The notes under the pieces were generated by a model. It saw nothing but the letters and a program-made list of their open reading frames with translations, had not been told where the DNA came from and did not search any database. From Symbiodinium sp. CCMP2592 (taxonomy: Eukaryota; Sar; Dinophyceae; Suessiales; Symbiodiniaceae): a DNA stretch of 64,000 bases. How positions within the stretch are numbered: position 1 is the stretch's first letter; each line of letters begins with the position of its first letter. Below are positions 1 through 64,000 of this stretch, in pieces. The stretch covers positions 1,548,902 to 1,612,901 of the forward strand of contig CAJNDT010001224.1 of the NCBI GenBank assembly GCA_905221615.1, in the 5' to 3' direction. The position numbers were made by a program, and so were the translations under genes.

Positions 1-154
1 CAGTGCTTCCGTCAAATACTCGGCGTGATGACGGAGGATTTGTGTTTTTTTGTGTAGTTTTCTTTGGCTCTTTCCTTTTTCGGAGAGAGGTCTGAGATTT
101 TTCTGGGTTTGAGATTTCATCTCACGATCTGCGAGTCCCGTTTATTTCCGACAG

Positions 155-3100
155 GTCGACCCGTCCAAGCTTACCGATGCTGACCTCGCCGATGGGTGCC
201 GAGCTTTTACAGTGGCTGTGTCTCAGGGCTTTGGGTTTTATGGGTGCCAGGGTTAGGGGCTGAGGGTTTCGGTGCTACAGGTTTCGGGCTTACGGTTCGT
301 TTTTAAGGCAAGTTAGGCTTACCTGTCAGGGCTGAAGACAGTGACATACGGTTTAGGGATTGGGGGGGGTGGGAGCGATGACAGGGTTGTGCAGGGTTCT
401 TTGGGTTTCAGCATCAGCCTCCGGGACGCGATCGGCAGGATCGGCCATAGGCACTGTGGTGGACCCCAAAAGTATGTAGAATTATAGCCTTTTATGGGTA
501 TTGGGCCATTATTAGGTGTGGTGGATTGATCCAGCGGCTCATGCACTGTATCAACACTTCGGAAGACTGCTTTGCTGCTACTTTGCCTTTCATGTCGTTG
601 TGGAGGTTGATGGAAGTATCAATGACGGCATCCATGGACTCCATGGGTTCAAAACTGCGCAGATGTCGACGGTGCTTGCATCCCGACCCTACTGAACTGC
701 CCAAGCTCGGAAGAACAGCTGCACTTGTTGGCAATCCCTTGCCTGAACATGGTTACTTTAAGTCCTAGCTGGCCTGGCCACGAAAGTAGTAATTATTCCT
801 TTCTCCCCACATAGCAGCCCTCACCGAAAACTTTTAATTCTTCACTTTTCAATACAACTTTTTTCCAACCCTCCTTGCCGCCCTCTAAATCGAGAGCTCT
901 GTGCCCCATGATTCAGATAGTCAGCCCTTGATCCCTAAGCCCTAAACCCTAAACTGGGATGTAGAGCAAAGGGCTGCTCGAGCATTCGGAAGACGCCGGA
1001 AAAGGGGCCTACGCCACCAACATCCTCATGAGAGTCGCAAGTTGCTTCTCCGTGAGCTTTGATTGGAGATAGCCTTGCAAATGGAGCTCTGGGTGCTGAA
1101 TCTCTGAGCCGAACAAGCATGCCAAATAAGAGCCGCACTTGCAAGTGTTTGAAGTTGTTGGCTTCAGGTTCTCTGCATCCGACATTTTCGGGTCGAAGAC
1201 GTCCATGAGTGTCCTGGCATCGAGATTCTGATGTCCGAAAGAAAGTGTCGAGCATTTTGCGTGCGGTTGTATAGGGGCCTGGCCCGCTATAAACACATCT
1301 TGAATTATTGCCACTCTCATCTGCCTGCTTTGCTGGCAACACCAGCTGGCAAAAAAAAGGTGTTCGTTGGCACGCCTCCGAAGTGCGCCCACACTTGGCT
1401 GAGTTGTCTAGAGTCGAAAGTGCGCTGGCTTCTGGCGTTTCATATTCGCGACCTGATGAAGGGTTCGTGCTTCTGCATAATGTTGTACATGTCAGGAATC
1501 GGGCTTCAGCTTTCTGAGTGTATAGGGACGGACCATCGTGGATCACGTTTGCGGGTTTCAATTTCAGGTTTCGGGCGGCTGGTCTTTCGGGGCTTTCACG
1601 TGTTAGTGTCGTTGGAGCAGGCGAAATTCTGAATCCTAGGGCTTGTATAGACACAGGCCCTGGGCCATGCACACTCAATACAGCCCAGACAGCTTAAATC
1701 AATTATCCCCGGACGTTGTCCCTTCGCCATATCTTGATGCATTTAATTACCCACTTTGGCACCTAAGCCTTGCAAGCACATACCCAAGGCGGCTACACCT
1801 ACGATGATCTTATCTGTCTGCCCGGGCACATCAACTTCGGTGTGCACGATGTGGCGCTGGGCACACGATTTTCAAAGAAGATTCTCGGCTGCTGTTGACT
1901 TCTGTTCCGGCCCATATCGTAGACCCGCTAAACTCCATAACCACCCTAAATTCACACCTGGTCTCATGAAGACGGTCTCTAGGGGTCCTGAGCTCTAGGG
2001 TTCAGTATATGCAGGGTTGAGTGATTGGGTTTCCGGGTTTAGGGTTCTTGCGGGTCAGGGGGTCTCGAGTTCTTGCAGGATCGCGCTGAGAACGCCCATC
2101 GTCTCTAGCCCGATGGACACGGTCACGGAGTCGAACATGGCCATTGCTATGGCACTGGAGCCTTGATCCAGTCAGGCACAGTGGGATTGCAATTCAAGGC
2201 AATTAGTACATCGGGATGTGCTTCTGGTTTCTATAAGCCCTGTAGTATATAATATAGGGATGTGCTTCTGGCATTTGAAAGCCCTTGACCCCTGATTTTG
2301 AGCAGACCCTTCATCAACCCTACGCACATCCCTGCAGGAGCCGCAGTCAGCCTTCTTAATGTTCAGCCTGCAGGGCCCGGGGTTTGTTTCGGGCTTAGGT
2401 TTAGGGTTCAAGGTTTAGGGTTTCGAGTTTCCCGTTTAGGTTTTTGAGTCTTGGTAAATGTTTCGCGTGTGTCGTTATTGTTTTCCATCACTAGATTACA
2501 GTTACTACAGTATGGTATTTTACAGTACGTCATTTCATATGACAACATATACTACACATTCTAGCATGTTATAGTATGTGATGGTATACCTTGGAGGTAC
2601 CAACTTTCACGATTACATTGCTAGCTAGATTGTACTCTACCCTTACCTTTGGTTAGTAGGGAATGGAAGAATGGTAGCTAATAGAAGTTATAATTATATA
2701 CCCCATTCCTCCATTCCTTCCTATGGGTAGCATGATGAGGGAGACCCCTTAAAGGGTACCCCTTCCGAACCCCACTTCTGGCTCTCTAAAAGGGACCTTA
2801 TTGAGAGGGTCTATATCCCCGAGGGTCCCCGTAATCCTAACTTCCCATACTAACCAAAGGTAAGTATCTTCCTTCCGAGGAAGGAGGCATCGGCGTCATC
2901 CACACCAACCTGCCAGTCGAGACCCAGGCTCCCATCCCGCTTGGGAGTTTCCGAAAATTAGGGCGGTACCTTCGGGTTCCTTTAAAGGGCTACTGTAAGG
3001 GTGCTATAAGGGTTCTATAAAGGGGGTTAGGGTTTATAGGGTTTAGAGTTTCCGAAAATTAGCGGTACTTTATTCTGGGGGCCTTATAGTAGCTATTTGG

Positions 3101-6100
3101 GGTGCTATATTAGGGTCCCCTATTTTCTGAAACTCCCTTTTAGTCCAGGTACGGATGTGGGGGTTTAGGGGGGGTTTAGGGATGAAACAGGGTTTAGGGG
3201 CTTAGGGGTTTGAGGTCTAGGAGTTTGGGGGTTGTACAGGTTCAGGGGCTTAGGGGTTTAGGGATTACGGTTTAGGGATTGAGGGTTTAGGGCTTAGGGA
3301 GATGTTTCTTCTGTACATTCTACGTGTCGCCTAAAGATAAGCTGTCTTTGGCCCGAAGCTGTCCACTCTTCACGATGTTCGATCTGCGCCTATGTTGATT
3401 CGTCTCGTTACGCATCGGTCTTCGCGAATATCGAAGGCCTAACCCAGAGACTCCAATATCCCGTAAAGAAGGAATATTCCTGAAGCCATATTAGGGATCC
3501 TACTATAACTTAAGGTGTATTCCATAACTAAGGGATATTGGAGTCTCTGGCAGTATGCGGTTGCACCACGTGTACCCCAAACCCTAAACCGCCGCGGGGC
3601 TGGTTGTGGCTTGGAAGATTGATCTCGCCCTGACCCTCAGCGTCAAGTGTAACATGCACTAAAGCCGACTAAAGCCATGTTCGATTTACTGCGGATCCTA
3701 TACTGGCCTGACATCGTAAACATCCTGAGGAGTTTAAAATCTAAGGTTGCCAGAGGCTCGAGGAGTCAATGTCGAACTGGCCTAGGTGCGGTTCGAGAAG
3801 AACTCCCTCTACCCTGCTTATACAACCTTATCATCGCCCTCATAGAAACTCTTCGGACCTTCAGTGAAGTCGTACCCCAAGATTCCAAGTGCCCAATAAT
3901 CATAATATACTCACCAAAATTCGAACCTACACCAGCTGCTGTCTTAAAGCCGAGTACCTAATTCTTGGGTCCTTTCTTATTCTTAAGCCCTAAACCCCAT
4001 AGATCCCTTATGGACCCCTTTAAAGGAACCCCTCTAGATCCCTTTAAAGGAGCCTCGCCCTCAGACCCTTGGGGGGTACTGTTTCACTACTGCCCGGAGT
4101 CTGGAGTCCCGGCAGCCTGAAACTCGAAGGCCCTGGCTCCGAAGCCCTAAACCCCAATTCTCCGAATTATTCACTACGGTTGATGATATAAATCCTGCAT
4201 TACCCATAATAAGGAATATACCATAATTCCCATAGTTTAGGGTCCTTAAGCTAGTGCAGGATTTATATCATCAACCGTAGGGATCTAAAGACTCATATAC
4301 TAAGGCATTTGGGCCCAAAGATCATACTATACAAGGGTTTTGGGCTATTTTGATCCCTAGGGATTCAAGGCATTCGGGATGTTTTGGGGTTAGGGTTTGA
4401 GGGCCTTACAGGGATGAGGGATGTTTTGACGTTGTTCAGACTTATTATTTTGGTGTTCAACCAGAAGGGACCATTAGCCCCAACTCTAAGGGTCATGCTC
4501 AAGATCTTTCAACATCCCAAGCAGGAGACTGGAGACTGCAAACCATGCAAATCTAACGTGTCGGTGCTGCGAAGTGTGGGCCTAGTTCGGGCTACGGTTT
4601 TCTGAGCCAGGTTTTGAGGCCTAGGATTCTGTATGTAGGCTTTAGGGGAACCCCAAATCCCTTCGAAACGCTGTTGAGCCCGGAGCCTGAACAAGACAGT
4701 TTAGTGGAGGCCGCCGAGGTTGCGCGGGTGAAGAAGTTCAAGGCACCCGTCTGTAGCAGGAGGTGAGGTGCGTAGTGGGTTAGTGGGTTTTGGTCAGCAG
4801 TATCTTCAGATCGCAGTAGCAAGAAGACATACCTTACTGTGCCTGTCTGTAGTGGCACCTTACTTAAATACAAGCCTCAGCCAGTGTTTCTCGACCTGAA
4901 TATGGTGATCTGCACGGATGGTTTATATGCACATGACAGAACTATTCATCCAGAGGTAGAGGAAGGCTGTTGAGTCGTTTAGCTTGAAATGCAAGACGGG
5001 CATCTCATGGCATCTCAGCTCAGATCCGAGCATGCGTCTTTTCGCTTTTAGAGTCAATTGTTGTTCGGTGGCTTCGTACAATTTATCGAACCCAAGTGTA
5101 TGTGTGCCCAGTGGTTTGCTGAACGACCCAATTAGCCGGAGAACATAATTCAAGAATGCTGTGATGATTTGGTCAATTGCTCGATCCCTAGGGCTTGACA
5201 GAGCGCCACACTTTCCCTGAACCCTAAACCTCTAAACCCTAACCCCTAAACCCTAAAACCCTAGACCCCTAAACCCAGAGCCTATTAATCATAGACACTT
5301 GCACCGCTGTCAGTTTGAGGCGGGTTTCATTCTGGAGCCTCGCTGTGTTCCGCCCACGATGACGCTGGAAGAGTTGGACAAGCTCAAGAGTAGCTTGGAG
5401 TTATGGGTAAGTACAAGTAGGGTCAGAAGTCCCCTCATATGGGTTATAAATATAGTTACCCTACTTATAGTAGTAGCTCGGAGTTTTGAGGCCAGGGTTG
5501 GGGCTTACAATTGGGTTGAAGGGAGTAGGGTAGAGCTTAAGTGCATGTGGACTATTATACCAATTCGGGCTTTGGCGCTTTTCTGATGTAGCTTATCTTC
5601 GGCAGCCGCGAGATTGTCGGAAATTGCTATCCACGACTTGAGAAACCATGCTTCCTACAGATGCATGCTCTCGATGACTTTGGATAGATACATGTAATTA
5701 GTCTCCATTGTAGTTCCTTTTTTGGTTTAACCAATTATGGATTAAGGATCCTGTAAGGTACCCCCAAAAAGGAACTACAATGGAGACTATAGGTAAGTTC
5801 CAGGCAGATTATGGAACCCACATGCCTTCCCGAATGCTTCCTGCACATGGAGCAGGAGCTTTCGGATGCTTTCTGATGTTGGGTAGTGTAGACCAGTGGT
5901 TACCCAGAGGCCCCAGAGTAGTTCCTTTTTGGGGTTACCTTATAGGGTTCTATATATGAACCTCAAAAAGGAACTACTTTGGGGCCTTTGGGTCATAAAC
6001 CCTCGCAGGGAGAGGATGTTTGTCCATCAGGTGTCCGCATTCGGTGGTTTTTGCCGTCTGTCCTTTCGTGTCCCCACAGTTTGCTAGAGCGAGGGAAGTC

Positions 6101-7707
6101 CTTTCGGTGAGTTGAATTTCAGCTACGTGCAATATATAGAAGCCTAAATACTTACCAAGACTATCCTGTGGGGTTCCTCATTATAACTCTGTCAGATCAC
6201 AACCCTCAAACTATTCATTATAAAGGCCCCTAGATTCAGCATCAGGAGTGGTCATGGTAACGCAGCCTCAGAACTTGCTGACGGAGAAGAAGAGCCGGTC
6301 CAGATGAAACCCCCAAACCCCTAAATCCCTAAACCCTAATTTAGGGTTTAGGGTTTATGGTTTAGGGCTAAACCCCAAACCCCAAACCCCTAAATCCCTA
6401 AACCCTAAACCCCAAACCCCTAAACCCTAAACCCCTTGAGCCCTAAAGCGTAAACCCCTGAGCCTTAGGCACTCTCGGCTTCACGGGCTTCCCGGTGACG
6501 GAGAGCGGGCAGATGGGAGCCAAGCTTCTGGGTCTTGCAGCCTGCCTCTTATTGGTCCCGGGGCCCCTTCGGGGTGTAAGGTGGAGTTTTGATTTTGAGT
6601 TCTGGGCTCCGTAAGTTTAGAGTTCTGTAGAATTTTTTTGTGTCGTAAGACTTGGACTTGGAAGTGTTGTTGTTTGTGTGAGGCTTCGCTCTTCAAGATG
6701 TTCTGGCTGCTCTGTTGGTCGGTTTTGTTGCGTGCCTGTTCTGAGTTGAAGTCGCACGGTGCACAGCGAATCAGGACAGCATTCGGTGTTGTCACCAGTA
6801 GTGAGAGTTCCTGCAGCAACAGGTCACGAAGCGCGACACGGATTTTGTCCAGGACCGGCTGGCTGGTTGCTGGGAAAAAGCAAGGTTTCGAGTCGAGTGT
6901 CCGCAGCCCACTGTGACCTATTCCTGCCACTTTTTCCATAATTAGGATTCACGGCTCAGGGTTTAGGGGTTATAAGGTTTATCTTAGGCTTCAGGCTTGT
7001 ATCCACATCGGACTTCTTGAGTTCACACGTACTAGGGCTATGTGACTTCTTGGGCTCGGGGCGCCTGCCACCCGAGACCCTAGATCCTTGATATATAAGA
7101 CTAAGAGCCCTTATAAAACAATCGGACACCTCTCAAACCATTAGCTACAAGAAAAATCAACCCTAAAACTAACGCAACACCCTGACCAAAACACTGAAGC
7201 ACCGAACGAACCTTAGGACCATCTGACACCTGAGCAGCCTGAAGCCCAAACAAAAACACGGGACCTCACCAATAAACGAACAGCCCAAGGCGCATAACCC
7301 ATAACCCAAAAAGCTAACCAGCTTACACCGCGAAACACAACTGCGAACCCTTAAGCCCGTACAAACCCTATTTGCAGGGGGGGACTTAGTAAATATGGTA
7401 TAAGTAGGGTTATCATTGGGGTAACTCCATTTAGGGTACTTATAACTCTACTTATAACCTACTTACTAAGTCCCCTGCCCCTCCAAGTAGACCACGCAGA
7501 AACAATACTAAACCCTGAACCCTAAACCCTGGTGTTCTTGTTAACCTTCGGGACAGGGAGAAAAGAGGGTTAAACAAAAAAAAAAAAAAAACCTAAACCG
7601 CCAACCGCCGCGAGGACCGTCAGACCCGGCTCAGTCAGATTATGACCCCGGCGGCCGACTTGGATGCTTGGCCTGGAGCCAGTTTCGGGGTTTTAGGTTC
7701 GGCGTGT

Positions 7708-7802
<95 letters not shown>

Positions 7803-10380
7803 ATTAATGAAGTTCCAGGATTTTGGGGGAATTGGGGCTGAAGGGTAGTTTGTAGAGGGCTTCAAATGAGATTTAGAGGGCTGTGATTCGGGCGATGCAC
7901 ACGCGCAAGTGTGTGCGTGCGTGTCTGTGCTTGAGAGCTATTTTTTGCTTTGTGTTGTACTGTTGAGTTGGGTCTAGTACAAAGCTTTGACACGTCAGCC
8001 TTGTTCTCTTCATCTCTTGATCGTTTGGGACCTCGTGGGGAACATAGCTGTCAACGGTCTACGATTCAACACCCCCAAGCCGGAACCCCAACGCCTAACA
8101 GTCTTGAACCCAACTCCGGGTTATGTGTCTGCAACGGTTAGTTTCATTCATTATCGGTCATTCAGCAACGGTTTCAACCATCAGACGGGCAGCAAATTCT
8201 GCATCCCTCTCGCTGATGGAGACATTTTCTTTTGTGAAACGGTCATGGTTCTCATAGTTTAGCGTACATGCGCAACAGCAGAACTTTGTCATCACCAGGA
8301 GTATGTTTGAGACTCAACCGCATGTGCGCACTCTGCCCTCAAGGTATAATAAACCTCGAAGATACCCTAGCGACTAGAACCACGAAGACAGCGACGCCGC
8401 AAATCAAGAATCACGGAATCCCTGAACCTACCCATAGGCCCCAAAGTAGTTCCCTTTTTGGGATTACCTTATAGGAGTCTTTCTACGAGCCCCCAAAAGG
8501 AACTACTTTGGGGCCGTAGGGTAACGGCAAACCCAACCGAATCCGATGACAACTCAGGTCACTAAGCTCGAAGGCTGCGACCTCATCGAGGCTATGAGTC
8601 GTCCATTGGGATCAGGGTTTAGGGATTCCGAATGTTTTTTGAGTTTAGGGCTTAAAGTTTAGGGCAAGGTTTTCGAATGGTTTTAACTAATGTCCTCTGT
8701 GTGTTGGGGGTTTACCGGGTTGCACATCGATTTTATGATAAGTTGCTTAGACGATCGGCTTTGCAGTTCTGGAGGACCTACATGCACCTACACGCACGGT
8801 TTTTGCTACCACAATCGGGATAATGCATTGTAGTCCACACCAGGCGCAAATCTCACCTGAACAGACCTCCTCATCTGCAGAGGAGAAGGGTCTTAACTTC
8901 GGGCTCTGGGGGTTCGGGTTTAGGGTTTTGGGGTTGAGGTTGTAGGGTTTAGGGCGTAGGGTTAAGCATGCAGGGTTAACTTGCTAAGCCAGGTAAAGAC
9001 CAGGGCTCTGAAGCCGAACCTTTGAACGGCAGCTCACTCTCCATCTGTAGGCCAACGAGACGCTGCAGAAGTCGAAGAAAGGAAAGCAGCTGGGATGAAG
9101 TAGAGAACCCTCCTTAAACCCTAAACCCTAATCCCTAAACCCTAAACCCTGAACCTAAACCCTGAACCCTAAACCTGAACCCTGAACCCGGTCGGCCGGA
9201 ACCCGGTCGTTTGTCAGCTCTCGGGAGTTTTTCTGGGTTGACGGTCTAGAGTCTAGAGGTTAAGGTTGTTTTTGTTGGGCTGCTTTGGGAATTTATAGTT
9301 TTTTACGGTAGCATATTAAGGATGTCAGTTGCGTACGGCCCCCACTCAGTAATAGTTGAATAATTTTCATAATATAGATATATTAGGACAACAAAAAAAG
9401 CCCTATTATAGACTCTTACTGCAGGGGGCAGTACCTAAGATGTCAGGTTAAAGGGCTTCAGCTCTCAACTGGTGGGACTCTTCCAATCTATTGATCAGGA
9501 TCTGCATAGGACCTAGCAACTAGGGCTAACTAGGGAAGGGCACTTACCCTAAACCGCTAAACCCTACAAACCCTAAACCCCTAAGACCCTGAAACCCTAA
9601 ACCCCCAAACCCCTTGAGCCCTCACCTTCGTTACTACGTCCCATCCCCGAGCAGCTTAAGGGTTAAGGGGCTTAGACTTCACGGGTTGAGGGCTTAGGGG
9701 TTTAGGGTTTCCTGATGAGCAAGCTAGTTGTAGTCCTCCCGGAAGCATATAAAGTTCGAAGTAAACTTACTTGTCTTGGATGGGAAATTGTTGACGTACA
9801 GTTTCGGGTTCCCTTGTTGTTTCCTGCTGATATGCTTTGGGGGGGATGGGGGGGCTACCCGAAACCTGTGAAGGCAGATTGAGAGCTTTCCACTCTCGAG
9901 CCGAGGCTCCCGATTGTCACTAAGAGTGGCCTTCTGGTTGCCCTGGTTGCAAGATGCTTGCCTGAAGGGTTTATGGCTTTATGTCTGTGTGCGTGTGTGG
10001 GTTTGAGTGTGAGTGAGTGTGGTGTGGGGTTGTTTAGTACTTAGTAGCCCCTAAACCCCTAAACCCCTACACCGGGCTTTGAGGCAAGGGTTCAGGGTTG
10101 AGCACAACAGGATCCTGAAAGAACAAGCCCGTCCCCCGTAAACTTCAGAACCACGAAACACGAAACCCTTGCGCCCGGGATGTTTAGGGGAGCTAAGGGC
10201 TTCGGGGTGCTTGATAATCATGTAGCCTAATCTTCAAGCGGTGCTTTTGAGGCTCGGATAAAAGCTTTTGGGAGACAACTTTCCAAGCCCAATGATGTTT
10301 TTTGGGCACAGGCATTCTATCTACCTATCTAACTATATGTGGTATGTGTATGTATGTATGTATGTATGTATGTGCATATG

Positions 10381-10414
<34 letters not shown>

Positions 10415-11735
10415 CACCCATACATATCTACCAACCTATCTACCTACCTACGTACCTACCGACATACATACATACAATCAGCCAGGATTCGTCCATCCAT
10501 TTCATATCCACAAGAACTACAATACAATGGCATTAACTTTCACCCAAGCGGCTAGTCAATGCGTACTTTGGACCCTCAGGCTAGGACGTTTAGGGCCGCA
10601 TGAATGCTCTTGTTTTGGCTGTAGAGGTGTTCTCTTTTTTGAGCTACGAGCTTTAGCCCGCACAGTGGACAGGAACCGTTTTTTCTCTCTCGCTTCGATC
10701 AGATCTCCCAATCCGGGCCGTGAGTTTCATCTCAACTTCTGACTCACGAGCCCCACCACATGTGCACACGCCTTTTTTCACCCAAGTCCCAAATACAGAG
10801 CCCGCCCAAGCCCACAGATCCCGACCCAACATCTCCACGCATCGAAAGTGGATGGACTGGATGCACGGCCCTATCGGTTTGGGTTTCCGTGGGCGTCAAG
10901 GAACCGATATCAAGAAGAACGTGGACTTCCCCAACGCCACGAAGCATCCGGTGAACAAGGCCCGTGAGTGACCCCAATCCTAGGTCGTGGTAGTCAGCTC
11001 CCGTGGGCACAGTGCTGTGCTTCTAGGAGTTAAGGGGACGGATTGTCGATCCTGGGCATTTTCGATACCAGCTGCTCATTCCACCAAGTTTTCAGCCCGG
11101 AGTTTGTTTGGTTTAATCTTCGAGCCTGGCGGTCTGACCTGGCGTTCTTGGCTTAGCAAGCCATCCTCGGCCCCCGTTCGACATGATGACATATGTGCAC
11201 GGGCACAAGTAACTGTACATGCGTACACGTACAAAGATTCCTGAAAGCATGTGTGTAGGCCTGGAATGCATATGTATATGTACATGTATGTATGTGTATG
11301 CATATGTATATGAATATGAATATGTATATGTGTGTATGAATGTATGTGTGTATGTATGTGTATGTCTGTAACTGTTTATGTATGTATGTATTTGCGCATG
11401 CATGCATGTATGTACCTATCTTTCCAGCTATGTATGGACATGTGTATGATTGCCTGTATGTATGTACGCACGTACATATGTACTTACACATCTCTGTGTT
11501 TATGTCAGTGTATGCATGCATGCACTTGAAGTGTATGATTGAATGTAATTGTGCGTGGCTGCATGCATGTATAGTTGAATGTATGTACATACGCAAGTAT
11601 GTATATCTGTACCTCTGCATATATGTATGCATACATCCCTTTCCGTGGATGTGTGTGTATCCATGTGCATGTGCTCATGTAGATATGTACCGGCCTAGGT
11701 ATGTAACTTGTATATGTACGTGCACCTGTATATAT

Positions 11736-11766
<31 letters not shown>

Positions 11767-14700
11767 CGTGTATACATGTTGGCATTTGTCTATCCACTTT
11801 TACAAGTAGGTACACTTCATGTATGCATGCATGCATGCATGTATGCGGACATGTATCTATACAGGCGGCAAGCTTGCCTGTTTGCATGCATGAACGCATG
11901 CACCAGAGCAGGAGTGCATAAATTCAGTCACACACGGCTACCCTGCCTGTACCTCGCATCATGTGTTGTTGCGTGATACACGCCGCACCTTACAAGAAAA
12001 TCTGATCATATTGAACTGTGTAATTACTGCTTCTTTGGCTAAATAGGTTCGCCTTATGCATATGGCAGGATCACTTGTTAGTATCTTGTTTTGCTGCATG
12101 TCTCCCCTCACACACTTATAGATGCCAAGATCGATTCTGTCTGCTAAAGAGGAGCTCCTGGTCGCAGCGGCCATTGGCACACGCCCCGCAGATCGTGATC
12201 GAGTGAAGGCCCGATCTTCACTGATGAAGACGAAGTCAAACCACTTCGTTGACGCATAGTAGATTCGGTTTTGGCTTGTGTAGGTATCCTCAAGTTACAA
12301 AGCCCTTACAGGAATGAGGTTTGGGTTTAGAGTTCAGGGGATGCTTCACAGTGATAGTGACTCTCTCATCCCCACCTGCATGTCCCAATATCGCCCGCCT
12401 GGACCTTCCTGAGCAAGGCACCGAAGATGTTGAAACACCCCTTAAGAGCAAATACTGGCCAATAAGTACGGCAACGCATACTGTGCAGCTTCTTGCATGT
12501 TTTCGCGGCCGCGCTCACGATGTTTCTGACATGGACTTTGGGATGAAGTATCAACTAACCGTCCCCTTTTTCGGGTTCCGTACTCTTATATGATTTCCTC
12601 ATATATATTTTTTCGAGAAGGTAGGTAGGATTTAGTGTCCAGGTGAGCCCTAAACCCGAACTCCTGAGCTGCGAGGCCTTGGTAGCAGCTGGCGTGGATG
12701 CGGTCGTCATTGACAGCAGCCAGGGTGACAGCGTGTTGCCTGGCAGATCGAAACCAGAGCAAGGGTCGGGCCACTTGGAGGGGCAGGGGATTTAGTAAGT
12801 AGGTTATAAGTAGGGTTATAATTGGGGTAACTCCATTTAGGGTACTTATAACTCTACTTATAACCTACTTACTAAGTCCCGTGCCCCTCCAAACAGTAGT
12901 TACCGCTCATAGTGTTTATAGGGTTTAGGATAGACCGCTACTGTTTTCCGATGGGGGTCTATGTGCCCGCGCAAGTACTACCCCATTACACAACCCTAAA
13001 CCCTAGACCCTAAACGCAAAACCCTATACCCTAAACCCTTAGCCCTAACCGATACCTTAACCCCAGATAACCTACCTTTCTAGGGACTTACACCAAGAAA
13101 TCATATTAGGGGCCCTAAAAAGGATTAAAAAGGTAGGTTCCTTAGGGTCCAGATATAACCCCCAATAGTTTGAACACGAAACCCCTCGAAGCCCTGCTCT
13201 GGTTCTTCGGGCGCTCACGGTACCCAGGTTCCAGCACGAGATGGTCAAGTGGATCAAGAGCAACTTCCCCGACCTCCAGGCTGCTGTCTGTTATACACGT
13301 ATATATGCATATACATATACATATACATATACATATATGAATATGAATATAAATATATAAATATATATGTGTAGCGATAGATAGTGAGTCCGGGAGCCTG
13401 TTATGCTAGGTGGGGTTTAGGGTTTTGGGTTTAAGGGCTAGGTTCTGCCACAGCCCTTCGAGTGCGTAGCGAATTTAATTTAGCACCTATCATTGCAATC
13501 TTGCAGGTGGTGGCTGGCAATGTAGTGACCAAGCGCCAAGCCCAGCACTTGATTGAGTGTCTCGACGGCAGTGACTGTCCACCGGTTCGAACCTTGGGCA
13601 TGGCTGCTCATCTTACCTTTGGTTAGTAGGGAATGGGGCTCCTGTAAAGGGATCTATAGGGTTCCTTTAAAGGGATACTTACCTTTGGTTAGCAGGGAAT
13701 GGAGGAATGGGGTACAATTACAAGTACTATTACTACCATTCCTCCATTCCCTACTAACCAAAGGTAAGTCATGTTGTCGCTATGTGAACCGTGCGAACGC
13801 TGCCAGTCCGACCACACACCGCATTCATCTAATCTGTCCAGGAGGACGGTTGCTTCTCAAGATAGTTCTGAGTGCTATTGCGCACAAACGTTTCAAATTC
13901 GATCAAACTAAACCCTAAACCCTAAAACCCTAAACCCTAAACCCTACATTCAACCATGAGCTTTTAGCCTTACAGCCCAAAACCTAAGATCCGAATCACG
14001 GGAAATCTGGAACGGCCTGTAAACCCTCGCAGACCAAGTCCCCAATCTCCAAAAGCCCACGGTCTGATCCCCCGCAACCATCAGTCGAGGCTTAGGGTTT
14101 ATAGGGCTTTCAGGGTTTTTTGGGTTTACAGGGCTTTTAGGGTTTATATAGAGTTTTTTTAGGGTTCACAGGGATTTTAGGGTTAGGGTTTAGGGGGTCT
14201 TCGGGTGTCCGTTTGCGGTTACGGTCCAGAATTCAGAATCCTTTCGTCCCAAGGTGTGGTGCCGATGCTTTGCGCGTCGGCATGGGGATCGGCTCCATTT
14301 GCACGACGCAGGCCGTGTGGGCTTTACTTTTGGAGCCTAAATGTTTATCAATATTATTCCCTAGGGTTCCTTATTACAGCTAGACTATAATGGAGCCCAT
14401 TTCCATATTCTCATTATGAAGGCCCCTTCATTATGTTTTGGCTCAAAGACTGAAAATGGGGGCTTCAGGTTTCCGCCCAACAGATTTTCGACTTTCGGGT
14501 TACCGGAGCTTTGGGCATAGGGCGTCTGGGTTTAGGGCTTAGCGTGTATGCTGCGCCCCGCCGTAAAGTGATGCCTGCTGTGTGGGGTCTGCCAGGAAGA
14601 TTCTCCCATAGCGACAGTAATGCGCGTTCCTTAGAGATGGGCCACCCGAAACTCGGACACCGTCGTTGTAAGCGACATTCATTGTCTCATGACCCCAAGA

Positions 14701-14976
14701 TACAGGGGATATCTCCTCGAGGTTCAAGAAGCACAGTACCACGGTTACCCTGATCATTTTCCCTGGGCCATCCTGCAGAAACCGTCAAATCCAACCCTAA
14801 GCCGTCTACCCGACCTGTCCTAGAGATTGCTCCCTGAAGCCCACACCGGAAAGCCCTAAACCCCGAAGCCTAGATACCGAATAGCCACCAGCTGCCGAGA
14901 GCCCTGAATCGATAGATCCTCAACCCTGAATCCAAAAGTCTCAAGCTCAGAGCCTGGCCTATACTATTATATGGCA

Positions 14977-15011
<35 letters not shown>

Positions 15012-18000
15012 TATATATATATATATGTATACATATATATATATATGTATATGTGACAGTTGATCACATATACAGGCATATATACAGACACATATGTATA
15101 AATGAAGCTAGAAAAGATGTGTGTATATGTATATATATATATATGTACTCATTTATTTGTTTACATTCATACATCACTATAGAGGAATAGAAGGCCAGCC
15201 CCCGGTCTCAGGAAGTGTGTGCCTGCGGACGGGCGCAGGCCTCGGCGGTCTACAACGCCTCTGGGACTGCGATGCGGTTTAGGGTTTATTCGGATTTTGA
15301 GGCCGGCAGCATTCTTCTGGGCTTGTGGTTCAGGGCTAAGCCCAGAGGCTCCAAGTCTCAATATAGTATACTGTAGGTTCTTTGTACATATTTTGGGCCC
15401 CTACATTAATATATAATTACTATACTCATACTTGGACCCTTTGGGATATGGCCTGGGGTGGAATTCACTGGCGCTGCGACGAAGAAACGGGGGCACAAAC
15501 ACGCGAGGCTACCCGAAAAGGTCTGCTGGAATTGGAAGGCTTGGTGCTTATTTTGTTTGATTTCCTTGGAGCCCGGCAAAATATGTAGGACAACGGACGC
15601 AGCCAAAAGTCCGCAGTCTGGAGATCTCATCAAGGGTTCCCAGCCTGTTCTGCCCAAACCCTATCTTGCATCGTCCCATGAGGTCCCCAGATTCCTGTTT
15701 TGCTACTGATTCACTGCGAGGGCTCACACAATCCCTGTGGTTGCTTCGTTCAGGTGGGACCTACGTGGGTTTAGCCATGCTGAGCCGTAGATCCCTGCTT
15801 CAGTGCCTGAGGGTCAAGGGAAGAGCTCCACAGAGTTCAGAGTATATATGGGGGTTTGGGATGCAGGTAGATAGCAGACCGAAAGCCAAGGTAGCCAAGC
15901 TTGCCAGACATTATGGTGTTCCGATCCTGGCAGATGGTGGCATTTCCAGCCCAGGCAGGTAGCTCCAGGTGTTTGTTCGGATCAGTGTTGCAGTGGATGA
16001 TTCGGAGTCGTTGCCTGACTTGCAGCAACGAAGTTAGTAGGCCGAGTAATTGAATTTAGTTCCCAGTTTTCGGTGTTCTCTGCTTCGTACCGGCAGAAGG
16101 CTTAGTCTTGAACGTGATGCAACCCAAGACTCTATTTCCACACATGGTTAGGTCTTCTGATCCGAACACTGCTGACTAGGGTGTTTGGACAATGTTCACC
16201 CCGTAGGTGCAGACCAGACCTGGGTGGATTGAATCTCCGTTTCGTCCAAACAAGCAAGATGGAGTCTGCGGGTGACAATCACAATGCCGAGTTCAACACC
16301 ATGCCCCTGCACCGTTCAACACCATGCCCCTGCACCGTAAATGCAAAAACAAGACTGCGCTGGGCCGTCCCTACCCTACCCCATGTAACCCACTGGGATA
16401 TGCGGCTGCGCGTGGCTCAACTAAGTGTTGCTGAAGAGTATTCTGACATGAACCGCAGGTTCAACGCATGTCCGAAGCAACCTCCAACCTAAACCGTCCC
16501 AGAACCACAAGGATGGAACGTCCCAAACCCTGCTCTCTGGTTTAGAGCAGTAGGTACAGGACTGGCCTCTAGATCGGATTTGGAACAGCGGACCTGAAAT
16601 TGTCAAGTAGACCCTGCACTCTAAACCCGCAAGTAATTACAGAGAAAGGGCCACTGCACTTAAAACAAAAAAACAATTTGCATACAAACACAACCCATCA
16701 GGTCACGTCGTCAAGGCTCTGAGCTTGGGGGCGGGTGCTGCCATGTGCGGCCGCTGGGAGAGCAGTGCCTACCCAGAGACTCCAATATCCCTTAATTAAG
16801 GAATATTCCTTAAATCATATTAGGGATCCTATTATAAATTAAGGTATATTCCTGAATTAAGGAATATTGGAGTCTCTGGGTATTTGCCAGGCTGTCCTGG
16901 ACTCGGGTTTAGCTGAAAGCACTACTTGGAGGGGCAGGGGACTTAGTAAATAGGTTATAAGTAGAGTTATAAGTACCCTAAATGGAGTTACCCCAATTAT
17001 AACCCTACTTATAACCTACTTACTAAGTCCCCTGCCCTTCCAAGTAGAGGGTGGATATAGCGAGGAACCCAAAAGGGAAGACAACTTATATAGATCGACC
17101 ACCTGCTGATAGAGAGATTTGGGATTTTAGTTTGCCGCCCTCTTTCCTCGACACCCGAAACGCATCTTGAAAATAGGGGGCCTAAGCGCATGCAGGACCC
17201 GCTGTAATGCTTTACTTAATGTTTCAGCGCTTTCAGGGGTTTGGCGTTATGTCGCGTGGTCATGGTCTTTGGTTCATATCAGGCGAACAGGTTTTTTAGC
17301 CTATGGGGTTTAGTAGGGATTCGGGTTCCCATAATAGGGTTCATATGAAGGAATCCCCACCCCCCAAGAATCTTAAACCCCCCTTTTGGCCTCCCACCTT
17401 TGGTGCCAGATGAGCAGCCTTGACACTGAAGCCGAGATCGGATACCAAAACCCAAGTCCCCAAGTTCTACGAGAACTGAGAAAGCCTTGATCTTTTCAGC
17501 TCTAATACCCATAAACCCAGGAAAAAGCCTTAAAGCCTAAACCCCGAAACTCTAACCCCCTATAAACCCTTAAACTTAAATCCCTAAACCCTAAATTCTA
17601 AACTCCTAAACCCCTTAAACTTAAACCCCTAAACCCAAAACCCTAAACCCTGAGCGAGTAACTTTGGCATGAGCTGAGCTAAGGCAGCCTTCTGGCCGGC
17701 ACAGCCGAAACACCGGGGGAGCTCTCTGGTGGCATTTGGGAGTTTCTGAAAATAGGGGACCCTATTATAGTACCCTAATATCGTAGGATCTTTATTAAAA
17801 GGGCCTTTCTGAAAATAGGGGACCGGGACCCTAATATAGTACCTTAATATAGTAGGATCCTTATTAGGACTCTGAAATAGGAACCCCTGACTTTCGGAAA
17901 CTCCCATTTGTTTCTGGAGATTTAGGGCCTGCAGGGTTTAGGCTCTGAGGTTTTTTCTAGGGATTTACGGCCGGCACGGCTTCATGTAATCGTAATCACC

Positions 18001-21000
18001 ACATGTCTCTTTGTGGCGGATTGCCGTGTCAAAGCGCGTTCCTGCGCTGCTCTCCTGAACTTGAAGCCTGTTGTCTCGCACAGGCTGAAACCTCGTGTCG
18101 GATTCAGTCTTGTCACATTGGACATTCTAGGCGCAAAAAATGAAGACCCGAATTCGGGAATGTGTGATACGAGGTACTTCTATTCCGACGATGGAAAGCG
18201 CCTGAAGCGCTACCGCGGTATGGGCTCCATCGATGCCATGTGGCCAAGATGCAATAGCATTAGACCCTAAGCCGCATGACGGTGTCAGGCATGCACGATG
18301 TAGGTCTTTGGGTTTTCGGCGGAGGCTTCAGCTTAGTTCAGATCCGAGGTTTAAGTTGTGTTGTGTTGCCTAGTGCTTGAGCCGAGTCATGTACTTTAGT
18401 TGGCCCGGTATTGCGGCCTAGAGTCAGCCGGACACGGCATTACGAAGCACGTGAGCTTTGCAATCGTGTCAAAGACTTTTCAGCCATACGGGCCAATGTA
18501 GCCCAGCAGCCAATTCGCTAGGCAGAACATTAAACCCCCACCTGATCCCGACACATGTTTCTCGTGGGTTATAGCCTCAGTTGTTTCGATGTGTCGTATA
18601 CTAGTTACTAGAACAGGTAGCTTTCTGCTGAAAAGGCACGTGATGAGTCTACGGCAGAATCATCAATATTCAGACCGGACCTTTGATCGTCGACCGACAG
18701 TGATAACTGAAGCTACATCAGCTTGGAAACCTGATCCGACCCCTATTCCGGGCCCCAAGATCATACTTAACAAGTGTTTTGGACCTGGTCGCCCAATGTT
18801 TAAGGGCTCTGTATTCGGCAAACTGTAAACCGCAGCTTTCCTCGATGTAGGCTCTCCTCAGCGACCACAGCAAGCATGTTCCCGTCCAAGGCATACGACG
18901 ACTGTAGCCAGCCTCATAGTGAGAATAGGGTGTTAGGTGCAATTGGACTTGAGTCGGAACAGGGCTTGCAGTAATATTATCCTACTTAAAGGATCATGGG
19001 ACTTAGTAAATGGGTTATAAGTGGGGTTATACGTCCCCTAAGTGGGGTTATCCTAATTATAACCTACTTATAACCTTACTTACTAAGTCCCATGAGCCTT
19101 CAAGTATGGTTGGTTGTATTGGGCCCTACCAATAAATCAAGGGACTATTGCGAGTAATACAGGGTACCCCGAAACCTTGAACCCCAAAACACAAGAAGCG
19201 ATGTCCATCTCCAGAGGCCTAAACCCTGAAACCCTAGACCTTGCACCGCGACCACCGGGCAGGAAGAAGGGGAGTGATGATCGGTACTTTGGCACCGCCG
19301 CCGCGATCAAGGTGGCACCGTTTGGGAGGGTTTAGGGATTAGGGTTCAGGGATCAGCATTTAGGATAATTCGGGTTGTATGCGGTACTGCATTTTGTATC
19401 ATGCGTAGGCTTAGAAGGAAGCTAGCATCTTTTCTTGAGGACTCCTGGTGCAAGCCGTTGGTGAGCAATCCGTGCGAACACTCGTGTTGAACAGCCCCCG
19501 AAAACAACATCTCAGAGACTGAAAGAAAACCGTGTGGATTTGTTTGTTTCAGTGTTTTGAGGGCTGCAGGCTCAGGAACATAGTACACTATACTTGTCAT
19601 GTGGCTTATCTTGAGCCTAACTTACGGACCATCATCTATTCACTGGGTCCTCTCCAAACCATAGAATCTCTGAAACAAACCACACTGCACCTTCCAACTT
19701 GAAACAGAGGAAGCAATTTCCAATGATTTGTCGCTGGCTTTGCACTGGGTTCCATAGTGCGGCAGTCGGGTTCATTTGCTTGAAGCCGAGCAGCTAAAAC
19801 TCTGAAACGAGTGAACAAACACCTTGAAGCCTAGATCCTTTACTTCAACACCTCATCACTGAATTCGAAACCCTAAACCATAAACCCCAGCCCCAAACCC
19901 TAAACCTTAAAACCCTAAACCCCTAAACCTTAAACCCTCAACCCTAAACCTTAAACCCTAAACCCTCAATTCTAAAGCCCCCAAACCCTAAACCAACCCG
20001 AGCATGCTGGATGGCTTCCGGAGGTCGCTCAGGGTGTTTCTGGAACAGTGCAGGACGGGAGAGCGGGATGTGTGTGTGTGTGTGTGTGTTCTGTGTGTGT
20101 GTGTGTTCAAGAGCCATATATACAGTATGTATTCATGTGTGTTCAGTTGTTTGTCTGTCTGTGTTCATTTAACTCTGTATGTGGTTGTGTTTGTTTTATG
20201 TGTGTTGTTGTTGTTTGTTTGGTTTGTTTGTGTGTTTGTTTGTTTGGTTGGTTGCTTGGTGGCTTGATTGCTTGGTTTCTTCGTTGGGTGGTTGGTTGGT
20301 TGGTTGGTTGGTTGCTTGGTTGTGTGTTTCTGTGTTAGCCAGTTAGACTATTCAGTTTTGTGTTGCCGTGTTTGTCTTTCTGTTTCTACTTGTTTCATAG
20401 GCTTGCTTGTTTACTGTCTATGTGGAGACATACATACATGCATACATACATAAGTACATATGTATGCATTACATGTACACATACACAACATACACTTACA
20501 CTTACAAACACATTCATTCATGCATGCATGCATGCATAATGCATAGATAAGTTTGCAACTGTGTGTGCAACTATTACATATCTACTTATCGATCTATGAA
20601 TCTACCGATCTACCTATCTATCTGTATGTAGACATATGTATATATAAGTGTCCAAAGTAGATAGATAGATGGACATATACAAATGTTACGGTCACTGTGA
20701 TACCCCGCCCCCTCCCTCCCCTGAGGTTGTTTTGCGTGGCGCGGGGGTTTCTTGGGGCAGGGTTTGAAATCAGAATAATAGGAATAATTTATAACGTCTG
20801 GCCGTGTCCGGGGACTATAGTACTAGTAGTAATGGTAGTATAATACTAGTAACAGTAGTAATCGTAGTAATAGTAGTACTGTTATAAGTAATTAGTCCTG
20901 GATCCTAATGTTCTTGGGCATTTGGGGCCCTTAATATTTTCATTGTCACCCCTCACATTATTGCGAACCCCCCTTCCAACATCAGTTGTTTGGGGAAATT

Positions 21001-21199
21001 GGCTACGCAACGAAAACTCCTCTTCCGCCCGGATATTCGGCCCCGCGGAATATGTTGATTGTCACCGCGTTTAATAGAGTGACCGCAACATTAGATAGGT
21101 AGAGAGTTGGACCGAAAACAAAGATGGATTGAGAGGCAGATAGGTATACAGAGAGAAAGATAAAGAGACAACGAGAGAGAGAGAGAGAGAGACACACAC

Positions 21200-21230
<31 letters not shown>

Positions 21231-24200
21231 TATGAAGCGACGGATCAGCCTTGAACAAGTGGATGCTTCGATTGTTTACCTGTGCTCAATGCTCCGAAGG
21301 GATCGTAAAACAGCGGCGTTGTGCTGATGTCTCCGTCTCAGACGGATTGGCTCGCCACACGCCGGGCGCAGATATCAGAAGCTCCAGAAACGACCCTGAA
21401 GATTTGAACCCGGGACCCAAAACCCTGAACCCTTAATTCGAGACCCCATCCTGGGCAGCCCCATTTCCATGCGGAGGACAAAGGCAGCATCCACAAGTAC
21501 ATCCCGTATCTCACGCCACCTGCCTTAGAAGTTGGAGGTTTTGTAAGCCCGAAAGCGAACACTATCCGAGACTTTATAGATGCTCGGTTCTCAACTCGAA
21601 AGCGTAAGTAAGCTTATAGTGTTTAGTGTAGCCTCTCGCTTTGACTGTTGATATAGTGCTCGGCAGCATGGGCACGGGGTTCAGTTGCGCATCGAAGCAC
21701 CGCTTCTCCCTATGATGTACGCAGGGTTCCTCCGTCAAAGCCTTAGAAGCCTGGAAACCCGTGCAGACACACGTGAATGAACACCGGCACAAGGCACCCA
21801 TATGTGTATGTGTGTACTTATATGTATGGTTTGTATGGTATGTATGTATACATGCATGCATGAATGTATATATGGATACATCTGCATATGTCTAGAAAAT
21901 GGCTGGGCGGAGGTGTGGGGTCATTGCTAGTTTCGTGTCCTTACACTCCGTAGCACGCAACTTAGTCTGCGTCCCTTTTAATGTTTAGGGAAGTATCTGC
22001 AGCACCGTTTGGGTGTTGATACCTTGAGGTTCGAACCTTTGAGAGGTTGGTTGTAGTCTGCGATCAGGCAGATCAGAGTTTATTGCGTTGACTGGCAGCG
22101 TTCAAGTTTGAAGGCCTTGGGGCTCAGTTTTGCAGCTCAAGACCCACGAAAGAGCGAGGTGACCGATCTTGACATATGCTAGAACTCGCTCGGTATATCA
22201 GGGTTCCCTGCACTGATCACCCAAACCTTCGAAGCACAGGCAGGGCATCAAACATGGCATGCAAGACATCGGCGCCCAGAGCGTTGATCAGCTGCAGTCC
22301 ATGCTGCAGGACGCTTCGGGCTCTTGTACGGATCCCTCTCCGAACCAACCATGTAGAAACGTGAAAACTTAAGGGGCCTAAATAACCTACACTATTTGGA
22401 GGGTTCCTTGCCATAAATATGGTAAGATGGGCCCCCAAACCCTATTCCACTTGTGAAGGCCCCCATGTTGAGACAAGATCATCCCCTAGGCTTTCCGGTT
22501 AGAAGTGTACTACAATATGCACCGACAAGACATGATACGCTGGTAATTTCTTTTCATATCCACTGGGGCGGTCTGGATCGACCCCGACCCCTGTAGTGGC
22601 CGACATGGTCACCATTTCGGCCACTCAGGGGTCGGGATACTTACCCAGAGGCTCCAAAGTAGTTACTTTTGGGGTTACCTTATAGGATTCTTAATATGAA
22701 CCCCCAAAAGGAACTACTATGGAGCCTTAGGGTATAGTCATCCCTGACGCCGAAAACCCTGGCGCTCAATCCTAACCGCATGGACCGAAACCCAAAGGGT
22801 CCATGTACCCAAATAGTATATACTTTGGGCCCAATGTACCTATGTAGGGACTACATTAAGGCCAATGTATATACTATTTGGGTACATGGACCCTTAGGGT
22901 AAGTCATATGGACCACCAACCCGAAACCGTAAAGCTCGAAGATCCCAAACACCTCTGGATGGCCACAGTCACGGGGAGTCTGCTCAGATGGAGGCCTTAG
23001 TAATCGAACAGGGCTTTGGGTTTTGGGTTTGATGTGCATAGTGAGGCCGTGATAATTACAGTGGGCTGTCTGGCTTGGGGTTTATTACGACGCCCCGCGC
23101 CAGGGTGACAAAACGGTCCGAAACAGATGGCTGCCCTTGGACTTGGGGATTCGGAAATGCAAACCCAGCCGTGTGCACTCTCATTGGCCCCCTCAACACT
23201 CCTCCATCGGATCCCTAAACCCTAAACCCAAACCCTAATCTCTAAACCCTTAAATTCTTACCCTTAACCCTGACCCTAAACCCCAAAACCCTAACCCCTA
23301 CAAGGAGGGTAAGCTCCGCTTCGAACTCCGATCTGCCGCAGCGCAGAGAGAGGGCGGCGTCCATGGCATCTCGGGCCCAAAATGTGTCAATTCGGGGACT
23401 TTGGTTTTAGCATCCAGGGGTTTAGGTTTGTAACTCAAAAGGGCTCCTTAAGGGGTTCCTTAGAGGGTTCGATAAGGGATCTATGAGGGTTTAGGGCTTT
23501 AGGTGTCTGGGACTTAGTAATTGGGGTTATAAGTAAGGTAACTACAGCTACAATAATTAAAAACCCCAGTTGACGCACTTATAACCCTACTTACTAAGTC
23601 CCATGATCCTCCAAGTAGGTTTTAGGATCCAGGTGCGTCCGGTTTGGCCCTGAAGGGCAGCTCCAACGCTGGGGATCAGATCGCACAGTTAATTTCAACC
23701 TGGAATTGATCGAGTTTCCGAGACCTTGTGGGGAGTTCCTAAACCATAAACCGTATATCCAAAGCGGCGCAGAAGGATCCTTGAAGATACTGGCCCCGGA
23801 ACGGACCTCTCATTTTTCGCAAGCGCCAACACCCCCCCGCCACCACCCATTGCATGAGATCAAGAAGTGCAGGATTTCCACCCGAAGCCTGACGTTTCGC
23901 TTTCCGTTCTGCAGGTTTCATGAGGATTCCGTGCTTTCCCCACCTGGGGCCACGCCTCAAAGCCTAAGCCTCACAGCCCTTCACAATGAGCAACCTCCAG
24001 CCTGTCAGTGTTGAGCTGGAGCTGGAGAGGACATCAGGTTGAGTAATTAATATAGGGGCCTTGGTGAATAATTACCGATACTATGACTATTATGGGGTTT
24101 CCTTACTATGATTATAGTATAGTCGGCCCCAAAGCCCTATTCTAATTGTTAAGTCCCCTATAGTATGTGTGTGGCTTAGCTCATCTGGGTTCTCAGCCTA

Positions 24201-24453
24201 GCACATACAGCTTCGACCTCATCTCGGGTTTCTTTTGGCTTTACTTTCCGAAGCCACGAAACCATAGGGGCCTGACCAATTGCTTCGTACTATACTTACT
24301 GGAACCAAAGGCCTGCGACGATTTCTTGTGCAGGACCCTATATTGCCCTTACCCTCCGTGACATGTGTGCCCAAAGCTCCAATGTAGTAAATTACAAAGC
24401 CATCTCCGCTAGCAGGCCTTCACAGCTTTGAGCGCAAGCTCTTCGACAGCTGA
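155..24453 (+). CDS. IMPDH: IMP dehydrogenase, copy A (29 visible exons; 5' exon off the window)
   Basis: NAD-dependent oxidation of IMP to XMP, the rate-limiting step of guanine nucleotide synthesis; cytosolic tetramer in known homologues. Exons: 155-194, 1789-1879, 2079-2157, 2880-2927, 4710-4742, 5320-5392, 6469-6536, 6823-6852, 7615-7650, 8558-8590, 9051-9085, 9906-9952, 10901-10959, 12152-12208, 12676-12734, 13228-13279, 13507-13556, 14254-14311, 15212-15256, 15891-15954, 16702-16749, 17684-17720, 18174-18239, 19263-19311, 20024-20053, 21477-21514, 22240-22309, 23305-23365, 24416-24453. The joined frame is 1494 nt, open to a TGA at 24451-24453. Motifs in order: [30 protein letters not shown], a two-CBS insert, [15 protein letters not shown], the catalytic loop [22 protein letters not shown], flap [34 protein letters not shown]. 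Family length is about 514 residues; the missing start would add about 24. Exon boundaries were set by protein continuity and the AG|G acceptor rule. The first donor is ambiguous by one base (194 or 195). Confidence 0.95.
2642..2864. repeat. Hairpin element, family H14
   Basis: Arms cttacctttggttagtagg ... ctaaccaaaggtaag. The right arm ends about 15 bp before the exon at 2880. The centre is long and contains further fold-backs (gggaccttattgagagggtc). Confidence 0.82.
2943..3139. repeat. Composite H5 element (duplicated left arm)
   Basis: Left arm gggagtttccgaaaatta occurs at 2943 and again (gagtttccgaaaatta) near 3046; one right arm (tctgaaactccc) ends at 3139. The extra about 100 bp between left arms matches that in 28731-28939. 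Confidence 0.82.
3443..3550. repeat. Hairpin element, family H2
   Basis: Arms cccagagactccaatatcc ... ggatattggagtctctgg, about 108 bp. Confidence 0.9.
4174..4280. repeat. Hairpin element, family H9
   Basis: Arms tacggttgatgatataaatc ... gatttatatcatcaaccgta are perfect over at least 20 bp. Confidence 0.92.
5699..5795. repeat. Hairpin element, family H4
   Basis: Arms tagtctccattgtagttcc ... ggaactacaatggagacta. Related in its inner part (gttcctttttgg) to H3 but with different ends. Confidence 0.9.
5901..5993. repeat. Hairpin element, family H3
   Basis: Arms acccagaggccccagagta ... ctactttggggcctttgggt. Confidence 0.9.
6305..6440. repeat. Telomere-like tract with head-to-head inversion
   Basis: CCCTAAA-type repeats switch to TTTAGGG-type and back (ccctaatttagggtttagg). 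Variant units predominate. Directly precedes the conserved intron end at 6430-6468. Confidence 0.85.
6430..6468 (+). other. Conserved intron 3' end (copy A)
   Basis: The last about 40 intron bases before the [11 protein letters not shown] exon (ttgagccctaaagcgtaa and ccttag) match those at 38193-38231 of copy B with only a few changes. Other intron ends do not align between copies. Confidence 0.8.
7371..7489. repeat. Hairpin element, family H1
   Basis: About 115-bp fold-back element. The arms read gggacttagtaa ... ttactaagtcccc and the right end reads gcccctccaagt. Inner arms are built from ttataagtagg and acttataac repeats. Lies in a copy A intron. MITE-like; no coding capacity. Confidence 0.9.
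7709..7802. repeat. (TAG)n microsatellite
   Basis: About 31 perfect TAG units. It gives a false poly-tyrosine reading frame on the minus strand. Confidence 0.97.
8430..8522. repeat. Hairpin element, family H3
   Basis: Arms acccataggccccaaagtag ... ctactttggggccgtagggt. Ends 35 bp before the exon at 8558. Confidence 0.92.
10330..10480. repeat. TATG/TA/TACC simple sequence
   Basis: Runs of gtatgtatg, (ta)n and tacctacc in a copy A intron. Confidence 0.95.
11210..11860. repeat. Degenerate TATG/CATG tetranucleotide region
   Basis: About 650 bp of diverged tgta/tgca units with a (ta)n run near 11740. Open frames on both strands here are products of the repeat. Confidence 0.92.
12773..12892. repeat. 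Hairpin element, family H1
   Basis: Arms cttggaggggcaggg ... tgcccctccaa. Nearly identical in its centre to 34973-35093. Starts about 38 bp after the donor at 12735. Confidence 0.92.
13611..13771. repeat. Hairpin element, family H14
   Basis: The left arm cttacctttggttag occurs twice (13613 and 13678); the second pairs with ctaaccaaaggtaag ending at 13770. A compact inner hairpin gaatggaggaatgg ... ccattcctccattc. Confidence 0.88.
14254..14311 (+). CDS. IMPDH: IMPDH copy A catalytic-loop exon
   Basis: Encodes the end of the barrel strand and the active-site loop [19 protein letters not shown]. The Cys of GSIC forms the covalent E-XMP intermediate in known IMPDHs, and GxGSIC also supplies the potassium site. 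The GT donor before it (13557, gtgtct) and the acceptor (AG|gtgtgg) share GTGT, so the junction is spliced inside a short direct repeat. Copy B equivalent: 46645-46702. Confidence 0.95.
14978..15150. repeat. (TA)n-rich simple sequence
   Basis: Several (ta)n runs with gtata/catata variants. Confidence 0.93.
15341..15446. repeat. Hairpin element, H11-like
   Basis: Arms cccagaggctccaagtctcaa ... tcatacttggaccctttggg; more diverged. Confidence 0.7.
16293..16339. repeat. Tandem duplication of 23 bp
   Basis: tcaacaccatgcccctgcac plus cgt occurs twice in a row. Confidence 0.92.
16771..16881. repeat. Hairpin element, family H2
   Basis: Arms acccagagactccaatat ... atattggagtctctgggt, with internal ttaattaagg blocks. 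Starts 21 bp after the donor at 16750. Confidence 0.93.
16924..17045. repeat. Hairpin element, family H1
   Basis: Full arms acttggaggggcagggg ... cccctgcccttccaagt. The centre is in the opposite orientation to 12773-12892. Confidence 0.92.
17737..17907. repeat. Hairpin element, family H5
   Basis: Arms tgggagtttctgaaaatag ... ctttcggaaactccca with a partial internal duplication (gaaaataggggacc twice). Starts 16 bp after the donor at 17721. Confidence 0.88.
18984..19105. repeat. Hairpin element, family H1
   Basis: Variant arms acttaaaggatcatggg ... cccatgagccttcaagt around the common gacttagtaa core. Confidence 0.9.
19312..20023 (+). other. Intron present in IMPDH copy A only
   Basis: A 712-bp intron splits codons for IK|VAQG. 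Donor AAG|gtggca, acceptor ggag|GTCGCT. In copy B the same codons are continuous at 51256-51266 (aaggttgcgcag). It starts with TTTAGGG-like sequence (about 19328-19352) and ends with CCCTAAA-like sequence (19866-19996), so its two ends carry telomere-like tracts in opposite orientation. I see no hairpin-family element inside it. Confidence 0.9.
19866..19996. repeat. Telomere-like CCCTAAA tract
   Basis: Degenerate CCCTAAA/CCTTAAA units at the 3' end of the copy-A-specific intron. Confidence 0.88.
20064..20345. repeat. (TG)n and TTGG-type simple sequence
   Basis: (tg)n at 20069-20107 grades into tgtttg and ggttggttgg repeats. Continues as CATA/CATG-type sequence to about 20660. Confidence 0.92.
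21165..21232. repeat. (GA)n(CA)n(GACA)n microsatellite
   Basis: gagagaga, then cacaca, then about nine gaca units. Confidence 0.95.
22370..22468. repeat. Hairpin element, family H7
   Basis: Arms aaggggcctaaataacc ... ttgtgaaggccccc. A diverged family: ends like ggggcctta, centre gggttcctta and cccattcta. Confidence 0.75.
22642..22734. repeat. Hairpin element, family H3
   Basis: Arms tacccagaggctccaaagta ... actatggagccttagggta. Confidence 0.9.
22796..22900. repeat. Hairpin element, family H11
   Basis: Arms agggtccatgtacccaaata ... tatttgggtacatggaccct. Perfect over about 30 bp. Confidence 0.92.
23503..23617. repeat. Hairpin element, family H1
   Basis: Left arm decayed (tgtctgggacttagtaa); right arm ttactaagtcccatgatcctccaagta intact. 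Confidence 0.85.
24051..24163. repeat. Hairpin element, family H7
   Basis: Arms tataggggccttggtgaat ... attgttaagtcccctata. Confidence 0.85.
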
Positions 24454-24600
24454 GCCTACGTCCTCCAGCTGATGACCTTTTGAACGTCGGACATTATTTG
24501 ACGCTTTCGTTGTTTTGGAATATTCGGGGAGTGCGTGCAGCATCGCTGGCGAAGGCTTACTTTACGAACGAAATGAACCCTAAAAGGGTTTAAGGTTCAT
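24416..24600 (+). other. IMPDH: Copy A terminal exon and start of 3' UTR
   Basis: Encodes [11 protein letters not shown] and stops at TGA 24451-24453. The next about 95 bases resemble those after the copy B stop (shared ttttgaac, tgtttgg-like, ggagtg and gtgcagc blocks up to about 24545), so the transcribed 3' UTR probably extends at least that far. After about 24580 a short hairpin around 24575-24650 (gaaccctaaaagg ... gggtttcattatgg) follows. Confidence 0.6.
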
Positions 24601-24944
24601 ATACCATTTAGGGTTTCATTATGGTATATGGGTATAAGGCCCGTACTTTTCAGGGTTCAGGTAATGTAGGCACCATTATGTGCGAGAGCGCACAGCAACA
24701 TCAGCTTCAGTTAGATCCCACATTGAAGAAGCTGTGTGCACATGGGTTACAAGGACGCACCCGGGACCCTAAATCCTCAAATCCGACAAAGAAGAAATCT
24801 GAAGACTAATTACGAATTGCTGAGGTGCAGTCTGCTTGTTCTCTGAGTTACACGTGCCTATCGTACGTAGCAGAATTTCAACCTCCAAGACATTCGGTTT
24901 TGCTCCCAAAACTCAATTCTACTGGATGCCATTGGAGGATAGAT

Positions 24945-25051
24945 ATGGGAGTTTCCGAAAATAGGGGACCCTAATATAGTACCCTAAATAGTAGGATCCT
25001 AATTATAAGGACCCCCAAATAAGGTAGCCCCCTATTTTCGGAAACTCCCAT
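24945..25051. repeat. Hairpin element, family H5
   Basis: Arms atgggagtttccgaaaatag ... ctattttcggaaactcccat. Best-preserved member. Confidence 0.93.
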
Positions 25052-25146
25052 ATGAGAAGGGCCCGGAAAGCCGCTCCAAGCCAGAGCGTCGACGCAGTCA
25101 ATAGGGTTTAGGGTTCCTTGTTCCTAGACGAATACCCTGGACGCCT

Positions 25147-25280
25147 ACTTGGAGGGTCGGGGGACTTAGTAAGTGGGTAGTAAGTAGACTTATAAGTACC
25201 CTAAAAGGGACCCTAATTGGGGTTATGGTACTTATAACTCCGTAAAATAACCAGTTACTAAGTCCTCCGACCCTCCAAGT
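25147..25280. repeat. Hairpin element, family H1
   Basis: Arms acttggagggtcggggg ... ctccgaccctccaagt. Compensating changes in both arms (gtcgg/ccgac) keep the hairpin. Located in the inter-copy spacer. Confidence 0.9.
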
Positions 25281-25360
25281 AAACCCTCTACATCCTCAGC
25301 AGAAACGTACATGCACAGTACTGATGCGGCGCTGTTTGATGTGGCGTGATGAACTGCAGT

Positions 25361-25432
25361 ACTATAGGAGCCTTATTATAACTATAGTATAATGGGCCCC
25401 AAAACCCAGTCTCATTATTATGGCCCCTTTAC
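25361..25432. repeat. Hairpin element, family H7 (short)
   Basis: Arms ataggagccttattata ... attattatggcccct, with ggggcccaaa-type centre. Confidence 0.75.
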
Positions 25433-25527
25433 CTCAACCCTAAATCTTGCAGCTGCAGCAAATCACACTCCAAGATTGAAGCCTTCTAGGCTCTAAACTC
25501 CCAAATCTCACATCCCCATGGTTTCAG

Positions 25528-25623
25528 CTGACTCACTCTCCGCTTTTGCCTCTACTCTTGAGACTGCCTGCCATACTCTTCCTGCGCAGCGGTCTTTGAT
25601 TTCATGCGCATCTGCCTCCCGAA
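25528..25623 (+). other. Conserved downstream segment 1, probable 3' UTR exon (unit 1)
   Basis: Begins after tcag with CTGAC and shares several blocks with 56429-56525 of unit 2: cttttg, ctcttg, ctgcc, then a near-identical gcgcagcggtc and gatttc. No stop-free frame is shared through both copies. The surrounding sequence is not conserved. Best explained as a 3' UTR exon or an RNA-level element. Confidence 0.45.
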
Positions 25624-26570
25624 CGCTAAATTACGAGCCTAGGGGCCCAGTTGGCCGGAGCTTGGTGGTTTAAGTGTAAGATGCCTTGAATCCTAAATTG
25701 TACAGAGAGCATGAGAGTGGATGACTGTGTTGGAAGGTCTTGAGGCGTATTCGGCGTTTTAGATTATGCGGCTGCGTTCCCTTAGATTTTAGGATTTAGG
25801 GTCTACCCTAACCCCAAATAACCTCCGACCTTTTTTGGGTTATGTGTTTTATGATTTCCAAGGTAGGTTTTTGAGGGTCCAGGAAGGATTCGGGGTCGAT
25901 GGTTGCAAGGGGATTGGGAGCTGTAGCTCGAATCTCTTTGAACAAGAGTTCAGGGCTTCGGGTTCAAGAGGGTTTCGAGCTTAGGGTTTGGGGTTTAGGG
26001 CTTCGCGATCTGGGCGGTTCAGGACTGAGCTTCTTTATTGGGTTGCCTATAGTCTCGCACGTAGTGCCGGTGCCTTAGAACAATAAAGAATTCGGGTTTC
26101 GGAGTTTAGGGTTTAGGGCAGTGGCTTTTGCTGGGTTGCTTGAAAGGTAATACAAGTTGGTTACGCGGAGCCACAACGGAGACTATAGGACGGATTGACT
26201 TTCTGAACGACCCAGAAGCCTACAATGAAAGCTTGAGCCTACGACCGTGAAGAACATCGAAATTCGATCCGAACACTAAAACTATGTGATCATATACTTC
26301 CATTCACGGTAAGATGCTACCAGGGCTCGTATATACGGTTCGTGATCTAGGTTTAGCGTTTAGCAAGACGTGTTTCACTGCGCGTGCACCTTGGCGTTCA
26401 GGAGCAGAGAAGCCTCACGATTTCAGTTTCAACTTAGCTATACTCTAGAGAGTTTCACTTGCCGAAAAGGCCAGGGACTTGATCATGATCAGTGACGGAA
26501 ACCGCCGGTGATAGCAAGCCGCTGTGGATCAAACTCCCTGCGTTTCGACTTCTCTCATATATATCAGCAG

Positions 26571-26632
26571 GTCCATACCCTGCATTGCATCACTCTGGAG
26601 GAGTGGCGCTCGCCCAGGTCTCCCAGCGGTTT
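26571..26632 (+). other. Conserved downstream segment 2, probable 3' UTR exon (unit 1)
   Basis: Follows cagcag and contains the block ctctggaggagtggc, found again at 58462 in unit 2, with further similarity on both sides (cgctcgccc versus ctgcgcctgccc). It could be a last 3' UTR exon or a relic of another gene. I recognise no protein. Confidence 0.4.
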
Positions 26633-26966
26633 TAGCTCTGCTTCGTAAGGCCTTGTAAATCCGTGACCCCAAATCTTACAGGACCAACAGCGACCTTCAG
26701 GCTTTGGCCGATAGTCTCGCTGCAGCGTTTGAGGCATGTCTTGTTCAGACCGTAAGGCTTATAGGTGTACTTATAAATATGTTCTAACTTTCGGTTCCTT
26801 TAATCCCCTGAATCTTTATTCTTTGCTACGGGTCTAAGTCCAGTATACAAGGCTCTATGGACACAGGTCTTCGTGGCAACTTTGAGCATGCGGTTCTGTT
26901 TTACAGCCTTTGGCTGTTTAATCCTAGGGTCAAGCCTGAAAAGTTGCAGGTTGCTAAACCCTACGT

Positions 26967-27086
26967 ACTTGGAGGATCATGGGACTTAGTAAGTAGGGTT
27001 ATAAGTACCCTAATTGCGGTTATAAGAAATTTTAGCTGTATTTATCTTACTTTTAGCTCAATTAGTAAGTCCCACGACCCTTTAAG
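26967..27086. repeat. Hairpin element, family H1
   Basis: Arms acttggaggatcatggg ... cccacgacccttt; partly degraded right arm. Spacer. Confidence 0.85.
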
Positions 27087-27203
27087 CAAGCCCTATAATA
27101 ACCTAAACTTGGCATTGATTCTCTCTTTTGCCGCGGGCGCTCCTTGGCATGGTCATGCGAGACTCACCCATTCAGGGAAAAAGAGTGGCGGAGGTCCAAG
27201 AAT

Positions 27204-27333
27204 CCAAGGGTAAAAGGAGGGACCCTTAATAAGGACCCCAGGGTATATACCCTTCATATAGCTAAGATATACCCATTATAAAGCCCATTATAGGGTAGGG
27301 GTCCCCATTAAGGGTCCCTCCTTTTCCCCTTGG
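27204..27333. repeat. Hairpin element, family H10
   Basis: Arms ccaagggtaaaaggaggg ... ccctccttttcccctt with gggtatatacccttcatat centre. Confidence 0.9.
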
Positions 27334-27597
27334 AAAGAAGCTGCGAAACAGGGTTTGCCTGTGAGGTTCATGGTTGATTTCCGTTTACGACAGTAGCCGA
27401 AACCCGAAACCGTAAACACGAAGCCCAACAACCCCAAACCGTAAACACCATAAGCCCTAAACCCCGAACTAGAAGTGAGCTTCGTAGATTCACGACTAGT
27501 TGTCACTAGCTTCGACCAGGGAACTAGACTGCTGACGCTCCTTGCGACCATAGAACCTGCAAGTACAAAGGGCCTAAGTTAGGATTCAGTTGAGGGT

Positions 27598-27692
27598 TTA
27601 GGGCACCCATAAATTAGGGTTTAGTTTATGGTTTAGGGCACCCCTAAATTAGGTTTTAGTTTATGGTAGGGCACCCCTAAATTAGGGTTTAG
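27598..27692. repeat. Tandem repeat, about 36-bp unit, three copies
   Basis: Unit contains agggcacccctaaattagg and tttagtttatgg, a telomere-like derivative. Confidence 0.9.
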
Positions 27693-28491
27693 TTACGGGT
27701 TTCGGGTTTAGGTCTTGTTTGCCCCTCTTTTGCTACACTCAGTGCCCTTGCAAATTCTTCCGCCTCTATAGAAGCGTTTTATGGCTACCAATCGGCCACA
27801 AATCCCAAAGACTATCAAAAGAGACCCCAAACGCTTACCCCTAAACTCCCGAACTCCTAAACCCCTAACCCCTAAACCCCTAAACCCTAGACCCCCAAAC
27901 TTTGATGTTTTCTGGTGCGACTGTACTGCACAAGCAGTGGCAGCAGCCTAGTTAGGAGCCGACTCGGGCAGGCGCACAAAGAAGGCTGTCAACCTAACTT
28001 AAAAATAAACCCAAACACCTAAACCCCTAAACCCGAAACCCGAAGATTACTAAACCCCTAAACCCTAAACCCTCGCAAGAGGCCGACTGCCTTGGCAGCA
28101 CTGCAGGAGCACCGATGGGGGACCGTCTAGGTTGGGGTTTAAGGTTTGGGATTTGGGGTTTAGGGTCTAGGACTTTGGAGTTTAGGGTTTAGGATTTAGG
28201 GTTTAGGATTGTAGGTTTAGGTTTTAGGGTTTAACGGGGGGGACAAAAGGATGCAGGGTGTAGGGTTTGGGGGATTTTAGGGGTTGGAGTTTGTGGTTAT
28301 AGGGTTTCAGGGTTAAGGGTTTTTATTTGGGTTCTGTGGATGGGAACCTAGTGACTTTGCAAGTTGATTGGTTGCGCTTGCCTGATTCTTCCCATCTGCT
28401 GCACAGCAGTGTAGCAGTCATGATGACATACAAGCAGCATTGGGGAGTTGTAGGGGCGATAGAACGTAGAACTCCGATCATCGCAGAAACC

Positions 28492-28675
28492 CCTAAACCC
28501 TAAACCCCTACACCCCTAAACCCCTAAACCCTAAACCTCTCAAACTCTAAAGAGCCACCTACACCCTAAACTTCAAACCTTAAACCCCTAAGCCCCTAAA
28601 CCCTAAACCTCTCAAACCCTAAAGAGCCACCTACACCCTAAACTTCAAACCTTAAACCCCAAACCCTAAACCCTA
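28492..28675. repeat. Telomere-like array with tandem 65-70-bp duplication
   Basis: CCCTAAA-type units embed two near-identical blocks (ctaaagagccacctacaccc), about 70 bp apart, near 28547 and 28620. Confidence 0.88.
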
Positions 28676-28730
28676 AAAAGGGGACCTGGGGCGTCTCTGC
28701 AGTCTCGGTCCTTTTGAACCTTGAGCCCTA

Positions 28731-28939
28731 TATGGGCGTTTCCGAAAATTGGGGGCTACATTTAGGGTTCCTTAAAAGGGCTACTGTCAGGATACTATAA
28801 GGGTTCGATAAAGGGGGGTAGGGTTTAGGGTTTAGAGTTTCCGAAAATTGGGGGCTACCTTATTTGGGGGTCCTGATAATAAGGATCCTACTGTTTAGGG
28901 TACTAAATTAGGGTCCCCTATTTTCGGAAACTCGCATAT
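28731..28939. repeat. Composite H5 element (duplicated left arm)
   Basis: Same architecture as 2943-3139: gtttccgaaaattggggg twice, about 100 bp apart, then one right arm (ttttcggaaactcgcat). Confidence 0.85.
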
Positions 28940-29449
28940 GGAGGAGTTTCTCGGACGCATCCACTGTCCGGTGAGTACCGATAAATGGTTGATTGGAGTT
29001 TGAACCCTTCCATGGCAAGCTGGATGAATCTGGATGATTGAGGACAAACTCCGTGACCACAACAAAGGTTCATACATCAGCGGCGGCAGTTTATTGGTTC
29101 ATTGACTTCACGCCCCGCGTGGGCTCGAACCGGCCTTGACGCCATGTACATTACGCTGGCTGCTACCAGCCGCTTCTCAGTGTTCAGGAGAGAAGTGACG
29201 ATATGTGCGCATTGGCTCGTGCGCTTTGCACTGGCCAGGCTGCTGCTGCGTCACCCCATTTCAGGCGGCAGGGGGGAGTTAGTCGTGCCTTGACCACGAC
29301 GAAGCCCTTGGCTCTCATCGTTGCGGTCAGCTGCTACTGGCTTGCTCAAACATCATTAACCAGGTTGTTTTGAGTCGCTCATGCTCGCATTGATCGATCT
29401 ATGCAAGTTGTGCATCATGCTAGGTGCCATGCTTCCTGAATGTATGTTT

Positions 29450-29507
29450 TTGTGAGGGGCTGGTGTAAAGGATCTTTTTTTTGTGAGGGGTGGGTGTAAA
29501 GGATTTA
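29450..29507. repeat. Tandem duplication of about 30 bp
   Basis: ttttgtgaggggctggtgta and ttttgtgaggggtgggtgta are each followed by aaggat. Confidence 0.9.
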
Positions 29508-30321
29508 GCTCAACTTGAATCCAAGCAAGAGACCGTCAACCCCATTCTACTCCAGAAAATTCTTGAGGTCAATAATAAGTAAAAAAATAAGAACGTATCG
29601 TACGGCTTTGGTGGGCCTGTGGCTTCGGCGGATTTAAGTATAGTCCTAGAATACTATTAGTCCATTCTAAAGGGGACCATATTATAGAATCCTATAGTAC
29701 CATTTAAAAGGGGGCCCTGTTATAGAATCTTTCAGTGCCGTTAAAGGGAGCCCCATTCCAAGTATCAAGGCCCCGTAAAGCCCATCCTGCAGGACCTGCA
29801 GCTGCTGGCAAGGAGTCAGCCCTGTACCAGCGGAAAAGCCGTGCGAGACGTTTAATGTTTAGGGTCCACTGGCGAGTGTTTTGGGCTTAATTAGGGGTCT
29901 AATTTGTTAGATTCAGGGTTCCTTGTCAGAGCCAGGTTTCCGGTTTAGGTTTAGGGTTTAGGGTTTAGGGTTTAAGGATTGCATTTTAATTTAGGTTTGG
30001 CCATGGTTGCACGTAGGCGTTTTTTTGCTTAGGCAGCAGTTAAGACGACGTTTTAACCACACAGGCCCCTACAGAGCTTCGGTTGTTTTGATTTTGGGCT
30101 GCGGAGTCGTGGCATCCGCGTTATTTAACACAAAGTCAGTATGCGACCATGACATCAATGACATTTGACACCATCCTGGATGCTTGCGATTTGTTGCTGT
30201 AATGTAACCATCTAGAACTTGAAAATTCAGGCAACGACAAGCACAGAAGCTGCTTGCCAAGATTTTGTCGGTTCTACTGTTGTTGCCATGATTCCACACC
30301 ACTAACACTAAGTTACATTAT

Positions 30322-30430
30322 ACTTTAGAAGCTGCCCCCACCCTGTAATAGTGGTATAATAGGAATATAACAGGGCCCTAATATAATCCTATAAAATCCT
30401 TATAGTGACGGTGGGGGCAGCTTCTAATGT
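30322..30430. repeat. Hairpin element, family H13
   Basis: Arms tagaagctgcccccaccc ... cggtgggggcagcttcta with centre tataataggaatataacagg. Confidence 0.9.
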
Positions 30431-31060
30431 ATGCTGAGCTAACCTGGATCCTCAGGGCTTGAAGCTTGGAAGACCTTGCAGTGTGGCACCCACCATATCA
30501 TCCCAAAGCCAAAGCCCAAAGAACACAAGACCCTAAACCCAACCATGCTAAGCCTTGTATCCTTTTCATACTGCAGCATCTTTTTTCAGTTTACGTGGGC
30601 GTAGAGGCGCCAAGATTCGCGAGCTGCTGGGCAATGGGGTGTTTATCGGACGTAAGGTTTAAGGGCTGCCACGCTTGGGCCTTTGACTTCATGGTTTCGG
30701 GATTTTGTGGTTCAGAGTGGCAAGCTTTGTGGACGTGAGGCCGGGATTTTCAGTCGTACTTGGACTTGATTCCGATGGAACTTCGAGCTTACAGGGACCA
30801 TGAAGCAGGTTGTTGATGGGTACTTGAAGCATGGGCGCGCAGTTCCTGCTCATCTTTGTTGCCTTGGGTATCATGTTTGCCAAGCCCGATTCTGAAAGAG
30901 GACTCCAACACAAACTGCGACAGCCTTACGGACCCTTCTGCAGTCCTGTCTCTCTTCTCCTTTGTCCTTATGGAAGTTCAGCGCCTCAAGCGAACCCGAG
31001 CCCGTGCTCCCATGAAAAGCTAAGCGCCTGGAAGTCGAGTCGAGTCAATGTACCACCCGA

Positions 31061-31176
31061 TTTGGAGGATGATGGGACTTAGTAAATAGGCTTAATCGGG
31101 GTTGTAAGTTATAAGTAGTTATAAATGTAGTTACTTTACCTAAAAGCTCACTTACTCGGTGCCATGAACCTTTAAA
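31061..31176. repeat. Hairpin element, family H1
   Basis: Arms tttggaggatgatggg ... gccatgaaccttt, degraded. Lies about 390 bp upstream of the copy B start codon. Confidence 0.75.
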
Positions 31177-31559
31177 ACAACCTTAAGGCATTGAGCATCT
31201 GTACATGGAAGTGCAGATGGCGTTGACATGTCTATTCGACGAAGACAAGCATACCCCTTTGATGAAAATGTACATGCACACACTCCATCTGAATATGCAT
31301 ACATGGACATACACATCAACAGCCTAACAGTGTACTACGAGTATCCGTAAAATGACGGATGGTCATTTTGGGATCTAGACAATATGCACACTCAGACTCG
31401 CCAGTATCAGCATCATCACCTACTACCACTACCGCTCGCACTACCACTGCCGCTCCCACTACCACTACCACTGCCGCTACCACTACCACTGCCAAACTAG
31501 ACATTAATCCAAGTTCCTTGGGCCCAATCTCGATGTACCTGGAATCCGAAGCACGGCTC

Positions 31560-31567
31560 AGGACAAG
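31560..31567 (+). promoter_or_regulatory. Candidate splice (possibly spliced-leader) acceptor before the copy B start codon
   Basis: The sequence ctcag|gacaag lies just before the ATG at 31568, with AG at 31560-31561 followed by G. Dinoflagellate mRNAs receive a trans-spliced leader at such AG sites, so this could be the leader acceptor or the end of a 5' UTR intron. Sequence alone cannot tell which. Confidence 0.4.
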
Positions 31568-31639
31568 ATGACGGGCACCAATGGAGCCAGCAAGGACCGC
31601 AGTCGATCTCCGCGGAAGGAGCCCAAGGGACGAAAGCGA
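31568..31639 (+). CDS. IMPDH: IMPDH copy B exon 1: start codon and basic RS-rich N-terminus
   Basis: The ATG at 31568 opens 24 codons ending in phase 0 at a GT donor (gtccttgg). The next exon starts GTCGAC at 32346 in the same phase. The first three intron bases (GTC) recur at the start of the next exon, as in the other introns here. The peptide contains [17 protein letters not shown], an RS/basic stretch that could be a nuclear signal or a disordered tail; that role is inference. Total protein length with this exon (521) fits the family. It is less certain than the other exons because N-terminal tails are not conserved and copy A's equivalent is off the window. Confidence 0.75.
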
Positions 31640-34600
31640 GTCCTTGGTGAGATTAGGTTCAAGGGCTAGCCGGGCTTGGACATTGTGGGGTTTGGGTGTT
31701 TAGCGCGCTAAGCTTAGGGTAAACCTAGGATGGAGCCTTGTTGGCGTTGCTTCTTGAGGTCTTGAACTTCATTTAGTAGTCCGGCTGTTGGTCTCGTCAG
31801 CCTTCGGTGCTCGGTGCAGCTGTACTGTTAAAGGGAACTCCAGAAAGTTGGAATATGGTTTAATGGTAGGATCCCCTATAATTTACCATAAAGGGTTTAG
31901 GATAATCATATTCCAACTTTCTGGCTTCTACTGTTAGGGTCTTGGATTGAAGGGTTCGTTTCGGCAACAGAATGATGTTGGAGACAGCCAGTATCCGAGC
32001 AACAAGGACAACGATACAGGCAAATGCTACCCTTGCCCACAAGCCATATTGCAAAAGGCTGTCGGGCTGCAGCTAAACACCGACATGACAGCACTCAGAA
32101 GTTGGAACTATTGCCATTTTGATGTCATCAGAACGAGAAGCACAGCGCCGGCAACAAGAATGGCAAGGCAGCCAGTTTTTTACGACATAGCAGCAGCCGC
32201 AGCGGTATTTTGAAATTGGCATCTGGATTGTTCTTATTTCCGTCATTGGATACATAGTAACCCCCTAACAGGGGAAGAACGCAGTAACAGTTTGATGAAC
32301 CAGAATGAAAGCAACATGTGCAATGCCCCTGGCTGCACTCGGCAGGTCGACTCATCCAAGCTCACGGAGGCTGACCTTGCAGATGGGTTGCTGGGACGAC
32401 CGAGGCTCAAGGTCAATACGGTTCAGGGTTATATACGGGTGTTTAGGGATTTAGTTCGGGATTGAGGGACCAGGGTTTAGGTTTTAGGCAAAGGCTTAAG
32501 GCTGAGGGTGCATGGGCTTCGACTTAGAATTCAGGGTTTTGGGTTCAGGGGGCAGAGGCCTTACATTGAGAGTTCCGGGTCGGTTTTAGGGATTTTAGGG
32601 TGTATCTTTAGTCCGCAACCCCATCTAATAAGGCATCTATAAGGGATCTATAAGGGTACTGTAATACACTATAACTATAAGAAGGAATACCCCCAGAATA
32701 GTATCGGTAATAATTTGTGCCCATACTTCTACTGATTAAGGCCCCTATAGTATAGTAGCCTTATAGATCCCTTATAGTATGCGTTATATATAGAGCCCTT
32801 TAAAGGGAGCCCTATATACTTCTACTTATAAAGGCCCCAAAAGTAATCACCATGGCGTGATGGAGCTCAGGTTCTCTGCCTCTGAGATTTTCGGCTCCAA
32901 AACTGCGATGAGCAGCTGGTTCAATGAGGGTTTGTTTGGGCTGGCTTCCTTAAGGCTCAGCTCCAGGAGGGAGCTCTCCGTGAAGTCACGGCATAAAGTC
33001 GGGGTGGCTTCCCTAAGGGTTTTGGTTGGGGCCTTATGGAGGATTTTAAGGGCCTGGTACCGGTTTTGTACAGGCTTTTTGCGGCTGTATCCCTTGACCA
33101 AGCGACCCTTTAAGTTCAAGTCCTAACCCCAATGGCCTAGACTCCTAGACATCTCAAAGACCGGAGCTTGAGTAGTTACCAGTAGTAGCAAGCTTCCTTT
33201 GATAGTCCCTATATGTTTGAACCCGTTCCAGTACTGACGGCTGCGAAGTTGCAGCGCCTCAGCACAGGTTGAATCCGCTTAATTAGCCAAGAAGTGCTCT
33301 TCACCCAGAGGGTCCATATACTACCATTATAGAATTAGGTCTCAAAAGACCACCCTATTCTGGTTTTTGGACCTAATTCCGCAATAGCAGTGTGTATGGA
33401 CCCTTAGGGCCATGTGCCTACAAGCTCAACCCCAAACCCTAAACCCTTAATCCCTAAACCCTAAACCCCTAAACCCTAAACCCTAGACCAAGGCACTGAT
33501 GTCAGAGAAAAGGTGCCTGAGCTCCCTAGCGGCCAAACACTGGACCCGAAGTACCGATAAAGACATGGGTGGTTGACAAAATGGGGGTCCCTTTTGGGGT
33601 CCCTACTCTAATACGGCACCCATTATACTTAGGGTACCCAAAAAGGGACCTTGATTTTGAGAACTATCCACATGAACACTGTAGTAGAGGCACTTTGGGA
33701 GTCTGGCTTACACGTTTTGGAGGGTGAAGCTGAGGGCAGCTTTCTAGGCTTCTCTAAAGGTAGCTGGCGTCAAAGGCTAGTTTGGATGATGACGGACCCG
33801 GTTTTCGGGTGACTCTCATCCAAGGGTAAAAGGACGGACCCTTAATAAGGACCCCTAGGTATATACCCTAATATAGCTATTATATACCCATGATATAGCC
33901 CATTATAGGGTAGGGGTCCCCATTAAGGGTCCCTCCTTTTCCCCTTTGATCTCAGGTGGATACACCTACGACGATCTCATCTGCCTTCCCGGACATATCA
34001 ACTTCGGAGTTCACGATGTGGCGCTGGGCTCGCGATTCACAAAGAAGAGGCTTTGCCGTGATTGGTGCACCTGAGCCCCAAACCACAAGGAGCCCACACA
34101 AACCTGCAGCTGCACACCATAGTTAGTTTTTCTTACGGCTAACACAAATTATGACGGTTATTACCATTACTGGTAGGGTACTAGTACACTCAGGCTGCGG
34201 AGTTACATGGAGTTACAGATGTTGCACTTATCGGAGCTGTCAACCATAACTCACCGAAGGACGAGTTCAGGCCTCTCATCGGAGACATGCATTGCTCACA
34301 TGTGGGAACTGTCATTTCTCACTAGACGCTCGGAGGTATCGCTTGAAGGGGGGGGTAACGAAGCCATGGTGCAATCTATATGATAGCAACCCTTATAGAT
34401 CCCTTTAAAGGAACCCTTATAGGTCCCTTTAAAGGAACCCTACTCTAATTATAAAGGGCCCCCTATATCTGAAAGTGCTGGAGAGTTCACCAGCCTCAGG
34501 CTACCGAACCTCGCAGTTCACCCATAGGCTCCATTGTAGTTCCTTTTTGTGGTTTATATGAGGGTTTCCGAAAATCTTGTAGTTCCTTCTTTTGTGGTTT

Positions 34601-37600
34601 ATATGAGGGTTTCCGAAAATTAGGGGTACCTTATTCTGGGGTCCTGATATTGATCCTACTATTTAGGGTACTATATTAGGGTCCCCTATTGGCGGAAACT
34701 CCCAGAGTTCCCAGAGGGTCCAAGTACTCCCTACTGTAGGACTTTAGGGCTTTTTTAGGTACCAAAAACCATAAATAAGGACTACTTGGACCCTAAGGGT
34801 CTAGGATCCTATAAGGTAATCCCCAAAAAGGAACTACTCTGGAGCCTATGGGTATAATACCACGAAATGAAGTTGCCACGCCTGCTTCGGGCCTTCGAAG
34901 GCTGCGGCTAAGAGTCCCCCAGGACACCGGCCTTGAAACGCGAAAAAGGCCTTGGGGCTGTTTTGAGCCGTTCTTGGAAGGGCAGGGGACTTAGTAAGTA
35001 GGTTATAAGTAGGGTTATAATTGGGGTAACTCCATTTAGGGTACTTATAACTCTATTTATAACCTACTTACTAAGTCCCCTGCCCCTCCAAGTAAGGACC
35101 ATTTTTGGAGTTTCGGGCTTTAGGTAATGCAGCTTCCCTAAGGACTAAGAGCCGGACAACCGAAACTGGGTCTGAGGATCGCGCTGAAGACGCCCATCGT
35201 TTCCAGCCCCATGGACACTGTTACGGAGTCGAACATGGCCATCGCAATGGCTTTGGAGACTTGCTGCATGGGCAAAGGGTGGTGGTGGTGGTGGTGGTGG
35301 TGGTGGTGGTGGTGGTGGTGGTGGTGGTGGTGGTGGTGGTAGAAGAAGCAACATAAAATAGGTAGCATCATCAGCACTAGCAGTAGGTGTAAGAGCAGTG
35401 CTGGTAGAACTGAGTAGTAGGAGAGGTGACGGTGGTGTAGCGTAGTCGTCGTAGTCGTTGTTGTAGTCGCAGCCGTACAAGACATGGCAGTAGCAGTCGC
35501 CGTGGAAGGCGGTACCAGTCTACTCGTCTTGGCGACTGTAGCTGGCCGTAGTAGCAGTAGTAGAAGTGCTCTTACCTGAGGACAAGTCATAGCGTAGGAC
35601 TTAGGCTTCTGGGAGGACGTGTATTCCGAATCTTTCCCAAGAGTCCAGACTAGGATAGAGTCTCTTCTTCCTAGGAGGGCGGCATTGGCGTGATCCACAC
35701 CAATCTTCCCATCGAGACACAGGCGACTATTTCATGTACAGGGCTTGATATTCAAGTTTGCAGCCGTCCTTCGCGACAGAAGCCCCGAATTTGGAAGATG
35801 CAAAATACAAGCAACTTACTATAATCATGGACTAAGGTAGGAAGTTCCGTAGCTTGCCAAACCCCCCACTTTAATTGGCCCGTGCTTTCAGAAAAGAATG
35901 GTCTTCAGGGTTCAGGGGTTAAGGCTTTCTTGGGGCCCTGTTGCAAGTTGCTGGGGAATAGGAGATTCAGCGTAAGAAGTTCGAGGGAGGCCCGATTTGG
36001 ACAGCTCTTCGACCCATCGAAAACCTGTACGTTCCTGTTCGCATGATCTAGGATCCAAGCATCCTTAAGTTCCGTTTCACTCTGCCGACCCGGCTCACGG
36101 AAGCTAGAATCACCAAATCTGCAAGGTTCGTTGTTAATAGGATTGTTTTTTATTCTAACTAGTTGTTGCAATTACTATTGTTGAATTTTGTGTTATTGTT
36201 ATTATTGTTCCGAGCCCAGCCTAAAAACCGTAGCCTAAGCCCATGGCAGTAAGAAAGAAAAGCAGCCTTGAAACAAACACATGAGTGGTTGTCAAAATCA
36301 TGGTCCCTTTTTGGGTCCTAAATATAACACGGCAGCTAATATTGAGGGTACCCAAAAGGGGAACCTAATTTTGACAACCACCCAGATGCTGAAAACCCAA
36401 AGCCCGATGTAAGCCACAAGCCACCCTCCATGCCAACCTCAACCCTAAAGCCGTGAAGACCCGAAAACTTCAATCCCTAAAATCTTCAAGCCCTTGAAGC
36501 CCTACGTAAAGCACCAACATCCCAAAGGCCTGGAAACCCTAAAGCCCGAATAGAACCCTTACCAAGTCCATATATATATATATACATACATTACTATTAT
36601 GAAATCAGGCCCCTCAAAACCATGGCAGTATATACCCTAAGCCTCAAAACCCTCTAAAGGTTAAACCTTCAAAACCCCCTAAACCCTAAACCCTCAAAGC
36701 CCTAAGCCCTAAACCCTAAAAGCCCTATAAGTCCTAAAGCCCGAATAGAACCCTTACCGCTGATATTCCTTCTTGCCTGCGTTTCGTCAGGCTGCAGAGG
36801 TGGCTCGAGTCAAGAAGTATAAGGCTCCCCCGCGGTGATTGATTTTTGGGGCCTCTCAGGGTTTATACAGGGCTTAGGAGTATGTAAGTTGTTTAGGGTT
36901 AGATGCCAACATACCCTTGCAGTACTTACTGTGGATACATAACAAAGGGTCTGCTACTCAAAGCCCAAAGGCACTGATCCGTGTTTTCACATTTGCAACT
37001 ACCTGCAGTGAGAGACCGACAGGGCGGGAGGCAGAGCGAGAAGCACCAAAGCATGGCAAGCTTCACCCCCAACCCTTAACCAGCCGTCCGTAGTTCCAAT
37101 GTTATCGAAGGCCTGCTGTTACCAGCCTTGAATCCACCTGTTGCCTTGAAGCTTGATCCCTTCGGGGTTTAGGGTTCAGGGAAAGATCCCTAAGCCCTAC
37201 TTGGAGGATCACGGGACTTAGTCTTTAAGGTTATGAGTACCTTGATTGGGGCTATGAGGAGTTATATCTGCGGTTACCTTACTTGTAATTATAAGTTATT
37301 GTCCTAGTCACTAAGTCCCACGATCCTTCAAGTAGCACCTTTCATGCAACACCCTTCCAAGGCATCAGAAGCTCCCAGCTTCGCCTAATATGTTCTCCTT
37401 CCCCAATGTTGAGCAGAGTTTCGTTAGGGCAAGCAAGGCTTCTCAGTTTAGGTGCTTTAGGGCTCAACTAAGGACTCTAGTAGGCTTTGCGCTTTTGGTT
37501 TTTAGAACGATTTATGGTGGACCTGCTGCAAAGACCAGGCGGGCTTCATTTTGGAGCCTCGCTGCGTGCCACCCACCATGACCGTCGAGGATCTGGACAA

Positions 37601-40600
37601 GCTGAAGAGTAGCTTGCACTGACACTTTAGTGAAGAAGGATTCCATTAGGATTCCATGCAGGGTTTAGGGTTTAGGGTTCAAGTGATTTGTTATCAAAGC
37701 AGTATTTCCAGCACCGCTCTCTCGGCCGTGCGATCTGTTAGTATAAGATTGTTGCTTGACTGTGTCTTGCCATGCGCACCTCCTGGGATCCAACAGGGCA
37801 CGTGATCCTAATCCTCTTGGCTGTATCAAAACGCAGGGTCCCAAATCCGGGTTCGCGAGCCGCAAGACAGTGCTTAGCCCTTCTTTCCGAGCTCGGTGTA
37901 CAACATATGTACGTACCCCTAAGCCCTAAACCTTGGGTCTTAGGCCGGATCACTTAACTGAAGGGAGCCTCTCTAGTACCCCTGGATTATCTGACCCTTT
38001 ACACCCATGTCCTTGGGCATCCTGCTACACCACATCCCCACCTCCTGGGTGCCATTGTTTTGGCTGCTGTGCGATATAAGCCCAAAGCCTACGATTTCGA
38101 GCGAATGCGAACGTGCGAATGCGAACGCGCGAAGCGCGAGGCCTTTATATATCCCTATAAACCCTAAACCATATATATCCCTATAAACCCTAAACCACTT
38201 GAGCCCTAAAGCGTAAGCCCCGAAACCTTAGGCACGCTCGGCTTCACCGGCTTCCCGGTGACGGAGAATGGTCAGATGGGGGCCAAACTTCTCGGCCTGG
38301 CGACTCATCAAGAATAATTGTCCTTTGAAAGGGGTTCTTGGTGGGCTCTACAACAACGGCTAATCACTATAAGATATAGGTTAGAAGGGCCCCCCACCCT
38401 GTAATAGTGACAAAAAGGACTATATTAGGGCCCTATTATATTCCTATAATATCACTATTACAGGGTGGGGGCCCCTTCTGAGGTATAGGGACTCATCTTC
38501 GGTGGGTGTTGGGTTTAGATTTTGACGAAGTTGCCTTTTTCACGGGTTCTATCGGGGCTCTATAATTGCGGCTTTCTATGATGTTGGGTCTGCCTTAGAC
38601 TTTATAAACCTGGTGAAGGAAGGGTTCGAGAGGGGTTTTATCCAAGGGGCTTTCAAAGTGTTGCATGGGGCTTGAAGGGTTCTGAAGGGGTTGAGCTTTT
38701 GGGCTCTGTACCTACGTTTTTTTTGCCAGCAGGCCTTTTTGGGTTTTGTACATTGCAAAGTTCGCATCCTGTGGTACTTCGGGCCTTACATCCTTAAGCC
38801 TTATCATCAAACCGTTGTTAGAGGTTGGGTTCTCTAGACTCTGGGGCATTTATCTGCGTGACCGGCTTCAAGTGGCATTTACTGGCATGATGGTCTTGTG
38901 CAGAATAATGTACCCCTGTAAATCCTGTCTGATTATAGAGTAGCTATTAATTTAAAAAATGTGTTGCATGTGAACGATGCTTGGGCGTCTGGAGTGCGTC
39001 AAGACACCGTTTTGTGGATGCTTTGCGTTTGACTGGTGAGCTTCAGGGTCATGGGGTTTAGGGTTCCGGTATCAAGCTTTGAGGCTTTCTAGTACCGATT
39101 CGAGCTTAGCGGCCAGCGATATCTTCTACAAGGTCGTTTGGGCTGAGTCTCCGAAATATTTTCTTAGATCGCCCCAGCATTGTATGTTGATGCAGATGAG
39201 CCATACTCAAAGGATCATTGGACTTAGTAATTGGGGTTATGACTAAGGTTTCTACACTTATAAGTACTTATAACCCCAACTAAGGTACTTATAACCCTAC
39301 TTCCTAAGTCCCATGATCCTCCAAGTAATTGACCAGAGACCGACACCCATGCTAAGGTGACCAAGCGGGACACTGACTTCATCGTCGAGCCTTGGCTGTT
39401 GTGTTGTGTGAAATAGGTGTTCGGTTTTAAGAACACCCTGGAAGCAGATATTTCACGATAGGCTGGTTTTTAGGATCTTTGCCCGTTGATACTCGTGTAT
39501 ACCGTCCCGGTTTTGTTCACCTATCGGCCAGATGAAATTTGAACCTGTTGAACAGAAGTTCCTTGTTGCATGATTGTTTCGAGGCTTAAGGTTTTAGGGC
39601 TCAGGCACTGCATTGCGAAATTCGCCGGCTCATAGTTTGTGATTCCAAACCGACGAGTACTTATCTGCAAGAGTCAGCTCAGGTGTGTGGTTGTTCAGTA
39701 TTTTGAGCGGCCTCCAGATCAAAGCCTGCAGTGGTAACAGCATCCCCTCGCAGTCCTTGCTTCACAAGACTACAACAGCAGTAACAGTAATGACAGCGGT
39801 ACTATAGTTTCCCCTAAACTCTACACCCTGCTTGAATTCCGCCAGTGGTCCACGAAGCTTTTGGAGCTCTGTACAGACGAGGCTTTCGGGGTTCTACTAA
39901 CCTGCTAGGATGCAGTTTAAAAGCTCACAGAAGATAGACTCAACTTCATGTTGAGGCTTGGGTTTAGTTTTTGAGGCCTTGGCTAAGACTTTGGGTTTGC
40001 GGTGTGGGGACAGGTTTAGGGTTTAGGAGCCCTGCCTACAGTAACCAAGGCATATACCTTAAATAAGGCGGTAAAGGTACCAATGTTGTAGTGTCATATT
40101 TTCCAAGGCAATTACATGGCTTGCTGTAGGTAAACCTTAAACCTGCAAGGACCGCAAGACCCGCCTCAGCGAAATCATGACCCCGGCTGCAAGCCTGGCG
40201 GCTTGGACACTTTTTTGTCCGGGTCCTTGCGATCATGGTCTTACCATTTTTTGAGGGGCCGAGAATTTTGTTTAGGACCATTGCTATTCTTATTATGTGC
40301 AGTTGCGAGATGAAAGCAGGAGGTCCAATTCTGCGACTGATCAATTATGCCCTGGGTTGCAATACCTAGGCGTCTTGTGACTGTGAGTCCATGGGTTCAT
40401 CCTCTTCCGAGGAACTTGTCTACCAGCCCCGGCAACCCTAAACCCTAAACTCCTTTCAAACTCGCTGAAGCCTTGTTTGGAGCGCATAGACCAAGCCCTT
40501 CGTCCCAAACCCTCAACCACAACCAGCTAAGCCCCGTCCACACCCTTGGAGGCCTCAAGCCTAATCCCTACAGCCCTTAACCCAAAAGCTTATTAAAGCT

Positions 40601-42500
40601 CTAAACAATGAACCGCCAAAGTCGACCGTCTAATCCTCAAACCACCCTAGGGTTCATAGGGCTGAGTGTGAATCCCAGTTTCGATTGGTCACTTTAGGCA
40701 GAATGCTCCCATAACTCAGGGCGACAAAAGTGTCAGTCGTGAGCCTTTGGGAAAGGCAACGAGAACTCCTACAGAAACGAATCCAGCGCACCGAAAAGCC
40801 GGACCCACAGATCGAACTCCCCCTAAAGAGAACTCCAGAAAGTTGGAATATGGTTTCAGGGTAGGATACCCTATATTTTACCATAAAGGGTTTAGGAGAA
40901 TCATATTCCAACTTTCTGGCTTTTACTTTAAACCCTAAAGCTTAGACCCCAAACCCTGGACGCTGAAACGCAAGACATCACCTAGGATCTCCAGTAGTAC
41001 CCTTATTCCCTTTTTGTAGTCCTAGGTTCCTTATAAAGTTACCCAATACCAAAAAGAGAGGCCTTTTTATTCTTAGGTTACTGGGTATCCTAGAAGACAT
41101 CACCGAAGAAACGGCACCGGCGCCGCTTTCAGGTGACGATGTACGAAGGCTGCGACCTCCTTGAGGCCAAACCTCAAGAGGGTTTAGGGTTTAGGGTTGA
41201 GGGTTTAGGGTTTAGGGTTTAAGGGTGTAGGGTTTAGGGTTTAGGGTTTAAGGGTTTAGGGTTTAGGGGTTTAGGGTTTAGGGTTTAGGGGTTTAGGGTT
41301 TAGAGTTTAGGGTTTAGGGGTTTAGGGTTTAGGGTTTAGGGTTTAGGGTTTAAACCCTAGGGTTTAGGGTTTAGGGTTTAGGGGTTTAGGGTTTAGGGTT
41401 TAGGGGTTTAGGAGATTTACCTATAGTCTCCATGGTAGGTCCTTTTTTTGGTTACCAGTTTTATGGTCAGGATCTTATGACTTAACATTGGCATTCCAAT
41501 AAATGAACTACAATGGAGACTAAAGGTAGGGTTTAGGACCTCGCCTCAAAGGCACCCAATCATTATGCTTTATTGTGTTTGCGGCTTCTTTGGGCTTCAG
41601 AGTTCCTATAGTATACAAACGGGTTGCCGGTGGTTGCAAGGGCATTGCCTTCAGGTTTTCGAAGCTTCCGGATGTCTATCGATCAACGACCTGACCCCGA
41701 AACTGCAGCAACACTGTCAAAGCCGGATATAGCCGAAGATGTTGTTTGTCTCAAGAACCTTGCGAGCTTGCCGTCCAGATGCATGCATCTTGACAACAAG
41801 GCCCTTACTATAAAGGTGGCTATTTGGGTCCAAAAGAAAAGCTGTAAACACCACCACCCAAAATTGTTGTGTTGGTGTTAGGGAGCGTGAAGGGCATTAA
41901 CAGACAATATGTTAATTCCGAAATTCCCATTTATTGCAGGATTGATGGTTTAGGGCCGTATCATATGGAGCAGTATTCACAGTTTATGGACACTACTGCA
42001 TACTGAACAGCCTGCACCGACCAGTGGCAAGGCCGAGACCGCCGGAAATGTAACTGCTAGTAGTTGCAAGTGTCACCTTTTATGGTGTAGGGTTTAGGCC
42101 TTTTTTGGTGTAGTTTGGTTTTAGGGTTAAGGGCTAAGGGTCTAGGTGCTTGCCAACTTCTTTGTATGCCGGAATGCCTCTGTAATGCACGAAAGCTTCA
42201 CGAAGATCGTTTCATCGCTGCTGCGAGGCCAACGCAGCGCTACAGAAGTCGAAGAAGGGCAAGCGGCACGGCTAATGATACTTTGAAGTCGCTGGCCACG
42301 TGAAGTCTCTGCTTTGGCCGTAGCTGCAATGTGTACTACTAGTTCTACTACTGCTGTTGCTGCTCCTGTTGCTACAGCTACTGCTACAGCTACTCCTACT
42401 AGCAGTACCACTACTACATCCACTTCTACTACAATTACTACGACGACTACTGCTACTGCTACTACTAGGAGTACTACGACGACGACGACGACGACTACGA

Positions 42501-42546
<46 letters not shown>

Positions 42547-45500
42547 CACTACTACTTCCACGACGACGACTAGTTCCTGTTACCTGCTAGTTAGTGCTAC
42601 TCCCATTCCCCCCTCCCCCTTCCTCGCTCCTCCTCCTCCTCCTCCTCCTCCTCCTCCTCCTCCTCAACGAGGACCAAAAGTGGCAGTAATCATGAGACGA
42701 AGAAGACGAATAGTAGCAGTGGTTATGATACGAGTAAGTAGCTCGACAAACGCCACATGCCCTAAACCCTAAACCGATGCAGAGGCTGCCAATTACTACG
42801 AAGAGTGGTCTCCTCATAGCTTTGGTGGCTCGTTGCCTGGCCTGAGTGCTCTGGTGTTCTACGGTTGATGATATAAATCCTGCATTACCCATATTTTGAG
42901 TATACCATAATTCCCATTGTTTTGGGGTCCTGAAGGCAATGCAGGATTCATATCATCAACCGTAGTTGTCTGGGAGGTTTCTAGCTCACTAAACTCTAAA
43001 CCCCAAAACTGTAAGCACTAAACTCTGAAACCGTGAAAACACCTAAACCACAAAACCCTGTAAACCCTAAACGTTTGAACCATAAGGGAGCTTCCGAAAA
43101 TAGGGGACCCTAATATAGTATTTATCTAAACACTAGGATCCCTATATAAGGACTCGAAAATACGATACACCGAATTTTGGAAACTCCCATGTATAAGCAT
43201 CTTCTTACTGTTTTGTTTGTGAGGTTTCCTAGGCCTGGCACAGGCTTTCTTCTCTTTCATTCGAGGGGTGGTTCTACGAGCTCTGGGAGTTTTATCAGGT
43301 TCTGGAAGGTTTCTATGCATGTTCAGGGTTTATGGTCTAGGGGCAATGGTTGGGAATGTCCGTTTTTCGGGTTCTGTGGGTTTCAGGCTGAAGTATTCAG
43401 GGCTTTGGGTTTCAGGGTTGAGGGTTCAAGGTCTGAGGCTTCATTCTGACGATATGGACACCGTTTTTGGGAATTGAGCAATTGAACGATTGGATTTTAC
43501 TGTCTACTGGCATTGCTGTTTGTGGTGGGCTTTCGGCCTGTGTCCAAGGAACTGACATCAAGAAGAACGTGGACTTCCCGAATGCCACCAAGCATCCCGT
43601 GAACAAGGCCCCAAGCCGGACACGACTGACTGCAGGTTCGGTTTATGGCAATCTTGCTCCTTTTCCAAGAGATGATACAGGTTCTGCAAGGCTTGGCATG
43701 TAAGGTCCCTTCAAGGAGTAGATGATGCTCCCTAAGGAGCAGCACCTGAAACCCTTAGCTCCGAAAAAGGCCTGAAACACTGAACCCTGACAGTTTCATG
43801 TAGAGGCCTCAAAAATTTCCTATACGATTGCGGCGGTTCCTTATTACACTTATTGCAAACCCTTCTCTGATTTTTTAAGGCCCCTATACTAAATCCTTAT
43901 GATAGCCCTTACCTTATAGTAATCCTTAGAGATCCCTTTCAAGGAACCCTATTCTAATTATTAAGGTCCTGTCAGGGTTCATAGGTTTTGGGGATCCTTC
44001 CAGGAGCTACTCGTGGCCGCCGCGATCGGCACACGACCAGCGGATCGTGAACGCGTAAAGGACCCGAGTGGCTTAGGGTTGAGAAACCCTAGCATTTTGG
44101 AGGTAGATTCAGGCTTTGGGGCTGAGTGGCCCATGTGATGGACGCATGCATAGCCTAGGCTTCTTACGCCTTTTGGTTGTTTGTCTTTTCAGCGCGGCAG
44201 TGACGCCGAGGGATCTTTTTGCATCAGGTGTCGGCGCACCCACCTGCAATTTTCAGAGCTTCACAGTTAAACCGGAGTGTTTCAATCCCTTCTCGCAGTG
44301 TTGGAGTGATTGTTTCTGATGTGTCTTCAGGCATTTCGACGATGAAGAGGTAACATAGCTCGCCGCATAGTTAAAACCCATGTGCCAATGTGCTAGTTCT
44401 GTTCCCGAGTGGTAGCTTACTTCCTGTCACTGGGGTTGTGACTCCACTTGATGGTGGTCTCGTCGTCGTAAGCTGTGTCATGTGTTTCTCTGCAAGATGT
44501 GAACCTCCAAGTCCTCCATACCAACAGAACCTAGAAGCAGCCTGTTGACACCGCAGTCCTGCGTTTTCGAAGACATGTGTCAGAGGCTCTGGTTGCGGCC
44601 GGCGTGGATGCTGTTGTCATTGACAGCAGCCAGGGAGACAGCGTGCCACCCCGACGCAAATAAGAGCCAGAATAATTGCCGATGTGAACCCCTACACTTT
44701 AGACACTTCATAAGCTGCATACCACCCTGCCCCTCAAGCCCCATGCTGTGAGAACCCCAAACCCTAAACTCCCTACGTAAACCCCGAAACTTCAGACCGG
44801 CAATTTCAGAGTTTCAGCCTCCATGGTCTCATTCCTTTTAGCCAGCTTTGTTGTTGAATCTGGGGCGGCTGTTCTATTTTATGGGTTTAGCTCATGGTTC
44901 AGTGTCGTTTCAAGGTATATAATCATATCAAGTACGGCTCTTGTTTGAAGTTTGATCCTTTCCAGGAAGAAATGATGATTAATATAGAAATCTAAAGATT
45001 TTGTTCCCGGTAAGATTGATTAAGCCGTTCGTAGTCCGTGGACAGTCATACTATAGTACGATCCAAACCCTAGCCTCATTCTTCAGACTTGTGGTATGTG
45101 ACAAGTTAGTTTCAGAGCCCGTGTTGAAATAGCATGCCCAGGACCTCGACGAGGAAAGGGGCTTATCATGGGTTCAGACTTTGGGGTGTATCTTTACATA
45201 GATATACAGATAACAGAAAAACTTTATAATGTATTAAGATAGAAGAGATAACTTTTGAAGAACCTTGGCCAGAAGAGAGGTTTCAGCACGACATGATCAA
45301 GTGGATCAAGTCCCAGTTCCCCGATTTGCAGGCACGTGGTGCTTGCAGAGGTGTGTGCTTCATAAGTGATCTGTTTAGGTGGTGTGGCTGCTAAGCCTGA
45401 TGCATTTCGGGAGCTGCACTTCGGGGCTGTGTATGTTTCATGTGACATCCCAACCCTTTTCATCGTTGTCTTCCGGGACGAGAGTTTGGGCATGAGTCCG

Positions 45501-48500
45501 ATTTTGGTGCCTGGGTCGGTTCAGCGCAGAACATGCGGAGGTAGAGGGAAAAATCCTAAACCTATAACCCCAAAGCCCAAGGCCAAACCCAAAGTTTTGG
45601 CAGTCTAAGGCCTAGCCCCGGATCATGCATCCTTCTTGGACTTTCCCCGTGATTCGGTAGATGAGAAGGAGCCTAGTGGATCACTGTAAGAAGCCTTTTG
45701 GAATACCTGCAGCCTCGGGGTGGCCCTGAACTCCGGATGCAACATTCTACCCTGCACCGCGTCACCAGAATGACATGCGTCGAAGTGCAACGACGCTGGA
45801 CATCAGTGAAACTGCCATACCCCTGTAAAAAATGTACTCAAGATGCCAAGCCACGAATACCAAACCCTATAGAGCCTCAACCACCATGAAACACAGCACA
45901 TCTCTGGAGGTTGTGGCGGGCAACGTGGTGACGAAGAAGCAGGCCCAAAACCTCATTGAGTGCCTCGGAGCCACACAGGATTCCTTGCAACATGGGTAAT
46001 GTAGGAACCTGATTAAGAAGCCTTGGGCCTTTATTAGGGTTCCTTATATGAATCCTACTATTTTGGGGTTATAGGCCCAGGATTTCTTAATCAGGTTCCT
46101 ACATTAAAGTTTTACAGGGTTCAGAGGGTGGTCTTATGTGTTCACTCAGAGTGTGAAGCATCGCTGAGCCCTGTCTTCTGCATGAGAATTTGAGCGCTCA
46201 CCTGAGGGACAAGCAGCATTCAAAAGAAGAAGTGTGGTCTTAGAAAACGTAGGGAACCAAGATCTATAATCCCAGATGGCAAAAATCAAGCCTTACCTCA
46301 AGACACCTTACGGTACTTTTCGTTGTTGTCATTCTTCTGGTTCGGCGTCAGACCCTTACGGTGAAAATTTGCAGGTTATGTTCTAATATGTAGTATACTC
46401 GTGATGTTCAATCTGCGGGATTTCGTCCATCAGCAGTACCATGGGCAACCCAAGCTGTCTGAGCTTCAGCCGGCTATCTCCAAACCCCAAAGCCTAGGCT
46501 TGAGATTTAGGATTTTAAGGTAGGTCTCGCATTCATTCCACTTTGACAGGAGACGACTGCAGGGTAGTTTAGGGATGCGGACGAGGCTCTTTGGGCGTTC
46601 AATCTTGGCTGGTTGCTGTCAAACTAACGGCCTGCAACAAAAAGGTGCGGCGCAGATGCTCTGCGTGTTGGCATGGGAATCGGCTCCATCTGCACCACCC
46701 AGGCCTGTCTGGCGCGATGGGAAGAGGTTGCTACTTGTAGAGCTTTCCGGGGCGACTTTGCTTGGTTTTCGCCTCTGATGTCCTTAATTTCTGTACACTC
46801 AGGGCTTCTTTTCTTTTGCGGGTTACTATCTCCAATGCTCGTTTGAGTAGTGATAAAGGCCTTAGAGCCGTAGGGAGGGACAAAGGAGTCTGTGTAGCCG
46901 CATAAGGTCTCCATCTAGCTATGTCCATTTAGGATCATTTAGGTCTTATTTAAGTAACATATAGGCCGGAGCTCTAGTGAATCGCTTTCCCATCATTGAT
47001 AGTTCGTAGTTCCCCATATCCACCCGGACGATCTAGGCTCCCACCCACGTGTTTTGGGGGGTTTCGGAGCTTTTGGAGGTTTTGGGGCTTACGGTTCAGT
47101 AGCCTGGTTCAAGCTCGCAAACTCAATGATTACCCTCTACCTGGCCTCAGGAGGTGTGCGCCTGCGGTCGTGCGCAGGCATCTGCAGTCTACAATGTCGC
47201 CAGGGCTGCAATGAGCTGGGTGCATTTTTTTGTCGGTCGCTTTGGGTCCTATGTTTGCGGATTTGTGGTTTAAGGGCACTTGGGCTTGAGGGTCAGGTCC
47301 TGCGCATGGGGATTCCGAGTTGCAGACCCCACCACGTTCAGAAGGTGTTGTCTGTGAACAGGCTTTTGCCAACAGGTTTAATTAGTGATATTGAAGGGTT
47401 TGTCTAAACCCTACACCCCTGAACCCTTTTTTTCAGAGTGAGAGTAGGGCACCGGGACTTGTGCTCAACGGTATGCTTAGAGTTGACCGACCTGAACGAA
47501 GGTATACGCAAAAAGCCCACATGCCCATGTAGTATAATAACACTTATACCAGTGGTAGTTGCAGTAATGATAACCATGCAACAATAACAATGACAAGTCT
47601 TAGCTCCACGGGAACAGGGATTCTTAGGGTTCTTCTTTGGCTCCCGGCTTTCTACACTTAGGCGATCCTTTCACCGTTTCGCGTGCAGACTGCTTGTTGT
47701 GTTTTAGATTTGTTTTTCTCAACCTGCCAATGTGCCGTTTGAGAACTCCTACATGTCGACTATGATGCACTTGTTTTAACTTTAGCGGGCTTATTGCCGA
47801 CAGAGGACCCAACCTGAACGCTAAACCCGTGTTTTCGGACAGAAACACTACAGTAATTGCGAGGCGGCTTCCCCCTGATGCTACGGTTTAGGATCTAGGA
47901 GTATCGGTTTTCGGGCGTTAGGGATTGAGGATTTACGGCTTCAGGTTCTAGGATTTCGAGTTGAAACGTTCAAGCCTAGAGCCTAAACCCTCATCCGAAG
48001 GTGGCAAAGCTGGCAAGATTGTACGGCGTGCCGATTCTTGCTGATGGTGGCATCTCCAGCCCAGGCCGCGATGAGTGAATAGGGTTGCGTGTTTTTTGTC
48101 CTCTGTGTTTCCGTGGTTTAGTAATTTAGTATATTGTGTCCAGAGTTCGGATGAAAGCTTGTTTGATCATGGTATCGTCATTCTGGAGTCATCCTCCTGT
48201 ACATACACTCTGAAAGAAGACCCCAAACCCTAAACCTAAAGTAAAACCCTAAACCCCTAAACCCTAAACTTTAGATCCTAAGCCCTATAGACCCAAAAGA
48301 AGACCCCCCCCCCCCGCCCCGCCCTTCCCAGAGCCTCCAAAACCCCTTAATTAAGGAACATACCTTAAATTATAATAGGATCCCTAATATGATTTAAGGT
48401 ACATTCCTTAATTAAGGGGTTTTGGAGTCTCTGGGTCTATAGAGGCTTTCAGAGCTAGAGACCCAGAGAGCCCAATACCCCTTAATTAAGGAATATAGCT

Positions 48501-49386
48501 TACATCATAATATGAAGCCCTATATAATATATGGTTGAAGAGGTCACATCGTCAAGGCGCTGAGCTTGGGTGCCGGCGCTGCCATGTGCGGTCACTCGGC
48601 CGAGAGGAGCTTCCAACTGTTCTTGGTCTCGAGGTGCAGCGCTTACTGTGGGGGCCGTAATAGTTACCCATACTATTTTCGGAGTTCCTTATTATGACTA
48701 TAGTATAACGGGCGCCAAAACCCTATTCTATTATATATTAGTAGGGTTGTGCTTTGATGGTCTAGTTTGTGCGATGTTGTTTTCTGAAGTGCAAGCCTCA
48801 GGATTTTCGTCGAAGTGGCAGGGTTTTGAGTTCAGGGCTCACGAACCCTCGACAACCTCGAGCCGAGCCTGCAGCTCATACGTATACTAGGTAGGGCTTT
48901 GGGACATTTTACATATTTCGCTTATTGGGCTTAAGAGGATCTTATATATGCTAATATTTTTCAAAAGCTTCAAAAGCCCCACCTAGTATATGATTGCCAC
49001 ATGCAGTTGCCACTCTGATGCCCATGTCCCGAAGCCAATACCTAGGAACCCTGAACTCTAAAATCTGCAACACCGAGACCACAGGTCAGAAATAGTCATT
49101 AGACTTGAGCTGAAAGCTTGAAGCATCGGCGGACTTATACCCACAGGATAACAGCATTATGGGGGCGAAAATCATTACCCATACTATTTAGGGGGAGTCC
49201 TTATTATACTTATAGGATTATAGGCCCCGAAGCCTTATTCTAATTAGTAAAGCCCCTTTAGGAGCCTGTATCCCGAATCCCTGAGCCTTATACCCCGAAA
49301 CCCCAGGACTCCAGGACCTGAAGTCCCAAGTCCTGAAACCAATCCCGAGTAAATCCCCAAACTCCGAAGCTTCAAACGGAGAACCC

Positions 49387-49417
<31 letters not shown>

Positions 49418-52400
49418 CTGATCCCTAAACCCTAAACCACAAACAACAACCTAAAACTTGGTCCTTCAAATTCAGCCCAGGCAGCTTGCTAGCCGGAACT
49501 TCAGAGACTCCTGGCGAGTGCCTCGATGTAAGCGATCAGCTGTGGGGTTTAGGGATGGAGGGTGAGTAAAGGTTGAGGGCTCAGGTGCAAGGGTTTAGGG
49601 CCTCTATGTATAAATAGCAAACGTATACACACACATGTTAGTATGTGTGTATATATATATATATATGTACACACATGCTGCGTCGGTGCACATACTCATA
49701 CAGTTTCTGTTTGTATGTACGTGTGTCTATGTATGTATGCATTTGTATTTATGTGTATATACATATAGAAGCGCTGTCTGACATGCATACATGCAGACAT
49801 GCAGGCATACAGACATACAGACATACACCAAAGTCACTCTATCCGTCTGTCCGTCAATGCATGCATGCATGCATGCATACTTACAGTACATACACGCATA
49901 CATCCACACATACACCCGCATACAGACATACACACATACATGCATGCATGCATGCATACACACATACACGCATACATGCATAAACGCACAACTGCATACA
50001 AAGACATGTAAAATAGTTCTCATATCGTTCGTTCTATTTCAGAAGCAGAGCAACTGCAGCAGCAGCAGGAGTAGGAGTGGGCGTAGGGGTAAGTAGGAGT
50101 CGGAGCAGGGGGAAGCAGTAGTAGCAGTAGTAGTCGTCGTCGTCGTAAGTAGCAGCTCGCCCTGCCTGACCAAGGTACTTCTACTCAGAGGACGGCAAAA
50201 GGCTGAAGCGATATCGCGGCATGGGCTCTATCGACGCCATGTGCCCTGGCCGGAGGTTGTCATGAGAACACCGAGCCTCATGAGACTGCGAACGTGAAGC
50301 CCTGAACGGTTTAGGTTTAGGGTTTCGCCGAACCGATTACTGTAATCTCAGCCCTGCGAAATTGAGGCCGGACGACCCCTAAGACACAAGCCTTAAAGCC
50401 TTCAATCAATGTCATGTCCACGGCTTTGCTCATCAAGTCCAACTTTCAACTTCGTGGCAGTAGAAGCATGAAGCTTGGTAGGTTTGGAGTTGTGAGGTGA
50501 GTCAACGAAGCTGAGGGTGGCTAGGGCATCGTGTCATGTAGGGGTCTTAACAATTAGAATAGGGTTTGGGGTATATTATACGATAACTATAGTAAGGAGC
50601 CCCTAAACCCTATTGTAATTATTAAGGCCCTTACATTCTGCTTTTGGACTGTAGTTCTACTCTAATCATTTAGATAGGCCCCTATAGTAGATTCATTAGA
50701 GGACCCGCGCTGCCCAGAGACAGCTTCGGGCTGGGTTGTTGTGTGGCACTGGCTCCATAGTCGGAGCTGATAGACCACCTATAGTCTCCATTGTAGTTCC
50801 TTGTTTGGTATAACCATTTTTTATATTAAGGATCCTACAAGATAAACCCCAAAAGCAACTACAACGGAGACTATAGGTAGTTTTAGCCACTCAGCCTCGC
50901 GTGTATGACTCATGCATTATAACCCTGCAGCTGAACTTCCACAACAAGCTGTTTGCCCAACTTCATGACATTGCACCCGTCCACATCGCCCAATCCCAAG
51001 CACCGTCTTAGTTGGCGAGTAATTCCCATAGGAGAATGACCTTCGGATCCCATACTGCGCAAGTCGGCCACAGACCACAATCAGACAATAAGACAGCATA
51101 TATGGGCCCTAACTATTAAATATATGGGCTTGGCGTATAGTCACAGTGTTCCACAACCATCGTGCGGAGCCCTACGGAATAACATGGGCAGTCATTGACG
51201 CCTTTGAGGAAGAAGGGCAGCGATGACCGCTACTTCGGCACCGCCGCAGCGATCAAGGTTGCGCAGGGCGTATCCGGAACAGTGCAGGACTCCTCAATAC
51301 GGGTTCCTTTAGGGTTCCTTTGAGTTACTAAGGGTTCCTTTCAAGGTTCCTTTAAGTTATTAAGCATTCCTTTCAAGGTTCCTTTAAGTTACTAAGGGTT
51401 CCTTTCAAGGTTCCTTTAAGGGCTCCTTTAACGGATAGTCTGGTAGCCCCGTCTTCGGGCAGCACTTGCAGTTATGGGTCTATGGCTTCTGGGACCTAGA
51501 GTAGAGCCTTATTCCCTTTTTTATGGTTCAGGTTCCCTTATAAGCCCCTAAAAACCAAAAAGGGCACCCTTTTTGTTCCTAGGTTACTCTTGGGTCTATG
51601 GCTTGGGGTCTATATGGTTTACAGTAGTGAACCGCGGATAGCCTGGGTTCAAGGTGCTCAACTCACATAAACAGGAGCTGCCGGAGGTTGGGATAATGTA
51701 GGGGCCTTGGTAAGGGTTTAGGGTTTAGGATTTGGGGTTTAGGGGTTCAGGGTTTGGTAATTTAGGGTATAGGGTTAATTGCCAATACTATTTTGGGGGT
51801 TCCTTCCTATAATAATGGTAGTACATACACTAAAACCCTCTTACAATTATGCCGGCCCTTGTGTTATGTCATCTTGATCTTCCCCTTTGGCGTCAACGCT
51901 GCCAGCGACGTACGGTTTAGCATGTAAGTGGCAGTCAACGTTGATCAATCGCTACAGTAAGCTTGTCAATTTTGATACTAAGGTCTGAGCTTCTACGGCG
52001 GCATTGCAGCTAATTAACACATAACCGGAAAGAATTTTCTGTCTTTATTCAGAAGCAGAGATGTACTAGCACGAAGATTCCACAGACCAGCCGGTCATCT
52101 AGAGAGACACTCAAACGGGTGGGCCATTTATCCTATTCTCCCAGCCTAAGTTTTTGAAGCTTCTGCCCCCAGGGTTTAGGGTTTAGGGTCACTAGAGCTT
52201 GCAGGACAAGGGCAGCATCCACAAGTACATCCCATACCTCACGCCGCTCGGAGAATCTTCTGGTGTAGTTCAGTTTCGGCCGCTCACAGTCACCTGCTAC
52301 GGCTCCAGGAACTTTTCGATTTCAGTTTTGAAGGGCCTACTGTAGCTTAGTTAGGACTGTGGCGAGACCTTATCGTGCATAGGGCATTGGGCTTGGGATA

Positions 52401-55400
52401 GAGACTGAGTGTTCATGTCAGAGGCCTAAAGTAAAAGCCAGAAAGTTGGAATATCATTATCGTAACCCCTTTAAGGTAAATTATAGGGCATCCTACCATT
52501 AATCCATGTTCCAACTTTCTGAAGTTCCCTGTAAGTATTTGAGCTTTTCGTTTCGGGTGCAGTGCATGCTCACTGCTACAGCTGAGAGCTGTCGCTGAGA
52601 GCTTTCTCAATTTCCTTGCCGCGCCACAGTCCTCAAGTCGTTGTAGGAAGTGCATGTTCTTCAAGTAGAATCGTTATGATAAGTATCCCTAATTCCAAGA
52701 AGTCTCCGGCTTCTTGCTTCGAACGGCAAGCCGCGGCAAACCACTTCCACGCCCGAAGCCTAGACGCTCGCTCCCAGCTCTGCTCTGACGTACGAAGCAC
52801 CTGCAAGCTGCGGCCAGGCAGGGCCTCAAGCACGGAATGCAGGATATCGGTGCACAGAGTGTTGACCAACTCCAGTCCATGCTGCAGGACTGAGCTTTCC
52901 TTGGGTCGACCCCCTTCCCATGATAAACCTCCTCGGCTTTTGCGGATGGGGTCCTCCGTGGCTAATATAGGGGCCCCAAAAATCAGAGTAGAGTTGGTGG
53001 GCCCATTGCTATAAGTATAACAAATAACCACCGGAATCGTATTGGTACTTAGTTAGACCCCTAAAGTATGTTTGAGTTCGCTGTTTTTTCTTGTTCAGTT
53101 TTTCCAGCTCTTGGCCTCGGCAGCACATGCCAGCATGGCAAATCCCGTGCCCCTTTCTCCTCCACCCTGGCGCTGCTGCTCTCTCGTAGCTTGGTGTAGT
53201 TAAGAATGACAAGCTTAGAAGTTTGATCTAGTTGATGAGGCTTGTTGCATGCAACCTAGGTTTCTAAAGGTATTGACACACTTCAGCAAACATATCCTTG
53301 ACTTTGACGATACTTCGTCAAGATACCGATGACTGAGAAAACTTCGCTTGCATCACGGGAGTTGCTCCGCTGGTTTGGAGACGAGCCGTTGCTTCCAAAT
53401 CATTTCCACCCGACTTCCTGGAAGGTGGAGCCCGAATGCAAGAAGAATTTAGGGTTTTGGGGTTTGGGGTTTAGGTTAGGGTCTTAGGGTGTCTTGAATC
53501 CGAGTTCAAGAAGAGTCAGCATACTTCCCGAGGCATCAGTCACAGAGCACGCCACCTCACTCTGTTCCTTCTCATCTAAACATCAACCCGAAATGCTAAA
53601 GAATCTTGAGTCCGAGAGCCCTTCTGAAAACAAAAACCATTCAAAATCAACACTCAAATTCCTCTCCCCCACACTATGCCCCACAGTTCGGAACAATGGG
53701 TGTTGTTGTGAACAAACACCTCTTCCAATTATGAAGGACCGCTGCTAAACACCCCAATTTTAAACCAAAGCCTAGACCCTAAACCCTACACCCTCTACCC
53801 CTATGCCTAAACCCCAAGCCCCAAAGTATAGACACCCTGATAGAACCTTCCAAAGGAACCCTCAAAAGAACCCGACACCCAAGACCTTAGTCCCGATAGC
53901 CCTATCGCCCTAAACCCTATAACCCCATAATATGGCAACGCCACGTAAGTTCCTTAACAAGAGCCCTTTAAAAGGAACCTTATTCCCAAAACCCTAAACC
54001 CTTTTGAAGGAACCCGTAAAGAAGCCCCTGAACTATACAATGTTAACCCTACATCATGTAACCCTAAATCCCTACGTATAGGACCTCTATTCCCAAATGG
54101 CTTATAAATTCCGAATGACCCTTATAGAAGGCCTGCGTTTGGAGTGAGCAGCCCTTTTAAGGGTTCAAGCCGTATTCAAGGTATATCCTTAATTTTTATG
54201 GAACCCTTGAAGGAACACCAAATCCTAAAACCCTTAGCCCTTCAGGGAACGCTTAAATTAAACGAACCCAACAACCCAAATCCTACAGCCCTATTATAAG
54301 CCCTAAACGCCAAGGCATCCCAGAAACAAATCCTATAACCCTGAAGCCTATGGAACCCTAGAAGGAATCCCGAAACCCTAAACCTTTGAAGGTAATCCCG
54401 AAGCACGAAAACCTTAAAGCCTACAACCCTGCGGCCCTGTATTCCTATACCCTAAACCCGGTGCAACAACCTGGAGAAGAAGCCCCCCTAAACCCTAAAC
54501 CCTAAACCCTAAACCCTAAACCCTAAAATTTAGAGGAACCCTTAATCAAAGGAGCCCCAAAGCCTCTCCTATGACCTAAATCCTATAACCCTCCAACCTG
54601 ACACCCTAAACCCTTTGCAGACAACGCGTAAAGGAATCCCATAAACCTGAATCCTATAACCCCAACAACCCGCCTAAACCCTCAACCCTTTGCAGAAAAC
54701 CCTTAAAAGAACCCCAAAGCCCTATAACTCCTATGACTATTGAATCCTATACCCTAGAGACCCTTTAGAGGAACCCAAAAAAGAACCCCAAAGCCCTATG
54801 TATGACTCCTATGACTATTGAATCCTATAATTACCCTAAACCCTTTAGAGGAACCCCAAAGCCCCAAAAAGAAGCACCCTAAACTCTTCAGAGGAACCCT
54901 TAGAGGAACTTCAAAGCCTCAAAATAGCCCAAACGCCTCATATAGTATGGTTTTTGGGCCCAAAAGGCTTAAAATATGAGTCCTTAGAGCATAAGGGTTA
55001 AAGGAGCCCCAAAGCTTCAAAAAGGAGGGTCAACTTCGCTTCGAGCTCCGATCCGCCGCTGCACAGCGAGAGGGAGGCGTCCACGGCCCCCTGGCGCCGA
55101 AATGGGGAGGGGGGTTTAGGGTATAGGGTTTAGGGTTTAGGGAAGGGGGGGGTATCTTATGGATCTTTTAACAAGTTAGCGTGTCTTGGGGTTTCGGGGA
55201 GGGGGCGAGGGGTTTCCTGTGATATCTGATGGGTTTTTGTTAGGGTGTCTTGGCATTTCGGGGAGGGGGGAGGGATTTCTTGCGGTATCTGATGGGGTGT
55301 TCTAAGGGTGTCTCGGTGTTTCTTAGGGTTTCTGTGTTTTTTCTTTTGGTTTCTTCGTGGTTCTCTGACTTCTTAGGGTTGGTTTGGATTTCTTGAAATT

Positions 55401-56207
55401 CCTGAGCATTTCCCATAGGTTAGGTGCTAAGAGTAGTTTAGGGCGAGATGGAGGGGCTTTCTTAGGGTTTCTTATTAAAGTTTTGGGGTTTAGTGTTTTT
55501 TGGTGTTTCTAAGGATTGCTTAGGTGTCTAGGGTTCAGAGATTCTTAATAGTTTTTCCCGGTTTCTTAAGGTTTGTTTGAGGGTTCTTTCTGTTTCAAGT
55601 TTAGCCGTCTAGGGTTGAGAGGTTAGAGTTTACGGTTTAGGATTTTACGGTTTTGGGGTTTAGAGTTCAAGTCGGAGTTTGAGAGGATTTTAGGTGCCTT
55701 TGAGCTAGTAGGGCGAAAACTGAATCTCCCACAATAGCCGAGGAGAGTACTGTTAAAAGGTTCAGGGGGTACAGGGTTTCCGGAGGTGTCAGTTGCGGTC
55801 CGAGGGCCGGGAAGTTTCGGGTTGCGTTCTTTGTAGCCAAAATCGGCTCGGCTTCCCCACACTGGGCTACGGGCATTGTGCTCTCTAACTCTTGAGATCA
55901 TGGAGGGTCTTCGAAATTCACGGTTATCCCTCCTAACTGACAGGACCAGAGCACCCCAAGTCGTTGCCGTGATCTTAGATTATGGTGTATCATAGATTAG
56001 CATGTTTTAGCATAGCATAGTATGATATAGTATAATCTTGTATATTATAGTATATGGCTCCTTTGTCTTATGTTGGAAGTTCCAGCCTTCGGGACATTTC
56101 GGGTTGGAAATGCGCTCGGCCCTATACTTTAGACCGCATGCCCGAGACCGCCCATTTGCATACTTCAAGGCTTGCACAGCTTCGAGCGCAAGCTGTTCGA
56201 CAGCTGA
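31568..56207 (+). CDS. IMPDH: IMP dehydrogenase, copy B (29 exons, complete)
   Basis: Second, complete tandem copy of the same enzyme. Exons: 31568-31639, 32346-32385, 33956-34046, 35177-35255, 35675-35722, 36791-36823, 37539-37611, 38232-38299, 39357-39386, 40150-40185, 41133-41165, 42228-42262, 42785-42831, 43549-43607, 44004-44060, 44586-44644, 45280-45331, 45910-45959, 46645-46702, 47151-47195, 48001-48064, 48543-48590, 49481-49517, 50175-50240, 51209-51287, 52206-52243, 52818-52887, 55025-55085, 56170-56207. Total 1566 nt, 521 residues. Landmarks: basic Arg/Ser-rich N-terminus (1-24); CBS pair about residues 120-245; catalytic Cys337 in GSICTTQ; Asp370 in ADGG; flap about 406-427; Arg434-Tyr435 in DDRYFG, matching the catalytic Arg-Tyr pair known in the family; C-terminus FDS with no peroxisomal signal. 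About 33 differences from copy A over 497 residues, nearly all conservative and none in the active site. Exon 25 corresponds to two exons of copy A. Confidence 0.95.
31826..31934. repeat. Hairpin element, family H6
   Basis: Arms ccagaaagttggaatatg ... catattccaactttctgg with distinct outer flanks (aagggaact / cttctactgtta). Lies in the first intron of copy B. Confidence 0.92.
32600..32835. repeat. H7-like composite
   Basis: Long imperfect fold-back: tataagggatctataagg ... ccttatagatcccttata, followed by an H7-like right end (acttataaaggcccc). Lies in the second intron of copy B. Confidence 0.65.
33304..33410. repeat. Hairpin element, family H11
   Basis: Arms cccagagggtccatatact ... agtgtgtatggacccttaggg. 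Confidence 0.85.
33566..33673. repeat. Hairpin element, family H8
   Basis: Arms atgggtggttgacaaaatg ... ttttgagaactatccacat. Confidence 0.88.
33830..33947. repeat. Hairpin element, family H10, abutting a splice acceptor
   Basis: Arms ccaagggtaaaaggacgg ... ccctccttttcccctt. The pyrimidine-rich right arm is followed 9 bp later by the acceptor of the exon at 33956 (gatctcag|GTGG). Confidence 0.9.
34520..34853. repeat. Nested hairpin composite: H3 shell around H5 and H11
   Basis: An H3 left arm (acccataggctccattgtag, 34520-34540) pairs with an H3 right arm (aactactctggagcctatgg) ending at 34853. Between them lie an H5 element (about 34606-34702, gtttccgaaaat ... ggaaactccc) and an H11 element (34712-34801). 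A stretch of about 40 bp at the left H3/H5 junction is repeated in tandem. Order of events: H3 first, then insertions. Confidence 0.8.
34973..35093. repeat. Hairpin element, family H1
   Basis: Arms cttggaaggggcagggg ... cccctgcccctccaagt. Almost the same sequence as 12773-12892 in the other gene copy but in a different intron, which argues for recent mobility. Confidence 0.92.
35277..35341. repeat. (GGT)n microsatellite
   Basis: About 21 GGT units, beginning about 20 bp after the donor at 35256. Gives false poly-Val and poly-His frames. Confidence 0.97.
36281..36386. repeat. Hairpin element, family H8
   Basis: Arms atgagtggttgtcaaaatca ... aattttgacaaccacccag. Confidence 0.9.
37199..37334. 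repeat. Hairpin element, family H1
   Basis: Arms acttggaggatcacggg ... cccacgatccttcaagt with a longer, diverged centre. Confidence 0.88.
38193..38231 (+). other. Conserved intron 3' end (copy B)
   Basis: Partner of 6430-6468. It contains ttgagccctaaagcgtaa and ends ccttag before the exon at 38232. Confidence 0.8.
38381..38480. repeat. Hairpin element, family H13
   Basis: Arms agaagggccccccaccctgt ... acagggtgggggccccttct. Confidence 0.9.
39204..39327. repeat. Hairpin element, family H1
   Basis: Arms actcaaaggatcattgg ... cccatgatcctccaagt. Ends 30 bp upstream of the exon at 39357. Confidence 0.88.
40824..40930. repeat. Hairpin element, family H6
   Basis: Same arms and same asymmetric flanks as 31826-31934 (agagaact / cttttacttta), in the same orientation. 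Confidence 0.92.
40983..41093. repeat. Hairpin element, family H12
   Basis: Imperfect arms ccagtagtacccttattccc ... tattcttaggttactggg. Related to 51490-51595. Confidence 0.7.
41176..41415. repeat. Longest telomere-like array (TTTAGGG type)
   Basis: About 240 bp of TTTAGGG and TTTAGGGG units, with one short inverted junction near 41352 (gtttaaaccctagggttt). Begins about 10 bp after the donor at 41166. Confidence 0.92.
41419..41527. repeat. Hairpin element, family H4
   Basis: Arms acctatagtctccatgg ... caatggagactaaaggt, directly after the telomere-like array at 41176-41415. Confidence 0.88.
42336..42665. repeat. (ACT)n/(ACG)n and (TCC)n microsatellites
   Basis: Imperfect act/acg triplets to about 42560 and a pure tcc run at 42627-42664. 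Produces artefact poly-Thr, poly-Val and poly-Pro frames. Confidence 0.96.
42859..42965. repeat. Hairpin element, family H9
   Basis: Same arms as 4174-4280. Starts about 28 bp after the donor at 42832. Confidence 0.92.
43086..43190. repeat. Hairpin element, family H5
   Basis: Arms gggagcttccgaaaatag ... gaattttggaaactccc, somewhat decayed. Confidence 0.88.
43800..43975. repeat. H7-like composite
   Basis: Contains H7 pieces (gaggcctca, ttcctta, ttaaggcccctata, attattaaggtcct) plus a ccctttcaaggaaccc block. Ends about 28 bp before the exon at 44004. Confidence 0.6.
45997..46107. repeat. Hairpin element, single copy (H15)
   Basis: Arms taatgtaggaacctgattaa ... ttaatcaggttcctacatta are perfect over more than 20 bp. 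No second copy was seen in the window. Confidence 0.88.
46645..46702 (+). CDS. IMPDH: IMPDH copy B catalytic-loop exon
   Basis: Same 58-nt exon as 14254-14311 and identical in protein, including Cys337 of GSICTTQ. Flanked by a GT intron upstream (45960, gtgcctcgg) and a GC intron downstream (gcctgtctgg). Confidence 0.95.
48327..48436. repeat. Hairpin element, family H2
   Basis: Arms cccagagcctccaaaacc ... ggttttggagtctctggg. Preceded by a C-rich tract. Confidence 0.9.
48471..48530. repeat. Truncated H2 element (left half only)
   Basis: Carries the left arm (acccagagagcccaatacc) and ttaattaagg block but no right arm. The sequence then runs into the acceptor of the exon at 48543 within 12 bp. 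A full H2 copy lies just upstream. Confidence 0.75.
48649..48743. repeat. Hairpin element, family H7
   Basis: Left end gtgggggccgtaatagtt, then the family centre (actattttcggagttcctta, aaaccctattcta). Right end decayed. Confidence 0.75.
48884..48989. repeat. Hairpin element, single copy (H16)
   Basis: Arms tatactaggtagggcttt ... aaaagccccacctagtata. Confidence 0.85.
49158..49259. repeat. Hairpin element, family H7
   Basis: Arms tatgggggcgaaaatcatta ... taattagtaaagcccctt around gggggagtccttattat. Confidence 0.8.
49620..49995. repeat. CATA/CATG simple sequence
   Basis: Degenerate acatacatgcatg units in the intron before the flap exon of copy B. Confidence 0.93.
50537..50635. repeat. Hairpin element, family H7
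   Basis: Arms atgtaggggtcttaacaatt ... aattattaaggcccttacat. Confidence 0.85.
50777..50879. repeat. Hairpin element, family H4
   Basis: Arms acctatagtctccattgtag ... ctacaacggagactataggt. Confidence 0.92.
51209..51287 (+). CDS. IMPDH: IMPDH copy B exon 25, uninterrupted equivalent of two copy A exons
   Basis: This 79-nt exon encodes [16 protein letters not shown] then [10 protein letters not shown] without a break and includes the catalytic Arg-Tyr pair. Copy A encodes the same peptide in 49-nt and 30-nt exons around a 712-bp intron. The second-longest exon of copy B. Confidence 0.95.
51325..51420. repeat. Tandem repeat, 32-bp unit, three copies
   Basis: Unit contains ttactaagggttcctttcaa then ggttcctttaag. 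It begins about 35 bp after the donor at 51288. Confidence 0.9.
51490..51595. repeat. Hairpin element, family H12
   Basis: Arms gacctagagtagagccttat ... gttcctaggttactcttgggtc, sharing attccctttt with 40983-41093. Confidence 0.7.
51695..51864. repeat. H7 element interrupted by a telomere-like tract
   Basis: Arms taatgtaggggccttggtaa ... attatgccggcccttgt. Between the left arm and the usual centre (aattgccaatactatttt) lies about 65 bp of TTTAGGG-like sequence (51713-51776) that other copies lack. Confidence 0.8.
52429..52531. repeat. Hairpin element, family H6
   Basis: Inverted orientation: gtaaaagccagaaagttgg ... ccaactttctgaagttccct. Confidence 0.92.
52964..53070. repeat. Hairpin element, family H7
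   Basis: Arms taataggggccccaaaaatc ... ggtacttagttagacccct. Confidence 0.75.
53750..55020. repeat. Degenerate CCCTAAA-like region
   Basis: About 1.27 kb of sequence dominated by variants of ccctaaaccc, aaaccctttagaggaaccc and aatcctataaccc. It contains one clean six-unit CCCTAAA run (54487-54527) and a local duplication (tgactcctatgactattgaa near 54725 and 54810). Lies in the longest copy B intron. Confidence 0.8.
55140..55325. repeat. Tandem repeat, about 70-bp unit, two to three copies
   Basis: Unit includes gtgtcttggggtttcgggga and tatctgatgggt. Follows the donor at 55086 by about 55 bp. Confidence 0.85.
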
Positions 56208-56320
56208 GACTGCATCTCTGTGCGCCAATACAGAGAACCTTTGAACACCAATGTTTTGGCGCCATTGTTTGTGGAATTTTGACGGAGTGTGTCAGCTCAT
56301 TCTCCCTGATCCCTGCATAA
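56170..56320 (+). other. IMPDH: Copy B terminal exon and start of 3' UTR
   Basis: Encodes [11 protein letters not shown] with TGA at 56205-56207. The about 95 bases after the stop align loosely with those after the copy A stop, ending in a shared gtcagc/gtgcagc block near 56300. Confidence 0.6.
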
Positions 56321-56428
56321 TTTCAAGCCCAACAGCCCAGACCTAGTGACCAGGCTTTTTAATGAACGCACCTCTTTGGACAACTCACCCCAATTAAACC
56401 CTAAACCCTAAACGATTTAAGCCTACAG

Positions 56429-56525
56429 CTGACATGCCTTCCACTTTTGGAAATTTCCTCTTGGGACCGGCTGCCAAGCTCTTCCAGCGCAGCGGTCGTG
56501 AGTGATTTCGTGCGGCACTCTTCGC
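56429..56525 (+). other. Conserved downstream segment 1, probable 3' UTR exon (unit 2)
   Basis: Counterpart of 25528-25623. Starts after acag with CTGAC and carries cttttgg, tcctcttg, ctgcc and gcgcagcggtc. It lies only about 220 bp after the copy B stop, against about 1.1 kb in unit 1, which suits an exon after an intron of variable length. Confidence 0.45.
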
Positions 56526-56686
56526 ATCCTGAAGACCTGCTTGACCTGAAGGACCAAATGATCCTTAAAAGTAGGGGCCTTATACCCATATACTAACTAT
56601 GAATCCCTATATTGTAGATGAACCTTAAACCTTTTTAGGGTTCATGTCGTCCTTAAGGGAGAGCTCCGAAGCGTCAACGCACCCAT

Positions 56687-56790
56687 ATATAGGGACCTAT
56701 AAATAATTATAGATACCATTTTAGGGGTTCCTGAATCATTATACTTATATGGTATAATGGGCCCCGAAAACCCTATTCTAATAAATAAGA
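56687..56790. repeat. Hairpin element, family H7
   Basis: Left end tatatagggacctataaat, centre ccattttaggggttcctga, right end accctattctaataaata. Confidence 0.75.
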
Positions 56791-56884
56791 GTCAGGTGGT
56801 TCAGGATGAGTATTGCCGGGATTCCGAGTTTAAACTAACCTTCCGGGAGTTAGGATGGCAATGAGGCTTGCTAGCAGGTATGTC

Positions 56885-56990
56885 TGGGAGTTTCCGAAAA
56901 TTAAGGGTTATCTTATTTTGGGGTCCTTATAATCAGGATGCTACTACTTAGGATACTATATTAGGGTCCCCTAATTTCGGAAACCCCCAT
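56885..56990. repeat. Hairpin element, family H5
   Basis: Arms tgggagtttccgaaaatta ... taatttcggaaacccccat. Confidence 0.9.
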
Positions 56991-57240
56991 ATCTGGGATT
57001 AACTGTGGCAGAGAGATGAGCATCTGTGTACATTACAGGTTTGCGGTATGAAGCATATAGCGTCATGTGCTGGTAGTTCTAGTCGTCATGGGCACGGCAG
57101 TATGAACAACGCCCGATGGTTGAAATACGCCCGGAGCCCGAATCCGCAAGCGAGGATGCACAACTTCCGGGTCTCCTATAGTATACAGAGAAAACAGGAC
57201 AACTTTAACGCGGCAGAGGTTTGGGTTTGGGACTGATGTT

Positions 57241-57334
57241 TACCCTAAGGCTCCATAGTGGTTCCTTTTTGGGGTTCATATATAGAATCCTATAAGGTAA
57301 TCCCAAAAAGGAACTACTATGGAGCCTCTGGGTA
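57241..57334. repeat. Hairpin element, family H3
   Basis: Arms taccctaaggctccatagtg ... actatggagcctctgggta. Confidence 0.92.
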
Positions 57335-57465
57335 GACTTTTTAGTCTGGTATGGCTTCTGACGTCCTGCTGCTCGACCCCTCTGAGGAGGGACTTGTCAA
57401 AGCTGCAAATCAAATTAAACTGGGCGAGACCATCAATCAATGCCACCTTGTATTGAGTTTAAGAT

Positions 57466-57571
57466 GTGGGAGTTTCCGAAAATAGGGGACCCTAATCTAG
57501 AACCCTAAATAGTAGGATCCTTATTATAAGGACCCCAAAACAAGGTGCCCCTGTTTTCGGAAACCCCCATG
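57466..57571. repeat. Hairpin element, family H5
   Basis: Arms gtgggagtttccgaaaatag ... tgttttcggaaacccccat. Confidence 0.9.
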
Positions 57572-57904
57572 TAGGTCTTCAGGGTGTAGGGTGCGGCTCA
57601 AGGAAGTCAAGAAGAAGACTTAACGAAGTCGAGTCGGCAAGTGCAGGTGCTCAGGATCAGAAAAGGCCCACGATTTCCGTTTCAAATTACGTGCACAGAG
57701 TTTCACTCGCCAGGATGACTGGGGAACCGTTACCTCTGTTGTGATGCCGCCTAGATCGACCCGAGAGAAGTTCTTTGGCACCATCAGCTGGGAGGCTTCA
57801 GAGAACAAGAAGCCTAATCCAAGGCCAATAAAAATGAGAAGAGCCGAAACAATGTTATTAGTATCATTCAAAATAACAGATGATTCTACTACAGGTTGGT
57901 AGAA

Positions 57905-58260
57905 GAATAAATCGGCATGTCAACATATGAACATAATATTATGTGGACATGTGCATATATTAACATTGTAATACCACATGTACATATTCATGTATCGATA
58001 TTAAGATAATCTTCTAATCACATATTCATACATTCATATATTCAGAGGTTCATGTATTCATATATTCATCTATGCGCATATTCATGTAATCAAATATCTA
58101 CATATCAATATACCGGTATACTAAACTATCAGCAGTTTTTATCGTTCATATTAATCTGTTCAATCACTCATACAAATAGTCATTTGAAATAAACGCATAG
58201 GGTCATATTATACGTTTATACCAATACGTTAATGTATCTATATACTTACACCTTCCTGTA
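57905..58260. repeat. AT-rich CATAT/TTCAT simple sequence
   Basis: Degenerate atattcat/catatg units, the most AT-rich stretch of the window. Confidence 0.85.
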
Positions 58261-58449
58261 CTAAGACTATATTCGTACACTAGTAGGCCTCAGGGTCCAT
58301 AGGGTTTTGGTGTTCGGTGTATTGGTTTAGGTTTTCGGGCTCAGAATTGAGGGTTTAATGTTCAGGTTTAGGTTTAAGGGTTAGCGTGTAGGATTTAGGG
58401 TTTAGTTTCTTTTGGCACAAAAGTTCTTTAGGCTATGGCAGCGCAGCAC

Positions 58450-58510
58450 TTTGCGCAGCGTCGCTCTGGAGGAGTGGCTGCGCCTGCCCTAGCTGTCCGG
58501 AGCTGGCACG
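58450..58510 (+). other. Conserved downstream segment 2, probable 3' UTR exon (unit 2)
   Basis: Counterpart of 26571-26632, sharing ctctggaggagtggc and flanking similarity, in otherwise unrelated spacer. Confidence 0.4.
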
Positions 58511-59366
58511 TGACAAATTTGAAATCAAACACTTGAATCCTTAATCGGCGATTTGGTCAGAATCCTCGCCTTCCTAAACCCACAAAGCTTTACCCCTAGA
58601 CAAAACAATGGAAGCCTAAACCTTTGATGCTGCTTAGGCTTAGAGCAAGTCCGTGCTTTGCGGGCTTCGTGACACCTACGGCGCTCGTTAGACTCGCCCA
58701 AATGCGGATAAAGGCAGCTACTGTTCAGAAGTTTCAATGGAGGTCTTTTCGGGTTGAATTCGGGATTTACTATTATAAACGGTTATATACTATAATATAC
58801 TCTAATATTCTCTAATTTACCATAATATACTATAATATACTATTGAGGGTTTTGCGGTTTGGGAAAGGGCTTTAGGGATTGGGGCTTTCAGGCTTTATTG
58901 TAGCCACTTTAGGTTTCCTATTCAAATCAAGACACCCATCCACCATCCAGGTTCCTGAGTAGGACCCTTTCGCCCTTTGTTGTTTAAGGGTCCCCTTACT
59001 GTAATAGGGCTACTCGGGAGCCTAGTCATTGTAGCTGTTTGTAGCCATGACGACACTCGACGCTGCCACAGTTTGAGGTTGGAATATCCACATAAGGACA
59101 AGGAGTAACCGTCGGATCCCAAAGTAGGAACCCTCAACCTTAGGCGCTAAGGCCCTAAGGCCCCTCTAAGGCCCTAAACTAATCCCTAACCCCCAAACCC
59201 TAGGCCCCACGGCGCTAAACCCTCAAGTCGAGCCCCTCGCAGGTGGCCACAGCTTCTACCGACCGAACAGCGAGGCCCCACGCCAATCTCCGCTTTTAGT
59301 GTTTAATGCTTCAGGGCTTTAAGGCTTTAGGGATTATAGGGTCTAGGGCTTAAGGCTTCAGGGCTG

Positions 59367-59419
59367 TACCCATAGGCTCCATAGTAGTTCCTAAGAAACT
59401 ACTATGGAGCCTATGGGTA
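59367..59419. repeat. Minimal H3 hairpin (53 bp, arms only)
   Basis: The H3 arms (tacccataggctccatagta and its complement) are separated by only a few bases, giving a near-perfect palindrome. The central about 40 bp of the family is missing. Confidence 0.93.
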
Positions 59420-59596
59420 TAACAAAGTTGTGTCTTGATTGAGGGTCTTGGTCTCCGAAGGTTGATGCATCTAACCCTTTTTGGCTGAGAAAGCCTCTAG
59501 CCTAGCTATCCAGCAGCCCGTTACGTACAAATCCGATGAAGGACACATCAAACTGGCGGAGGCTTTGGACAAGGGCCCATCTTACCCCCAAATTTC

Positions 59597-59706
59597 GGGG
59601 GCCCTAATAATTACCTATACTGTATTTTTTTTTGGGGGGGGTCCATATCATACTTCAAGTATAAGGGGCCCAAAACTCTATTCTGATTATTAAGGGCCTA
59701 TAGTAC
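59597..59706. repeat. Hairpin element, family H7
   Basis: Arms ggggccctaataattacc ... gattattaagggccta. It carries a T9G7 homopolymer run in its centre. Confidence 0.82.
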
Positions 59707-60002
59707 CCCCATGTACAGTGGCAGTGCTAAGGTAGGACCCTCGCAACCTCGATCTCCGCCAACAACTCATCGCTATGCAAGCACCAGCGAATCATGTAGA
59801 AGCCAGAACATTCAATAATGTTCCTTAGGGTTTCTTCTTCTTCTTATAATTAGTTCATTATTATTATTATATATATAATACATATCTTTAATGTTGTTAT
59901 ATGAAATTAAATATCCGAAACCTCAATTCGACGCATAGCCGTCCCCCTCGATGCTTTCGACCCCCAGCCCAATCGATCTAAATCCCAAGTCTAGAAGCCT
60001 TA

Positions 60003-60109
60003 ACATAGGGGCCTTAATAATCAGAATAGGGTTTTGGGGCCCTATATATATATACTATAATCATAATCAGGAACCCCCAAAATAGTATTGGTACTTGGTT
60101 CGGCCCTAG
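60003..60109. repeat. Hairpin element, family H7
   Basis: Arms acataggggccttaataatc ... ggtacttggttcggccct. Opposite orientation to 59597-59706. Confidence 0.82.
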
Positions 60110-60685
60110 ATTACTTTGCTTGAAGATCCCATGAGGCCTGGAAACCCTGACACTGAATCCCAGAAAGCCCAGCGCAGGATTTGGGATCTGAAGACGGGCG
60201 AGTGTGTCAAGTAACTCGGCAGCACCTCGAGCTCAAATCTCCGGCTGTCCGGGACAAGGGTTGGCTCTTTTAAGCGACTTAAGGTCAAGGTTGAGGGTTA
60301 GGGTTTAGGGTTTAGGGCTTAGGGCTTAGCGTTTAGGGTTTAGGGCTTAGGGCTTAGGGTTTAGGGCTTAGGGTTTTGGGTTGAATTGAAAGGTTGAGGG
60401 CTCTAGGGTCCCGGATCTGATTTACAGGGTCTCCGGTTGGTCCTTCACCTGTCGCGCCCTTCCGCCGCATAGGCCATGGATCTCTAGAAGGGGTTCCAGG
60501 TCATTCCAGGTGTGGGTTCGGAGTTGTAGGATTTTAGGGTTGGGGCTTAGGAACGCAAGTCGCAAGATATGGAGGCCCACAGTTTCCGGTGCAGTTCCTC
60601 CTATTTAAGCCTCGCGATATGTGCCAATTGTTGTGGGTCATATCCACTTTTTCAAGATAGGTTACTCTAAACTCTACGAAGACCT

Positions 60686-60812
60686 AAACCCTCAACCCTA
60701 CTTACCCTAAACCCTAAACCCTAAACCCCTAAACCCTAAAAACCCCAAACCCCTAAACCCTAAACCCTAAACCCTAAACCCTAAACCCCTAAACCCTAAA
60801 CCCTACCTACCC
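60686..60812. repeat. Telomere-like CCCTAAA array
   Basis: Runs of CCCTAAA and CCCCTAAA units in the right spacer. A TTTAGGG/TTAGGGC-type array in the opposite orientation lies at 60298-60375. Confidence 0.9.
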
Positions 60813-62421
60813 TAAGCCGTAGAGATGCCAAGACTCTCAGGTTTCTGAATGCGCACACCGGGCCGGTCTTCGTGGTCCAGTTCTCTCCTGGCGGTACCGA
60901 GGTCACGGGCTCAGTCGCGGTTAAGCGTTTCGGGTTTAAGATTTGGGGCTTTGGGTTTAAGGAATACGTACAGGGGTTGAAATTTAGGGTTTAGGCTTTA
61001 GGAATTTAGGGTTTTGGGCTTATGGTTTTGGGTTCAGGGCTTAGGGATAAAAGAAGCCTGCTGGTACTTAGCGCGTCGTAGTTTGTGGGGGGGACGGTTA
61101 GGCGGGGGTTTCGGGTTTGGGGTCTCGATTTCCACGTTTGGGCTAGAGTGACGGGAGCTCGGAGTGAAGGGGTTTCGGCTTTGTGTTGCTTAGTGCTGAA
61201 TGCTGGAGCCCCTCGTGACGCATTAGAAAGCTTGCAAAAGGCCCTGAACCCTAAACCCCTCAACCCCTAAATCCTAAACCTTAAACCCCTAAAGCCCTAA
61301 GTCCTAACCATCAGCCACAATGCCATACACAGCCCATCTGAAACCCTTAAGCCCAAAGCCCTTAGCCCTGAGGTTTGAAGAAACCCACACTTCTCAAGGC
61401 CAAGGTTGCTTATTGTGGATCAAGGCTTCTGTAGGGGGTTTTGGGTTTGGGGTTTGGGTTTCAGTTAAAACTGTATGTTCCTTACTTCCAAAAATCCGAA
61501 CACCACTCCTTAAACCTAACCCCAAACCCTGAACCCTAATAAGCCCCAGATCCCAACCGTAAACCCTAATCCCAAACCCAAGCCCATACACTATATTAAA
61601 CCACAACATACGATCTTCACTCATAAGAAAGTCTAATGCCGTAGTGTACCATATTATACCCTAGCATACGAGCTATAATTCATAGTAGACTGTCTAATGT
61701 TATAGTATACTATAATATACTCTAACTCGACAGTCGGAATTAAAGCCCACCGTCGGAGGTGTTGACCGCCTCAGCAGACCGAACTGCCAGGCCAGATTTT
61801 GCACGGTGATCGATTGATGGGGACCCTTAAGAGTTCCTTTAAGGGTCCCCTTAAGGGATCTATAGGGACGTTTAGGGGGGCAGGGATAGGGTTTAGGGTT
61901 CAGGTATGCGGTTCAGGAATTAAGGCGCAGGGTTTAAGATTCAGGGTTGAGGGAATTATGCTTTGAGACTTCAGTTTCGAGCCTTGGTGCTCAAGATCCG
62001 TGATTTGGGGTTAAAGGTTTCGGGTTGAGAGTGGATTTCGGGTTGGCAGGTCCGTTGTTTCAAGAGACTTCGAAGGCCTCAATGTCTATGTGTCAAGCAC
62101 GAATCCCTGAACCAAACGAACAAGGGCCGCAATAGGTGGACTAGGCTTTTGGTCATGGACTCAATTTTTTTGTTGCTCGTGGGTACAACGACTATACTAC
62201 TGTATGGAAGGCTGGGTCATTACCAACACTCTTCCTCCATGCTCGTTAGTATGCCCCAGTATGCCCTCTTCTGAAATCTGTTTTCGTTGTTATGCCCCAG
62301 CATAACACTTTTCTGTGATGCTGTTAGACCATCGTCTGGGCAATGAAACGGGCCGTCGCAACCTTGCCAGAGGTCCCGAGGCTCTCTCTCCTACAAAAGC
62401 GGTTGAAGTGATTCGCAAAAC

Positions 62422-62524
62422 GGGAGTTTCCGAAAATGAGGGGTACCTTTTTTGGGGATCCTTATAACAAGGATCCCACTATTTGGGGTACTATCTTAGG
62501 GTTCCCTATTTTCGGAAATTCCCA
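62422..62524. repeat. Hairpin element, family H5
   Basis: Arms gggagtttccgaaaatgag ... tattttcggaaattccca. Confidence 0.9.
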
Positions 62525-62635
62525 TACTATTCCCAAATTAACCACTCTTAGGGCGGTACTAAGACCCTGGGATCAGCCCCAAAGCCAAAAGAAGTGTGTT
62601 GAATCGACACAGCCACGGTTTTATGAGTTCTGAGT

Positions 62636-62690
62636 GTAGGGTTTAGGGGTTTAGGGTTTAGGGGTTTAGGGTTTAGGGTTTAGGGTGTAC
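62636..62690. repeat. Telomere-like TTTAGGG tract
   Basis: Seven or so TTTAGGG/TTTAGGGG units. Confidence 0.88.
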
Positions 62691-63010
62691 AGTAACAATG
62701 TCAGCCGATAAAGTAAAGCCTCGTCTTCAAGTCAGGGCACTCCCGCAACTGCAGCTGAAGATCTTGAACGCCACAGCCCCATAAGCCCTAAGCCTTACGC
62801 CATCAACCCCATGTCTCAAAACCATATGCCCTATAGACCCAAAAGAGCCCTTATAAGAACCCCTTATCCTACCCTTAGAGGAAGCCGTACTGAAAAGGTT
62901 GTGGAGTCCTTCCGGTGAGTTGCTGCAGAAGCTGTCCGGTCACACGCAGGCTGCAGACTTGGAAGTGAGTTTCTGGGCTCAGGTGTTCAAGGTTCGCAAA
63001 TTTTGATTTG

Positions 63011-63103
63011 TACCCAGAGGCCCCAAAGTACTTCCTTTGTGGGATTACCTTATAGGGTGCTATATATGAACCCCAAAACTGAACTACTTTGGGGCCTTTG
63101 GGT
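63011..63103. repeat. Hairpin element, family H3
   Basis: Arms tacccagaggccccaaagta ... actttggggcctttgggta. Confidence 0.9.
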
Positions 63104-63263
63104 AAAGGCAGGAAGAGTTCGAGTTAGTGTTTGCGGTGATTCAGGGTCGTGGTTTTTGTGTCCTGGGTCTGGGATGTAGGCGCAGGTTGGTCTTTCGGTG
63201 CGTCGCTGAGGGCTGCCTGTACGGCAGGGTGGAGAGGCAGGCTGTGGGATTCATGGGGATACA

Positions 63264-63365
63264 GTAGAAGCCAGAAAGTTGGAATAGGAGTATCCTAACC
63301 CCTTTATGGTAAATATTAGGGGGTCCTACCATTAATCCATATTCCAGCTTTCTGGAGTTCCCTTT
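63264..63365. repeat. Hairpin element, family H6
   Basis: Inverted orientation, nearly identical to 52429-52531. Confidence 0.92.
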
Positions 63366-64000
63366 AAAGGGGCCTGACACAGGAGGGCCACCGGCTTCAA
63401 TATCCTCGTCACATTCCCCCCCTTGCATAGTCCTTGAGGTGCTCTTTCCTTGTGCTTTGAGTCTTTCGAGCCTCGAAGTGATGCAACCTTTGCTTCCTGG
63501 ACTCCACAAAAAAAAAATCTCCAGCTCCATACTCTACAGTACGTACCCTGAATAAACAGACCTTCTAACCGTAGTATGAAACACCTTATAAGGACCCTTA
63601 AAACTTGGATGCCGAAACTCCACAGTTAAGGGATGCAAGCAACCTCAAAAATATATTATGAACCAGTATGAACCAGTATGGAATTTCCACGCACGGATGT
63701 GCGCAGTGTGGGGTTCTAACATGATTCTGGACACTTGGTTATGGCCCGCTGCGACTGCTTTGCGCTCATGTCGTATGATATACACAGGATCCGTGAGCAA
63801 GATTCGTTTTAGATTCACATACGCTGGGCACCTTTTGGCACGGAAATATCCGAATCACCGCCGAAACTTGGGGAAGATTGTTGGCCGTCCCCCTGTCTGA
63901 CGAAAAAATATTGGGTGAGCATCTCACAGTAATCAGTAGTCCTGAATCCTGCAATGAAGCTTAGAAACTTAAAAACTTGCGAAATTTGGGAGTGTCTGCA

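What the first reader, a model, noticed from the sequence alone, without database searches (positions are those of the whole stretch)
195..56169. GC and GA donors outnumber GT, and intron start bases recur after the acceptor
By my reading of 56 introns, 31 start GC, 12 GA, 11 GT and 2 are ambiguous. Every acceptor is AG|G. The first intron bases are usually repeated at the start of the next exon (GC..AG|GC, GA..AG|GA, GTG..AG|GTG). Such short direct repeats at both ends are what insertion with target-site duplication would leave. Known dinoflagellate genes also use GC and GA donors; the near absence of the GTAAGT consensus and this bias are striking.
Basis: partly seen in the sequence, partly recalled or inferred. 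Interest (0 to 1): 0.85.

Follow-up and report, generated by a model that had tools for sequence, protein, structure and literature searches.

The report
Dinoflagellate introns with unusual start signals
The window holds two neighbouring copies of a common enzyme gene from a coral-alga-type dinoflagellate, cut by dozens of introns that mostly begin with GC or GA instead of GT, a known habit of these algae; the extra point is that these introns share a second signal a few bases further in, which may be part of how the cell finds them.

Summary
The window carries two tandem IMP dehydrogenase genes of a Symbiodinium-type dinoflagellate. With a ribonucleotide-reductase R2 gene on the same contig and one intron reaching upstream there are 86 introns: GC 48, GA 21, GT 17, GG 0; AG|G 86 of 86; 17 can be placed as GT-AG without changing the protein. 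The repeat is real but small: mean 3.07 bp against 2.68 in re-paired introns (p 0.0004). The excess sits at base +2 (47 against 28), perhaps +3/+4, and none beyond +4. That fits a decayed 4-bp target-site duplication, as published for S. microadriaticum introners, but the inverted ends of such elements are not detectable. Donor classes and AG|G are already published for dinoflagellates. What I did not find in the papers I could read is a second donor block, +5 C (58/86), +8 G (54/86), +9 G (48/86), seen in both genes and predictive from R2 to IMPDH, less so the other way. U1/U6 could not be examined because the genome search did not complete.

The parts
1..24450 (+). IMPDH copy A: window part of a 31-exon gene (534 aa in all); the first exon lies 310 bases upstream of the window and the first intron ends at 154
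   Evidence: Spliced DP without splice signals, 0 gaps, 97.6% identical to P0002; Pfam PF00478 fragments
31568..56204 (+). IMPDH copy B: complete, 30 exons, 29 introns, 531 aa, ATG to TGA
   Evidence: Spliced DP, 0 gaps, 98.1% identical to P0005; Pfam PF00478 fragments
196..24415 (+). 29 complete introns of copy A (coordinates listed in the full report), all G-not-G donor and AG|G acceptor
31619..56169 (+). 29 introns of copy B (coordinates listed in the full report), all G-not-G donor and AG|G acceptor
19312..20023 (+). Intron A25, 712 bp, present in copy A only: AAG|gtggcacc...ccggag|GTCGC
51209..51287 (+). Exon of copy B that is unbroken where copy A has intron A25 (empty site AAGGTTGC)
6853..7614 (+). 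Example of a long boundary repeat: intron A9, CCAG|gaccg...gcgag|GACCG (7 bases)
42832..42840 (+). Example of the donor block: intron B14 begins GTTGCCTGG, with +5 C, +8 G, +9 G
   Evidence: statistics

Best explanation
These are dinoflagellate-type spliceosomal introns of two tandem IMPDH genes. Shown by sequence: the 3' site is AG|G in every intron examined; the 5' site is G followed by C, A or T, never G; and a second donor block follows at +5..+9 (C, often T, any, G, G). Inferred: the spliceosome of this alga needs G at +1 and not-G at +2 and gains donor specificity from the +5..+9 block and the exon-side AG, so +2 is free to be whatever the insertion site supplied. Inferred: the short repeats are worn remains of about 4-bp target-site duplications left when intron-making transposons (introners) inserted at AG|GHNN, the duplicated GHNN becoming the 5' splice site while the element supplied the block from +5 on and the AG of the 3' site.
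For: AG|G 86 of 86 and donors GC 48, GA 21, GT 17, GG 0 in two unrelated gene families. Direct-match excess confined to +2..+4 (103 against 74.6, p 0.0002), none at +5..+12. Donor block +5C 58/86, +8G 54/86, +9G 48/86; +5C with +8G in 47% of donors against 8% of 818 exonic and 6% of 13,956 intronic decoys; trained on R2, +5..+9 alone puts 53 of 58 IMPDH donors in the better half of nearby positions. The exon side avoids GG as the donor side does: AG|GG 1 of 86 although AGG is followed by G in 15 of 62 coding cases, as expected if exon and donor are copies of one target. Copies A and B keep +5C and +8G while only 3 of 28 intron pairs have any blastn hit. Intron A25 is present in one copy only. 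Introners of S. microadriaticum with 4-bp TSDs are in print (PMC9860276, passages).
Against: The match excess is mostly one base (+2); +3 and +4 together p 0.055. 39 of 86 introns do not match even at +2. No terminal inverted repeats: longest runs 2.83 on average against 2.96 re-paired, maximum 5; complementarity of the ends not above re-paired introns (p 0.27). IMPDH-trained scores do not improve R2 donors overall (13 better, 13 worse), and +5C is weak in R2 (10 of 24). All introns come from one contig and two gene families. U1 and U6 were not seen.
Confidence: 0.5

Rival explanations
1. The repeats are only shared splice-site consensus: introns sit at proto-splice sites (AG|G), so both ends look alike, and no duplication took place.
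For: Matches at +1 and at exon -1 and -2 equal expectation exactly; mean repeat 2.68 of the observed 3.07 bp is reached by re-paired introns.
Against: +2 matches in 47 of 86 against 28.0 (p 0.0002), and mean repeat p 0.0004; window alone with sites shuffled, p 0.003.
Confidence: 0.25
2. The match between donor +2 and exon +2 is kept by function: the machinery compares or tolerates both ends, and the repeat is part of recognition.
For: Donor +2 agrees between copies A and B at 20 of 28 sites (10.7 expected) and +3 at 13 (7.1), while the intron interiors have turned over.
Against: 39 of 86 introns do not match at +2; at one paired site (A2/B3) donor and exon bases are mismatched in opposite ways, GT with GC and GC with GT; slower change next to the exon could give the same.
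Confidence: 0.1
3. The +5..+9 donor block is only a relic of transposon ends and is not read by the splicing machinery.
For: CTNGG at +5..+9 is the reverse complement of the weak CCNAG at the 3' end (-5 C 35, -4 C 30 of 86), and it begins just after a 4-bp duplication would end.
Against: The block persists in both IMPDH copies although 25 of 28 intron pairs have no blastn hit; agreement at +5 and +8 equals that expected from a consensus at equilibrium (18 against 17.7, 15 against 13.9), which a neutral relic would not hold. The 3' counterpart is much weaker.
Confidence: 0.3
4. The reader placed the junctions wrongly and the true introns are GT-AG.
For: 17 of 86 introns do have a protein-preserving GT-AG placement.
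Against: 69 of 86 have none; the models are gapless over full length against homologues, some of them from transcript collections by their source labels.
Confidence: 0.02

Closest known systems
Symbiodiniaceae spliceosomal introns (S. minutum reviewed in PMC4083563, section 25 read whole; intron table in PMC7789003, passages)
   Same: GC and GA donors beside GT, G after the AG acceptor, tens of introns per gene. The table column that I match to S. microadriaticum by its intron length has GT 26% and GC|GA 73.95%; here 20% and 80%.
   Different: The review calls the 5' signal weak; here a block at +5..+9 is found. I saw no mention of it in the passages read.
Introners of Symbiodinium microadriaticum (PMC9860276, passages)
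   Same: 4-bp duplication from which the 5' splice site is taken, 3' splice site carried by the element: agrees with an excess limited to +2..+4 and an invariant AG.
   Different: Those introners have terminal inverted repeats and are recent family members; the introns here show neither.
Identically repeated intron boundaries in a dinoflagellate tandem gene array (Mendez et al. 2015; title in a reference list; not held; content recalled: 2-9 bp repeats)
   Same: Same kind of boundary repeat, also in a tandem array.
   Different: Cannot be compared in detail; here the part of the repeat that exceeds the AG|G rule was measured and is small.
Amoebophrya non-canonical introns and introner elements (PMC7789003, passages)
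   Same: Direct repeats of 3-5 nt at intron ends; most introns not GT-AG.
   Different: Those have no clear dinucleotide rule and 8-20 nt inverted repeats in a fraction; here G-not-G / AG|G without exception in 86 introns and no such repeats.

Membership tests
Dinoflagellate (Symbiodiniaceae) spliceosomal introns | GC and GA donors beside GT | tested here: met
   GC 48, GA 21, GT 17 of 86
Dinoflagellate (Symbiodiniaceae) spliceosomal introns | AG acceptor followed by G | tested here: met
   86 of 86
Dinoflagellate (Symbiodiniaceae) spliceosomal introns | Five spliceosomal snRNAs | not tested
   33 genome-search requests unanswered, one of them a protein query; Rfam found none in the 323,754 bases searched, too little to expect one
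Introner elements (DNA-transposon type) | Target-site duplication of 3-9 bp | tested here: inconclusive
   Excess at +2..+4 p 0.0002, but mostly +2; +3 and +4 together p 0.055
Introner elements (DNA-transposon type) | Terminal inverted repeats | tested here: not met
   No excess over re-paired introns, longest run 5; only a weak CTNGG/CCNAG agreement of the two consensus sequences
Introner elements (DNA-transposon type) | Many near-identical copies at different positions | tested here: inconclusive
   Intron ends compared with the 323 kb held: 67 of 172 ends had other hits; the 20 printed hits reaching an intron end all concern one intron (A0), at 70-86% identity; whole genome not searched
Canonical GT-AG introns with GTRAGT donor | GT donor with A or G at +3, G at +5 | tested here: not met
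   GTAAGT or GTGAGT 0 of 86; +5 is C in 58, G in 17
Amoebophrya-type non-canonical introns | No clear rule for the first two and last two intron bases; inverted repeats of 8-20 nt in a fraction | tested here: not met
   Strict G-not-G / AG|G; longest terminal inverted run 5

The most novel reading that the evidence does not exclude
In this Symbiodinium the 5' splice site has been re-coded: much of the donor information sits at +5..+9 (C-Y-N-G-G), derived from the ends of introner transposons, while +2 is free except for G, and U1 and/or U6 carry compensating changes (for example CCNAG in the segment that faces +5..+9). That would explain how a genome can splice tens of introns per gene with GC, GA and GT donors alike.
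Probability: 0.3. Interest if true: 0.75.

Novelty: new member of a known kind. Interest (0 to 1): 0.42.

Why it matters
[quoted passage not shown] A donor block at +5..+9 gives that question a concrete handle (which snRNA position faces +5?), could improve gene prediction, where the pipelines that I saw described add GC and/or GA donors (PMC10666404 and PMC8045281, passages), and would tie the splice-site code to the transposons that made the introns.

Tried and rejected
Intron ends pairing with each other (euglenid-like idea, recalled): complementarity of the 5' end against the 3' end shows no overall within-intron excess on 82 introns. Branch-point or 3'-tract motif: 6- and 7-mers enriched in the last 70 nt were mostly CCCTAAA-like; no clear branch site. 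MITE-like palindromes as the introns themselves: from the coordinates the few that I compared by eye lie inside introns and not at their ends; not computed for every element. More tandem copies: none in the 123,501 bases around and including the window. snRNA genes: none in 323,754 bases. Third gene (N-terminal methyltransferase; Pfam, tblastn): dropped, because the homologue search with a chimeric query listed animal proteins. Pfam on L017-L021 gave only two weak DUF hits. The minus strand, window 60003-64000, L001-L011, L027 and L028 were not scanned with Pfam.

Rows moved or chosen: no intron was dropped from the 86. Where the DP junction was not AG|G (7 of 58) it was moved to an AG|G placement, keeping the protein in 6 and changing one residue in B10. 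B5 has two AG|G placements; the one with the longer repeat was used. Searches used 82 introns (R2 from residue 36); one search used 86; the donor test used 58 IMPDH and 27 R2 introns.

Full report
What the sequence is. The window lies at contig C1224:1548902-1612901 of a 1.098-Gb genome. Plus-strand frames with stops read as X give Pfam hits to IMP dehydrogenase (PF00478) in two sets, best stretches at about 1.8-18 kb and 35-47 kb; blastn of the two halves shows collinear exon-sized blocks of about 76-93% identity. An exon-concatenated query found close homologues: S. microadriaticum (P0001 and P0004, each with a longest contig of 1,953,040 bases, so probably a tandem pair there too), S. natans (P0003), and P0002 (source lgn, contig 1771 bases) and P0005 (jgi, mmetsp). 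A spliced dynamic-programming alignment with no splice signal built in gave copy B complete (30 exons, 31568-56204, 531 aa, no gaps) and copy A to the window's left edge; with upstream DNA copy A is complete too (31 exons, 534 aa, no gaps). Copy A is 97.6% identical to P0002, copy B 98.1% to P0005, and the two are 92.5% identical. The organism is a Symbiodinium or close relative; I did not name it further.

Junctions. In the AG|G register the window has 58 complete introns, 199-2137 bp, median 726. Copy A, first to last intron base: 196-1167, 1209-1788, 1880-2078, 2158-2879, 2928-4709, 4743-5319, 5390-6468, 6537-6822, 6853-7614, 7663-8557, 8591-9050, 9086-9905, 9953-10900, 10960-12151, 12209-12675, 12735-13227, 13280-13506, 13557-14253, 14312-15211, 15257-15890, 15955-16701, 16750-17683, 17721-18173, 18240-19262, 19312-20023, 20054-21476, 21515-22239, 22310-23304, 23366-24415. 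Copy B: 31619-32345, 32387-32870, 32912-33955, 34047-35176, 35256-35674, 35723-36790, 36824-37538, 37609-38231, 38300-39356, 39387-40149, 40198-41132, 41166-42227, 42263-42784, 42832-43548, 43608-44003, 44061-44585, 44645-45279, 45332-45909, 45960-46644, 46703-47150, 47196-48000, 48065-48542, 48591-49480, 49518-50174, 50241-51208, 51288-52204, 52243-52817, 52888-55024, 55086-56169 (the seven shifted ones, A8, A17, A19, B6, B10, B12 and B20, are worked out by hand from the DP places and the junction letters). Donors GC 29, GT 15, GA 14; acceptor AG|G 58 of 58. A further intron of copy A begins upstream and ends at window 154.

A second gene. To see whether the pattern belongs to one gene family only, I fetched 200 kb downstream. 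Together: 86 introns at 57 distinct sites.

Donor and acceptor statistics on 86. Donor GC 48, GA 21, GT 17, GG 0 (R2 alone GC 18, GA 7, GT 2). First two bases after the acceptor: GT 30, GC 29, GA 26, GG 1; in the spliced IMPDH coding sequence AGG is followed by G in 15 of 62 cases, so one GG in 86 has P 1.3e-9. Placements that keep the protein and read GT-AG: 17 of 86. GTAAGT or GTGAGT: 0. Position -3 of the acceptor is T in 5 of 86.

The direct repeat. Pairing each donor with other introns' acceptors (5000 re-pairings that avoid the same homologous site) gives a mean repeat of 2.68 bp; observed 3.07, p 0.0004. Observed and expected matches: +2 47 / 28.0, +3 26 / 22.2, +4 30 / 24.4, +5 27 / 23.9, +6 15 / 20.6, +7 18 / 20.7; sum +2..+4 103 / 74.6 (p 0.0002), +3..+4 56 / 46.5 (p 0.055), +5..+12 173 / 177.0 (p 0.66). 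With the window's 28 paired sites only, shuffling A and B together, the mean is 2.98 against 2.57, p 0.003, and the exon-side part shows no excess (p 0.58).

The downstream donor block. Besides the invariant G, the strongest donor position is +5: A 1, C 58, G 17, T 10 (p 2.5e-18), then +8 G 54 (8e-15), +9 G 48 (1e-10) and +6 T 39 (5e-4). In the window all 15 GT donors have +5 C and 13 of 15 have +8 G. In R2 alone (24 introns) +8 G 15 (p 5e-5), +9 G 13 (p 0.001), +5 C 10 (p 0.03), so +5 is weaker there. Decoys: +5C with +8G in 47% of donors, 8% of 818 exonic and 6% of 13,956 intronic G-not-G sites. Trained on R2 and tested on IMPDH, +5..+9 alone puts 53 of 58 donors in the better half of positions within 300 nt, and adding the downstream bases improves 45 and worsens 10 (p 2e-7). 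Trained on IMPDH and tested on R2 it is 22 of 27 in the better half, but 13 improved and 13 worsened overall (p 0.17). The block is shared by the two genes and stronger in IMPDH.

Selection or relic. Of 28 paired introns of copies A and B, 3 have a blastn hit at E 1e-3. At +6, +7 and +10..+20 the copies agree at 6-10 of 28 sites, close to composition. Donor +2 agrees at 20 (10.7 expected) and +3 at 13 (7.1): a memory of the individual site. +5 agrees at 18 (17.7 expected) and +8 at 15 (13.9): no site memory, as for a consensus held by selection while everything around it turned over. I take this as moderate evidence that the block is read by the machinery (inference). The consensus CTNGG at +5..+9 is the reverse complement of the weak CCNAG at the 3' end (-5 C 35, -4 C 30 of 86), and it begins just where a 4-bp duplication would end; that suggests an origin in transposon ends (inference), although terminal inverted runs are no longer than in re-paired introns.

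Intron gain or loss. Copy A has intron A25 (19312-20023) where copy B's exon is unbroken (51209-51287). Junctions AAG|GTGGCACC / CCGGAG|GTCGC and empty site AAGGTTGC. GTGG, GTCG and GTTG differ only in the third base, which would fit a 4-bp duplication with later changes; whether it is a gain in A or a loss in B is not decided.

Literature. PMC4083563 section 25 (read whole; passages): GC and GA donors in S. [quoted passage not shown] PMC7789003 (passages): table with GT 0.26 and GC|GA 73.95% in the column that I match to S. microadriaticum by intron length; Amoebophrya introners, U1 not found there; [quoted passage not shown] PMC11453091 (passages): review, GC/GA 25-74% in Symbiodiniaceae. 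PMC9860276 (passages): introners of S. microadriaticum with 4-bp TSDs and TIRs. PMC4201569 (passages): MWG|gy donors, sag|GY acceptors and the open question quoted above. PMC11782384 (passages): direct repeats near splice sites in all 213 introns that it examined, S. microadriaticum among the sources. PMC10666404, PMC8045281 and PMC12787238 (passages) did not describe a +5..+9 block in what I saw. Mendez 2015 is not held; Shoguchi 2013 and Roy 2023 were seen only as references; what I say of Mendez is recalled. My searches cover openly licensed papers only, so the block may be in print elsewhere.

Verdict.

Noticed in passing
window 34980-35085, 22795-22895, 24943-25053, 4174-4280, 13612-13768 and others: MITE-like palindromic elements of about 80-160 bp with exact inverted arms of 16-29 bp; several belong to families repeated within the window, for example 7371-7494 and 34974-35101 at 91%.
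   Followed up: partly
G000 contig C1 (places listed): ACTTACCT and AGGTAAGT occur as pairs exactly 85 bases apart on opposite strands at least five times among the listed places, probably one such palindromic family.
   Followed up: no
window, throughout: Telomere-like heptamers scattered everywhere: CCCTAAA 150 and TTTAGGG 134 times in 64 kb.
   Followed up: no
L008-L012 (C1224:1652759-1696409 and beyond): Ribonucleotide reductase R2 with an N-terminal thioredoxin domain in one protein, also in many dinoflagellate homologues (PF00085 with PF00268); one intron is 21,465 bp long.
   Followed up: partly
P0001 (S. microadriaticum IMPDH record): The deposited protein holds the stretch [19 protein letters not shown] twice in a row, probably a gene-model error or a duplicated exon.
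   Followed up: no
L022-L026: Strong FNIP-repeat (E 1e-101) and LRR_5 matches in plus-strand frames read with stops as X.
   Followed up: no
acceptors of the 86 introns: T is depleted at -3 (5 of 86) while G is common there (25 of 86), unlike the usual YAG acceptor; no strong polypyrimidine tract or branch site stood out.
   Followed up: partly
window 19312-20023 and 51209-51287: One intron is present in IMPDH copy A and absent from copy B.
   Followed up: partly
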